Shown here: in pieces, positions 1 to 64,000 of the stretch
How positions within the stretch are numbered: the first letter of the stretch is position 1
How the letters are laid out: the number at the start of each line of letters is the position of its first letter
From: Arbacia lixula
Lineage: Eukaryota > Echinodermata > Echinoidea > Arbacioida > Arbaciidae
Assembly: GCA_963669155.1 (NCBI GenBank)
Contig: OZ022577.1
Coordinates: forward strand, 32,586,006-32,650,005
DNA: 64,000 nucleotides
Direction of reading: 5' to 3'
Position numbers and translations under genes: made by a program
The notes under the pieces: generated by a model
What the model saw: only the letters and a program-made list of their open reading frames with translations
Database searches by the model: none
Told to the model about the DNA's origin: nothing

Positions 1-480
1 GGTCTTCCTCTATTCTCAATGTCCTTACATTATATGTACAAATAAATAAATCTGTATGAATCGTGATGATTCTTCTATCAGATTTGGGTCCTCCTTTGGC
101 TTGACACCAGAAGTATCAGCAGTCACCGATTTCCTAGCTCTATATGTAAAGCTGGGCCCGTTCTGGCCATGGGCGTTACGACCTCTCTTTATTCTCAAAT
201 CCATAAATGATGAAGGGTGTGTGCCAAACTCTACCACACTGGCAAGGTGGATTGGTAGGGGTCGAATGAGTTCCTAGGACTCCAACCCGCAGTAAAGGAA
301 CTCTTAAGTCAGATCTGGTTTTTAATTCTGACAGGGGGTCCGGCACCCCCTCCTCACCCGAGAGCTGATGCCCTAGCGTGGGTTGCCCGGATTAGTCGCC
401 GAGGACTCGACCGTGCAACAAGTAGCACTGGATTACACGATGACCAGTGGCAAGACTAACCTGACCTCACAAAACCTTGT
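1..480 (-). mobile_element. RTE-clade LINE, 5' end fragment (copy A)
   Basis: The first 480 bases match 11319-11790 almost base for base. They are the 5' part of the minus-strand RTE LINE described below, including the N-terminal coding region (MVEFGTHPSSFMDL...). The rest of this copy lies outside the window. Confidence 0.8.
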
Positions 481-790
481 AAAGTGCAAACAATACATTT
501 CTTTGATATTTTATTATTATTGACTGGTTTTATATTTAAGAGACAAAAAAGAATTGAAATTTAAGAGATTCATGCAAATGTTACAGTGAATGTAACAGAA
601 ATGTACCCATTACTGTAGACAGACATGAAAATACACACAGAAATGGAGCATATAAATGCACATTATGCACAATTTTGATCTTTAGCTAGAAAAAATGAAT
701 CCCATTCACCCCTCTTTCTCAATATTTATGTGGTGGAATTTTATACTGTTGTCATGGAATTAAAAGAAAAAAAAGTGAATATTTCCTTAC

Positions 791-3506
791 CCTCAGCACT
801 CCTGCAGTCCTCCAGAACGTTCACAGCGGCTATAAAGGAAAGTTACGAAATAAATCACGAAATAAATAGGATGTGCAACTTGATAGACTTGTAACCGTTA
901 TTCAAACTTAACATTTAGATAGCTTTTCGCACTTTCCAGGTTCAAAAAGTGTTATTCTGCTTTGAGTTTTGTTTGTTGATTCGGGCACCATATTTTAATG
1001 TAAGGCCGATAGTAAGATTAGGACCCCTCCTCCACACGCATACAGACGTACACAAATATACAAAATCATTACTATTTAAAGGAAATAAACACACAAATAT
1101 GAACATGATTATCAAGAAAAGTGGAATTAATGCATTTACAGATGCATGATAACTTGCGTTGTATGTAAACTCATCCTGCAGAATGTGCTGTTTTAGTGAT
1201 ATTGTTCTTAGCAAATACAACCGGAATTTCATCCCAGCAGGAATAATGCAAATGCGTTTACTTTTCTTGGCCCTAATCACCTAATTCGGCTTTCCGTGGG
1301 TCGCTATTAGGCTCAGAGATCACCCGCTCCAGACACATGCCAGAACAATAGTTGCGACAGGATCCGAGCAGTTTCAGCATTTAGAACTAATGTTAGAATT
1401 GTGATAGCTTCGATATTCACCCTTTTGCTATTGGATTTAGAACACGGCTTAGATTTGTCTCTGTTTCGAAAAACATCCCTCATGTGAAAAGTTTGACATT
1501 CATGGATTTAAAAATTTACCGACTCTTTGATATTTCATATAACTTTGGAACCAAGTAAAACAGGAAACGGACACACATATAGGCCTACCTTTTAACTTAT
1601 CCATCATAATCGAAACACCCACTGTGTCGAAAACCATTTTTTTTTTACGGTCGATGAATACTGCCCCAGTGCACAGATCGTCATTATTTAATAATCCGTT
1701 TTCAAAATATATATTCGAAACTTCCGTATATTCTTTTATAATCAAATTATGCAGCAAAAAGTATATCGAAGTCTATCATTGTTATCAAGTATTGATTTGA
1801 ACAAGCCTTGCATTGATGTTAAAGACTCACGGAAACAAAGTAATGGGCTATTGTAAATTGCGTAGGAAGATTTAGTACCGGACTTAAAACAGCAGAATGA
1901 GTTCAACCTTTTTAGATTGTGAGGGGAAATTTCACGGAAAATTTTCCACCAACAATCATTTGTAAATGAGGTAGGTGAGAAAAGGTATTATAACTGGTGA
2001 TGAAGCTGTTGATATGTTCATGATACCATCTACCATCTAAACCATCACATTTTTGTCATGCCTTCACGGTTTAAGCATTTTTAATTTGGCTACTACCTCA
2101 AATAAATCAAAGTCTGGATTCAACTGACTGCTAGTCAATCATCATGATAAGACACTTCACAAGACGCCATTTCTGGCTAAACATTACAAAGTATCCATTA
2201 CAGTGTTTGCTTGAGAAATATCAATTTAACGGAAGGGCCCATCTGAGTTGAAATATATTTTGGCAGGACTCCTTTTTTAATTAAATTCCTTTCATTTGAG
2301 TTCAACTGCAAATCTAATATTATCATTACTTCTCCTGAATATTAAAAAGTGTTAATAAATAATTATTAATGAATATTAATGACACTGTACAATACACGGG
2401 TAGTAATTAATTTTCCGCTTCAAGTTTGCCAGTGTGAAATTTAATTACATCACGAATTGCGGGTACTAATTAATTTCAATTGATATCGCCACCTCTACAA
2501 TGTAGCGTACTTTTCCAAGCTTGTTATTTGATTTAACGCGTCATTAACAAAAAAAAAAAGATGCAGTAGATTAAGGCTCAATTTGGTAGCTCCGTGTAAA
2601 TAATCTATTTGATGTTCTTTCGAGAACTGTGCTTCTTGCTGAAGGGGCTCGATTTGGCAATAATTCAGCGAGATCGGAAATCTGGCAGACCTTGTTTGCA
2701 AAGGTGCTATTGCACTAGTAAACCCTCTGCTCTGTTTTGAGCTGCATGATTAATTTTGCCCAACAGTGCAAGAGGGCATAAAGAAACCGAACAGCCAATC
2801 AGTGCATATGCATGAAATGCTACTTTGTTTTGAACGCTCGTTCAAATACCACCATACAGCGCAAACAACGCAAACTTGGATATGGCAAGTTTGATATTTT
2901 CTTTCACAAAATCGATTACTTTTCAGCCATCTAGGATATGAATGATTCACGCTTAAAATGAAATTAAATCGGTTCTTTCATATTTTTTCATCGTTTTTTT
3001 TTTAGTAAATCAGATAAAAACCCATGTTTCCTTTTTTTTTTAAACTTTTACTCTATCGTAAAGTTTTTTTTTTTGAACTCTTGATTTGAGGCTTGTTAGC
3101 CCGTTGTGTGCCAGACAAAACGGCACTCTATGGGATTTATGTGCATTACTTGTGAATAAAGACACATATGGCACATAAAGAGTTAACAAGATTTGTTACC
3201 TTTAAAAAATTATCGAGACTTAAGATGAAACAATCTCGAAGACACAAATCACCAATCATCATTATGTAAATGACAGCTCGACATGCAGATTGAATCATAT
3301 AGCTTTTGGCAGCTATACATTGAGAATGCTATTGAGAATCAACATCAAAATTGTATCCATCATAGGTATATGTAATGTTGCCCATGGTGCCACTCAATGG
3401 ACACATTTTCTTTAAAAACCTGGGCTTGTTGTACTACGATACCAAGCAACTTACTGGCGAAAGCAGTGGCGATGATAACGCACAGGAACACAATGAGGAG
3501 CTTCAT
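791..3506 (-). CDS. Secreted cysteine-containing small peptide gene, copy A (exons 1-2; exon 3 beyond window start)
   Basis: Exon 1 coding part is 3455-3506 and exon 2 is 791-829, both on the minus strand. Exon 1 encodes a 17-residue signal peptide (MKLLIVFLCVIIATAFA) and ends one base into a codon at a consensus donor (CA then GTAAGT). Exon 2 is a 39-nt micro-exon with an AG acceptor and a GTAAGG donor; in phase 1 it reads AVNVLEDCRSAE. The third exon, seen in copies B and C, would lie left of base 1. A TATA box lies about 95 bp upstream of the ATG. Intron 1 holds a MITE and a LINE RT relic. The product is inferred to be a tiny secreted peptide with one Cys in this exon. I recognise no family; function unknown. 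No transcript evidence is available, so the model rests on splice signals, phase agreement and preservation across three copies. Confidence 0.62.
1500..1757 (-). pseudogene. CR1/L2-type LINE reverse transcriptase relic in intron 1, copy A
   Basis: The minus-strand translation contains TGAVFIDRKK, MVFDTVGVSIMMDKLK and WFQSYMKYQRVGKF. This resembles the LINE RT block TGAxFIDLKKAFDTVDHxIL...WFxSYLxxR, with the catalytic-motif region damaged by an insertion. The same relic is at 12824-13081 and about 30390-30597, so it predates the duplication. Nonfunctional. Confidence 0.65.
3095..3187. mobile_element. 93-bp MITE, intron 1 copy A
   Basis: Terminal inverted repeats GTTAGCCCGTTGTGTGCCAG and GTTAACTCTTTATGTGCCA (as reverse complement) enclose about 55 bp with no coding potential. 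Duplicates are at 20474-20567 and 31934-32026. The superfamily is not determined. Confidence 0.6.
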
Positions 3507-3600
3507 GATGAATCGGAAGTTGATGTCTTTTCAAACACTGGAAGAGTTGATTGTCTCGGGAGTTGAAGTGGTCGAATGAATATAAGTATCTGATGCGGCT

Positions 3601-3608
3601 CTTTTATA
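3601..3608 (-). promoter_or_regulatory. TATA box of peptide gene copy A
   Basis: Minus-strand TATAAAAG about 95 bp upstream of the ATG at 3504-3506. It is followed by a pyrimidine-rich 5' UTR that is nearly identical in copies B and C. Transcription probably starts about 30 bp downstream, near 3575. Confidence 0.65.
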
Positions 3609-3672
3609 CGCTTCCCTTGTCTGATCAAAACAAGATACTAAATCACGAAATATGTGCACGCCCTGGTAACTA

Positions 3673-3772
3673 CCGAATGTACAACAATAAAAAAAACATG
3701 CGGTAGACGTATGATAATTTATTTTTGCTTCTCGATTTAAGCATAATTAATCATCAATGTGCAAGTACCATA
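3673..3772. repeat. 105-bp promoter-proximal repeat, single copy in unit A
   Basis: AT-rich unit with the order AACAATAAAA, GCGGTAGAC, TGATTTAAGC, ATAATTAATCAT, TGCAAGTACCATATG. It begins about 65 bp upstream of the TATA box. One copy here, two tandem copies at 21045-21262, two at 32490-32690 and two more at 33130-33357. The homeodomain/POU-like AT core could be regulatory; this is inference. Confidence 0.6.
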
Positions 3773-4009
3773 TGTTTCACGAGAGAGGTTTACGGTACAC
3801 CATGTGTAAAGTCCTGGGAGGACTGAGATGAGAAAACGTGAATAGAATTGAAGGTGAAATGGACAGATGAGAAAGTGGAGATTAGAAAGTAGAGTATTCT
3901 TTCGAAATGAGATTAGTCCTGAAAAGGACTGTAAACCAGAAAGCGTGAAGAGACGGACAGTCAATCTGCCCGAAACGTCGAGTCTACCTCCCTACTTATC
4001 AGCTCTTCA

Positions 4010-4050
4010 AACACTGGAAGAGTTGATTGTCCCGGGAGTTGAAGTGGTAG
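4010..4050 (-). pseudogene. 5' UTR fragment of the peptide gene upstream of copy A
   Basis: Short minus-strand match to the exon 1 untranslated region without the ATG. It is joined on one side to a half copy of the inverted-repeat element seen complete at 32703-33093, and on the other to a hAT family 1 element. Confidence 0.6.
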
Positions 4051-4722
4051 ACTACCTTTGATCTATGATGATTGCCGCCTCATAAACAAGACATTCAGGT
4101 GTTTTAAACAATGTCCTGTATTTCTAAATAGGCAGTGCCTTCCTCTGAATAACAAAAGAAAATCTGGTTTGAGAAATATGTCAACCGTTCAGCCTTTGTT
4201 GGGAGTTCATAGCTGATCTTATTACACACATTGGGAATTAGTTTCGGGGTGAGCGAAGGGAATTTTTGATAAAAATTATAGAAAGAATTTGGTCCGTAAC
4301 TTTTTCGGACATCTCCGGACATGAAATTGAGGTTGTTTCCATGGAAGGTGAAACATGCAATAAACGATTTACAAAATGTTTGTAGGGAAATATGATTGCC
4401 CAATGTGCGATATGGAGGAATTTCTCAGACTTATTTTTTACAGTATTTTCGATTTATCACAAAAACGAAGCAACAATATAATCTGAAATTCACAGAATCG
4501 TATCATTATAAGATGTACTACTACTAAGTGGTTCTGAAATCTTGTGCGCATACAGAATATATATTCCCCTAAATGCATCAAAAACTTGTCTTGCATATTT
4601 AGCGGCGGTCGTCATTGGATCAAAGAACCAAACGCGTCAATATTCTGTTGTGCTATCAATGAACGCGACTGGTGTAGGAATAAATTACTCTTCGTGCCGA
4701 CTCCACTTCTAACACCTTCCTG
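4050..4722 (+). mobile_element. hAT-type non-autonomous element family 1 (truncated, unit A)
   Basis: About 92% of the 735-bp family 1 consensus seen complete at 44661-45395. It runs from the CTTTGATCTATGATGA region to the CTAACACCTTCCTG terminus. The other terminus is replaced by a peptide gene 5' UTR fragment. No coding capacity; the long minus-strand frame over it is incidental. Confidence 0.7.
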
Positions 4723-4729
4723 CTATTAC

Positions 4730-5447
4730 CAGGGAGGTGTTAGGAAGGAGTAGAAACTCGAGCATAATACATTCAAACATCTGTATAAGTTCTAAAGCGT
4801 GCTAATGAATGTCAAAAGCATTCCACAATCACTATAATGCTTTGATGTCCCATTGATGATGACACTTAGCTGCTGTCAACTTGGAAAGCAATATCTTTAA
4901 TTCACTGTTTTGTCTCTGGAAGCTATGTTTCTTATCACATTTTTGTGCAATTTTCAAGAAAGTTACGGGCAACGCCACTTAAGATCCTGTATTCGGTTTT
5001 CTTCTAAATACTTGTTGAATGATGCACAAACGGAGATATGAGATAATATTCTTACTTCAACAATTATTTTTTTTTCACTTTCCGCAGGTTTCCGCACATG
5101 TGGCATTCAATCAGTATCAAAATTATATCTTAAGCTGTTTGTTTTCATTAACAGAGTTTGCGTGCATTTGCGTGCAACTGGGATATTTTAGTGGAAAAAA
5201 ACTGTTTATTTTGGTTCGCTGATATCCCTTTTCCTCACAAAAGTATTGATGCAATCCAACAGAGCTGGACAAGCGAAATAAGACTCTACATTTTTTTTGT
5301 TCTATCTGAGAAACCGTTGTTCCGCAATCCTGTTCGTTATTATTAAAACACCTGAAAAGCACATGCTGAGAAGACATTTTTTCGGCGGTGCCACGCATGG
5401 GTTCAAAGAAAGAAAGTTCTTTCATATCCTTCCATAACACATCCCTG
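4730..5447 (+). mobile_element. hAT-type non-autonomous element family 2 (unit A)
   Basis: Begins CAGGGAGGTGTTAGGAAGG and ends CCATAACACATCCCTG, an inverted repeat of about 13-19 bp of the CAGGG type usual for hAT elements. Another full copy is at 23450-24168 and reverse-oriented copies are at 35327-36052 and 49897-50621. No coding capacity. Confidence 0.65.
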
Positions 5448-5611
5448 AGTGGAACTCATTGAGCAGTGACCTGCAGTCATCTGTAACTATCCACACATTC
5501 AAGCACAGATTAAAGTGCAACCTGATCAACGTATGTCGTACAGTTCCTGCTGACGCATCTCGTTTATTCCATCAATTAACTTTCAGAACAATATCACATT
5601 ATTTCCTATAG
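5438..5611 (+). pseudogene. C-terminal fragment of a CR1/L2-type LINE ORF2
   Basis: An open frame of 57 codons reads HIPEWNSLSSDLQSS, then IHTFKHRLKCNL, and stops at 5609-5611. The WNSLxxxxxxSxxxxxFKxxLKxxL pattern is the typical C-terminus of CR1/L2-clade LINE polyproteins. The upstream coding part is missing. The same fragment follows the family 2 element at 24163-24330. Confidence 0.55.
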
Positions 5612-7395
5612 ATTTTATTTCTTCTTTTGTTTCCCCCTTCACAACACTTTTTAGCACTCCACAAATGTATACTTCTTTGTATAAAACAATTTTTTTTGAA
5701 GTTTGTAACAATCTTATTTTTGGTATAACTACTTTGTGGTTACTTCACAACGCTCGTCGCTAACCTCTCCTTCTCCTTCGATTTAATTTCATTTATTTTC
5801 GATTGAAACACCGAAAACTAGAGCTAAAGCAAAAGTGACAAGACAAAGCCACACGGCGTCAGAGACAAACAACTGCAATCATATTTTTTTCTTTCCCAAA
5901 TCTTTACTAAGTCTTTTCTCTGATTTATGGGAATTGCTATTCTATGAAATATATTACCAACAAAAGAGCAGATATAGCGACGAGTACATTTTTTTTTAAA
6001 AATTCGATTCAATTCTTTATTCATTTAACAAACAAAAATAAACAACTTTCATGAACAATGAATATAAGGCATCACCAGAAAGCCGATGGCTTGTGAGATG
6101 TGATAACGTTTATTATGTAATTTATGTACGTATATCATGATCACGTACAAAGGCGGAAATACAACATGACAGATAATTGGTTCTGACATTGCTATCAAAG
6201 AGTACAAAATATCTAAAAAAGTAGATGTCTTTGCACACTTTCGCCGGTTTCGCAAACATATCATGTTTTGTGGTTTGGATAAACCCGTTGTATCAAGTTA
6301 CGTACACTGACGGATTGCATATACAAACTTAAAAAAACAACATTTTAATGCGTTAACCTACTGCTCATCGCATCATGCAACAAAATAGAATTGAACAAAC
6401 CAACATTTATATCACTGTGACATTTTAAGATGATAGCTTCAATCTCTGTACCAGAGACAGAAAGAAGGGGAAACATCAGGAGTAAAAAGTAAAGAACATA
6501 AGACTGTCGTTGTGTGCCTATATTAAATATGTATGTTCATATCAAATCACATTATCAGGCTCGTATTGAAAAACAATTCAACGTTCGTGTTTCAGCGTAT
6601 AAGTATCAAGATAACATAATTCTGGGATTTCGTTGTCTTGGCTTTTTTTTCGTCTTTCTCTTTTCGGCTCGTTGTGATCTAATTATGTGAAGCCTGATCA
6701 TGTAATTATATTTTGGTATATGGTTATATCATATGAAATTGTGGTTTCATTAATTATTTGAATGGAACTGGAGAAAAAAATACGATCGAAAAAAAGAAGA
6801 GTCTGTGTATATGTGCCTATGTGTATGTATGTGTGTGTGTGACGTTGTGTGTCTGTATAAAAAAATGTATACTGCTATCATATCATCAGGTCTTCATTTT
6901 TTTTCTCTGGTACCCTTATTTCCTTTGGCTGCCACTGATAATATAAACTGTAATTAGCCAAACATTACCCACTACATCTCAGTAACCCAAAGTTTAGAAA
7001 AGTAGAAATACGTTACACATATGAACTAATCACAACAAACAAAATTACATCGAGCTGTATTCTTGACGATCATGGTTGCTTTATTTTGTACTTTCAAACA
7101 AAGATACATTTAAATTAAAACACACGTGCACACACATACATAAACACATATACACACACACGCAGTCACAGATATATCCTTTTTTTTATATAAAGAAACA
7201 TAAAGACACACGCAGACACACAGAAACAGTATCATACATAAAATATGCAGAAACACACACACACACACACACACACACATAAAGCAACATTCAATTTGTA
7301 AATTTCTTTATACCAACCTCCACGGCACACATGCACAAATCAAAACGGGCAAAGCATTTAATACAAAAAAAAAGATCGTACAGTATGAGAGTATA
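5612..7395. other. Spacer downstream of peptide gene B (no gene seen)
   Basis: AT-rich sequence conserved in 24335-25740. It contains no reading frame with recognisable domains; the small frames do not keep phase between the two copies. An ACAC-rich microsatellite occupies about 7110-7280, where copy B-C has a shorter version at 25530-25625. Confidence 0.5.
7105..7280. repeat. (AC)n-rich microsatellite
   Basis: Imperfect ACACAC/CACATA tract ending in a pure (CA) run at about 7254-7279. The reading frame across it (poly-THTHTH) is a repeat artefact. Confidence 0.85.
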
Positions 7396-7412
7396 TATCA
7401 TCACCGGAAGCC

Positions 7413-7418
7413 TTTATT
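7413..7418 (-). terminator. AATAAA poly(A) signal, peptide gene copy B
   Basis: Minus-strand AATAAA about 110 bp downstream of the exon 3 stop codon. The matching hexamer is at 25756-25761 in copy C. Confidence 0.55.
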
Positions 7419-7528
7419 TCCACCATGAACTTGACTAATGATGGCATCCGAATTGATCAGATTGGACGCCTCCGCCGATCCACGAGTGTGCTTGCCTGGC
7501 ACTTGAGGGCATGCTTCCTTTACGGAGC

Positions 7529-10500
7529 TCAGCAGGTTCCGCAGCATCCACTCCAGTGGTAGCCGTCCTCGCTCACCATCGTCATCTCATACACCCCTTC
7601 AAAGTACGAACACAGAGAGAGAGAGAGACAGAGAGAATGCCACTTAGAACACAAATCCCATTTACGGAGTTTTTAGAATGTATACTTTATATATCTTGGT
7701 ATTCATGTCTTGTAAGGTATAAGCTTTTCAAATACAATTCATAAATGATATTAAGGATACAGGCAGGTACTGTATAAGGCAAAATTCGAGTTTTACCGCT
7801 TTTGTGGAATGTATTTATGTCGGTATTTATGTCTTCTCATGCACAAGCTTTGCAAATACAATAAACATTCTTTGTGGGAGACTGGTAGGTACTCTCCAGG
7901 GCTAAATTGAAGGTTATAAGTAAACCGGAATGGGGGCGGTTACGAAATAGAAGACTGAACTTTTTTCAATGAAGTCTTCATGGTATTATTTTATGCTAAA
8001 CTCAGGGGTGATATTCATTCAAAATTATATTTTTCAAAGACTTTGTATAAAATATGATTATATTGAGTTGTTACACTGTTGTAGGTGGTAGCACCTGTCA
8101 ACCTGACTGTTTCAGTTGATGTTGGTATTTTTCTCAGTCCTGAGATTGGAGTTGTCAAGTTAATGTTTGCTTCATAGTACGAATTAATGGCATATCAGCC
8201 CCGCGAACCAGTCTATTAACCCCTTCCTTTTAATGATTTTGGGAAAACTATAATTCCACAAGCGTTGATTACATAGAGTCCAAGCTATTCAATATGGAGG
8301 TGGGTCTGTCTACAATAAAGGGATATTTTTTGGCACAACTGAATCATTTGAAATTATGACCACATTGCACCACCAAAATATGACAGAGTTCTGAATTAAT
8401 TTCCTCCAAAATAACTTCAGCTAAAACCCTGCTCTAAATGTTCATTTATTATACATTTCTAAAATGAGCCTGTACATTGTTAACGGGACAGACGAGTGTC
8501 TGTCCCGTTACCAACGTGCTATGGCAAATTTCTACAGGGCCAATTTTCTGAAGCGTACTATTTCCATTTCTATTTAGCCTATTTCTCTCCACTGCTGAAG
8601 GAAGGCCTCCTCATCATTTTTGCATCTTGATCTATCTTGTGCCACACTATTATATTCTCTAATATCGTCGATCCACCTCCTACTTTGTCTGCCTCTTCTT
8701 CTGGTGTTAGCTCTGGGGGTCCAGATTGTTAATTTATATGTCCATCTATCATATTTCCTCCTAGCCAGATGACCACCCACCTCCATTTCTTTGATATAAT
8801 TTCCTGTACTATGTCTGTCCCGTACTTTAGTTTTCTAACTTCATCCCTCTTTGTAACACCAATCATAATTCTTTCCTTAGCCCTTTCGGTTACTCTAAGT
8901 TTTCTCTCCAGTCTCTTAGTTGTGGTCCATGTTTCTGCTCCATACGAGAGCACAGGTATGATGCATTGGTTGAAAATCTGTTCCTTGAGAGAAAGAGGGA
9001 GATTCTCATCACGAAAGATATAATTGAGTTTGCCAAATTTTTCCCAAGCCAACTGGATCCTTCTATCCACTTCCCCTGCTGTTTCATTTTCTATGGAAAT
9101 CTTTTTGCCCAAGTATATGTAGTTTTCATCCTTTTCTACGGTCCTCCCCCAAACTGTGATTTTGTGTTCTTTGAATCTACTGCTCATCATTACCTTTGTC
9201 TTTGTGATATTCATTTTTAGTCCAGCTTTTCTACTTTCTTCACTTAGTTCTCGGATCATTTTCTCCAGTTCCTGAAGTGTATGGCTAAGCAGTAAAATGT
9301 CCTCTGCAAATCTGAGATGTGTCAGGTATTCGCCATCCACCACTATTCCCAATGATAACCAATCAAGGTTTCTGAAGACATCCTCAATAGCTGCAGTAAC
9401 GAAGCTTTGGTAAGATGGGGTCACCTTGTCTTACCCCTTTCAGGATTTTAAAGGCATTTGTTGTAGTGCTTTCTAGATGTACACGGTCACTAGGGTACTT
9501 AAAGATGTTCTTTCTAAGGCATTGCATAATGATTGATGGTCTAGGCTGTCAAATGCCTTTTCGTAATCAACGAAGCCAAGGCAGATGTCAAAACGATATT
9601 CTTTTGCCTTCTCGATTATCTGGCTCAAGGTGTCGAGATGGTCTGATGTTCTATATCCTGTACGAAATCCAGCTTGTTCCTGTGGTTGATTTTCATCAAG
9701 CTGTTTCTCTACCCTATAACAAGAATAATTCTTGTGAAGACTATATATATGAGGCAACAGACTAATGGGCATGTAGTTTTTGGTGTCCTTCATGTCCCCT
9801 TTCTTGAACAGTATGATAACTTTTGATTCGCTCCACTGGGTAGGTACTTGTTCCATTTGCATGATCTTGTTGAACAGTTTTGTTAGGATTGATATGGTGT
9901 CCTCTCCCCCCAACTTTAAAATATCTGCAGTCATTTGGTGCTGCCCTGGAGCCTTTCCCCTTTTCATCTGATCTGAAGCACTCTTCACCTCTTCCTTAAG
10001 TATTGGTGGAAAATCATTTCATTTCTCATTCCAGTCCTCATTTACTCTCCAATCTGCTTGATCTGTGCTATAGATTTCTCTATAGAAGTCCTGAATGGCT
10101 TGAGTAATCTGCTCTTTGTCATTAACTTCTGTGCCATCTTTTGTTTTCAGTGATGACAGAAGCTTTCTACCCATCTCTTACTTTCTGTTAATGATTTTTG
10201 GTCCTTTGTGGTTTTCTAGCACTTCACGTACCATCTTAGTTCTGATCTTTCTCTTTCGCTTTCTTCTCATCTTGCGAATTGTTCTATTCAGCTCTGTATA
10301 TTCAACTTGGTCACGTTTTGATGTCTGTCTGGATGGCTGAAGGGCTTTCCTTTTCTTATTCAGTCTATGTATCTCCTCTCTTTCCTTGTCTGTATTGTTT
10401 CAATCAATTTTCTCCCCCTTAGCTAGCTTTTCCGCTTCATCCATAATTTTTCTGGCTATTTGCTCATAGAGAGTGTCTAGTGGTTGGTTCACCATTGAAT

Positions 10501-13500
10501 CTGCCAGCACTTCAAACCTATTGTGTAACTCAAGCTGGAACTGCTCCTGCTTACTTGAACATGTTGAAAGCAGTTCTAAATTAATATGTCTTCTCCTAGG
10601 CTTCCTTACCCTTCTCACTCTTTCCATTCTCTTATCCTTACTTTAGCTCTAACAAGTCGGTGGTCACTGCCTGTATCCACCTTTGGTACTGTTCCCACAT
10701 CCATCAAGATTCTACGATGATCGCAAATAATGCAATCTATCAAGTTGTGAGTTGCTGAATTTGGGCTTTCCCACGACCAGTAGTTTTTGGTAGGTTTTTT
10801 GAAGTATGTATTGCCAATTGTCAAGTTTCTGCTTGAGGCAAACTCCAGTAGTCTTTCTCCCCTTTCATTCCTTTCTCCTATCCCGTATGGGCCTATACCA
10901 CTTTCCTCGTCATCCTTTCTCAGTCCAACCTTGGCATTGAAATTACCCATAAGTAACGTAAACGTTGTGGATTCTGTTGTCATTATGTTGTCAATTTTAT
11001 TATAAAATCTTCAACGACTTCACCTGCTTGAACTGGTAGTTGGTGCATATGCTTGAATAATTTAAGTGTATGGCTACTACTGATATGTACTTTCAGAAAA
11101 GCTATCCTGTCTGATACATTTATATTCCATGATATTTTCCCTCAACCTCTTTATTCACAAGAAATCCAACTCCATTGAAACTTTTGTTTGTTGCTGATGT
11201 TGTGAACAGTGTATGTCCACACTTTGATAACTTGATGAGATTCGCTGGTCTCCTAGTTTCAGCTAATCCTATTATGTGCCATGTTACATCATCTATTTCC
11301 TCCAGTAGAGCATCTAGGTCTTCCTCTATTCTCAATGTCCTTACATTATATGTACAAATAAATAAATCTGTATGGCTCGTGATGATTCTTCTATCAGATT
11401 TGGGTCCTCCTTTGGCTTGACACCAGAAGTATCAGCAGTCACCGATTTCCCAGCTCTATTTGTAAAGCTAGGCCCGTTCTGGCCATGGGCGTTACGACCT
11501 CTCTTTATTCTCAAATCCATAAATGATGAAGGGTGTGTGCCATACTCTACCACACTGGCAAGGTGGATTGGTAGGGGTCGAATGAGTTCCTAGGACTCCA
11601 ACCCGCAGTAAAGGAACTCTTAAGTCAGATCTGGTTTTTAATTCCGACAGGGGGTCCGGCACCCCCTTCTCACCCGATAGCTGATGCCCTAGCGTGGGTT
11701 ACCCGGATTATTCACCGAGCACTCGACCGTGTAACAAGTAGCACTGGATTACTAGATGACCAGTGGCAGGACTAACCTGACCTCACAAAACCTTGTAAAG
11801 TGCAAACAATACATTTGTTTGATATTTTATTATTATTGACTGGTTTATTTAAGAGACAAAAAGAATTGAAATTTAAGAGATTCATGCAAATGTTACAGTA
11901 AATGTAACAGAAATGTACCCATTACTGTAGACAGACATGAAAATACACACAGAAATGGAGCATATTAATGCACATTATGCACAATTTTGATCTTTGGCTA
12001 GAAAAAATGAATCCCATTCACCCCTCTTTCTCAATATTTATGTGGTGGAATTTTATACTGTTGTCATGGAATTAAAAGAAAAAAAAAGTGAATATTTCCT
12101 TACCCTCAGCACTCCTGCAGTCCTCCATAACGTTCACAGCGGCTAAAAAGGAAAGTTACGAAATAAATCACGTAATAAATAGGATGTGCAACAAGATAGA
12201 CTTGTAACTGTTATTCAAACTTAACATTTAGATAGCTTTTCGCACTTTCCAGGTTCAAAAAGTGTTATTTTGCTTTGAATTTTGTTTGTTGATTCGGGCA
12301 CCATATTTTAATGTCAGGCCGATAGTAAGATTATGACCCCCCCCCCCCCCCTCCTCCACACGCATACAGACGTACACAAATATACAAAATCATTACTATT
12401 TAAAGGAAATAAACACACAAATATGAACATGATTATCAAGAAAAGTGGAATTAATGCATTTACAGATGCATGATAACATGCGTTGTATGTAAACTCAATC
12501 TGCAGAAAGTGCTGTTTCAGTGATATTGTTCTTAGCAAATACAACCGGAATTTCATCCCAGCAGGAATAATGCAAATGCGTTTACTTTTCATGGCCCTAA
12601 TCACCTAATTCGGCTTTCCGTGAGTCGCTATTTGGCTCAGTGATCACCCGCTCCAGACACATGCCAGAACAATAGTTGCGACAGGATCCGAGCAGTTTCA
12701 GCATTTAGAACTAATGTTAGAATTGTGTTAGCTTCGATATTCACCCTTTTGCTATTGGATTTATAGCACGGCTTAGAATTGTCCCTCTTTCGAAAAACAC
12801 CACCCATGTGAAAAGTTCGACATTCATTGATTTAAAAATTTACCGACTTTTTGATATTTCATATAACTTTGGAACCAAGTAAAACAGGAAACGGACACAC
12901 ATATACGCCTACCTTTTAACTTATCCATCATAATCGAAACACCCACTGTGTCGAAAACCATTTTTTTTTTACGGTCGATGAATACTGCCCCAGTGCACAG
13001 ATCGTCATTATTTAATAATCCGTTTTCGAAATATTTATTCGAAACTTCCGTATATTCTTTTATAATCAAATTATGCAGCAAAAAGTATACCGAAGTCTAT
13101 CATTGTTATCAAGTATTGATTTGAACAAGCCTTGCATTGATGTTAAAGACTCACGGAAACAAAGTAATGGGCTATTGTAAATTGCGTAGGAAGACTTAGT
13201 ACCGGACTTAAAACAGCAGAATGAGTTCAACCTTTTTAGATTGTGAGGGGAAATTTCAAGGGAAATTTTCCACCAACAATTATTCGTAAATGAGGTAGGT
13301 GAGAGAAGGTATTATAACTGGTGATGAAGCTGTTAATATGTTCATGATACCATCTACCATCTAAACCATCACATTATTGTCATGCCTTCACGGTTTAAGC
13401 ATTTTTAATTTGGCTACCACCTCAAATAAATCAAAGTCTGGATTCAACTGAGTGCTAGTCAATCACGCCATTTCTGGCTAAACATTACAAAGTATCCATT

Positions 13501-16500
13501 ACAGTGTTTGCTTGAGAAATATCAACGTTATCGGAAGGGCCCATCTGAGTTGAAATGTAGTTTGGCAGGACCTTTTTTTAATAAAATTCCTTACTTAATT
13601 TCATTTGAGTTCAACTGCAAATCTAATATTATCATCACTTCTTCTAAATATTAAAGAGTATTAATAAATAATTATTAATAAATATTAATTAATGACACTG
13701 TAAAATACACGGGTAGTAATCAATTTCCGCTTCAAGTTTGCAGTGTAAAATTTAATTACATCACGAATTGCGGGTACTAATTCATTTCAATTGATATCGC
13801 CACCTCTACAATGTAGCGTACTTTTCCAAGCTTGTTATTTAATTTAACGCGTCATTAACCCTTAATAAAAAAAAAATGCGGTAGATTAAGGCTCAATTTG
13901 GTAGCTCCGTGTAAATAATTTATTTGATGTTCTTTTGAGAACTGTGCTTCTTGCTGAAGAGGCTCGATTTGGCAATAATTCAGCAAGATCGGAAATCTGG
14001 CAGACCTTGTTTGCAAAGGTGCTATTGCACTAGTAAACCCTCTGTTACGTTTTGAGCTGCATGATTAATTTTGCCCAACAGTGCAAGAGGGCATAAAAAG
14101 AAACCGAACAGCCAATCAGTGCATATGCATGAAATGATGCTTTGTTTTGAACGCTCGTGCAAATACCACCATACAGCGCAAACAACGCAAACTTGGATAT
14201 GGCAAGTTTGATATTTTCTTTCACAAAATTGATTACTTTTCAGCCATCTAGGATGAATGATTCAATGTTTAAATTGAAATTTTATTTCGTTCGTCTCGAG
14301 AGGAGACTAATTGAGATCCCGCCTCGCGCATGTGCACTCATTATCGCTTCGTTCGCTGCAAACGCAGGTTCAAACACCTGCTGCACTCTTGAAAAAAGGT
14401 AGTTTTTCTTCGGAAATACGTCGTATTTCTTACTTTGGACTCTTTACATCTTGTTTGCAGAAGTAACACAAGGCAGGGTAAACATTTACTTTCGATTTGG
14501 AATCGTAATCACGTTTTCTATCATGAGTGCGAGGAACTCTCGTGACCGGGAGTCGGCGGATTTCCACGTGTCTCCGACCGTATCGGGGCCCTCCGCGGCC
14601 CCCGAAACTCCGGCGGCGATGCTCCACCATGGGTCTAAGCACCCCGCGAGCACATCAACCTCTCAAAGCCTCGCGAGTCATGAGCCCAAGAGCTCCGCGA
14701 GTGAGAAGAAGATAGATAAACGATCGGCTAAAAAGCCTGAGAAGGATAAGAAGAAGCAAAACGATGCTAGAGAGGGCAAGAGCGGCTCTTCAGCTGCAAC
14801 TTCTGAAAAGGAGCGGTCAGCCCACGCACGGGATGGGAAGGATAATTCAGAGATTGACAGCCGATTAACCAGACTAGAATCTATGCTTAGTCGTGTCATT
14901 AGTGCCCTCCCACTATACCAGCAGAGGAAGATTGCGAACAGCATTACGCTGACGTAGCTCATGAGCTCTCACCTGAGGCAACAGTATGCACAACCAGGTG
15001 ATCTTGATGTTGATTACGACTTCACTTCCCAAGAGAATGAAATTGGAACAGCACAATTTGGATCTACATCGCAGAAAGTGATCCCCACGTTCGCAGCTAA
15101 GTTTGCTGCCCAGTCTGATGAGGGGCCTCCACTTGAAGAGGACATAGCTAGCTCAACGATGTTCATGATGAACAATAAGCTAGAGGAGAAAGTTCTTGAA
15201 GAAACGGGGATCAAGTATCTGCCACCTAGCAACTGCCCTTCCTTAGATGCACCTAAAGTAAACCCAGTCATCTGGGAGAACCTGTCTCCTTCAACAAGGA
15301 GCAGAGACCTCAAGCTAGCTAGGGTACAGAAGTCCCTCACTAGGGGCTTGACTGCCTTCACTCGTTCAATCTCGTCAGGCAACCTTTCTACTTCACAGCA
15401 GGATGCTTTGGCTTTGCTGTCTAATGCAAATTATGAGATGAATGCTTTGCGCAAGGAACAAGTAAAGCCTGACATGAATGCTGTATACAGTCACCTCTGC
15501 AAACCAACAGTTCCGGTCACAAAGTTCCTTTTTGGGGACGATTTGGGGAAGAGAGTGAAGGACATACCGAAGAACAGAAAGCTACTGGAAAAGTAGTTAG
15601 AACATCAGAGCCAGGCCGTGGCCGCTATCGAGGACATGCCAACTACCACCCATACAGAGCAGGATATTTCTCCCGTCAACGTCAATACAGAGCTGCAGGG
15701 TGGTCTTCCTTCAATGCTCGGCCCAAAGCAGGTACGACCTACAGGCCTTTTTTGGACAGAAAGGCCCCCACCAGGGGTCGCCGGCTGTCACAAGCCACAG
15801 CAGCGAGAAAACCACCTGTTGTGATCTTGTGTAGACTCAGATAGGATGACTCGAACAAGGCTTCTACGTTGTAGTAACTTTAATGCAGCAGACTATACGT
15901 GTGTGTGTTGATACAGTTGCCATCTTGAGAAGTGCTCTAGTCTTGTCTCAAGACCTACTATCATTACACCTCCCTTTCTTTAAAAAGAAGGTTTACATTC
16001 TTTTCATTAAAGTAAACTTATTCTCATCACATCCTTTGTATCAGTTTCCAAATATGTCAGACAGTCAATTTGTATACTTTTCTTTGAAACACTAACTGTA
16101 CTATAACTAGTACATGTATCTTATAATAGTCAACGTATATTGTGGATCCGGTTGCAGATCTTTAAAGAATATTTATCCAGTCCTTTGTATTAAGAGTTCA
16201 GTACCATCACTGGTTAGCGTTGAAGATAATCAGCTGCTTATCCAAATCTTGCTGATGAAACATAAAACATAGTTACATTCATGCTATCAAGTTTTTCTAG
16301 ATTACTTCAACTTGATCTCTTTACTAATTCTACATAAAACGCGACTAATTCTACATAAAAGCGCGAAAGTTCTTTTAGTATTCGCTCTCTGAACAAAGCT
16401 TTAATCTCTTATTCTACTCTAGTGGTATCTTTTCAACCCGTCAGAATAACGAGATAAACAATTTCATTGAGCAGTATGCCGTACGCACTATGCAATGTCT

Positions 16501-19500
16501 CTACACGCACATAGTCATAGACATGTACACAGTAGCGTGCACTGTGTGCTGTACATTGTCATGCACCATACATATATCAATGCACTGGCTAGCCAGTCTA
16601 ATACACACGTAATTCACACTCAATATCGGAATGTCTGCACCTGTTTGGGGCCTTGATCCTCGGAAATTGACTTTTTCTGAGTTGGTTCTGGGACTTCTGA
16701 CACCATGTTGTGATCTTGTGTAGACTCAGATAGGATGACTCGAACAAGGCTTCTACGTTGTAGTAACTTTAATGCAGCAGACTATACGTGTGTGTGTGTT
16801 GATACAGTTGCCATCTTGAGAAGTGCTCTAGTCTTGTCTCAAGACCTACTATCATTACACCACCGGCATCTCAGAGCCGCTACCACGAGAATCCACAGCG
16901 GAAGTAGCTACCAGTCTACCCCAAGAGGTAGGTGGCAATGTTTCTGATCAAGCATCCCCAGTTGGAGGTCGACTGAAACAATTTTATAACAATTGGAAGA
17001 AAATCACATCAGATTACACAATCCTTGAAGCTGTCAGGGGTTATAAGGTTGAGTTTAATACAAATTCACCACATCATCCAGAAAGGTTGATATGTCATCA
17101 ATTCAAACGCAATGAATCAGAAACAGATGAGACATCTGTTGAATTGAGATGCCTTGAAAGGAAGAATGTGATAGAAAGGAGCCCACCATTCATCAAAGGT
17201 GGTTATTTTTCCAACATATTTACAAGGCCAAAGAAAGATGGCAGACTTAGATTGATCTTGGATCTTTCGGACCTGAATGAGTTTGTGGTAAAAACAACAT
17301 TTCAAGATGGATAACATTCACTCTGTGATTTGTCTCTTGACAAAAAATTGTTATATGGCTTCAGTCGACCTCCAAGATGCATACTACTCCATACCAATCC
17401 ATACTGAATTCCGGAAATACTTGCAATTTAACTGGCATGGCCAAAAGTGGCAATATAAAGCACTGCCAAACGGGTTGACTTCTGCACCCAGATTATTTAC
17501 AAAGATGTTGAAACCAGTAGTCTCTTCACTACGTGAAAGAGGTCACATTGTACTTGGCTATCTTGATGATACAATCCTTATTGGGGAAACGAAAGAAAAA
17601 GTTAGCTCTGCCATTAATGCCACTTTGCAAGTATTTTCAGAATTATGGTTCAAAGTTCATCCAGAGAAATCAGTGCTAAAACCAGTACAAAAGATCCAGT
17701 TCCTGGGATTTACCATCAATACCGTAGACATGACCATTAAACTCCCAGTAGAGAAAGCTCAGAATGTCACGGAGGAATGTGAAAAGTTGCTAACACAGCC
17801 AAAACCCACAATTAGGTTGCACATGTTATTGGAAAGATCATTTCCACCTTCCCTGCTGTCCAGCATGGGCCACTGTTTTATAGAAACCTGGAGAAGGACA
17901 AAATAGAAGCCTTGAGAAAGAATAAAGGACATTATGACAGAATCATGGAGCTATCTCATGAGTCAAGGCAAGAACTTGAATGGTGGATAATCCATGTGGA
18001 CGTGGCATTTGCTCCTATAAAAAGGAAAAAAAACGAATTTGAAATCCGAATAGATGCTAGTGGCGATGGATGGGGTGCCACAAACATGCAAATTCATACA
18101 GGGGGGAGGTGGAATCAGTTTGAAGGTGAAAAAGCACGAAACAATGAAATCAATTATCTTGAAATCTTGGCCATTGATCTTGGGTTGAGATCTTTTCACA
18201 GTAATACTCGTAATGCCCATATCTTGATCAGGTCTGATAACACAACGGCAGTATGCTATGTTAACAATATGGGGGGCATAAAATCCTCCAATTGTAACAA
18301 GCTGTCAGCAAAAATTTGGAAATGGTGCATTGAACGAAATCTCTGGATTAGTGCTGCACACCTCCCAGGCAGCCAAAATGTTGATGCGGATTATGAATCA
18401 CGCAATTTTAATGACAGGACTGAATGGATGCTCAGCAAAACGGCATTAAAAAAAGTTACCCAAAGATTTGGCAGTCCTGAAATTGATATTTTTGCTTCTA
18501 GGTTGAATGCGCAAACACAGAGATACGTTTCATGGTTGCCGGATCCAAATGCGGAATCGGTAGATGCATTCACACTAGATTGGGGTAAGCTAAATTTTTA
18601 TGCTTTTCCACCCTTCTGCTTGTCAGCCAGATGCATTCAAAAGATCAAGTCTGATAGGGCTTCAGGTATCTTGGTTGTTCCAAACTGGCCAACGCAATCA
18701 TGGTTTCCATGCCTTAATAGCATTCTCATGGAGGAGCCCTTACTCCTGAACAGAGACTTTAACCTCCTTCGACAACCTGTAACCAATATACCTCACCCAC
18801 TCTATGATCGTCTTGATCTTTTATGTTGCAGGGTAACAGCGGACCCTTCGAGAATATAGGCTTGGATAAAGGGATCACCAACGTGCTGACAGCATCATTG
18901 AGGAAGTCAACTCAGCGTCAGTACCAAGTATGCTGGACAAAGTGGATACAATTTTGTGGGAAAAAGAAGAAAAATCCTCTTCGATCTTTAGTTAACTTTG
19001 TGTTAGAATTCTTAGCAGAATTGTTTTATCGAGAGAAGGCTAGTTATAGCACCTTAAATGCGGCAAGAAGCGCATTATCTTTGTACATAACACTGGAGAA
19101 TAGTGTTCATTCTGTGGAGACGCAACCTCTTATCTGCAGGTTTCTCAAAGGGACCTTTAACCTTAGACCCCCACAGGCCCGATATAAAGACACTTGGGAT
19201 GTCAGCATAGTACATGTGTATTGAAATACCTGCGTACGCTTTCACCAGCAAAGACTCTAAGCCTAAAGCAGCTCACACATAAAGTTTGCTTATTGATAGC
19301 TTTGATTTCCGCACAGAGGGTGCAAACGTTGCATTTGTTGAACTTGGATAAGATGGAACTGAAACAAAATTCAGTGAGTTTTTATGTTGATGAACTGCTC
19401 AGACACAGCAGACCAGGTAACCATGGTTTCACTATGAAGCTAAAGGCATATCCACCAGACAGGAGGGTGTGCATTGTTAATTATTTACGAGCATATGTTA

Positions 19501-20881
19501 AGAGGACCGAGACTATCAGAGGAACAGAGCGCCGCTTGCTCATTAGCTATACCAAGCCACATGGTAAAGTCTCATCCCAGACCGTATCAAGATGGATCAA
19601 AGTGACATTAGCAGGCGCCGGGATTGACACTTGCGTGTACAAGTCACATTCTACAAGATCGGCTGCAGCATCGGCAGCCAACAGAGCAAGCGTGCCTATT
19701 TCTAACATCATGAACCAGGCAGGATGGTCAAGGGAGAGAACCTTCCAACAATTCTATAACAAGCCGCTTGCTGATAGTGGAGGAACTGATTTCTCGCAAG
19801 CTATCCTACAACAGTAGTACAATTGAGTTTTCACAAGGTATGTACAAAATGCATTTTGTACATGTTCAATACCTGTCATAAAGTAATGATATTCATGAGT
19901 CCTTCTTGCAAGAACCTGCACATACATGTCCCTTTGCGGACAGTGCACTTCAAAATGTGTTCGCTGATCTTCAAAATCTCAATTAGTCTCCTCTCGAGAC
20001 GAACGAAATAAAATTAAAAGCTCAAACGATAACTTACCACTTTGAAGTTTGAGCTGAATTTTATGAGGGAGTTGAGTGAGGAGATTAATTGCCCTCCTCT
20101 CCCTCCCTTAGAAAACGAAATTAACTCTAACAATTTGCTATTACATTACTTCAAGCCAATGTTTGTTCAATCAGCTGAATTATAATAGCTGATATTTTTT
20201 CCTAAACAGCGATCACATTTTGATGCTCCGAAGAATGAGTGCGCATGCACGAGGCGGGATCTCAATTAATCTCCTCACTCAACTCCCTCATAAAATTCAG
20301 CTCAAACTTCAAACTGGTAAGTTATCGTTTGAGCTTTCAATTAAATCGGTTCTTTCATATATTTTTTCATCGTTTTTTTTTTTTTAGTAAATCAGATAAA
20401 AACCCATGTTTCCTTTTTTTTTTTAAACTTTTACTCTATCGTAAATTTTTTTTGAACTCTTGATTTGAGGCTTGTTAGCCCGTTGTGTGCCAGACAAAAC
20501 GGCACCCTGTGGGATTTGTGTGCATTAATTGTGAATAAAGACACATATATGGCACATAAAGAGTTAAACAAGATTTGTTACCTTTAAAAAATTATCGAGA
20601 CTTAAGATGAAACAATCTCGAAGACACAAATCACCAATCATGATTATGTAAATGACAGCTTGACATGTAGATTGAATCATATCTAGCTTTTGGCAGTTAT
20701 ACATGTGCTATTAAGAATCAACATCAAAATTGTATCCGTCATAGGTATAAGTAATGTTGCCCATGGTGCCACACAATAGACACATTTTCTTTAAAAACCT
20801 GGCCTTGTATACGGTACCAAGCAACTTACAGGCGAAAGCCGTGGCGATGATAACGCACAGGAACACAATGAGGAGCTTCAT
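7529..20881 (-). CDS. Secreted cysteine-containing small peptide gene, copy B (three exons)
   Basis: Exons are 20830-20881 (52 nt), 12104-12142 (39 nt) and 7529-7596 (68 nt, with TGA stop). Phases are 1 and 1, so the three exons form one open frame of about 52 residues. Exon 1 encodes the same 17-residue signal peptide as copies A and C. Exon 2 differs from copy A by Leu to Met. Exon 3 begins with Gly-Val-Tyr-Glu and ends HWSGCCGTC then stop. The predicted mature part is about 35 residues with four Cys (C...CC..C), enough for two disulfides. An AATAAA (minus strand) sits at 7413-7418. Intron 1 is enlarged by the 6-kb DIRS insertion and intron 2 carries the RTE LINE. Whether it is still expressed with these insertions is unknown. 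A host-defence, signalling or venom-type role is possible, but nothing in the sequence decides it. Confidence 0.62.
8480..11790 (-). mobile_element. RTE-clade LINE retrotransposon, nearly full-length, inactive
   Basis: Reading minus strand, the order is 5' region and N-terminus (11790-11341), AP-type endonuclease (11335-10615), linker (10627-10400), reverse transcriptase (9988-8729) and C-terminal domain (8786-8574), ending at a hairpin near 8480-8518. Stops and frameshifts break the ORF. It lies in intron 2 of peptide gene B. Copies are at 1-480 (partial) and 26850-29325 (endonuclease deleted), so insertion predates the segmental duplication. Confidence 0.85.
8574..11553 (-). pseudogene. RTE-type endonuclease/reverse transcriptase ORF (broken)
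   Basis: The endonuclease part shows the GNFNAKVG block, the RNERGERLLEFA block and a C-terminal DTGSDHRLVRAKV. The reverse transcriptase shows FKKGDMKDTKNYMPISLL, QEQAGFR and the RTE-type DYEKAFDSLDH block. The FADD catalytic box reads FAED (in RFAEDILLL), with Glu in place of the first conserved Asp. Downstream come GLKMNITKTKVM, YIYLGKKIS, PVLSYGAETWT and RRRGRQSRRWIDD, all typical of RTE-like C-termini. At least four frame breaks separate these pieces. A dead element by sequence. Confidence 0.85.
11791..12103. other. Intron 2 sequence of peptide gene B, left of exon 2
   Basis: AT-rich, closely matching 481-790 and 29330-29643. No reading frame or repeat of note beyond the duplication. 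Confidence 0.5.
12824..13081 (-). pseudogene. CR1/L2-type RT relic in intron 1, copy B
   Basis: Duplicate of the relic at 1500-1757, with the same FIDRKK...FDTVGVSIMMDKLK signature. It lies left of the DIRS insertion. Confidence 0.65.
14280..14345 (+). repeat. DIRS left inverted terminal repeat
   Basis: TTATTTCGTTCGTCTCGAGA followed by GGAGACTAATTGAGATCC and the CGCGCATGTGCAC block. Its first 40 bases recur inverted in the internal complementary region, and bases 26-66 recur inverted in the right terminus. Confidence 0.85.
15817..15968 (-). repeat. 3' LTR of the TRIM-like element
   Basis: 152-bp LTR with TG..CA ends, preceded (minus strand) by a polypurine tract at about 15969-15981. Confidence 0.8.
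16706..16859 (-). repeat. 5' LTR of the TRIM-like element
   Basis: 154-bp LTR. The minus-strand sequence immediately downstream, TGGTGTCAGAAG, is a plausible tRNA primer-binding site. Confidence 0.8.
16904..18859 (+). pseudogene. DIRS reverse transcriptase-RNase H-methyltransferase-like ORF (two frameshifts)
   Basis: Frame 1 (16904-17314) has GGRLKQFYNNWKKITSD and the RPKKDGRLRLILDLSDLN block. A 1-nt loss near 17296 shifts to 17307-17906, with MASVDLQDAYYSIPI, LPNGLTSAPRLFTK and the catalytic YLDD (residues 85-88 of that segment). A second loss near 17828 shifts into 17845-18859. That part contains RNase H (IDASGDGWGA, NYLEIL, IRSDNTTAV, NVDADYESR) followed by PEIDIFASRLN, WLPDPNAESVDAF and FYAFPPF. 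The last three match the Dam-like methyltransferase region known from DIRS polyproteins. Catalytic residues of RT and RNase H remain, but the frame does not. Confidence 0.88.
18823..19817 (+). pseudogene. DIRS tyrosine recombinase (one frameshift)
   Basis: The N-terminal SAM-like part (18823-19215) contains LRKSTQRQYQVCWTKWIQFC. About 8 extra bases near 19213 cause a frameshift, and the catalytic part continues to 19817. In that part I see Arg of SAQRVQTL (residue 42), His-x-x-Arg of KSHSTRSA (152/155), Trp178 and the nucleophile Tyr188 in FQQFYNK. This is the tyrosine recombinase catalytic set that DIRS elements use instead of an integrase. The start overlaps the RT ORF in another frame, as in other DIRS elements. 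Confidence 0.88.
19976..20090 (+). repeat. DIRS internal complementary region
   Basis: 19976-20015 is the reverse complement of the element's left end. 20016-20090 is the reverse complement of its right end. The two halves abut without a gap, as needed for the circular-junction template model proposed for DIRS replication. Confidence 0.85.
20215..20338 (+). repeat. DIRS right inverted terminal repeat
   Basis: Contains GTGCGCATGCACGAGGCGGG and ATCTCAATTAATCTCCTC, inverse to the left terminus. The outer part (20262-20338) is inverse to 20016-20090. It ends GGTAAGTTATCGTTTGAGC. Confidence 0.8.
20474..20567. mobile_element. 93-bp MITE, intron 1 copy B
   Basis: Same inverted-repeat element as at 3095-3187, carried along by the segmental duplication. 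Confidence 0.6.
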
Positions 20882-20975
20882 GACGAATCGGAAGTTGATG
20901 TCTTTTCAAACACTGGAAGAGTTGATTGTCTCCGGAGTTGAAGTGGTCGAATGAATATAAATATCTAATGCGGCT

Positions 20976-20983
20976 CTTTTATA
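20976..20983 (-). promoter_or_regulatory. TATA box of peptide gene copy B
   Basis: Same minus-strand TATAAAAG at the same distance from the ATG (20879-20881) as in copy A. The flanking GCGTA and GAGCCGCAT are retained. Confidence 0.65.
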
Positions 20984-21044
20984 CGCTTCCCTTGTCTGAT
21001 CAAAACAAGGTACTAAATCACGAAATATGTGCACGCTCTGGTAA

Positions 21045-21262
21045 CTACCGAATGGACAACAATAAAAAAAAAAAAAACATGCGGTAGACCTATGGTAATT
21101 TATTTTTGCTTCTTGATTTAAGCATAATTAATCATCATTATGCAAGTACCATATGTTTGTTGAATGTACAACAATAAAAAAAAACATGCGGTAGACCTAT
21201 GATAACTTATTTTTGCTTCTTGATTTAAGCATAATTAATCATTATGCAAGTACCATATGTTT
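21045..21262. repeat. 105-bp promoter-proximal repeat, two tandem copies in unit B
   Basis: Two head-to-tail copies of the AT-rich unit described at 3673-3772. The second ends where a full-length hAT family 1 element has inserted. Confidence 0.65.
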
Positions 21263-21265
21263 GCG

Positions 21266-22656
21266 CATGGACCTAGCATGGATGGACTGCGCTCGGATAG
21301 ACTTCCTTTGATCTATGATGACCGCCACCTCATAAAAATTCAAGACATTCAGGTGTTTCAAACAATACGCTGTATTTCTAATTAGGCAGTGCCTTCCTCT
21401 GAATAACAAAACAAAATCTGGTTTGAGAAATATGTCAACCGTTCAGCCTTTGCTGGGAGTTCAAAGCTGATCTTTTTACACACACTGTGAATAAGTTTTG
21501 GGGTGAGCGAATGAAAATTTTGACAAAATTGTAGAAAGAATTTGGTCCGTTCCTTTTTCGGACATCTCTGGACACGAAATTGAGGTTGCTTCCATGGAAG
21601 GTGAAACACTCAATAAGCGATTTACAAGAAATTTTTAAGGAAATATGATTGCCCAATGTGCGACGTTGTGGCATTTTATTTCGTAACTCCAAGTTACGGG
21701 ATTATATGAGATACGAGCTGCGCATGTGCACATCAGTGAGCCTTGTGCATGTTCGACTGACCACGGGCAGTCATTTTTTCGTCAGTTATTTTTGGAAGAA
21801 TTTTGCAGCTCGTGTTATGCCTTGCATACAAGTATGTATGCAACTTTGAAAATATGTTGTTTGGGTATTTTGATAAATCCCTATGTTTTTAGTTTGTTGA
21901 AGCACATGTATTGAACAAAGTATTAAAATCTGATACATGTACTTTTCTTTTTCATGTGTGATTATAGTGAGTCCAGAGTAGCTTTCAATATCTCATATAA
22001 TCCCGTAACTTGGAGTTACGAGATAAAATGTATAGATTAAACGAGAACTTACCTAAGTTTGAAGTTTGATCTTCATTTTATGAAGTAACGGAGAGTCTAG
22101 GGATTATGTGCCCGGCCCTCCGTCCCAATGTGTTTTTTTAAAGGTTTAGCCTAAATGTAATGCATGTAATACATTACGGAAAGGTACTATGTTTTTCCGT
22201 TTAATCTCTCCATTTACTCTGGCATCACTATATCCTTTCAAAACTGATGTGCGCCTGCGCAGCTTGTATCTCACACAATCCCTAGACTCTCCGTTACTTC
22301 ATAAAATGAAGATCAAACTTAGGTAAGTTCTCGTTTAATCTATACATTTCTCCGACATGTTTTCTGCAATACTCTCCTTTTATCACAAAAACGAAGCAAC
22401 AATATAATCGGAAATTCACAGAATCGCATCATTATAAGATGTACTTCTACTGCACATGCACTTCAGTTCATGAAGTGGTTCTGAAATCTTCTGCGCATAC
22501 AAAATATATATTCCTCTAAATGCATCCAAAATTCCTCTTGCATATTTGGCGGCGGTCGTCACTGGATCAAAGAACTAAATGCGTCAAATATTCTATTGTG
22601 CTAGACTGGTATAGGAATAAATTATTCTTCGTGCCGACTCCAGTTCTAACACCTTC
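21266..22656 (+). mobile_element. hAT-type element family 1, full-length but split by a mini-DIRS
   Basis: Starts ATGGACCTAGCATGGATGG and ends TAACACCTTCCTA. It is flanked by GTTTGCGC and GTTTGCGT, a 7-of-8 target duplication. Removing the 0.67-kb insertion at 21672-22345 leaves about 715 bp, close to the 735-bp copies at 44661 and 45418. Confidence 0.75.
21672..22345 (+). mobile_element. Miniature non-autonomous DIRS-like element
   Basis: The left end starts ATTTTATTTCGTAACTCC. The block GGGATTATATGAGATAC plus GCGCATGTGCACATCAGT recurs inverted at the right end (ACTGATGTGCGCCTGCGCAG). 21989-22030 is the reverse complement of the left end and 22031-22106 is the reverse complement of the right end, so it has a DIRS-style internal complementary region. 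Element layout and the first ATTTTATTTCGT match the 6-kb DIRS, but the rest of the terminal sequence is unrelated and there is no ORF. It interrupts a family 1 hAT element. Confidence 0.75.
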
Positions 22657-22660
22657 CTAG

Positions 22661-22745
22661 TTTGCGTGAGGAGCTTCATGATGAATTGGAAGCTGATGTC
22701 TTTTCAAACACTGGAAGAGTTGATTGTCCCGGGAGTTGAAGTGGT
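22661..22745 (-). pseudogene. Exon 1 fragment of the peptide gene (unit B/C spacer)
   Basis: Minus-strand copy of the 5' UTR and first four codons (MKLL) of the peptide gene. The frame then leaves the signal peptide and reads into unrelated sequence with Thr-Gln-Thr. The TATA box is missing. The 5' side runs directly into a hAT family 1 element that has lost its own terminus. Similar fragments are at 4010-4050 (UTR only) and 33358-33449, so the fusion predates the 11.3-kb duplication. Confidence 0.7.
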
Positions 22746-23441
22746 AGACTTCCTTTGATCTATGATGATTGCCGCCTCATAAACAAGACATTCAGGTGTT
22801 TTAAACAATGTCCTGTATTTCTAAATAGGCAGTGCTTTGCTCTGAATAACAAAAAAAAATCTGGTTTGAGAAATATGTCAACCGTTCAGCCTTCGCTTGG
22901 AGTTCATAGCTGATCTTATTACACACATTGGGAATTAGTTTCGGGGTGAGCGAAGGGAAGTTTTGATAAAGATTATAGAAAGAATTTGGTCCGTAACTTT
23001 TTCGGACATCTCCGGACATGAAATCGAGGTTGTTTCCATGGAAGGTGAAACATGCAATAAACGATTTACAAAATGTTTGTAGGGAAATAAAATTGCCCAA
23101 TGTGCGATATGGAGGAATTTCTCAGACATATTTTGTACAGTATTCTCAATTTATCACAAAAACGAAGCAACAATATAATCTGAAATTCACAGAATCGTAT
23201 CATTATAAGATGTACTACTACTGCACATGTACTTCAGTACATGAAGTGGTTCGGGAATCTTGTGCGCATACAGAATATAAATTCCCCTAAATGCATCAAA
23301 AATTTGTCTTGCATATTTGGCGGCGGTCGTCATTGGATCAAAGAACCAAACGCGTCAAATATTCTATTGTGCTCTCAATGAACGCGACTGGTGTAGGAAT
23401 AAATTACTCTTCGTGCCGACTCCACTTCTAACACCTTCCTG
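22745..23441 (+). mobile_element. hAT-type element family 1 (truncated, unit B/C spacer)
   Basis: Same structure and truncation point as 4050-4722, with a peptide gene exon 1 fragment joined at its left end. Ends AACACCTTCCTG. Confidence 0.7.
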
Positions 23442-23449
23442 CTATTACC

Positions 23450-24168
23450 AAGGAGGTGTTAGGAAGGAGTAGAAACTCGAGCATAATACATTCAAACATC
23501 TGTATGGGTTCTAAAGCGTGCTAATGAATGTCAAAAGCATTTCACAATCACTATAATGCTTTGATGTCCCATGCGCGGCACCGACACTTAGCTGCTGTCA
23601 ACTTGGAAAGCAATATCTTTAATTCACTGTTTTGTCTCTGGAAGCTATGTTTCTTATCACATTTTTGTGCAATTTTCAAGAAAGTTACGGGCAACGCCAC
23701 TAAAGATCCTGTATTCGGTTTTCTTCTAAATACTTGTTGAATGATGCACAAACGGAGATATAAGATAATATTCTTACTTAAACAATTAAAAATATTTCAC
23801 TATCCGCAGGTTTCCATGTGGAATTCAATCAGTATCAAAATTATATCTTAAGCTGCTTGTTTTCATTAACAGAGTTTGCGTGCATTTGCGTGCAACTGAG
23901 ATATTTTAGTAGAAAAAAAAACTGTTTATTTTGGTTCGCTGATATCCCTTTTCCTCACAAAAGTATTGATGCAATCCAACAGAACTGGACAAGCGAAATA
24001 AGACTCTACATTTCTTTTGTTCTATCTGAGAAACCGTTGCTACGCAATCCTGTTCGTTATTATTAAAACACCTGAAAAGCACATGCTGAGAAGACATTTT
24101 TTCGGCGGTGCCACGCATGGGTTCAAAGAAAGAAAGTTGTTTCATATCCTTCCATAACACATCCCTGA
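23450..24168 (+). mobile_element. hAT-type element family 2 (unit B/C spacer)
   Basis: Copy of 4730-5447, ending AACACATCCCTG. A LINE C-terminal fragment follows immediately. Confidence 0.65.
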
Positions 24169-24330
24169 GTGGAACTCATTGAGCAGTGACCTGCAGTCAT
24201 CTGTAACTATCCACACATTCAAGCACAGATTAAAGTGCAACCTGATCAACGTATGTCGTACAGTTCCTGCTGACGCATCTCGTTTATTCCATCAATTAAC
24301 TTTCAGAACAATATCACATTATTTCCTATA
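24163..24330 (+). pseudogene. C-terminal fragment of CR1/L2-type LINE ORF2 (second copy)
   Basis: Duplicate of 5438-5611 with the same WNSLSSDLQSS...FKHRLKCNL reading. Confidence 0.55.
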
Positions 24331-24334
24331 GATT

Positions 24335-25750
24335 TTATTTCTTCTTTTGTTTCCCCCTTCACAACACTTTTTAGCACTCCACAAATGTATACTTCTTTGT
24401 ATAAAACAATTTTTTTTAAGTTAGTAACAATCTTATTTTTGGTATAACTACTTTGTGGTTACTTCACAACGCTCGTCGATAACCTCCCCTTCTGCTCCGA
24501 GTTAATTTCATTTATCTTCGGTTGAAACACCAAAAACTAGAGCTAAAGCAAAAGTGAATAGACAAAGCCACACGGCGTCAGAGACAAACAACTGCAATCA
24601 TATTTTTTTCTTTCCCAAATCTTTACTAAGTCTTTTCTGTGATTTATGGGAATTGCTATTCTATGAAATATATTACCTACAAAAGAGCAGATATAGCGAC
24701 GAGTACATTTAAAAAAAAAAATCGATTCAATTCTTTATTCATTTAACAAACAAAAATAAACAACTTTCATGAACAATGAATATAAGGCATCACAAGAAAG
24801 CCAATGGCTTGTGAGATGTGATAACCTTTATTATATAATTTCATGTACGTATATTATGATCACGTACAAAGGCGGAAATATAACATGACAGATAATTGGT
24901 TCTGACATTGCTATCAAAGAGTACAAAATATCCAAAAAAGTAGATGTCTTTGCACACTTTCACTGGTTTCGCAAACATATCATGTTTTGTGGTTTGGATA
25001 AACCCGTTGTATCAAGTTACGTACACTGACGGATTGCATATACAAACTTTAAAAAAAAAATTAATGCGTTAACCTACTGCTCATCGCATCATGCAACAAA
25101 ATAGAATTGAACAAACCAACATTTATACCACTGTGACATTTTAAGATGCTAGTTTCAATCTCTGTAAAAAAAAAAAAAAAAAAGGAAATGCACATGGCAT
25201 GTGTGATTGACAGTTCTTTCTTACCAGAGGCAGAAAGAAGGGGAAACATCAAGAGTAAAAAGTAAAAACATAAGACCGTCGTTGTGTGCCTATATTAGAT
25301 ATGTATGTTCATATTAAATCACATTATCAGGCTCGTATTGAAAAACAATTCAACATTCGTGTTTCAGCGTATAAGTATGAAGATAACATAATTCTCGGTT
25401 TTCGTTGTCTTGGCTTTTTTTTTTCGTCTTTCTCTTTTCGGCTCGTTGTGATCTAATTATGTGAAGCCTGATCATGTAATTATATTTTGGTATATGGTTG
25501 TATCAGATGAAATTGTGGTTTTTACATATAAAGAAACACAAAGACACACGCAGACACACAGAAACAGTATCATACATATATGACAAATATGCAGAAACAA
25601 ACACACACACACACACATAAACATAAAGCAACATTCAATTTGTAAATTTCTTTATACCAACCTCCACGGCACACATGCACAAATCAAAACGAGCAAAGCA
25701 TTTAATACAAATAAAAGATCGTACAGTATGAGAGTATATATCATCACCGG
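24335..25750. other. Spacer downstream of peptide gene C (no gene seen)
   Basis: AT-rich match to 5612-7395 with a poly(A/T) tract near 25166 and a shortened AC microsatellite near 25530-25625. Nothing else recognised. Confidence 0.5.
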
Positions 25751-25755
25751 AAGCC

Positions 25756-25761
25756 TTTATT
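25756..25761 (-). terminator. AATAAA poly(A) signal, peptide gene copy C
   Basis: Minus-strand AATAAA at the same distance from the exon 3 stop as in copy B, in a 3' UTR that is almost identical between the two copies. Confidence 0.55.
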
Positions 25762-25871
25762 TCCACCATGAACTTGACTAATGATGGCATCCGAATTGAT
25801 CAGATTGGACGCCTCCGCCGATCCACGAGTGTGCTTGCCTGGCACTTGAGGGCATGCTTCCTTTACGGAGC

Positions 25872-25950
25872 TCAGCAGGTTCCGCAGCATCCACTCCAGT
25901 GGTTGCCGTCCTCGCTCACCATCTTCATCTCATACACCCCTTCAAAGTAC

Positions 25951-25992
<42 letters not shown>

Positions 25993-28900
25993 CCACTTAG
26001 AACACAAATCCCATTTACGGAGTTTTTAGAATGTATACTGTATATATCTTGGTATTCATGTCTTGTAATGTATAAGCTTTTCAAATACAATTCATAAATG
26101 ATATTAAGGATACAGGCAGGTACTGTATAAGGCAAAATTCGAGTTTTACCGCATTTGTGGAATGTATTTATGTCGGTATTTATGTCTTTTCATGCACAAG
26201 CTTTGCAAATACAATAAACATTCTTTATGGGAGACTGGTAGGTACTCTCCAGGGCTAAATTGGAGGTTATATCCTAAATATCGGTTTATAAGTAAACCGG
26301 AATGGGGGCGGTTACGGAATAGAATACTGAACTTTTTCAATGAAGTCTTCATGGTATTATTTTATGCTAAACTCAGGGGTGATATTCATTCAAAATGATA
26401 TTTTTCAAAGACTTTGCATAAAATATGATTATATTGAGTTGTTACACTGTTGTAGGTGGTAGCACCTGTCAACCTGACTGTCTCAGTTGATGTTGATATT
26501 TTTCTCAGTCCTGAGATTGGAGTTATCAAGTTAATGTTTGCTTCATAGTGCGAATTACTGGCATATCAGCCCTGCGAACCAGTCTATTAACCACTTCCTT
26601 TTAATGATTTTGGGAAAACTATAATTCCACAAGCGTTGATTACATAGTGTCCAAGCTATTCAATGTGGAGGTGGGTCTGTCTACAATAAAGGGATATTTT
26701 TGGCATAACTGAATCATTTGAAATTATGACCACATTGCACCACCAAATTATGACAGAGTGTTGAATTAATTTCCTCCAAAATAACTTGAGCTAAAACCCT
26801 GCTCTGAATGTTTATTTATTCTATATTTCTAAAATAATCCTCTACAAATTTACCATAGCACATTGGTAACGGGACAGACGAGTGTGTTACAAACTCGTCT
26901 GTCCCGTTACCAACGTGCTATGGCAAATTTCTACAGGGCAAATTTTCTGAAGCGTACTATTTCCATTTCTATTTAGCCTATTTCTCTCCACTGCTGAAGG
27001 AAGGCCTCCTCGTCATTTTTTCATCTTGATCTATCTTGTGCCTTTCGTTTCCATGTCACACTATTATATTCTCTAATATCGTCAATCCACCTCCTACTTT
27101 GTCTGCCTCTTCTTCTGGTGTTAGCTCTGGGGGTCCAGATTGTTAATTTATATTTCCATCTATCATATTTCTTCCTAGCCAGATGACCAGCCCACCTCCA
27201 TTTCTTTGATATAATTTCCTGTACTATGTCTGTCCCGTACTTAAGTTTTCTTTCTCATATCTTGGTTTCTTACTTTGTCCCTTTTTGTAACACCAATCAT
27301 AATTCTTTCCATAGCCCTTTCGGTTACTCTAAGTTTCTCTCCAGTCTCTTGGTTGTGGTCTATGTTTCTGCTCCATAAGAGTGATGCATTGGTTGAAAAT
27401 CTGTTTCTTGAGAGAAAGAGGGAGCTTCTCATCACGAAAGATATAATTGAGCTTGCCAAATTTTGCCCAAGCCAACTGGATCCTTCTATCCACTTCCCCT
27501 GCTGTTTCATTTTCTATGGAGATCTTTTTGCCCAAGTATATGTAGTTGTCATCCTTTTCTACGGTCCTCCCCCAAACTGTGATTTTGTGTTCTTTGAATC
27601 TACTGCTCATCATTACCTTTGTCTTGTGATATTCATTTTTAGTCCAGCTTTTCTACTTTCTTCACTTAGTTCTCGGATCATTTTCTTCAGTTCCTGAGGT
27701 GTATGGCTAAGCAGTAAAATGTCCTCTGCAAATCTGAAATGTGTCAGGTATTCGCCATCCACCACTATTCCCAATGATAGCCAATCAAGGTTTCTGAAGA
27801 CATCCTCAATAGCTGCAGTGACGAAGCTTTGGTGAGATGAGGTCCCCTTATCTTACCCCTTTCAGGATTTTAAACGCATTTGTTGTAGTGCTTTCTAGAT
27901 GTACACGGGCACTAGAGTCCTTATAGATGTTCTTAATTAGGCCAATGTACTTTCCATCTGTGATCTGCTTTTCTAAGGCATTGAATAATGACTGATGGTC
28001 TAGGCTGTAAAATGCCTTCTCGTAATCAAAGAAGCCAAGGCAGATGTCAAAACGGTATTCTTTTGTCTTCTCGATTATCTGGCTCAAGGTGTCGAGATGG
28101 TCTGATGTTCTATATCCTGTACGAAATCCAGCTTGTTCCTGTAGTTGATTTTCATCAAGCTGTTTCTCTACCCTATAGCAAGAAGAATTCGTGTGAAGAT
28201 TTTATATATATGGGGCAACAGACTAATGGGCCTGTAGTTTTTGGTGTCCTTCATGTCCCCTTTCTTGAACAGTATAACTTTTGATTCGCTCAACTGGGTA
28301 GGTACTTGTTCCATTTGCATGATCTTGTTGAACAGTTTTGTTAGGATTGATATGGTGTCCTCTCCCCCAACTTTAAAATATCTGCAGTTATTTGGTGCTG
28401 CCCTGGAGCCTTTCCCCTTTTCATCTGATCTAAAGCACTCTTCACCTCTTCATTAAGTATTGGTGGAAAATCATTTCATTTCTCATTCCAGTCCTCATTT
28501 ACTCTCCAATCTGCTTGATCTGTGCTATAGATTTCTCTATAGAAGTCCTGAATGGCTTGAGTAATCTGTTCTTTGTCATTAACTTCTGTGCCATCTTTTG
28601 TTTTCAGTGATGACAGAAGCTTTTTACCCCTCTCTAACTTTCTGTTAATGATGTTTGGTCCTTTGTGGTTTTCTAGCACTTCACGTATCATCTTAGTCCT
28701 GATCTTTCTCTTTCGCTTTCTTCTCATCTTGCGAATTGTTCTATTCAGCTCTGTATATTCAACTTGGTCACGTTTTGATGTCTGTCTGGATGGCTTAAGG
28801 GCTTTCCTTTTCTCATTCAGTCTATGTATCTCCTCTCTTTCCTTGTCTGTATTGTTTCAATCAATTTTCTCCCCCTTAGCTAGCTTTTCCGCTTATCCAT

Positions 28901-31900
28901 AAATAAATCTGTATGGCTCGTGATGATTCTTCTATCAGATTTGGGTCCTCCTTTGGCTTGACACCAGAAGTATCAGCAATCACCGATTTCCTAGCTCTAT
29001 TTGTAAACCTGGGCCCGTTCTGGCCATGGGCGTTACGACCTCTCTTTGTTCTCAAATACATAAATGATGAAGGGTGTGTGCCATACTCTACCACACTGGC
29101 AAGGTGGATTGGTAGGGGTCGAATGAGTTCCTAGCACTCCAACCCGCAGTAAAGGAACTCTTAAGTCAGATCTGGTTTTTAATTCTGACAGGGGGTCCGG
29201 CACCCCCTCCTCACCCGAGAGCTGATGCCCTAGCGTGGGTTGCCCGGATTAGTCGCCGAGCACTCGACCGTGTAACAAGTAGCACTGGATTACACGATGA
29301 CCAGTGGCAGGACTAGCCTGACCTCACAAAACCTTGTAAAGTGCAAACAATACATTTCTTTGATATTTTATTATTATTGACTGGTTTATTTAAGAGACAA
29401 AAAAGAATTGAAATTTAAGAGATTCATGCAAATGTTACAGTAAATATAACAGAAATGTACCCATTACTGTAGACAGACATGAAAATACACACAGAAATGG
29501 AGCATATTAATGCACATTATGCACAATTTTGATCTTTGGCTAGAAAAAATGAATCCCATTCACCCCTCTTTCTCAATATTTATGTGGTGGAATTTTATAC
29601 TGTTGTCATGGAATTAAAAGAAAAAAAGTGAATATTTCCTTACCATCACCACTCCTGCAGTCCTCCAGAACGTTCACAGCGGCTCTAAAGGAAAGTTACG
29701 AAAAAGTTGTGATCACGTAATAAATAGGATGTGCAACATGATAGACTTGTAACCGTTATTCAAACTTAACATTGAGATAGCTTTTCACACTTTCCAGGTT
29801 CAAAAAGTGTTATTCTGCTTTGAGTTTTGTTTGTTGATTCGGGCACCATATTTTAATGTAAGGCCGATAGTAAGATTATGGCCCCCCCCCCCCTCCTCCA
29901 CACGCATACAGACGTACACAAATATACAAAATCATTACTATTTAAAGGAAATAAACACACAAATATGAACATGATTATCAAGAAAAGTGGAATTAATGCA
30001 TTTACAGATGCATGATAACTTGCGTTGTAAGTAAACTCATCCTGCAGAATGTGCTGTTTCAGTGATATTGTTCTTAGCAAATACAACCGGAATTTCATCC
30101 CAGCAGGAATAATGCAAATGCGCTTACTTTTCATGGCCCTAATCACCTAATTCGGCTTTCCGTGGGTCGCTATTTGGCTCAGGGATCACCCGCTCCAGAC
30201 ACATGACAGAACAATAGTTGCGACAGGATCCGAGCAGTTTCAGCATTTAGAACTAATGTTAGAATTGTGATAGCTTCGATATTCACCCTTTTGCTATTGG
30301 ATTTAGAGCACGGCTTAGACTTGTCCCTGTTTCGAAAAACACCCCCATGTGAAAAGTTTGACATTCATGGAATTAAAAATTTACCGAGTTTTTGTATAAA
30401 ACAGGAAACGGACACACATATAGGCCTACCTTTTTAACTTATCCATCATAATCGAAACATCCACTGTGTCGAAAACCATTTTTTTTACGGTCGATGAATA
30501 CTGCCCCAGTGCACAGATCGTCATTATTTAATAATCCGTTTTCGAAATATTTATTCGAAACTTCCGTATATTCTTTTATAATCAAATTATGCAGCAAAAA
30601 GTATATCGAAGTCTATCATTGTTATCAAGTATTGATTTGAACAAGCCTTGCATTGATGTTAAAGGCTCACGGAAACAAAGTAATGGGCTATTGTAAATTG
30701 TGTACGAAGATTTAGTACCGGACTTAAAAACAGCAGAATGAGTTCAACCTTTTTAGATTGTGAGGGGAAATTTCACGGGAAATTTTCCACCAACAATTAT
30801 TTGTAAATAAGGTAGGTGAGAGAAGGTATTATAACTGGTGATGAAGCTGTTAATATGTTCATGATACCATCTACCATCTAAACCATCACATTTTGTTATG
30901 CCTTCACGGTTTAAGCATTTTTAATTTGGCTACTACCTCAAATAAATCAAAGTCTGGATTCAACTGAGTGCTAGTCAATCATCATGATAAGACACTTCAC
31001 AAGACGCCATTTCTGGCTAAACATTACAAAGTATCCATTACAGTGTTTGCTTGAGAAATATCAACTTTATCGGAAGGGCCCATCTAAGTTGAAATATATT
31101 TTGGCAGGACCTTTTTTAATTAAATTCCTTTCATTTGAGTTCAACTGCAAATCTAATATTATCATTAGTTCTCCTGAATATTAAAAAGTGTTAATAAATA
31201 ATTATTAATGAATATTAATGACACTGTACAATTCACGGGTAGTAATTAATTTTCCGCTTCAAGTTTGCCAGTGTGAAATTTCATTACATCACGAATTGCG
31301 GGTACTAATTAATTTCAATTGATATCGCCACCTCTACAATGTAGCGTACTTTTCCAAGCTTGTTATTTGATTTAACGCGTCATTAAGCCTTAATAAAAAA
31401 AAAAAAGATGCGGTAGATTAAGGCTCAATTTGGTAGCTCCGTGTAAATAATCTATTTGATGTTCTTTCGAGAACTGTGCTTCTTGCTGAAGGGGCTCGAT
31501 TTGGCAATAATTCAGCAAGATCGGAAATCTGGCAGACCTTGCTTGCAAAGGTGCTATTGCACTAGTAAACCCTCTGCTCTGTTTTGAGCTGCATGGTTAA
31601 TTTTGCCCAACAGTGCAAGAGGGCATAAAGAAACCGAACAGCCAATCAGTGCATATGCATGAAATGATGCTTTGTTTTGAACGCTCGTGCAAATACCACC
31701 ATACAGCGCAAACAACGCAAACTTGGATATGGCAAGTTTGATATTTTCTTTCACAAAATTGATTACTTTTCAGGCATCTAGGATATGAATGATTCATGCT
31801 TAAAATGAAATTAAATCGGTTCTTTCATATATTTTGATCGTTTTTTTTTTAGTAAATCAGATAAAAACCCCATGTTTCCTTTTTTTAACTTTTACTCTAT

Positions 31901-32316
31901 CGTTAAGTTTTTTCAACTCTTGATTTGAGGCTTGTTAGCCCGTTGTGTGCCAGACAAAACGGCACTCTGTGGGATTTATGTGCATTACTTGTGAATAAAG
32001 ACACATATGGCACATAAAGAGTTAACAAGACTTGTTACCTTTAAAAAATTATCGAGACACAAATCACCAATCATAATTATGTAAATGACAGCTTGACATG
32101 CAGACTGAATCATATAGCTTTTGGCAGCTATACATGTGCTATTGAGAATCAACATCAAAATTGTATCCATCATAGGTATATGTAATGTTGCCCATGGTGC
32201 CACTCAATGGACACATTTTCTTTAAAAACCTGGGCTTGTTGTACTACGATACAAAGCAACTTACTGGCGAAAGCCGTGGCGATGATAACGCACAGGAACA
32301 CAATGAGGAGCTTCAT
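25872..32316 (-). CDS. Secreted cysteine-containing small peptide gene, copy C (three exons, most intact)
   Basis: Exons are 32265-32316, 29644-29682 and 25872-25939, with consensus donors (GTAAGT, GTAAGG), AG acceptors and matching phase 1 junctions. The signal peptide is identical in residues to copies A and B. Relative to copy A, exon 2 changes Ala-Glu to Gly-Asp. Relative to copy B, exon 3 changes Thr to Lys and Tyr to Asn. The C-terminal CCGTC and the stop are unchanged. A TATA box is at 32411-32418 and an AATAAA at 25756-25761. Intron 1 (about 2.6 kb) has no DIRS, so it shows the pre-insertion state. Intron 2 holds an RTE LINE copy that has lost about 0.9 kb of its endonuclease region. 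The predicted product is a secreted peptide of about 52 residues with no recognised family. Confidence 0.65.
25957..25989. repeat. (GA)n microsatellite beside exon 3 of copy C
   Basis: Pure AG dinucleotide run inside intron 2, about 18 bp from the exon 3 acceptor. It is shorter and interrupted in copy B (7614-7634). Confidence 0.85.
26848..26930. repeat. Long hairpin at the 3' end of the LINE copy
   Basis: TTTACCATAGCACATTGG and TAACGGGACAGACGAGT pair with ACTCGTCTGTCCCGTTACC and AACGTGCTATGGCAAA around a 9-nt loop. The corresponding hairpin in the other copy (8480-8518) is reduced to the inner 15 bp. Confidence 0.8.
26850..29325 (-). mobile_element. RTE-clade LINE, copy with endonuclease deleted
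   Basis: Matches 8480-11790 but jumps at about 28893 from the linker to the 5' region. This removes roughly 0.92 kb that corresponds to 10440-11365, including the whole endonuclease. The junction has a short CAT/CCATA overlap. RT fragments remain, for example the SRFKEHKITVWGRTVEKD block in 27329-27613 and the FFDYEKAFYSLDHQ block in 27848-28087, with the same FAED box as the other copy. Confidence 0.82.
30390..30597 (-). pseudogene. CR1/L2-type RT relic in intron 1, copy C
   Basis: Third copy of the relic, shortened by a small deletion near 30395 that removes the WFQSYM part. Clearly alignable with 12850-13081. Confidence 0.55.
31934..32026. mobile_element. 93-bp MITE, intron 1 copy C
   Basis: Same inverted-repeat element as at 3095-3187. 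Confidence 0.6.
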
Positions 32317-32410
32317 GACGAATCGGAAGTTGATGTCTTTTCAAACACTGAAAGAGTTGATTGTCTCGGGAGTTGAAGTGGTCGAATGAATATACATATC
32401 TGATGCGCCT

Positions 32411-32418
32411 CTTTTATA
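32411..32418 (-). promoter_or_regulatory. TATA box of peptide gene copy C
   Basis: Minus-strand TATAAAAG at the conserved distance from the ATG at 32314-32316. The core promoter is preserved in all three duplicates although the surrounding repeats have shifted. Confidence 0.65.
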
Positions 32419-32489
32419 CGCTTTCCTTGTCTGATCAAAACAAGGGACTAAATCCCGAAATATATGTGCACGCTCTGGTAACTACCGAA

Positions 32490-32695
32490 TGTTCAACAAT
32501 AAAAAAAACATGTCGTAGACCTATGATGATTTATTTTTGCTTCTTGATTTAAGCATAATTAATCATCATTATGCAAGTACCATATGTTTGTTGAATGTTC
32601 AACAATAAAAAAAAACATGTCGTAGACCTATGATAATTTATTTTTGCTTCTAATTTAAGCATAATTAATCATCATTGTGCAAGTACCATATCTTT
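32490..32695. repeat. 105-bp promoter-proximal repeat, two tandem copies in unit C
   Basis: Two tandem copies immediately upstream of the copy C promoter. They are separated by an inverted-repeat element from two further copies at 33130-33357. Confidence 0.65.
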
Positions 32696-32702
32696 CACGA
32701 AT

Positions 32703-33093
32703 GAGGTTTACGGTATACACCATGTGTAAAGTCCTGGGAGGACTGAATTGAGAAAACGTGGATAGAATTGAAGGTGAAATGGACAGACGAGAAAGTGGAG
32801 ATTAGAAAGTAGAGTATTCTTTCGAAATGAGATTAGTCCTGAAAAGGACTGTAAACCAGAAAGCGTGAAGAGACGGACAGTCAATCTGCCCGAAACGTCG
32901 AGTCTACCTCTCTACTTATCAGCTCTTCACGCTTTCTGGTTTACACTCCTTTTCAGGACTAAACTCATTTCGAAAGAATACTCTTCTTTCAAATCTCCAC
33001 TTTCTCGCCTGTCCATTAATTTCACTTCAATTCTATCCACGTTTTCTCATCTCAGTCCTCCCAGGACTTTACACATGGTGTACCGTAAACCTC
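32703..33093. repeat. Foldback element (168-bp arms)
   Basis: Left arm 32703-32870 and right arm 32925-33093 are reverse complements with few mismatches around a 54-nt loop. Unit A keeps only one arm (about 3785-4008). No coding potential. Confidence 0.75.
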
Positions 33094-33129
33094 TCTCGTG
33101 ATTGATCATACCACCATGCAAACCTTCAA

Positions 33130-33357
33130 ACATCATCTACCATATGTTTGTTGAATGTACAACAATAAAAAAAAATGCGGTAGACGTATGATAATTAATT
33201 TTTGCTTTATGATTTAAGCATAATTAATCATTATGTAAGTACCATAATGTTTGTTGAATGTACAACAATAAAAAAAAACATGCGGTAGACCTATGATAAT
33301 TTATTTTTGCTTCTTGATTTAAGCATAATTAATCATTATGCAAGTACCATATGTTTG
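33130..33357. repeat. 105-bp repeat, further two copies in unit C
   Basis: Same unit as at 32490-32695, in the same orientation, ending at an exon 1 fragment of the peptide gene. Confidence 0.6.
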
Positions 33358-33449
33358 TTTGCGTGAGGAGCTTCATGATTAATTGGACGTTGATGTCTTT
33401 TCGAACACTGGAAGTGTTGATTGTCCCGGAAGTTGAAGTGGTAGACTTC
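33358..33449 (-). pseudogene. Exon 1 fragment of the peptide gene (upstream of copy C)
   Basis: 5' UTR plus ATG AAG CTC CTC on the minus strand, then divergent sequence and no splice donor. It sits between the 105-bp tandem repeat and a truncated hAT family 1 element, about 1.1 kb upstream of intact exon 1 of copy C. Confidence 0.7.
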
Positions 33450-34136
33450 CTTTGATCTATGATGATCGCCGCCTCATAAACAAGACATTCAGGTGTTTTA
33501 AACAATGTCCTGTATTTCTAATTAAGCAGTGTCTTCCTCTGAATAACAAAAGAAAATCTGGTTTGAGAAATATGTCAACCGTTCAGCCTTCGCTTGGAGT
33601 TCATAGCTGATCTTATTACACACACTGGGAATTAGTTTCGGGGTGAGCGAAGGGAAGTTTTGATAAAATTATAGAAGGAATTTGGTCCGTAACTTTTTCA
33701 GACATCTCCGGACATGAAATCGAGGTTGTTTCCATGGAAGGTGAAACATGCAATAAACGATTTACAAAATGTTTGTAGGGAAATATGATTGCCCAATGTG
33801 CGATATGGAGGCATTTCTCAGACATATTTTCTACAGTATTCTCGATTTATCACAAAAACGAAGCAATAATATAATATGAAATTCACAGAATCGTATCATT
33901 ATAAGATGTACTACTACTGCACATGTACTTCAGTACATGAAGTGGTTCTGAAATCTTGTGCGCATACAGAATATATCTTCCCCTAAATGCATCAAAAATT
34001 TGTCTTGCATATTTGGCGGCGGTCGTCACTGGATCAAAGAACCAACCACGTCAAATATTCTATTGTGCTATCAATGAACGCGACTGGTGTAGGAATAAAT
34101 TACTCTTCGTGCCGACTCCACTTTTAACACCTTCCT
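33450..34136 (+). mobile_element. hAT-type element family 1 (truncated, upstream of copy C)
   Basis: Third example of the exon-fragment/hAT fusion, ending TAACACCTTCCTG. It marks the right edge of the tandem duplication. Confidence 0.7.
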
Positions 34137-34333
34137 GCTATTACAGTCCACATGTAGTTTCCACACCACTCCGAAAAATCCACATAGAACACGTGATAAA
34201 GACGTCAAAAAAGTCGTCACTATACAGAAAATTTTAGTCTCGTTAAAAATACAACCATGGGCATATATGACGTGACAGTGAGTAAGGATAAGTAAATAGT
34301 ATACGTGCTTAAATTATGCGTAGATACACAATA

Positions 34334-34336
<3 letters not shown>

Positions 34337-34420
<84 letters not shown>
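34337..34420. repeat. (CT)n microsatellite with adjoining poly-C
   Basis: CCCCCCCCC followed by about 80 bp of CT repeats with one TTTT interruption. Reading frames over it are artefacts. Confidence 0.9.
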
Positions 34421-34429
34421 AGCCACCCC

Positions 34430-35160
34430 AGGCAGGTGTTAGGAAGGAGAAGAAATTCAAGCATAATATTCAAAGATCTGTTTAGGTAGAATTAAATCAT
34501 GCCAATGAATTTCAAAAGCATTCCACATTTATTACAATGCTTTGATTGTCTCATGTCCAGCACCGACATTAAGCGGATGTCAACTTGGAAAGAAATGTCT
34601 TTAATTGCCCATTTTATCTCTGGAAGCTTCTTTTCTTATAAGATTTTTTTGGGAAAACGCTATAAAATATGTACTCTGCTCTCTTTTGTTATTAAAGAAA
34701 TAAGAAATTATTTTCAAAAATCTGTCATATAAGATATTTGTATTACTTACAAAATTTACTAATTTCTTCACTTTGAATTCCGACTCAATCATTTCAAATC
34801 AATCATTGCCAACATGATATCTTAAGCTGTATATTTTTTTACTTACAATGTTTGCGTGCGTTTGTGTGCAGCTGAGATATTTTATTGAAAAACCTGTTTA
34901 TTTTTTTTTTGCTGATATCTGTTACGCTCATGGAGATATTGATGTCATTAACAGAACTTGACAAGCGAAATGAGACTCTACACCTCTTTTGTTCTCTCTG
35001 AGAACACAGTCTTGTTCTTAACTGTTAAATCGCCTGAAATGCACATATTGAGAACACATAACTGTTCGGTGGCGTGGAGCATGGCTTCAAAGAAAGGACT
35101 CATATCCTTCTATAACAATATCCTTGGTGGCACTGACTGGTTACCAGTGCAAAATTACAC
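34430..35160 (+). mobile_element. Diverged hAT family 2 element
   Basis: Starts CAGGCAGGTGTTAGGAAGG and aligns along its length with 4730-5447 at visibly lower identity, so it belongs to an older subfamily. A similar diverged copy is near 52640-53345. Confidence 0.55.
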
Positions 35161-35326
35161 TTTTTAAAAATGATTGAAAATAAGTTAAAACTAAAACCAA
35201 CCTGAAATTGACACATCATAAAATTAAGGGATGTCGATGTTTTTTAGAGGCAGGTTTGGGGACATTTCATTTCTTGTAATAATCCTGGAAATATAAAAAG
35301 ATTTTCAATTTTGGACAAAATTTGAT

Positions 35327-36052
35327 CAGGGATGTGTTATGGAAGGATATGAAACAACTTTCTTTCTTTGAACCCATGCGTGGCACCGCCGAAAAAAATG
35401 TCTTCTCAGCATGTGCTCTTCAGGTGTTTTAATAATGACGAACAGAATTGCGTAGCAACGGCTTCTCAGATAGAACAAAATAAATGTAGAGTCTTATTTC
35501 GCTTGTCCAGTTCTGTTGGATTGCATCAATACTTTTGTGAGGAAAAGAGATACCAGCGAACAAAAATAAACATTTTTTCTACTAAAATATCTCAGTTGCA
35601 CGCAAATGCACGCAAACTCTGTTAATGAAAATAAACAGCTTAACATATCATTTTGATAATGATTGAATCCCACATTTGCGGAAATCTGCGGAAAGTGAAG
35701 AAATTTGTTAATTGTGTAAGTAAGAATATTATCTTATATATATCTCCGTTTGTGCATAATTCAACAGTTATTTAGAAGAAAACCGAGTACAGGATCTTTA
35801 GTGGTGTTGCCCGTAACTTTCTTGAAAATTGCACAAAAATGTGATAAGAATCATAGCTTCCAGAGACAAAACAGTGAATTAAAGATATTGCTTTCCAAGT
35901 TGACAGCAGCTAAATGTCGGTGCCGCGCATGGGACATCAAAGCATTGTAGTGATTGTGGAATGCTTTTGACATTCATTAGCACGCTTTAGTATCCATACA
36001 GATGTTTGAATATATTATGCTCGAGTTGTTTCGCATTCCTAACACATCCCTG
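35327..36052 (-). mobile_element. hAT-type element family 2 (inverted orientation)
   Basis: CAGGGATGTGTTATGGAAGG at the left and CCTAACACATCCCTG at the right form the inverted repeat. The interior matches 4730-5447 reversed. The flanks share only TTTGAT, so the target duplication is eroded or offset. Confidence 0.7.
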
Positions 36053-37870
36053 CTTTGATTTAAAGGTTTGTGTGTATTAGATAATTAATTCAGAACACAA
36101 CAGTGGCCAAATTTTGCTAAGAGTAAAAAGAAATGTCAGAAAATATTCTATGGATCATTACAAGAATAATAATTGATGAAATGTCAAAAAACCTGCTTCG
36201 TTGACTTTATGATGTGTCAAATTCAGGTTGATTCGAGGTGTAACTTACTCACTTATTACTTATTAAAGAAAAAAAATCACGCGTCTCCTGACATGTACAT
36301 TTATTTTAACACAACTGCAGCATTTCACTAATTCATTATTATTTTAATCCAACACACTGAACAACAAGATACCGCTTTGCGAAGTAAAAACAGAGACAAC
36401 AAAACAATTACAAGATCTTCCGGGATAATATAGGTTTTCCCGCCCAATTTCGTAAACTCAGCAGCCGAATTAACTATAGGTTCATTCAATTTAGAACGAA
36501 ATTGAATGACGGTGTAGATCATCATTCAAAAAGCAAAATTTGTCGTTTTATTTAATTTTAGGAGCATGCGATTTCATACTTTCGTCCTACAAAAATGTAG
36601 AACGAGCTTTCAATTCCAAAAACGTGCAAGGAGCATTCAAATTCGCGCCGGATAGTCTGCAGTAAGAATTCGGTTATTCAATTTAGTGAACAGGCATACA
36701 TTTTTTACATTTGTGCAATGGTTTTCATCTTATGCTTATTTGTCAATTTGTGCATTTCTGTTAGAATAATTATATGCACAGTTTCGCATGAAGAAAGGTG
36801 ATGTGATTCATTAGCTTGTTGCTCTCAATTCACCGATAACAGTCGTCAGAGAAGGAGGGCTATTCCTGACTTTTCTTGTAAGTTCAACCGCAAGCTACAT
36901 ACAGGGCCTGCACCATCCTGAGAGAGGTTGCAGTGCAGTACATCGACACCATAACCCCTGCAAAATGCACCCAGTGGTACAACAATTCTCAAACATATAT
37001 GCCTAGATGCCTGAATCGCCAGGAACTCGACGGATGAAGCAGTGCACAACATTTGCCATGATGAAAACAAGAGAGTATATGATGAATGATGAAAAAGATG
37101 AAAATGTAACAAAACAAATAAAAACGACAATACACTTATTCTTAAAGATCAAATGAAAACAATTATATCCATCATATAAACCCCCGAAAATGAAGCAACG
37201 TATAGAAAATGAAATACTAAGAATATCAAAAGAAAAATATGAATGAACATGAAATAAAAACTGAAGAAAAAGAAAAAGGAATAAATCAATATTAAAGAGA
37301 AAACTAATAACATATGATGTGAAATGAAAAAAAGAAGCCTCACGGGTCCAAAAAGTAAGGATGTGAATTTTTTTTATTGAATGACCAAAATGCCAAAGAG
37401 GTTGCCTGTAGGCGAAATTGAATACGCAATTCGGCGATAATTCCCCTTGTAGTAAAACTTGGTGAAATTGAATGACAATTACGAATTTCGAAATTGAATG
37501 AAACTCGCTCTTATTTGAATGTAAAGACTAGAAAATTAAGTGAAACAAAATGAAATTGAATGAAAAAAGTTTGAAGCGCGGGAGTGACAAGTGGGCCAAA
37601 ATTTCCCGAACATGAATGCATGTTGATGAAATTGATTGCTGTTTTGACGAATTCGGCCGGGAAAACCTATACATGCACTCCTAATGCCTAGGTCACAAAT
37701 ATACTCCGGGGGCCCGTACGGCGAGTAACAACTGACGTTTTGGTCAGTTTCGGCCGGTACGTGCCCGGCCGGCTCCTGTAGAGTTCCTACGGGCGTCGGA
37801 ACATTTTCCACCAGCCGTTCGGGCACCGGAGTGATGAGTTGGCTGCTCCCAATTCTTCCGGCGTTTTCAT
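36053..37870. other. Unannotated spacer
   Basis: No reading frame with a recognisable domain. 36460-37560 is unusually rich in ATTCAATTT/AAATTGAATG words in both orientations, which suggests an old foldback repeat. 37560-37850 is a GC-richer block with CGGCCGG and GGGCCCGTACGG words. I see no gene. Confidence 0.4.
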
Positions 37871-38392
37871 CTTACCGTTAGCCTTAGAGAGCCCACAAAT
37901 GGCCCGAAGAGGCGCCGTATGGGTCCCTTACGATTTTGTCTCTGAATCATCATCTTACCGTTAGCCGTAGAGAGCCCGCAAATGGCCCGAAGAGGCGCCG
38001 TACGGGTCCCTTACGATTTTGTCTCTTAAATATGAAAAATCTGTACAGGCGCCTACTGTTATCATGACATTTGATACCTACAGCATGAGCGGAAATCCCG
38101 GGGGGACGGGTGCACAGAGACAAAAAATGCACACTACCCCCCCCCCCCCCCCCTTACGATTTTGTCTCTGAATCATCATCTTACCGTTAGCCGTAGAGAG
38201 CCCGCAAATGGCCCGAAGAGGCGCCGTACGGGTCCCTTACGATTTTGTCTCTTAAATATGAAAAATCTGTACAGGCGCCTACTGTTATCATGACATTTGC
38301 TACCTAGAGCAAATGTAGAGCATGAGCGGAAATCCCGGGGGGACGGGTGCACAGAGACAAAAAATGCACACTACCCCCCCCCCCCCAACCTT
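37870..38392. repeat. 226-bp tandem repeat with poly-C tracts
   Basis: Units start at about 37947 and 38173, with a partial unit from 37870. Each reads CCGTAGAGAGCCCGCAAATG, GGCGCCGTACGGGTCCC, a stretch with GGAAATCCCGGGGGGACGGG, and ends in 13-16 C. The two full units are nearly identical. Confidence 0.85.
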
Positions 38393-39060
38393 CGGGGAGC
38401 AATATCCGCCATGACCTATAGAGTATCATTATAAGTGTGTCACGATACTTGCTGCATGGTATTATGATACCAATGTATCCAAGCTTGTGTAGGATATAAA
38501 AAGAATGGTAAGTTGCTACTGTTCCTGCAATCCGACAGTTCAATTGATTGATTCATTCACTCATTCATTCATTCTTTCATTGAAGACACTATGGTGGTAG
38601 TTGCTAGTGGATTGGGAGGTGTGACCCACAATGGTCATTAATGTGCTCTGAATTTATTATTTGATACACAAACATCTTAAAGTCTCAATTTTTCCAAAAG
38701 TGAGAAGTTCATTACATATTCACATTATAACACAGGCCCGTCAGAGCCGCTACGGATTGTACGAAATTGGTCGTATCGTCTTTTTAGCCTTAAAACATGT
38801 GAAAAGGGACATTTTTGTCAGCACAAATAACATGTTCTAACGAAAATGGCTCTTCTGTCGACACATTAGGCCCTATGCTGAAGACTAATTCCCTTGTGTC
38901 GAAAAAAATATGGAGACAAATATAATTTCTTCTTAGTTTTAGGTAGCTGTACGTCCAGACTTTTCTTGATCCCCTCCTATTTAATTATCAGTCAAGAATC
39001 TTACTAGGCATGAGGACCGAAATTGTATGCGCGCATGTTCATGTATTTGTGTGTTTGCAT
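38393..39060. other. Unannotated spacer
   Basis: Mixed-composition sequence with no gene seen. A short TTCATTCATTC run lies near 38560-38580. Confidence 0.4.
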
Positions 39061-39064
39061 GTAC

Positions 39065-39065
<1 letters not shown>

Positions 39066-39100
<35 letters not shown>
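39066..39100. repeat. (GT)n microsatellite
   Basis: TGTGTG run of about 34 bp. The frames on both strands here (poly-VC and poly-TH) are artefacts. Confidence 0.9.
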
Positions 39101-39103
<3 letters not shown>

Positions 39104-39589
39104 TGAGAGACAAGAGATATAGACAACAAGAGAGAGATAAAGAATATGCGTATGTCTGTGTATTTGTACGTGTGTCTGAGAGGGAAATGACAATGGAGGA
39201 ATGGAGGGATTACACTGAGAAAACTAAAATCTCGTAATCTAGCCACCAATATAATTCCGCTCTTGGGAAAGTTCTTATAAATAGTATTTCCTCTCATTTT
39301 TCGTGGTATGAGACAATTTGATTTGTAGATCACTATTTGTTGCAGTCTCTTCTCTCTTTTGTAACTTACCCTCTTTCAGCAGCCTTCTCTTTTATTTATC
39401 TCACCCCCCCCCCCCCCCCCCATTTTCCTTCTCTCAACCTCCATCTACTTTATTTGGATCCTTGTTTTCTCACGCTCCTCCCGTTAACTTATCTCTTCTC
39501 ATCTCGCGTGGTCTTTTTTAATTTACAGCATACTTAAAAACTTTAACTCGGAAAATTCTCCCAGCTTACAGCCGCTGCAGCAGGCCGTA

Positions 39590-40560
39590 AGAGTCGACAC
39601 TGGCATGCAGGCAGTCGAGACTCTGGCTGGCTGGCAGAGACTAGCTCTAGCTGGCTGGCAGGCAGGCAGTCGAAACTCTGGCTGTCTGGCAGGCAGACAG
39701 TCGAGACGGGCTGCCTGGCAACCAGGCAGTGGAGACTGACTGGCTGACAGGCAGGCAGGCAGTCGAGACTCTGGCTGGCTGGCAGGCAGGCAGTCGAGAC
39801 ACTGACTGGCTGGCAGAGACTAGCTCTAGCTGGCTGGCAGGCAGGCAGTCGAGACTCTGGCTGTCTGGCAGGCAGACAGTCGAGACTGGCTAGCTGGCTG
39901 GCCGGCAGGCAGTCGAAACTCTGGCTGTCTGGCAGGCAGACAGTCGAGACTGGCTAGCTGGCTGGCCGGCAGGCAGTCGAGACTGACTGGCTGTCAGGCA
40001 GGCAGTCGAAACTCTGGCTGGCTGGCAGGCAGACAGTCGAGACTGGCTGCCTGGCAACCAGGCAGTCGAGGCTCTGGCTGGCTGGCAGCAGGCAGTCGAG
40101 ACTGGCTGGCTAGCAGGCAGGCAGGCGAGACTGGCTGGCAAGCTGGCAGGCAGGTAGTCGAGACTCTGGCTGGCTGGCAGGCAGGCAGTCGAGACTGGCT
40201 GGCTGGCAGGCAGGCAGACGAGACTGGCTGGCAAGCTGGCAGGGAGGCAGTCGAGACTCTGGCTGGCTGGCAGGCAGGCAGTCGAGACTGGCTGGCTAGC
40301 AGGCAGGCAGGCGAGACTGGCTGGCAAGCTGGCAGGCAGGTAGTCGAGACTCTGGCTGGCTGGCAGGCAGGCAGTCGAGACTGGCTGGCTGTCAGGCAGG
40401 CAGTCGAGACTCTGGCTGGCTGGCAGGCAGGCAGTCGAGACTGACTGGCTGTCAGGCAGTCAGTCGAGACTGGCTGGCTGGCAGGCAGGCAGTCGAGACT
40501 CTGGCTGGCTGGCAGGCAGGCAGACGAGACTGGCTGGCTGGCTGGCTGGCAGGCAGTCTC
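39590..40560. repeat. GGCTGGCAGGCAG minisatellite
   Basis: About 30 imperfect units built from CTGGCTGGCTGGCAGGCAGG and CAGTCGAGACT, with 27- to 60-bp spacing variants. The 145-codon Ala/Ser/Pro/Leu/Cys-rich frame on the minus strand is a by-product. The terminal words (AGTAGAGCAGTCTAGTTT) recur at 51850, where only one unit-like trace remains. Confidence 0.9.
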
Positions 40561-40628
40561 TAGTAGAGCAGTCTAGTTTAACAAAGGAGGTACTAGGCGA
40601 GCTGGAGATACAGCCCGCGGAAATTCGT

Positions 40629-40994
40629 TAAGTAACGTCTCATGCACTTTTGTGATGGAATATCATGCGAAACATTATGAAATTGAGACTTTTGTACTGA
40701 AACGTGATATCACGTTCAGACCCTTTTTGCCACATTGCAACAATATTCCTCGACTGAATCTTTATTGATGCATCGTAGGTATTAGTACATGTTACAACTG
40801 CGCAAGCATATGGGGTGAGGATATTTCCAAAATTCCTCTGCGCATCCGATTTTGTTTATACGTCAAATCCAGTCAAAAATCATCCAGAGAATCGGCGGCA
40901 TTGAACATGTGAGATCAAAGAGAAAATCTTTGTAAAGCATTCTTGTGTGACTAGAAGGAGTGTAGAATTAATCTGCATTAATTAAATGGCTGCT
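40629..40994 (+). repeat. Direct repeat flanking the large palindrome, left copy
   Basis: Matches 44296-44641 in the same orientation with about 15% differences and small indels, for example GCATCCGATTTTGTTTATAC and ATCCAGAGAATCGGCGG. No coding potential seen. Confidence 0.7.
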
Positions 40995-41181
40995 GGTACA
41001 TGGATATACATCGCTTTGAACAAGGTTTGATGCCGCCACTTAATATTCATAACTAGCAGCTGCTCTCAACAATATGATGCATAGGCGATTGGGTCACGTT
41101 CACCTGGATTTTATAAGAGGTCATGCGCATTCCTATACATGCATACACTGCTGAACAAGCACTCGATAATTGCTTGTCATG

Positions 41182-44100
41182 TGGGTCAATCCACGTGAAA
41201 TCAACCAATGGTGTTAACCCGACCCCCTTCAATTTTCTTCAAACTCACACCAAATGTTCCCCCAAGTGTCTGACGGAAGATTCTGAAATATTTTGCCCCA
41301 AGGTCAAATGGTTGCTAAGATACGGCCTCCCTTAGCAACCAATGCGTGATCGAACAACTGAGTTTAAATAAAATTTGCTATTTTTTATTGACCGCTGCAA
41401 CCAAGTTAGATGAGTTACATTGCTCATTTCCTGTAAATTGAAAGAACTTTATAGTCTTAACATGCACAATGTATTCTAGTGCCGATCGGACCACCCATTC
41501 TTACGCATGACGTCAAGGAAAATGGTGTTAAGCGTCAATGGCAATGTGTTCGGGTGCATGTTTGGAAGCTGATAACTTTAAAACTCCATTAGTTTAGAAC
41601 CCATTATTTTGCAGATATATAGTCGTTTACTAGCTCTACCCACCTACCAAAAATTGATAAAAAAACATGCATCGTTTTCTCGTAGAGCGCCCTCAAAGTT
41701 TGATTTTTTTAAAAAGTTGCCAAGTTCAAGGTCTCAAATCACCACTCGTCCCATTGAGGATCGACACCAATTTTGGTGTGTTGATAGACTTTTACCTACA
41801 TTTTTATAGGATACCTAAACACTTTTGTGACCGAAATGTTAAATAGCTGATTTAAGCATTTGAAAATGGTTGTAAACACCCCAAAATCTATGTAAAATGA
41901 CACATTGGATTTTAAGCACATTACAAATTGTGATAACTCAGATATGAAAAGCCAAAATACAATGATATCTTCTGTGATAATAGTCTGTTATTAGTACTAA
42001 AAGAATATACATCACAAATATTTTTGTTTTTTTGTCAATGACCTCAAAAAAGCGCCTGAAAATCACAAGAAACAATAAATCAGTCAATTTTCCGTAACCA
42101 TGGTTACCATAATGGTGTTAATGTGTGTTTACATTGATTTCTAATTGTGTGTCATTTCAGTACTAATCGTGACTTAAAGCTGATAACTGCATATCATGTT
42201 CTAATATATATTTTCTTTTAGCTACACATAATATCTTAAGTCATGTTCATATCAATTGACCTTGACACCATTCTGAAAGAGCTGTATAAGCCTAAAAATT
42301 AGCATATTCTCAACACCGGTGAGCTTTACATCATATTTCAAAATCATTTTTCTCTCGGACAGAATGCCTGATCATGTCGATATATGCAGTATTGGTAGTC
42401 TGGAATTAGTATTTAGAGGATCTAGTATTATTTGATTTATTTGATTACTTGATTAAATGACAATGACCTTGAAAACACACCTGGAAATCAAAACAAAAGC
42501 AACAATCATTCAAATTTCCAATAATAGAATGTGGACACTGGCTTTGAGTTGAGTGCCATTTTAATATGAATACTGACTTAAGTTTGATAATTGCAAATCT
42601 GTTGCCCTTTTTGTTCCATTTTGAGCTGCAAATAATATTTAAAGTAAAAATAACATTGACCTTGACATAAATGTAAGATTAGTCGTAAATGTCTCCAACT
42701 GAGCATAAGTCACAACATATATGAGTTTTACACTTTTATTTGTAGCTTAAAATGGAAGAAAATGGAACATGAATAACAATCGGCTTTAAATTCACTATTG
42801 ATATTAAAATGACACATTTTTTTTTATTGAAAGTCTTTGTAAAATGCCTTACAATAGAACTATTGTTTTTTTGTGATTTTCAGCTGTATTTTCAAGGTCA
42901 TTGTTATGTTAGATTAATTAGATAATACTATATACTCTAAACACTTATCAAAGTATACCACCACTGCATATATTGACATGATCAGGCATTCTGTCCGAGA
43001 GAAAAATGATTTTGAAATATGATGTAAAGCTCACCGGTGTTGAGAATATGCTAATTTTTAGGCTTATACAGCTCTTTCAGAATGGTGTCAAGGTCAATTG
43101 ATATGAACATGACTTAAGATATTATGTGTAGCTAAAAGAAAATATATATTAGAACATGATATGCAGTTATCAGCTTTAAGTCACGATTAGTACTGAAATG
43201 ACACACAATTAGAAATCAATGTAAACACACATTAACACCATTATGGTAACCATGGTTACGGAAAATTGACTGATTTATTGTTTCTTGTGATTTTCAGGCG
43301 CTTTTTTGAGGTCATTGACAAAAAAACAAAAATATTTGTGATGTATATTCTTTTAGTACTAATAACAGACTATTATCACAGAAGATATCATTGTATTTTG
43401 GCTTTTCATATCTGAGTTATCACAATTTGTAATGTGCTTAAAATCCAATGTGTCATTTTACATAGATTTTGGGGTGTTTACAACCATTTTCAAATGCTTA
43501 AATCAGCTATTTAACATTTCGGTCACAAAAGTGTTTAGGTATCCTATAAAAATGTAGGTAAAAGTCTATCAACACACCAAAATTGGTGTCGATCCTCAAT
43601 GGGACGAGTGGTGATTTGAGACCTTGAACTTGGCAACTTTTTAAAAAAATCAAACTTTGAGGGCGCTCTACGAGAAAACGATGCATGTTTTTTTATCAAT
43701 TTTTGGTAGGTGGGTAGAGCTAGTAAACGACTATATATATCTGCAAAATAATGGGTTCTAAACTAATGGAGTTTTAAAGTTATCAGCTTCCAAACATGCA
43801 CCCGAACACATTGCCATTGACGCTTAACACCATTTTCCTTGACGTCATGCGTAAGAATGGGTGGTCCGATCGGCACTAGAATACATTGTGCATGTTAAGA
43901 CTATAAAGTTCTTTCAATTTACAGGAAATGAGCAATGTAACTCATCTAACTTGGCTGCAGCGGTCAATCAAAAATAGCAAATTTTATTTAAACTCAGTTG
44001 TTCGATCACGCATTGGTTGCTAAGGGAGGCCGTATCTTAGCAACCATTTGACCTTGGGGCAAAATATTTCAGAATCTTCCGTCAGACACTTGGGGGAACA

Positions 44101-44183
44101 TTTGTTGCGAGTTTGAAGAAAATTGAAGGGGGTCGGGTTACAAATCGTCTGAAAATTGGTTGATTTCACGTGGATTGACCCAT
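41182..44183. repeat. 3.0-kb near-perfect palindrome (foldback element)
   Basis: The left arm starts GGGTCAATCCACGTGAAATC at 41183 and the right arm ends with its complement at 44183. Arms of about 1.45-1.5 kb pair with only scattered mismatches and one indel (near 44140). Pairing becomes more diverged around the centre near 42682. ATGT precedes and follows the element, a possible 4-bp target duplication. No ORF longer than about 70 codons. The superfamily is not recognised. Confidence 0.9.
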
Positions 44184-44295
44184 GTAGTTAAAAAGGACAA
44201 GCGAATGCGAAATGTGATACTTTCTGAGATGGAAATACTAGCTTGGGCGCGGCTGGGCACGTTTTCCATGTTACTTGTCTCAATGGAAAATATCT

Positions 44296-44641
44296 GAAAG
44301 TAACGTTTCATGCAATTTGTTAAGCAGTTATGATGCGGAACATTGTGAAATTGAGACTTTTAAACTGCAACTTGATGACACGTTTAAAGCCTTTTTGCCA
44401 TATTAAATCTTTACAGATGCATCGTAGGTATTGCATGTTACAATTGCACAAGCATATGGGGTGATGATATTTCCCCTTATTCTTCTGCGCATCCGATTTT
44501 GTTTATACGTCAAATCCAGACCAAAATCATCCAGAGAATCGGCGGATTCGAACATAGAGGTTCAAAGAGAAAATCTTTGAAAAGCGTTCTTTTGTGACTA
44601 GAATGAGAGTACAATGAATCTGCATTAATCAAACGGCAGCT
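44296..44641 (+). repeat. Direct repeat flanking the large palindrome, right copy
   Basis: Partner of 40629-40994. The pair brackets the palindrome and its short flanks. Confidence 0.7.
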
Positions 44642-44660
44642 GGATATCCATTGGTGAAAC

Positions 44661-45395
44661 CAGGAATGTGTTATAACTGGAGTCGGCACGAAGAGTAATT
44701 TATTCCTACACCAGTCGCGTTCCTTGATATCACAATAGAATATTTCACGGTTTGGTTCTTTGATCTAATGACGACCGCAGTTTAATATGCAAGACAAATT
44801 TTGGATGCATTTAGAGGGATATATACTCTGTATGCGCAGTAAATTTCAGAACCACTTCATGTACTGAAGTGCATGTGCAGTAGAAGTACATATTATAATG
44901 ATACGATTCTATGAATCTCAGTTATATTTTTGCTTCGTTTTTGTGATAAAGCGGGAAGAGGCCTACTGTAGAAAACATGTCAGAGAAATGCCTCCATATC
45001 GCGCATTGGGCAATCATATTTCCTTACAAATATCTTGAAAATTGTTTTTTGAGTGTTTCACCTTCCATGGAAATAACCTCGATTTCATGTCCGCAGATGT
45101 CCGAAAAAGTTACTGACCAAATTCTTTCTACAATTTTATCAAAATTTCCCTTCGCTCACCCCGAAAATAATTCCCAGTGTGTGTAATAAGATCAGCTATG
45201 AACTCCCTCTGAATGCTGAACGGTTGACATATTTCTCAAACCAGATTTTCTTTTGTTATTCAGAGGAAGACACTGCCTAATTAGAAATACAGCGTATTGT
45301 TTAAAACACCTGAAAGTCTTGGATTCTTATGAGGCGGCGGTCATCATTGATCAAAGGAAGTCTATCCGAGCACAGTCCATCCATGATAGGTCCGT
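44661..45395 (-). mobile_element. hAT-type element family 1, full-length (735 bp)
   Basis: Starts CAGGAATGTGTTATAACTGG and ends CATGATAGGTCCGT. Perfect 8-bp target duplication GGTGAAAC at 44653-44660 and 45396-45403, the hAT signature. Termini are only weakly inverted (CAGGAAGG versus ATGGACC). No ORF with domains. Confidence 0.88.
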
Positions 45396-45417
45396 GGTGA
45401 AACATCCTTGGTTTTAC

Positions 45418-46152
45418 CAGGAAGGTGTTAGAACTGGAGTCAGCACGAAGAATAATTTATTCCTACACCAGTCGCGTTCATTGATAGCACAATAGAATAT
45501 TTGACGCATTTGGTTCTTTGATCCAGTGACGACCGCCGCCAAATATGCAAAGCGAATTTTGGATGCATTTAGAGGAATATTTTTTATGTATGCGCAGAAG
45601 ATTTCAGAACCACTTCATGAACTGAAAGGCATGTGCAGTAGTAGTACATCTTCTCAAGATACGATTCTGTGTATTTCAGATTGTATTGTTGCTTAGTTTT
45701 GGGGATAAAAGTAGAATACTGTAGAAAACATGCCAGAGAAATGCCTCCATATCGCACATTAAGCAATCATATTTTCTTTAAAATATCTTTTAAATCGTTT
45801 ATTGAGTGTTTCATCTTCCATGGAAACAAGTTCAATTTCGTGTCCGGAGGTGTCCGAAAAAGTTACGGACCAAATTCTTTCTCCAATTTTTCCAAAATGT
45901 CCCTTCGCTCACCCCCAAATTAATTCACAGTGTGTGTAAAAAGATCACCTACGAGCTCCCAGCGAAGGCTGAACGGTTGACATATTTCTCAAAACAGATT
46001 TTTTTTTTGTTGTTATTCAGAGGAAGACACTACCTGATTAGAAATACGGCTTATTGTTTAAAACACCTGAATGTCTTGAATTTTTATGAGGCGGCGGTCA
46101 TCATAGATCAAAGGAAATCTTTCCGAGCACAGTCCATCCATGATAGGTCCAT
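45418..46152 (-). mobile_element. hAT-type element family 1, second full-length copy (735 bp)
   Basis: Perfect 8-bp target duplication GGTTTTAC at 45410-45417 and 46153-46160. Same length and orientation as the copy 22 bp to its left, but the two differ at many positions, so this is two insertions rather than a fresh duplication. Confidence 0.88.
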
Positions 46153-46488
46153 GGTTTTACTCTCCACCCTCAACCGGGCTGTGAGCAGAATAAACCTTCG
46201 CTATGACTTCCAGAATACAAATGAATCCCGAAGAAAGCGTGACAAAAATCCACACTACCTCAATGTATTTCTTGACCACCTTCCTGTTAAATTGACAGTC
46301 AAGAATCCTACTGTATGGAGGTTTTTTTTGTTCTTTTGAATTCCCTTTTGTTTAGTTTCTCTTTAGTTCAATTAAAGTTGGTATTGGGTTCAGTTCTGTT
46401 TGGAATTCAGTTCAGTTTGTATGCAGTTCAATTTGTATTCAGTTTAATTTTAATAGATTCTTATGTCCGTGTCGTATCTTATCGGTCA

Positions 46489-47430
46489 TTAAAGGTCCCT
46501 TGTCATCAAAATGTATGTCGACTTATGTTGATGCGACATAATATGTACATAACAAAATCACTAACTGTTCAATGGAAATATGTGTCCTATATTTTAAAAT
46601 GATTTCTCTTTATTTTTTCTCAGCACTGATAAGCCCCGCCTCCAAAATATCCTCCAACTCAAGATTCCCCCTGTGACATCATCAAAGCATGGACCTATCA
46701 TGGATGGACTGCGCTCGGATAGACTTCCTTTGATCTATGATGACCGATGCAGAACAGAATCGTATCATTATTAAATGTACTACTACTGCACATGCGCTTC
46801 AGTACATGAAGTGGTTCTGAAATCTTCTGCGCATACAGAATATATATTCTTCTAAATGCATCCAAAATTCGTCACTGGATCAAAGAACCACACTCGTCAA
46901 ATTTTCTATTGTGTTATCAGTGAACGCAACTGGTGTAGGAATAATTTACTCTTCGTGCTGACTCCAGTTCTAACACCTTCCTGATCAAAGGTAGAAATTA
47001 GCAGGAAGATAAGCAGAATTTAAGGACAAACTAAACATTGCAATGACTACCTCCACCTGCCCACATGTCTTCACACAATACCATCTAACAACCTTTCATT
47101 TGGGAATAATCGTTTCCTTATGTCAGATATGTGCTAGATGTGTGATGCTATTATAAGCACTTGCAGGTAGTCATTGCAATGTTTAGTTTGTGCATAAATT
47201 ATGTCTATTATCCTGCTAATTTCAACCTTAGATTATGATGTCACAGGGGGAATCTTGAGTTGGAGGGTATTTTGGAGGCGGGGCTTATCAGTGCTGAGAA
47301 AAAATATAGAAAAAAAATATTTTAAAATATAGGACACATATTTCCATTTAACAGTTAGTGATTTTGTTATGTACATATTAAATTGCATCAACAGAAGTCA
47401 ACACACATTTTGATGACAGGGGTCCTTTAA
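46489..47430. mobile_element. TTAA-flanked foldback element (nested hAT inside)
   Basis: TTAA at 46489-46492 and 47427-47430. Inverted ends AAGGTCCCTTGTCATCAAAA and its partner extend for about 190 bp each side. A further inner inverted pair (46992-47061 and 47163-47240) continues the fold once the hAT insertion at 46689-46983 is removed. TTAA targets are used by piggyBac and Kolobok; which of these applies is not decidable here. No ORF. Confidence 0.8.
46689..46983 (+). mobile_element. Internally deleted hAT family 1 element nested in the foldback
   Basis: ATGGACCTATCATGG to AACACCTTCCTG, 295 bp, with the middle missing. Flanks ATCAAAGC and ATCAAAGG are a 7-of-8 target duplication. Confidence 0.8.
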
Positions 47431-47499
47431 CCTACTTCTCTGTATTTATTCCTTTCCTATTCAAATGTGCTCATTCATTCCATCCTCATATCTGGCTCT

Positions 47500-48400
47500 C
47501 ATGTTGAACATTCTTTATTACATAATCACTCAGATCATTTATCCATCTTCAACCTTCTTGCTTTCATTGGTTGATTTTGTGAATTGGGTTCTTAGGAATA
47601 CATTTTTAGTTGGCCTGCTCATTGTTTCATTTATAATAGCCCCCTCTTTTATTAATGAGAGCATATTTTCATTCATCCAAAGAAAGGATATTTTACCATC
47701 ACGTCTTGTTCTTATGTACATGAGCTCATCGACCACCTTTAATAGTGTTGTTTCTCATTTATCGAACGCATCATTAATATATTTCGATACTCTTTTATTT
47801 TCTTCCAATCTTGCTTACGTAAATCAAATCTCAAAGCTTCCATATCGACATTTCTTGACTTCCTATACGTTACATATTTTTCATTTATACTAGGTTGCTG
47901 AGATGTCCAAATTAAGTAACTAATATAATGATCACTCATACCATTCTGCAAGACACCGTGTGATATAACTTTGTCTGGACAATTCGTCAATATGTCATCA
48001 ACAAGTGAGTATAAGCTACGTGTCACTCTAGTACAAAGATCAGTATTGACTTGACTCATGCTTTACATGTTTTATATATTATTAATCTGGTTGTATGTTT
48101 TTGTTTTACCTTCAAATGGCCTTTTCATAATAACGTTTGTGTCACCCATTATGATACAATGAGCATCAGTACTATTTACAAATTCAAGGAAATTGTCATA
48201 ATACTTCACAAGTTCGATCCTAAAATTTGGCGGTAGATATCAATTCAAGAATATTGTTGGCTTTGTGTTTTTGAAGTGTATGTGTACAGATAATGCTTAT
48301 GAATTTAAGAGAGAATCATGGGATACCAAATCAAACTGAACAGATTCATGTACGTATATCGCAACACCTCCTCCGTTTCTGTCATGATCTTTGCGGATAA
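47500..48400 (-). pseudogene. L2/CR1-like LINE endonuclease-linker region (broken)
   Basis: Minus-strand pieces in order: KDHDRNGGGVAIYVHESVQF (about 48395-48330), CIIMGDTNVIMK (about 48165), TNCPDKVISHGVLQNGMSDH with YISYLIW (about 47970-47890), KYVTYRKSRNVDMEALRFDL (about 47880-47820) and VDELMYIRTRRDGKISFLWM (about 47735-47670). These are the second half of a LINE AP-type endonuclease and the linker before the RT. The N-terminal catalytic half and the whole RT are absent, and stops and frameshifts intervene. Confidence 0.75.
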
Positions 48401-49037
48401 TGGAATAATGGGGAATAGAAACTTCTGTCTACAAGTGTCTAGTCTAGTCTCGTAGCTTGTGAAGCGGACAATGATCCCACGTGACTTGTCCTTTTTGGCG
48501 CCCAGACGGTTCGTTCTGCCGAGGTCGCCATTTTGGAGTTTTATGTTCAATTTATGTTCACACACTTCCTTCACAGTTTCGTTCACATTTTCGCCCTCAG
48601 TTTCCTTCACACCATGCACCACAAGACAATCACTTCTCGAATATTGTTCAGCTTCTTCCTGCTGTCCTTTTATTTTCTCCATTTCACTTTCCAGTCTTCT
48701 TATCTTTTCATCTTCTGTGACCATTTCAAAAATCAAAGTTTTCCCGAATGTTGTTACCAACTTTCTCAGTTACAATTGTTGTTAGTTCTTCTATGAGAGT
48801 AATAGATTTGATTTTACTTACAAGAGCATTGAGGAGTTCACTGCTGGGTTCAAGAGGTTTATGAACTTCCTCTTGTATGTCCTTTGCGAGATCGTCATGT
48901 TGTAAAATCACGGTGAGCGCAACACTGAAAATCGTGCACCACTGAAAATATTGACTAGTTCCACAGAAAGTCACCTGCAAAGATGTGACAGGAAATATAA
49001 TGTAATCCAAAAGCCACAGATTAGAATGCAGAACCAA
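48305..49037 (-). pseudogene. LINE ORF1-like coiled-coil/RRM region
   Basis: The minus-strand frame contains a charged coiled coil (IRRLESEMEKIKGQQEEAEQ), then YSRSDCLVVHGVKETEGE, LGRTNRLGAKKDKSRG and IIVRFTSYETR. This resembles L1 ORF1/transposase_22-type RNA-binding proteins that precede EN-RT in L2/CR1-like LINEs. It is joined near 48415 directly to the middle of the endonuclease, so an internal deletion is likely. A second copy of the same region is at 49520-49885. Confidence 0.7.
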
Positions 49038-49191
49038 TGAGTAGAGCGGGAGTCTTGGCTGGTTATTTTTTTTTCAACACAAAAATTGGCGTCCAGACGG
49101 TGCGTTCTATCGAGGGCGCCATTTTGGAGCTTTGTGTTCACTAGACCATTTTCGTTATTTATGCAATGTTATTCACATCGTTCAAACAATA

Positions 49192-49340
49192 GAGGGTTCC
49201 CACGAGGAGCCATATTAGAGGACGAAACAATAAAAACCTGTGCATCAGACCATGAAAACAATGACTTCTCATAGTTTGATGCGCAGGTTTTTATTGTTTT
49301 TATTGTCCAATAAATAATATGGCTGCTCGTGGGAACCTTC
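49192..49340. mobile_element. TA-flanked MITE hairpin
   Basis: GAGGGTTCCCACGAGGAGCC at the left pairs with GGCTGCTCGTGGGAACCTTC at the right. Arms are about 60 bp around a short loop, with TA on both sides (Tc1/mariner-like target). It lies inside the gap between the two ORF1-like copies. Confidence 0.75.
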
Positions 49341-49519
49341 TATACGTCACTAATGGGAACACCAAAGCTTGTTCGAGGTTTGTCCGAGTAGCAACAACTA
49401 TAATAGATTAAAAGTGCATTTCATCCATTAAATCTCAATGACTAGATACAGGTGAATGCAATAATGCGCTACTATATGCATCGAGAGGAAAGTTGGAAAT
49501 ACATTACGAAAACGGTCTA

Positions 49520-49885
49520 TTCATGTTCACACACTTCCTTCACAGTCTCGTTCGTATTTTCGCCCTCAGTTTCCTTCACACCATGCACCACAAGACAACT
49601 TCTTCTAGAATATTGTTCAGCTTCTTCCTGCTGTTCTTTCATTTTCTCCATCTTACTTTCCAGTCTTCTTATCATTTCATCTTCCGTGGCTATTTCAAAA
49701 TCAAAGTTTTCCCGTAGGTTGTTACCAACTTTTTCAGTTATAACTGCAGTTATAGTTCTTCTATGAGAGTAGATTTGACTTTACTTACAAGCTAGAGCAT
49801 CAAGGAGTTCACTGCTGAGTTCAAGAGCTTCGTGAACTTCCTTTCGTATGTCCCTTTCCGTCTGCCCTTCGTCATGTTGTAAACT
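49520..49885 (-). pseudogene. Second copy of the LINE ORF1-like region
   Basis: Near-duplicate of 48550-48910. The start of the match resumes at 49088-49135, with about 0.38 kb of other sequence between. It is cut on the right by a family 2 hAT insertion. Confidence 0.65.
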
Positions 49886-49896
49886 CACGGTTAGCG

Positions 49897-50621
49897 CAGG
49901 GATTTATTGTGGAAGGATATGAAGAAACTTTCTTTCTTTGAACCCATGCGTGGCACCGCCAAAAAATTATCAGGTCTCAGCATGTGCCTTTCAGGTGTTT
50001 TAACAATAACGATCAGGATTGCGTAGCAACGGTTTCTCAGAGAGAAAAAAAAAGAAATGTAGAGTCCTATTTCGCTTGCCCAGTTCTGTTGGATTGCATG
50101 AATACTTTTGCGAGGAAAGGAGATATCAGCGAACAAAAATAAACAGTTTTGTGTAGTAAAATATCTCAGCTGCACGCAAATGCATGCAACCCCTGTTAAT
50201 GAAAATTCACAGCTTAAGATATAATTTTGATAATGATTGAATCCCACAATTCCGGAAAAATCCGGAAAGTGAAGAAATTTGTTAATTGTATAAGTAAGAA
50301 TATTATTTTATATTTCCGTTTGTGCATCATTCAACAATTATTTAGAAGAAAACCGAGTACAGGATCGTTAGATGTATTGCCCTTACCTTTCTTGAAAATT
50401 TCACAAAAATATGATGAGAAACACATCTTCGAGAGACAAAACAGTGAATTAAAGATCGCTTTCCAAGTTGACATCAGCTAAATGTCGGTCCCGCTCATGG
50501 GACATCAAAGCATTGTATAGTGGTTGTGGAATGCTTTTGACGTTCATTAGCACGCTTTAGTATCCATACAGATGTTTGAATATATTATGCTCGAGTTGTT
50601 TCTCCTTCCTAACACATATCT
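49897..50621 (-). mobile_element. hAT-type element family 2 inserted in a LINE relic
   Basis: Starts CAGGGATTTATTGTGGAAGG, ends CCTAACACATATCT. 8-bp target duplication GGTTAGCG at 49889-49896 and 50622-50629. The target is the ORF1-like relic, whose sibling at 48908 reads through the site. Confidence 0.78.
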
Positions 50622-50633
50622 GGTTAGCGTAAC

Positions 50634-50959
50634 CAGGAAGGTGTTAGAACTGGAGTCGGCACGAAGAGTAATTTATTCCTACACCAGTTGCGTTCATCGA
50701 TAGCACAATAGAATATTTGACGCGTTTGGTTCTTTGATCAGTGTGTGTAATAAGATCAGCTATGAACTCCCAGCAAAGGCTGAAAAGTTTACGTATTCTC
50801 AAGCCAGATTTTATTTTGTTATTCATAGCAAGGCACTGCCTAATTAGAAATACAGCGTATTGTTTGAAACACCCGAATGTCTTGAATTTTTATGAGACGG
50901 CGGTCATCATAGATCAAAGGAAGTCTTTCCGAGCGCAGTCCATCCATGATAGCTCCATA
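50634..50959 (-). mobile_element. Internally deleted hAT family 1 element
   Basis: CAGGAAGGTGTTAGAACTGG to CATGATAGCTCCAT, with about 0.4 kb of the interior missing (junction near 50738). Flanks do not show a clear 8-bp duplication. Confidence 0.7.
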
Positions 50960-51019
50960 GTTAAAGAGAGGAACGTGATTCAAATAAAGAAGAAGGAAAA
51001 TGAGAGAACCCAAATAACA

Positions 51020-51535
51020 AAGTATCTGGGGCCCATATGAAACCATGTTCAACCTATATGGGGCCCATATGGTTTGTCCCACCTATAATAAACCATATTA
51101 TGGGCCCAGTGTGGTGTGTATATGAGCAATGTGGTCTTATTTCTGGGTAGACTGAGCCATAAAACCCAAATGGGGCCCACATGGGTTTTTCCACTTTCAA
51201 CCCACATGATAACTGAGATGCTCATGAATATTCATACATGCATTAGGCCTATTGACTTGTGTCATATTATTGTACATTTGAATAGATAACCGGCATATAA
51301 CTAGATAGAAGGAATAATTATGCAAACATGCCAATAACCGTTTTATTTTTTTTTAATGAATGCCACCTATTGGGTCCAGACAACAATAATTACAACAAAA
51401 TATTCATGTATAATTGTACTAACCAATATTTTTATAGATGGGTCCCAGATGGGCCAAACGGGGCCCATATGGGGCTCATATCCAGGCCCAGATCAACACA
51501 TACATGGGCCCCAGATATTTTGCTATCTGAGAGAG
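51020..51535. repeat. GGGCCCATATGG-rich repeat block
   Basis: At least eight variants of GGGCCCATATGG, GGGGCCCACATGGG or ATGGGCCCCAGAT on both strands, in two clusters (51020-51200 and 51430-51535) separated by ordinary AT-rich sequence. No reading frame of interest. Confidence 0.6.
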
Positions 51536-51540
51536 GAAAT

Positions 51541-53549
51541 GGGGGCCTGAGAGAAAAATAAAAGTTAAGGCTGTTGAAAGAGGGTAATTAAGCAACATAT
51601 AGAGTTTAGACATCAAGACAAATATTTGTATTTTAACACAGCCCAAATCTTGATTTAATGCAGCAAATCACTGTATTAAAAAATAGGGTAGCCATTTGCA
51701 AGTCAACAAATCAAATGTTCTAATCCACTAAAAAGAAGAAAAATACTATGCTATGTTAATACTGGAAATCGACTAGATTTCGAGTACATTTGTTTTGGTG
51801 TATCTCAACATTCCTCCTCTTTAGGACTGCCAGACAAGACTGCCAGGCAGTCTGTAGAGCAATCTAGTTTTACTCTCCACCCTCAACCAGGCCGTGAGCG
51901 GAACCACCCTTCACTATGACCTGTCGAGAACGTGAAAAGCGAGTTTCCAAATGTCGAGATTTGGAATTTCACCTTCCCGCCTTATTGGACGAGAAGTCAA
52001 AAAGTCGAGAAGACGAGGAATTATCTCGTCATCATGGTGGCACTTTTAAGCTTCCGTATATATACCTGTGATTGTTCGCGTTTCATTATGAGTTCTGCTT
52101 CACTCGCTCGCAAACAAAAAATAACAATCAACGTATCATGAAATGTGAACACAAGATCAGAAACAGATGTTCAAATAAATGCATTACTACATGATTGTGA
52201 TATGCGTTCTCATCCCACTATTAGAGGCCTTGAATTTGTAGCAAAATGGGTGACACACATACGATGCATTGTTATTTTAATAGTGAAAAAGAACTACATT
52301 GAATGACCTAGATAAACATTTTAGTATGCTCTGAAATGTGATTTCATGCATTATAAAATTAAATAAAAAATAAAATAAAAATTTCCTCAACTCACAACCT
52401 CGCCTGGAACTCCAAACACCAATCACTCCCAATCATCACTATAAATCAAAACCTATGCGGAGAAAATCGGTTTAGGGGATACTATTACTAACCTATTGTT
52501 TGAATGACATGCATACAATTTGGCATATATACGAAAATATATACGAAAATGATATATTTCTATACAAACTATATGCCCACCCACAACCATCTCAGGCAAT
52601 CAACCACAAAGTAAAAAAAAATAAAATGGGGAAGAACGGGGATGTGTTAGGAAGGAGAAAAAACTCAAGTACAATACATCTTTATGAATACTAAAGCGAC
52701 CGTGCTAATGAATTTCAAAAGCATTTTATATTAATGACAAAGCTTTGATGTCTATCTTTTATCTCTAAAAGCTTTGTTTGTTATTGTTTTTTAATGTAAA
52801 TTTCTGGTAAGTGAAGGGAACATTATGAAAGATCCTGCACTCCGTTTTATCATTCAAAGAAAAAAAAATAATGAGGGTTAATAAGAAAATTTAATTTGAC
52901 ATAAGATATGTGTATTACTTACAAAATTTACTAATTTCTCCTGTTTCCGACATCTTGTGCATTTGTGGGATTCAATCATTGTCAACATGATATATTAAGG
53001 TGTGTATTTTCGTTACCAGTGCTTGCATGCGTTTGTGTGCAGCTGATATATTTTACTTGAAAGACTTGTTTATTTTGTTTGCTGATCTGCTATGCTCATG
53101 GAGATATGAACTGGACAAACGAAATTAGACTCTACATTTCTTTCGTTCTCTCTGAACAGCCGTTGCCACACAGTCATGTAACAGACAATTTACTTCCCTA
53201 TGTGATAGTGTATATCACTTGTGCACACATGCATCAATGGCAGAGTAAGAGTTAAAACATCTTAAAAAACACATAACTGTTCAGCGGAGTGGACCATTGG
53301 TTCAAAGAAGGAAGGTTGAGACATATACCTTTCATAACAGTATCGCTGAACTGTAAAAACTACAAGTGAGTGTGTTGCAATATTGGTGTTTTACTCTGTT
53401 TGGGGAATGTCTCTTCGACGCCACCATAGCACTGAAAATACAGTTTCACTTCAATTCACTTCATACGATTTTTGATACTATACACTGCAGTGAATTGGTG
53501 ATCATTATAGGAGTTAAGTAAGCAATCTGTCTTTCGTTATCTGCTGAAA
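51541..53549. other. Spacer upstream of the zinc-finger gene
   Basis: Contains a trace of the GGCAGGCAG minisatellite (51825-51865), a TTTTACTCTCCACCCTCAAC segment also found at 46155, and a diverged hAT family 2 element at about 52640-53345. No host gene seen. No TATA box precedes the ATG at 53550. Confidence 0.45.
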
Positions 53550-56500
53550 ATGGAAAAGTCAACTTTGCTGGATGCAGAACCTGTGGCAGATTTTGTGAAG
53601 AAGAGGAATTCAGCTGCGTACAAGCGAAGAAAACGACTGGTACGTGTTTTGCAAGAATGATTGGTCATGATTATGTGAGTCGAGAACAGGCAGGAGCCGC
53701 TAGCCGGCTGGGTACAGGCGCCGCCTTAACTGCGACCAGCCCGCTCAGTGAGCGGGCTCCGGAGCTCGGAGCACGGAGCTTTGGAGCAAGGGAGTCGAGA
53801 TTAGCAGTGATTATATTAGTTGGTTTCATGTTTCAGCAATTCTGTAACTCTAAACTCAAATCTATTGCACACATTTACGTAAAATATATACCTGAAGAGG
53901 TTCAGGGTGGGTACTTTGAATTTAATCCATGTTGTATTTTTACAATATAGTGATGCCTGGTTAAGAATTGCATGACGGCAGCTGCAATGCATAGCGGGAG
54001 CAATCTCGGGGCTAATGCGCATGCACCAGTTCCCCTTTACAGTATCGACCTTGAAAACATCCCCCAGCAACCCGCACACGACAACGACAACCCCTCCGCA
54101 CAATAGCCCTTTTTTAATCAAGCAGCGACATCGACACTGCCGATCTCCGGGAGAATCACCAGCTTCAAACTCCATAGGCCGTGTGTACGAAGTAAGGCAG
54201 AACGGCCTATAATTTCAAATACGCATAACTATTTAATTTGCGTAAATTAAATGAAATCACTTGCAGGCTGTCTTCCTTGCACTAATTGGAATATGATTCG
54301 CAAATTAAAATGAAAGACATAATCTTTTACTCACAATTTTAAGTAGTTTTGCTAATCAGGTTTCACCGCTCGTCAGATTTCTAACCTCAGGAAATTTTCG
54401 TGTAAAAGTTCGTAGCGCCCCCTAGCCCTGACACGTAACGGGGAGGATGATAGTTGGCTCAGCGAAAGAAGTGCCGATAGCATGTTTGTAAACATCCAGG
54501 CTGTGCACACAATAGCCCTCGCGATATTATTTGTGCTTAAATGTTGTTACGATTTATGATTTAGAAATAAATGACAAAATCTCATTAAGTTGGCAGTTTT
54601 ATTTATTTATATTCAATGACACACGTAAATGTTCATTATAACCTGGGTACAATGTTTTTATTTGTTGTCTGCTACAAAACTTGACATATAACCTTCTACA
54701 AATTACGAGCTTAATAATGCCATCAGACTTTGATAAAGACTAGTCACAGTGGAAATTTCTTTTCGTATGCTAATACGGTCATTCGACGTGTAAACATAGC
54801 GGAGAGCAGACGCTACTACATAAGCTGAACGGGAATAAATCTTGGATTTTCTCCTAATGAATACGTACCTTCACGGTTGTTGTATCGCAAGGCATTATGG
54901 GACGGAATTCTAGTACGCGAGCGTTCAGTGATCGCTGCGGTCATTGATTACAATGTCATTTTTATGTTACAGATTTGTTACTTTGATCGGTTCCGACGTG
55001 ATAATTTTCAGTAAATCTGAATTGTATTTTTTCGATGAGAACTTTTGATTCGTATTATTGTATCTAAATAATGATTTATAAAGAGTTTGGTGAGAAAATA
55101 ATAAGCAAAGAGAGAGACATTCGAGACGTCGTCGAGACTCGGGTGGTAGTCCCATATGTGCAAAGATGTGTGTGTTGTGATGTGATGTGTGAAATTAAAT
55201 AAAATTAAATTAAATAAATAAAAAGTACAATAATACAAATCAAAGTTCTTATCGTTAAAATATGATTCAGATTTACTGAAAGTATTCACGTCGGAATCGA
55301 TCCACATAACAAATCTGTAACATGAAAATAATAATATTGAACTTCGCACTCGCCGCGGCTAGCGTCATGAGCGTGTAAACGATATGACCGCAGCGATCGC
55401 TGAACGCTCGCGTACTAGAATTCCGTCCCGCCATGCATTGCGATGCAAGAACCGTAAAGGCACGTATTGGTAAGCTGATATTATTTTTAAGGTTTGGGGG
55501 CATGGAATTAATGTGTGAATCTTGGGAAGACTTTAAAACAGTCCAAGAATTCATGGTTTTGAAGTCACCACAATTTATGTGCACAATATCCACAATTCCC
55601 TATGGACCTGAACATGTGTATATATACAGCAAGTATATTACACATGTATTAGGTATGGGGAGAATGGAGGAAAAGAAACGAGAAGAAGAAGAAGTATTGG
55701 AGCATCCAAGATGGCAGCCTCGACAAACTGTATTTGTTAGAAAGATCATGATCATGTGTGAAGAGGAAAAAGTAACGTTCATTTTTGAACAATTTTATAG
55801 TGCAGGTATATATTCAATACATATAGCTACATGTATATATAGCTATTGTGGCAATCCCGTGCAATAGGGGACCAGGCAGTGTAGCACATGTCTGTGTAGA
55901 AATTAAGGTTATCGCTGTACGCGTATCCTACTCACTGTGCAGAGCTGCTAGCTGGAGCCGATAGCGACCGGTGGCTTCCCGGGGGCCCCGGTGGCGAGAG
56001 TTCCCTTTGCTAGCATAGTCGTGGTAGCACCAGCTCCTCGAGTCACGCGGGTGGTTTTCTCACGTAGACGAGAACGTTCAGGTATTACACATCCCGGCGA
56101 ATATTTACAATTAAGTCGATGCTTGTACCTGTAGCATCGCGTGAAGTAAATAATAGTCTGAGTATAAATCCCAGAGTTCGCTGCTTTGCGATGTAGAAAA
56201 GGGCGACGCGACGGCAGTATAAATCCAAGAGTAAATCCAGGATAGTAGGAATCTACGTAGTGAGAAATGCGTGGCGACTCAACTCCTTTCGTTGCTCGTA
56301 GAGCGTAGTGTTCGCTCGATGGATTTCCAGGAGCGAGGGATTCCAACCGGCCGAGAAAAGTCAGAGGAAAATTGTAGTCGACTCGACAGCATGGCGAGTG
56401 ACGTTGGTCATTGGCCAAGTCAAGTCACGGGGTGAACATAACTGCCTCTGATTGGCGACCGTACAAGTCATGTGCAAAGAATGTAAGTCGCGGACAAAGA

Positions 56501-58069
56501 ATGTTATGCGCGGGAATAGTAAACAAAGAAATCAGCTGTCATCTGAATGAAATTAAGTCACTACACATGTATAATCCATGCAACAATAGGGAACGCTGCA
56601 ATTCTGATTGTAGTCGGCAGAAAGTGACTTAAAAATCTATTTTTACGAATTTAGCAGCGAAGTTTTGGTCTAGGGTTAGGGTCAAGGTTAGGTTTAGAAT
56701 TAGGTTTAGGGTTAGGGTTAGGGTCAGGATTAGGTTTAGGGTAAAAATTCATAAAATGAGTGGGATACCCTAGTCCTTTATTGTACGGGTTTGCAGCTAT
56801 TGTATTTGAGAATTTTTGTGCAATTATATAAGCAATTAGTTTCTGGCTTTTGTACTCTTTTTCTTATTTTTTTCTTTGTAGGAGAAGTTCAACTGCCCAT
56901 CTTGTGATAAGAAGTTCTCATTTTCCTCCAACCTGTACCGCCACTTGAAGAACATTCACAAGAAGACAGAGATGTGCAATGTTGAAGGATGCGACTTCAG
57001 GTGCGCCAACAAGCAGAAAATGACGGTGCATGTTGAACTGGAACACAGTCAGCTCTCTTCAGAGAAACAGGAATTACAATTTGCGAGTCTTGAAGAATTC
57101 TACGCGTGGAAGCTACGGGAAGAAGTACAGAACTTTGTGTGCTTCACCAAGCGGAGAGGGGACATAGAGATGTTGGCATCCACCCACCAGCACTACACCT
57201 GCTTCCTCACCAAGAGGATTGCGGCTACAAAGGGAAAAGTGACAAAGAGTTGCCTCTTCTGTCCCGCAAGGATGTTGTTGAAGCAGTCCAAAAAGAACGG
57301 GTCTGTCCGTGTTACATACTTCAAGACGCACACCCACAAACTGACGTACTCTGGCAACCAAAGGCTGCCGATACCGGAGTGCCTGCGCCATCAGATCAAG
57401 GTTGGGCTGAGGGCGGGGCTGAATGTAGACCAGATCTATGAGCAGCTGCAGAGAGAGCACCAGTCACAGCTTGCAGTCTCCATCGCCATGTACAAGCGTC
57501 TACAGAAGGTGGACAAGGCCCAGATTAGCATAATTGAGAAAGCCATGATTAAGAAGGGCATGCTGCAGCCCCAGTTCAATGATAGGCAATCGGACAAGGC
57601 TGCTGTCAAGGTGATAGAAACAACCCCCTGTGGGGTGGAGATCATTATCAATGATGGCGAGGTTCGGGTGGACATGGAACTGCCAGAAAAGTTCTCCAAA
57701 GATTTACTTATGCACATTAACTCCCTCGACGTTCCTCCTGATCTCTATGACCTGAAGACTGGAGCGAGTGAACAAGGTGCACCTCAGGACACTGGAGACG
57801 AGGTTGGGGAACAGGTTTATGGGATGCCATCAGAAATAGGCATCATGGATAACTTTGAGAAGACGTCTACTGCTTCCACAGTAGGCGGCTGTGCTGAGCA
57901 GGGAGAGGAGTGTTCTAAGGCCGAGGACATGTGCAGACAGCTGCTTATGTTGCTGCAGAGCGGGCAAGTAGAGAGCAAGGCACTTCCAGCCATTGAAGGA
58001 ACAATGCAGAAGGTTTTGGGTAGAGTCAAACTGGTATTGTTTGACCCGGAGGAAATGTCCACCAGGTAA
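53550..58069 (+). CDS. C2H2 zinc-finger protein with FLYWCH/MULE-type zinc-binding domain (two exons)
   Basis: Exon 1 is 53550-53639 and exon 2 is 56882-58069, joined in phase 0 at CTG/GTACGT and a TTTCTTTGTAG acceptor. The product is about 425 residues. Exon 1 gives a basic N-terminus ending KRRKRL (possible nuclear signal). Finger 1 is CPSC-x12-H-x4-H and finger 2 is CNVEGC-x12-H-x4-H, within residues 34-81. Next come LEEFYAWKLREE and a CLFCPARM...YFKTHTHKL module (CxxC...HxH), the arrangement of FLYWCH/WRKY-GCM1-like domains found in MULE transposases and proteins derived from them. A helical LRHQIKVGLRAG region follows. The C-terminus (EDMCRQLLMLL...) is probably helical. Likely a DNA-binding nuclear protein. 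No transposase DDE core is present, so it is either domesticated or a family that never had one. Confidence 0.72.
54862..55471. mobile_element. Foldback/MITE-like element in the intron
   Basis: Outer arms 54862-54947 and 55386-55471 pair over about 85 bp, including GGGACGGAATTCTAGTACGC. Inner arms 54967-55075 and 55215-55325 pair over about 110 bp, including TGTTACAGATTTGTTA. No ORF with domains. Confidence 0.78.
55433..55867 (+). other. Unassigned 144-codon open frame
   Basis: The frame contains CESWEDFKTVQEFMVLKSPQ, then PYGPEHVYIYSKYITHV, an acidic/basic KKREEEE run and RQTVFVRKIMIM. It begins inside the foldback element, and an acceptor-like TTTTTAAG precedes the interesting part at 55492. 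A donor-like CAG/GTATAT is at 55803-55808, giving 314 nt, which is not a multiple of 3. It may be an exon of another transcript or chance. No family recognised. Confidence 0.25.
56662..56745 (+). repeat. Degenerate TTAGGG-like interstitial tract
   Basis: About 12 imperfect units of TTAGGG/TTAGGT with single substitutions (CTAGGGTTAGGGTCAAGG, TTAGGTTTAGAATTAGG and so on). Not a functional telomere; an internal microsatellite with the animal telomere motif. Confidence 0.75.
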
Positions 58070-58210
58070 ACTTCATGGCTATACACGCAGAGAATAATAC
58101 TTGCATGGGGCTTAATATAGCAAGATGACATACAAGTTTTCTGATTATACCAAAATGTAACCCTGATATTGTTCAATTTTAGATGTATACATGGGTGCTT
58201 TCAAGTTGCA

Positions 58211-58426
58211 GTATACGCTATATATTTTGTGAGTCTTAATTTTTCGTGAATCAAGATTTCCCAACAATTTTGTGAATCAGGATTTCGCAACAATTTCGTG
58301 AGTGGTTAAATTCGCGATGGTGAAGTACTAGTACTGAAGTATATGTTCTCGAGCACGTCATATTCATAATTTCACGTGTTGTTAAATTCGCGATAATAAA
58401 AACCCAGCGAAATATATGGCGTATAC
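58211..58426. mobile_element. 216-bp MITE downstream of the zinc-finger gene
   Basis: GTATACGCTATATATTTTG at the left pairs with CGAAATATATGGCGTATAC at the right. The interior repeats TTTCGTGAATCAGGATTTCG-like words two to three times. An AATAAA at 58395-58400 inside it could serve as the poly(A) signal of the upstream gene. Confidence 0.65.
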
Positions 58427-58571
58427 AGGATGTGATTCTAGTGTTCTATAACTGTAATGTCTTACAAATTATTATATTTTTGTAAAATATCAACTAAAAT
58501 GTGCTTGGGCATGGTCATTCCTGAGGTTCGATGGGCTGTACTACCATTGTGTAATGGAATGAACAGTTGTA

Positions 58572-59298
58572 CAGGCAAACCCCAGTTTAACGAGAAGGGG
58601 TATAGCGAAAACTTGCGTATTACGAGGACATTTCTCGGATCCAGATATTTCTTCCATAGACCTCCATGTATTCTGCTTCTCATAAAACGTGATCAGCTAA
58701 AGCGAAATGTCTGCTATAGCATGGTTTAACTCCCAGCCTAAGTATAAAGAAAAACAGGAAATTTACCCCGCTATTATGAGCCCTACCTTTAGCCATGTCG
58801 CCTAGTGAGGGAATTGCAACAACAACACAAAGCAATTTTTTTCCACTGTCAAACATTTCCTTTAGTGAGGCACATACACTGCACACTGCAAGTACAATAG
58901 CCTCTACATGTGACACTGTGTATAATCATGTACATGTATGAAGATGCATTGCGTTCATTCATTCATTGACTACATGTGGTCATGCCAGCAGGTGCGGGTA
59001 ACTGAGCCTCCTCCCTTCTTCAGTTGTTGGTAAACGGAGATGGAATTGTTCTTTATTTACATTTTCAACTGTGCTGTTAGATATTTGAGTGACATTACAG
59101 CTAGCTAATTCAGTTTAATATGCTTGCAAAACCATTGTAAGATAACATACCATCAGTATCAGTAAATTTTATGTATAGTCCCATACATGTATGCATATAA
59201 TTCTGTATTTTTTTATCTTGTACTGGTAAAGCAAGCAATCGGCTATAGCGAGGAAAATGTGTAGGTCCCGACATTCTCATTATAACAGGGTTTGCCTT
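58572..59298. mobile_element. Tigger/pogo-like non-autonomous element
   Basis: The left end CAGGCAAACCCCAGTTTAAC, then GAGAAGG, pairs with the right end (reverse complement AAGGCAAACCCTGTTATAAT, then GAGAA). TA dinucleotides are present at both borders. These termini resemble those of Tigger/pogo elements of the Tc1/mariner superfamily (from general knowledge). No transposase. Confidence 0.6.
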
Positions 59299-59564
59299 TA
59301 TTTGAATTCTGAAAATATTGGATTATTTTATTACAGCCACAACAGATCCAGTTCAGCCATTCATATTGCATTTTTTTAACTGTGCATGCATTATGTTTTG
59401 CAAGGAAAATGAGATGTCAATTCCCCTTCTGGGCTGGTCCAGCCCTTCTAACACCTCAGAAAGGTACTCTTCCCAACTTTGAAAATACACATAATGCAGT
59501 TCTACAGTTTTCATGACAGCCAGGCTTGAAGATCCTTCATTTTTGTAAGTCACTTGTATTGAGT

Positions 59565-60612
59565 TTAAAGTGTACCTCCGGGCAGAAATTTAACTCTCTT
59601 CTATATCTCAAATGAACATACAAAACAAGTTTGAGATTCTGAATTTATTTCTACATTGCTAGGGAATCATTTTCTGTATCACATTTTGATAGTTCTGTCC
59701 GATAACAATACCACCTCACGACACCTGTAATAGATCACAGGAAGCAAAGAAAATTGTTTTGTATTCAGGGCAGGGAGAGCCCAGCTGCAAGTACTGACAC
59801 ACTCGACAAACGTGCCGCCCAACTCTCATAAATGCGAGGTTGTCAATCAGAGCTTGGAAACTTGAATAGCGAAACCGCTGGATATGAATTCGTTCACAAA
59901 GGGGGGCTGCACACCGAGCAGGCATTCTCTGTAATACAGTGTATGTGTGCCAAACCAAGAGAATTCAGCTGCACAAGCAGTGAATAAAATATCAACTTCG
60001 AATTCGGGAACAGAATCTATCGCGAGTGACTTTCGATATGGTGGATAATGTGTACTCTTCTTGTATACGGCCCTACATAACACACAAGCTGTATGTGTAC
60101 ACATTATGGCATGAAAGCGATACAAACTATCCTTTCCGGTGGCGGTTGTTACGTACTGATTACACTTTAGGGTACTTTAAAGGGAATAGGCAAGCCCAAA
60201 TTAATCAGTCTCGTAGACTATAATCTGCAACTGACCGCATCCATATTTATTGTGCCAACATTATCGTCACTTGATCCATCAACTTGTTGTAACCCTTGTT
60301 TTAATGGGTAACGCAGCTGTTGCTATATTGAGTATGGAAGGCCAACTGTACTACACATGTATGGAAAGCTTAACATGTATACTTAACAGCAGTAGATCGC
60401 TTTTATGTACGCTTATTGATCTATCAGACGTGCAAAACAAATAGATGCGCGGAACATCGAGATAGCCAATGTTCCGGGCAATCTATCAATTAATTGTAAT
60501 TTTCTCTAATTACGGAAACATATGACACCTCACAACAAGATAATTAATGTTCAATTCTAGTACCAAAACAATGAGCCATTGTTTTTTTCTAATGTCCGGA
60601 GGTTCCCTTTAA
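59565..60612. mobile_element. TTAA-flanked element, 1.05 kb
   Basis: TTAA at 59565-59568 and 60609-60612. Ends AAAGTGTACCTCCGG and (inverted) AAGGGAACCTCCGG form a 15-bp imperfect inverted repeat. The interior has small Cys-rich frames on the minus strand (59716-60125) that I cannot assign. TTAA target suggests piggyBac or Kolobok. Confidence 0.65.
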
Positions 60613-61970
60613 GTCAATTATTGTAGTTAACATGTATATTTTTAAAAAGTGTCATGCCTTTTATACTCTTTAAAGCTATATTTAATAGTTAGTTGCCATC
60701 TATAATATATTGAATCGATGTATGCAGTGAGAGTGCATCTTCATCCTATCTTAAATTTAAGCATCTTAAGGAGTATGAGTGGAAATGACCTTGGGCTGTA
60801 ATCATGGCAGAACAGTTCATTATCAAGTTTCCAGATTTTATTTAATTTTGACTTGAGATGGGACCCATTACCCAAGGTCCTAACAAGGATGGGCAGTCCA
60901 TTAATTACCGGACTTTAGTGTTTACCACTACTCCTGCTAACCTTTCAAGACAGTGTAGCCATTTTACAAAAGTCATAAAACTCAGCAGTGTACCCAAATG
61001 ACATCATGTATGAAATGTCATAAGTCATAGCTTCACAAACATGTTCAGGAAAAGTGAAAAACTTGTTAAAGTTTAAAATGCAGAAACCATAGTCCACTTT
61101 AATGTACTGTAATGCAGCAAGCATTATATTGTATACACTGTTTGCATTACCACAGATATTCATTGACCTCGGTGGATAATTTTTTTGGAGCAGAGAACCG
61201 CGTCCAAAACCTACTCGAAATCTAAAGATCAATATCATTCTATAAGTATCTCTGAAAGTCATTTATCTGTTTTAAGATCTGAGATTGTGATTTTCAAAAT
61301 TACAGACTTTCCTGTTTAAAGACCCAACCAAAATCTATTTGGAATGGAACTATCAATATACATATATCTCCACTAAGTGTCATGTTTCAATTCCTATATA
61401 GGGATGTTCTTAAACGTTATTTTCTACTTTTACTGTTGTACATGTATTGAAACAATTTTATATTCTGACCTTTATCAGGGACCCCTCTCTCTGTCTCACA
61501 TGATTCTGCATTTGTTTGCATTGATGGACTTTTGCACACTTATGTAATATTCATATCCTGGTCCATGTGATTCTGTTTATATGATTAAATTGTGAATCAT
61601 ATTGAGTATCCCATTAAAACAGATACCACCTTGCGTGTATGTATGTATGTATATCCATTTGACACTATGAATCTGAGACAGGGCCTTAGTTGTTTTGTTG
61701 TTGTATTAGGGTTAGGGAGTCTGACCGAATCGTTCGGTCAATTTTGAAATATAAATTTTCAACCAATGCACAGTATAATAGACCAGTTCGTAAATTTTAC
61801 ACCATGGTCGGACAATTCACTGAATAAACACTACTAGACTGCTGACTGAGATTTTTTTTTTCATGAAGCTGTCTGGAATGATGGATAAAGGTATTTGACA
61901 GTGTGCCCGGAACAACAATAGAAGCAGGTGCACATGGTGGAATGTTCTTTTACTACCTTCTCAGAGCTGA
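60613..61970. other. Unannotated spacer
   Basis: AT-rich, with no gene seen. Small features only: a (TATG) run near 61640-61652, and the inverted word TGACCGAAT/ATTCGGTCA region at 61721-61741. Confidence 0.4.
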
Positions 61971-61976
61971 ATAGCT

Positions 61977-62082
61977 AGTGCCACTCTTATTGGGCTTAAA
62001 AAATCAAGAAGCTTTTGGTATGGTCTCTAGGCAACTTTCACCCTAACTTCGCGATTTTTTAAGCCCAATGAGAATGGCACTG
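61977..62082. repeat. Hairpin with 28-bp arms
   Basis: AGTGCCACTCTTATTGGGCT plus TAAAAAATC pairs with GATTTTTTAAGCCCAATGAG plus AATGGCACT around a 48-nt loop. Two mismatches in the arms. Confidence 0.75.
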
Positions 62083-62319
62083 CTGTTGCCATATTTGCAT
62101 GATAATAAATTGAAATGTGATCGACTATCTAATGAATTCCCATTTTACTCTGTGAGTAGTGAAATTGACCTGAAGTCATTTTCTACCAGCAATAATCTGC
62201 TCATGCGCAGATTGCACTTACGAAGTTGCTTATTTGCACAGTTTTTTTTTAAATTGTACCCACTTCTATATAGAGGAAAAAAGACAGGGTCATGAGAATT
62301 AGTAAGAAAGGGAAGATAA

Positions 62320-64000
62320 ATAGAGTGGTGGTTGAAGGGATGGAGTAGTGGTGGAAGAGATAGAGAGGTGGTGGGAGAGATGTAGAGGTGGTGAGAGGGA
62401 GAGAGAGGTGGTGGGAGGTAGAGAGAAATGGTGGGAGGGAGAGAGAGGTGGTGGGAGGTAGAGAGAAATGATGAGAGGGAGAGAGAGGTGGTGGGAGAGA
62501 TGTAGAGGTGGTGGGAGGGAGAGAGAGGTGGTGGGAGAGATGTAGAGGTGGTGGGAGGGAGAGAGAGGTGGTGGGAGAGATGTAGAGGTAGTGGGAGGGA
62601 GAGAGAGGTGCTGGGAGGGATGAAGAGGTGCTGGGAGGGAGAGAGAGGTGATGGAAGGGATGTGGAGGTGGTGGGAGGTAGAGAGAGGTAGTGGGAGGGA
62701 GAGAGATGTGGTGGGAGGGAGGGAGAGAGATGTGGTGGGAGAAAGGGAGAGAGATGTGGTGGGAGGGAGGGAGAGAGATGTGGTGGGAGAGAGATGTGGT
62801 GGGAGGGAGGGAGAGAGATGTGGTGGGAGGGAGGGAGAGAGATGTGGTGGGAGGGAGGGAGAGAGATGTGGTGGGAGGGAGGGAGAGAGATGTGGTGGGA
62901 GGGAGGGAGAGAGATGTGGTGGGAGGGAGGGAGAGAGATGTGGTGGGAGGGAGGGAGAGAGATGTGGTGGGAGGGAGGGAGAGAGATGTGGTGGGAGGGA
63001 GGGAGAGAGATGTGGTGGGAGGGAGGGAGAGAGAAGTGGTGGGAGGGAGGGAGAGAGATGTGGTGGGAGGGAGGGAGAGAGATGTGGTGGGAGGGAGGGA
63101 GAGAGATGTGGTGGGAGGGAGGGAGAGAGAAGTGGTGGGAGAGATGGAGGGGTGGTTGGAGAGATAGATGGTGGGAGAGATATAAAGGTGGTGGGAGGGA
63201 GAGAGAGGTGGTAGGAGAGATGTAGAGGTGGTAGGAGGGAGAGATGAAAAGGTGGTGGGAGAGATTTAGAGGTAGTAGGAGGGAGAGAGAGGTGGTGTGT
63301 GGGAGAGAGAGGTGGTAGGAGGTAGAGAGAAATGGTGGGAGGGAAAGAGAGATGGTGGAAGGTAGAGAGAAATGGTGGGAGAGAGAGAGAGGTAGAGATA
63401 TAAAGGTGGTGGGAGGGAGAGAGAGGTGGTGGGAGAGGGAGAGAGGTGGTGGGAGGGAGAGAGAGGTGGTGGGAGAGATGTAGCGGTGGTGGGAGGGAGA
63501 GAGAGGTGGTGGGAGGGAGAGAGAGGTGGTGGGAGAGATGTAGCGGTGGTAGGAGGGAGAGATGAAAAGCTGGTGGTGGTAGGAGAGATGTAGAAGTGGT
63601 GGTAGGAGAGATGTAGAAGTGGTGGGAGAGAGAGAGAGGTGGTTGGAGAGGGAGAGAGGTGGTGAGATGGAGAGAGAGGTGGTGGGAGAGATGTAGAGGA
63701 AGTGGGAGGGAGAGAGAGGTGGTTGGAGGGAGAGAGAGGTGGTGGGAGAGATGTAGATGTGGTGGGAGGGAGAGAGAGAGAGGTGATGGGAGAGATATAG
63801 ATGTGGTGGAAGAAATAGAAAGGTGTTGGGAGAGATAGAGAGGTGGTGGGAGAGAAAGACAGATGGTGGAAGGTAGAAATGGTGGGAGAGAGAGAGAGAG
63901 GTGGGAGAGAAAGTGGGGTTGGTGGGGAGATAGAGAGGTGATGGGAGAGATAGAGAGGTGATGGGAGAGATTGAGATGTAGCGAGAGAAAAAGGAGGGGT
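62320..64000 (+). repeat. Purine-strand GA/GTGGTGGGAGG minisatellite
   Basis: The plus strand is almost free of C from 62320 to the window end. 62700-63150 is a homogenised array of a 25-bp unit (GATGTGGTGGGAGGGAGGGA plus GAGA), about 16 copies. Flanking parts are looser 20- to 35-bp variants. Three overlapping 143-188-codon frames here, all GGREGERC/VVGGRERD-type repeats, are artefacts of the 25-bp period. Confidence 0.95.

Follow-up and report, generated by a model that had tools for sequence, protein, structure and literature searches.

A head-to-tail array of small three-exon genes predicted to encode an acidic secreted C-CC-C peptide in Arbacia lixula

The window, i.e., the whole 64,000-nt stretch of Arbacia lixula DNA that was analysed, contains on its minus strand a head-to-tail array of a small three-exon gene, which is present in at least three copies and continues past the left window edge. 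The following features were located:

791..829, minus strand: gene 1 exon 2, 39 nt, with one Cys
3455..3506, minus strand: gene 1 exon 1, coding part, 52 nt, made of MKLLIVFLCVIIATAFA plus one base
3601..3608, minus strand: gene 1 TATAAAAG
7395..7528, minus strand: gene 2 3' UTR region as measured, 53% GC in 7402-7528; AATAAA at 7418-7413
7529..7596, minus strand: gene 2 exon 3, coding part, 68 nt, HWSGCCGTC-stop at its end
12104..12142, minus strand: gene 2 exon 2, 39 nt
14282..20338, plus strand: DIRS-like retroelement, 6,057 bp, in intron 1 of gene 2
20830..20881, minus strand: gene 2 exon 1, coding part, 52 nt
20976..20983, minus strand: gene 2 TATAAAAG
25745..25871, minus strand: gene 3 3' UTR, 53% GC; AATAAA at 25761-25756
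25872..25939, minus strand: gene 3 exon 3, coding part, 68 nt, HWSGCCGTC-stop at its end
29644..29682, minus strand: gene 3 exon 2, 39 nt, weak acceptor (score 3.9)
32265..32316, minus strand: gene 3 exon 1, coding part, 52 nt
32411..32418, minus strand: gene 3 TATAAAAG

The 52-, 39- and 68-nt minus-strand exons described in the initial annotation were all located, with the lengths and phases given there. Its three copies are represented by three exon-1/exon-2 pairs, but only two of the three genes are complete in the window and the HWSGCCGTC ending occurs twice; exon 3 of gene 1 lies outside, past the left edge. Given in-frame splice sites, genes 2 and 3 each have an open frame of 52 residues with both introns in phase 1. 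The proposed 11.3-kb unit is seen once, the other unit measuring 17.5 kb because of the insertion at 14282-20338 in gene 2. This DIRS-like element contains a reverse transcriptase, an RNase H, a weak Dam-like match and a tyrosine recombinase, and units 1 and 3 have an empty site at the insertion position. Exon-1 fragments are additionally present at 4051-4003, 22748-22667 and 33445-33364.

Splice sites had been described as consensus, with phase-1 junctions, in every complete copy. The phases hold, but the GAG acceptor of gene 3 exon 2 scores low with the approximate weights used (3.9, versus 7.3 for a TAG two bases upstream). Use of the upstream TAG in gene 3 would cause a frameshift and an early stop after 20 residues; judged by these scores, the splice acceptor is compromised in one of the two genes that are complete.

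The TATA box claimed for each unit is borne out: TATAAAAG begins 102 nt upstream of the ATG in all three copies. It is followed about 30 nt downstream by an initiator-like TTCATTC (3580-3574 in gene 1), which would place the transcription start of gene 1 near 3577. The AATAAA reported near the stop was likewise located in both copies of exon 3 in the window, 111 nt downstream of the stop codon.

The exons have 56% GC versus 34-35% in their flanks, and GC content is below 40% in 26 of the 32 two-kb windows. The coding sequence of gene 2 has 56.6% GC, with 77% at the third codon position versus 47 and 45% at the other two (P 0.0003), a signal carried by exons 1 and 3, with hardly any contribution from exon 2. 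Exon 3 and the 3' UTR together form a GC island that is equalled by 0.5-0.6% of the other 195-nt windows (positions 1-33000, retroelement left out). A pattern combining TATA box, signal peptide and donor, composed post hoc when the gene had already been seen, occurs at three sites in the 64 kb, all of them copies of the same gene, versus a mean of 0.067 by chance in 60 dinucleotide shuffles. In shuffles, an internal exon of phases 1/1 whose sites equal or exceed those of exon 2 in strength is expected 0.005 times for gene 1 (3.4 kb) and 0.05 times for gene 2 (13.2 kb), and one as weak as that of gene 3 is expected 0.77 times. Exon 3 taken alone is not unusual: the window contains nine terminal-exon candidates with at least three Cys and a poly(A) signal (raw count), two of which are exon 3 and seven of which are rivals. 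The gene model is thus supported by the GC-rich exons, the third-position GC and the chance controls, all of which are new since the initial annotation, and the three-exon model probably corresponds to a real gene.

The three-fold conservation that had also been put forward does not add to this support. Between genes 2 and 3 the coding exons show 6 differences versus 6.3 expected from the surrounding DNA (P 0.60), and all six change a residue; as the coding exons differ at the background rate, selection on the peptide is without support. By this comparison the likeness among the copies, which diverge by 3-6%, is that of recent duplication and, the surrounding DNA being equally alike, it was rejected as evidence for the peptide. 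Over the whole mRNA, genes 2 and 3 show 8 differences versus 14.3 in random segments (P 0.028); exons and UTRs have no gap columns (P 0.018) and the 3' UTR shows 0/134 differences (P 0.002). Since the 149 intron bases directly after exon 2 are equally identical (no differences between these two genes, 2 from each to gene 1), the 3' UTR identity was given less weight, and the odds for the gene rest on composition and signals rather than on this identity; gene conversion could be the source of both identical stretches. Over the 112-nt promoter stretch, the pairwise differences are 5, 9 and 8 (4.5-8%), versus block averages of 3.4-5.5%.

The predicted product is most naturally read as a secreted peptide with disulfides and a mature part of 35 residues. 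Its signal peptide, recognized by a simple rule applied to the sequence, has a hydrophobic core and an AFA end, and the mature part contains four Cys in a C-x20-CC-x2-C arrangement (C-CC-C), one of them contributed by exon 2; signal, small size and an even number of Cys, as in secreted disulfide peptides generally, are thus all present. The calculated charge at pH 7 is -5.5 for gene 2 and -4.5 for gene 3 (pI 4.1 and 4.3), as opposed to the net positive charge of cationic cysteine-rich antimicrobial peptides. The 35-residue mature parts of both complete genes are free of adjacent K/R pairs. Their calculated average masses in reduced form are 3,808.2 (gene 2) and 3,754.1 (gene 3), which two disulfides would lower to about 3,804 and 3,750 Da.

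The explanation that we tentatively prefer, at somewhat less than even confidence, is that of a small-gene array for an acidic exported C-CC-C peptide whose dose increases with gene copy number. RNA polymerase II would start about 31 bases downstream of the start of TATAAAAG, and the 52-, 39- and 68-base coding exons would be joined across the phase-1 introns. The 52-residue product would then enter the secretory pathway via its 17-residue signal peptide, which would be cleaved after Ala-Phe-Ala, thereby releasing, without dibasic processing, an acidic peptide of 35 residues whose four Cys would form two disulfides. The peptide would most likely be an exported effector (of a venom, salivary, mucus or immune-type secretion), the dose of which could be increased through the gene copies. 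The exons, signals, phases, coding-like composition and tandem order are seen directly in the sequence, and transcription, secretion, disulfides and role are inferred from it; if the gene is real, its product is very probably secreted and, if secreted, the chances that it acts outwards as an effector are about even. A more specific proposal, which we consider rather doubtful, is that of an undescribed secreted C-CC-C family, encoded by exons so short that standard gene callers miss them and with venom-like array evolution, in which the 3' untranslated end would be kept while the mature part is free to change, and in-frame skipping of the 39-nt exon would yield a three-Cys isoform.

In searches for relatives with an E cut-off of 10, two versions of the peptide, both distinct from the exact gene 2 peptide, matched no Pfam family, and neither one precursor nor its mature part matched a PDB chain. 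None of four peptide strings was found in the text of 5.39 million papers, nor were reports of tandem short-exon peptides missed by prediction; a literature match for CCXXC concerned coffee plants. There were no Rfam matches at gathering score and no tRNAs (ARAGORN, bacterial code). In genome_contigs, back-translated HWSGCCGTC matched four stretches, which were rejected as bacterial relatives and taken as chance because stops interrupt all four frames: the three similar matches L001, L003 and L004 have a stop no more than six residues after the motif, and the frame of the fourth is also broken by stop codons. No match was found in viral_contigs for the exact 27-mer or for the degenerate HWSGCCGTC pattern. 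Within the window, the best candidate for a distant exon 3 copy (9810-9860, plus strand; E 0.002, 7/17 residues), with a counterpart at 28265-28318 (E 0.077 versus exon 3), was set aside because it is the back side of a reverse-transcriptase frame (9473-10018).

Small secreted disulfide-peptide genes are common in venoms and secretions and easily overlooked by gene finders, and the present array is a plausible addition to this already known kind of gene. It resembles T-superfamily conotoxin genes in layout but, as far as the comparison goes, not in cysteine pattern or processing. In T-superfamily conotoxins a basic cleavage site precedes the mature peptide, whereas genes 2 and 3 have no dibasic cleavage site; exon 2 here holds one Cys and is therefore not a discarded pro-region, and the PDB search of the present peptide matched nothing. 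In the available part of one account, the genes of eight conotoxin superfamilies are divided by introns of more than 3 kb into three exons, approximately one each for signal, pro-region and mature peptide, and those of the T-superfamily have introns 1 and 2 in phase 1 and an exon 2 of 45 nt (PMC3862624). The same layout of three exons, phase-1 introns and an exon 2 of about 45 nt is found here (52/39/68 nt, phases 1/1). As far as that account extends, the likeness includes an exon 1 that comprises 5' UTR and signal and ends one base into a codon, long introns, a symmetrical exon 2 (45 nt there, 39 nt here) and a vicinal CC within exon 3 (PMC3862624). In contrast, the frameworks there are V (CC-CC) or X (CC-CXPC) versus C-CC-C here, and introns exceed 3 kb in the part of the account available, whereas intron 1 of gene 3 is 2.6 kb. 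The C-CC-C pattern itself corresponds to what we take to be conotoxin framework XXIV. This framework is listed under superfamily B3, and its number has also been applied to another pattern, in the accessible part of the source (PMC4278219). Among the matches listed, literature on C-CC-C frameworks with a signal peptide concerns mostly cone snails. Excerpts of a study of Conus betulinus describe conotoxin genes that mainly have three exons and average 12 kb, with 92-bp exons, and whose introns adjoining the mature peptide are enriched in transposons (PMC10561478). Whole conotoxin genes have a reported 42.76% GC, in the excerpts at hand, versus coding exons of 56% GC in mostly <40% GC DNA here.

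Ant venom-peptide genes, as described in the available part of the source, are tandem and have two or three exons (PMC10800049). The myrmicitoxin genes among them, like the present array, are small genes for secreted peptides that have been duplicated locally in tandem. Their promoters are the least conserved part, a trait weakly paralleled by the promoter stretch here (4.5-8% differences), this comparison being one of gene descriptions and not of sequences (PMC10800049). Mussel myticalin genes, according to excerpts of their description, are also multigenic with three exons and a phase-1 second intron, but their exon 1 consists of 5' UTR only and they encode a linear cationic peptide released by a dibasic cut (PMC5577615). 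The present peptide is, in contrast, acidic and cysteine-bearing. Schistosome-type micro-exon genes contain a series of symmetrical micro-exons. Among phase-1/1 exons with good sites, one micro-exon and not a series was found here: between 15 and 199 nt, the scan returned one candidate in the introns of gene 3 (acceptor 3.8, donor 7) and, at a stricter acceptor cut-off (8), two in those of gene 2, the other one lying inside the DIRS-like element. A short symmetrical exon within a secreted-protein gene is common to both, to judge from part of the schistosome account (PMC4350168).

A hormone, pheromone or structural role fits nearly as well as the effector role. That the secreted peptide acts as an endogenous signal (hormone, pheromone or gamete factor), or else forms part of a structure or of a gland matrix, is possible, if on the whole unlikely: the gene evidence is identical to that for an effector, no dibasic site would be necessary, and the acidic, non-cationic product argues against a classical antimicrobial peptide. 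Whole-gene tandem duplication is less usual for hormones, which counts against an endogenous signal, but the present data do not separate this role from that of an effector.

It is improbable that the array is a decaying family, i.e., a recently duplicated gene now under relaxed constraint or dead, with gene 3 frameshifted through its acceptor and a retroelement as a burden on gene 2. The background rate of coding differences, the gene 3 acceptor favouring a 20-residue product, the DIRS-like insertion and the exon-1 fragments would all agree with decay, but the frames of genes 2 and 3 are open, exons and UTRs are gap-free, the 3' UTR is identical, and both visible exons of gene 1 have strong splice sites.

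A chance row of signals within duplicated intergenic DNA, with no gene at all, is very unlikely. Homologue and transcript are both lacking, the post hoc choice of exons flatters the model, an internal exon as weak as that of gene 3 is expected 0.77 times, and the window has seven further terminal-exon candidates; however, separate signals concur, namely the TATA spacing, exon 1, exon 2 of genes 1 and 2, the third-position GC and the GC islands. Least likely of all is a longer secreted protein read from an acceptor 11 bases downstream in the last exon, through a 61-residue frame that crosses the "3' UTR", is open for 61 codons in both copies and spans most of the 0/134-difference stretch; it was rejected on its acceptor score (-8.3, versus 6.1 and 6.8 for the acceptor originally proposed) and on its little codon-position signal past the overlap (57, 50 and 50% GC), and the joined product had no matches in Pfam and PDB.

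If transcribed, the array favoured here would represent a multi-copy secreted peptide gene with just 159 coding bases spread across 6.4 to 13.4 kb, a class of genes that is easily lost by ab initio annotation. Understanding of how such genes work would stay unchanged, but a small disulfide scaffold would be added, and such arrays would prove detectable from nothing more than duplication and base composition, the micro-exons being GC-rich and the DNA around them AT-rich.

The minus strand of the window carries three copies of one small gene, arranged head-to-tail and numbered here by rising coordinate, with the following coding exons:

32316-32265, 29682-29644 and 25939-25872, minus strand: gene 3, exons 1 to 3 (sequence reading)
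20881-20830, 12142-12104 and 7596-7529, minus strand: gene 2, exons 1 to 3 (sequence reading)
3506-3455 and 829-791, minus strand: gene 1, exons 1 and 2, its last exon lying past the left window edge

When the in-frame sites are used, genes 2 and 3 encode 52-residue precursors, MKLLIVFLCVIIATAFASAVNVMEDCRSAEGVYEMTMVSEDGYHWSGCCGTC and MKLLIVFLCVIIATAFATAVNVLEDCRSGDGVYEMKMVSEDGNHWSGCCGTC, respectively. At all three copies of exon 1, TATAAAAG starts 102 nt upstream of the ATG and an initiator-like TTCATTC is found about 30 nt past the TATA start, while both last exons (genes 2 and 3) are followed by AATAAA 111 nt downstream of the stop. Of note, both copies share a 61-codon open frame on the minus strand that overlaps exon 3 as well as the 3' UTR (about 7404-7586 and its gene 3 counterpart).

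The initial annotation had described sound splice sites in each complete copy. This holds for gene 2, where every site is in order and the exon 3 acceptor scores 6.1 (top 5.5% of all AG), but not for gene 3. The exon-2 acceptors read TTTTTAG in gene 2, TTTATAG in gene 1 (judged for exons 1-2 only) and TTTAGAG in gene 3, each followed by CC; in gene 3, an AG lying two bases upstream has a score of 7.3 versus 3.9 for the in-frame one (approximate weights), and use of this upstream AG would yield MKLLIVFLCVIIATAFAKPL-stop.

A scan of the 64 kb for an ATG, a hydrophobic start, a signal-peptidase-like end and a GTRAG donor returned seven places, four in one GT-repeat tract and three corresponding to exon 1, and only the latter have a TATA box. 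The full TATA and signal-exon pattern occurred 0.067 times on average (maximum one) in 60 dinucleotide shuffles, a supportive rather than independent result, as the pattern was composed with the gene already seen. An internal phase-1/1 open exon whose sites equal or exceed those of exon 2 is expected 0.005 times for gene 1 (200 shuffles of 3.4 kb), 0.05 times for gene 2 (100 shuffles of 13.2 kb) and, at the level of the weaker gene 3 site, 0.77 times (200 shuffles of 6.3 kb). Exon 3 alone is little proof of a gene, since only two of the nine terminal-exon candidates in the window (acceptor, at least three Cys, poly(A) signal) correspond to it. Composition provides evidence independent of the reasoning in the initial annotation: the coding exons are 56-57% GC, versus 34-35% in the 200-base flanks on either side of exon 3 and its 3' UTR, and GC stays under 40% in 26 of the 32 two-kb windows. 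Together with its 3' UTR, exon 3 forms a GC island whose level is reached by 0.5-0.6% of other same-size windows (in 1-33000, retroelement excluded). In gene 2, GC amounts to 77% at third codon positions versus 47% and 45% at the others (P = 0.0003, 20,000 permutations); this is carried by exons 1 (14/17) and 3 (18/23), with hardly any signal in exon 2 (9/13 versus 8/13 and 6/13). We consider it likely that the gene is real.

Regarding the array, the previously proposed 11.3-kb unit matches the spacing of genes 1 and 2 (11.3 kb) but not that of genes 2 and 3 (17.5 kb), the longer unit being due to an insertion in intron 1 of gene 2. Mobile and repeated sequences in and near the array are:

14282-20338, plus strand: retroelement of 6,057 bp, taken to be DIRS-like, in intron 1 of gene 2; units 1 and 3 are without it
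8729-11010 and 27848-28856, minus strand: non-LTR element fragments (endonuclease and reverse transcriptase) in intron 2 of genes 2 and 3
4051-4003, 22748-22667 and 33445-33364, minus strand: partial copies of the exon 1 5' UTR, on the margin of a dispersed repeat that is located upstream of the genes

The 6,057-bp insertion matches reverse transcriptase, RNase H, tyrosine recombinase and, weakly, a Dam-like domain; its inverted repeat pairs join the start region to the end region, and its coding stretch is broken across several frames. We presume it to be DIRS-like from this domain set and the inverted repeats, as in DIRS elements. The non-LTR insertion (Pfam search of the gene 2 pieces) probably predates the duplication, since most of this stretch aligns between units. 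Two of the three partial 5' UTR copies extend into ATGAAGCTCCTCA and all end before the signal peptide; none is present at the junctions of the same repeat at 21.3k, 45.4k, 46.1k and 50.9k.

While the anatomy proposed initially is upheld, the claim of three-fold conservation is not. Unit-to-unit blocks are 89-96% identical with gaps counted (BLAST), with substitution rates of 3.4-5.5% depending on the block and pair of copies, and this likeness extends over introns and spacers. Coding exons of genes 2 and 3 display six differences versus 6.3 in random same-block segments (P of so few, 0.60), all six altering a residue as read from the spliced sequences; one silent coding difference was seen, in the gene 1 signal exon. 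Identity among copies is thus a sign of duplication, not conservation. The untranslated part of the same pair of copies looks different: the 3' UTR has 0/134 differences (4.3 expected, P = 0.002), the whole mRNA eight versus 14.3 expected (P = 0.028), and gap columns are absent (P = 0.018). This is countered by the intron directly after exon 2, which likewise has no differences over 149 bases; the four measures come from a single pair of copies, and gene conversion could be their source.

Elsewhere in the window, a 395-codon open frame (56882-58069, plus strand) has a weak C2H2 zinc-finger match, under the curated cut-off, and is not clearly assigned to any other family. A TTAGGG-like tract lies at 56671-56742, and two minisatellites, of CTGGCTGGCAGGCAG type and strongly G-rich GGGAGAGAG type, occupy 39600-40558 and 62229-63970, respectively, the latter at the site of a GC skew of 0.88 (62001-64000).

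Secreted proteins commonly have a phase-1 intron behind the signal exon. The peptide has no match in Pfam or PDB; the DNA is taken to be animal from its introns, transposons and gene signals. In architecture, the nearest layout that could be documented is that of T-superfamily conotoxin genes, with three exons, both introns in phase 1, a 45-nt exon 2 and introns above 3 kb (PMC3862624). The gene may thus be likened to these in architecture, but membership fails on the cysteine pattern (here C-CC-C) and the absence of a processing site. Conotoxin genes of Conus betulinus are described as having an average length of 12 kb, exons of 92 bp and introns rich in transposons (PMC10561478).

A TATA-driven transcript of a predicted 0.4 kb or so would be spliced and translated into the precursor, whose residues 1-17 resemble a standard signal peptide. 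Predicted cleavage after AFA would leave 35 residues with the cysteine order C-CC-C, which may form two disulfides, and a computed charge of -5.5 or -4.5. No dibasic site is found in the peptide, and exon 2 would therefore be retained in the mature product; its skipping would keep the frame, since 39 nt lie between two phase-1 introns, and would drop one cysteine. With tandem copies and a strong core promoter, the product may well be abundant. Given secretion, an outward-acting effector is the first choice, at roughly even chances, and the remainder is divided among roles as a hormone, a pheromone or a structural component. A membrane-lytic antimicrobial peptide is made less likely by the acidic charge. 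Overall, the locus is likely to hold a genuine small gene for a secreted peptide, in tandem copies.
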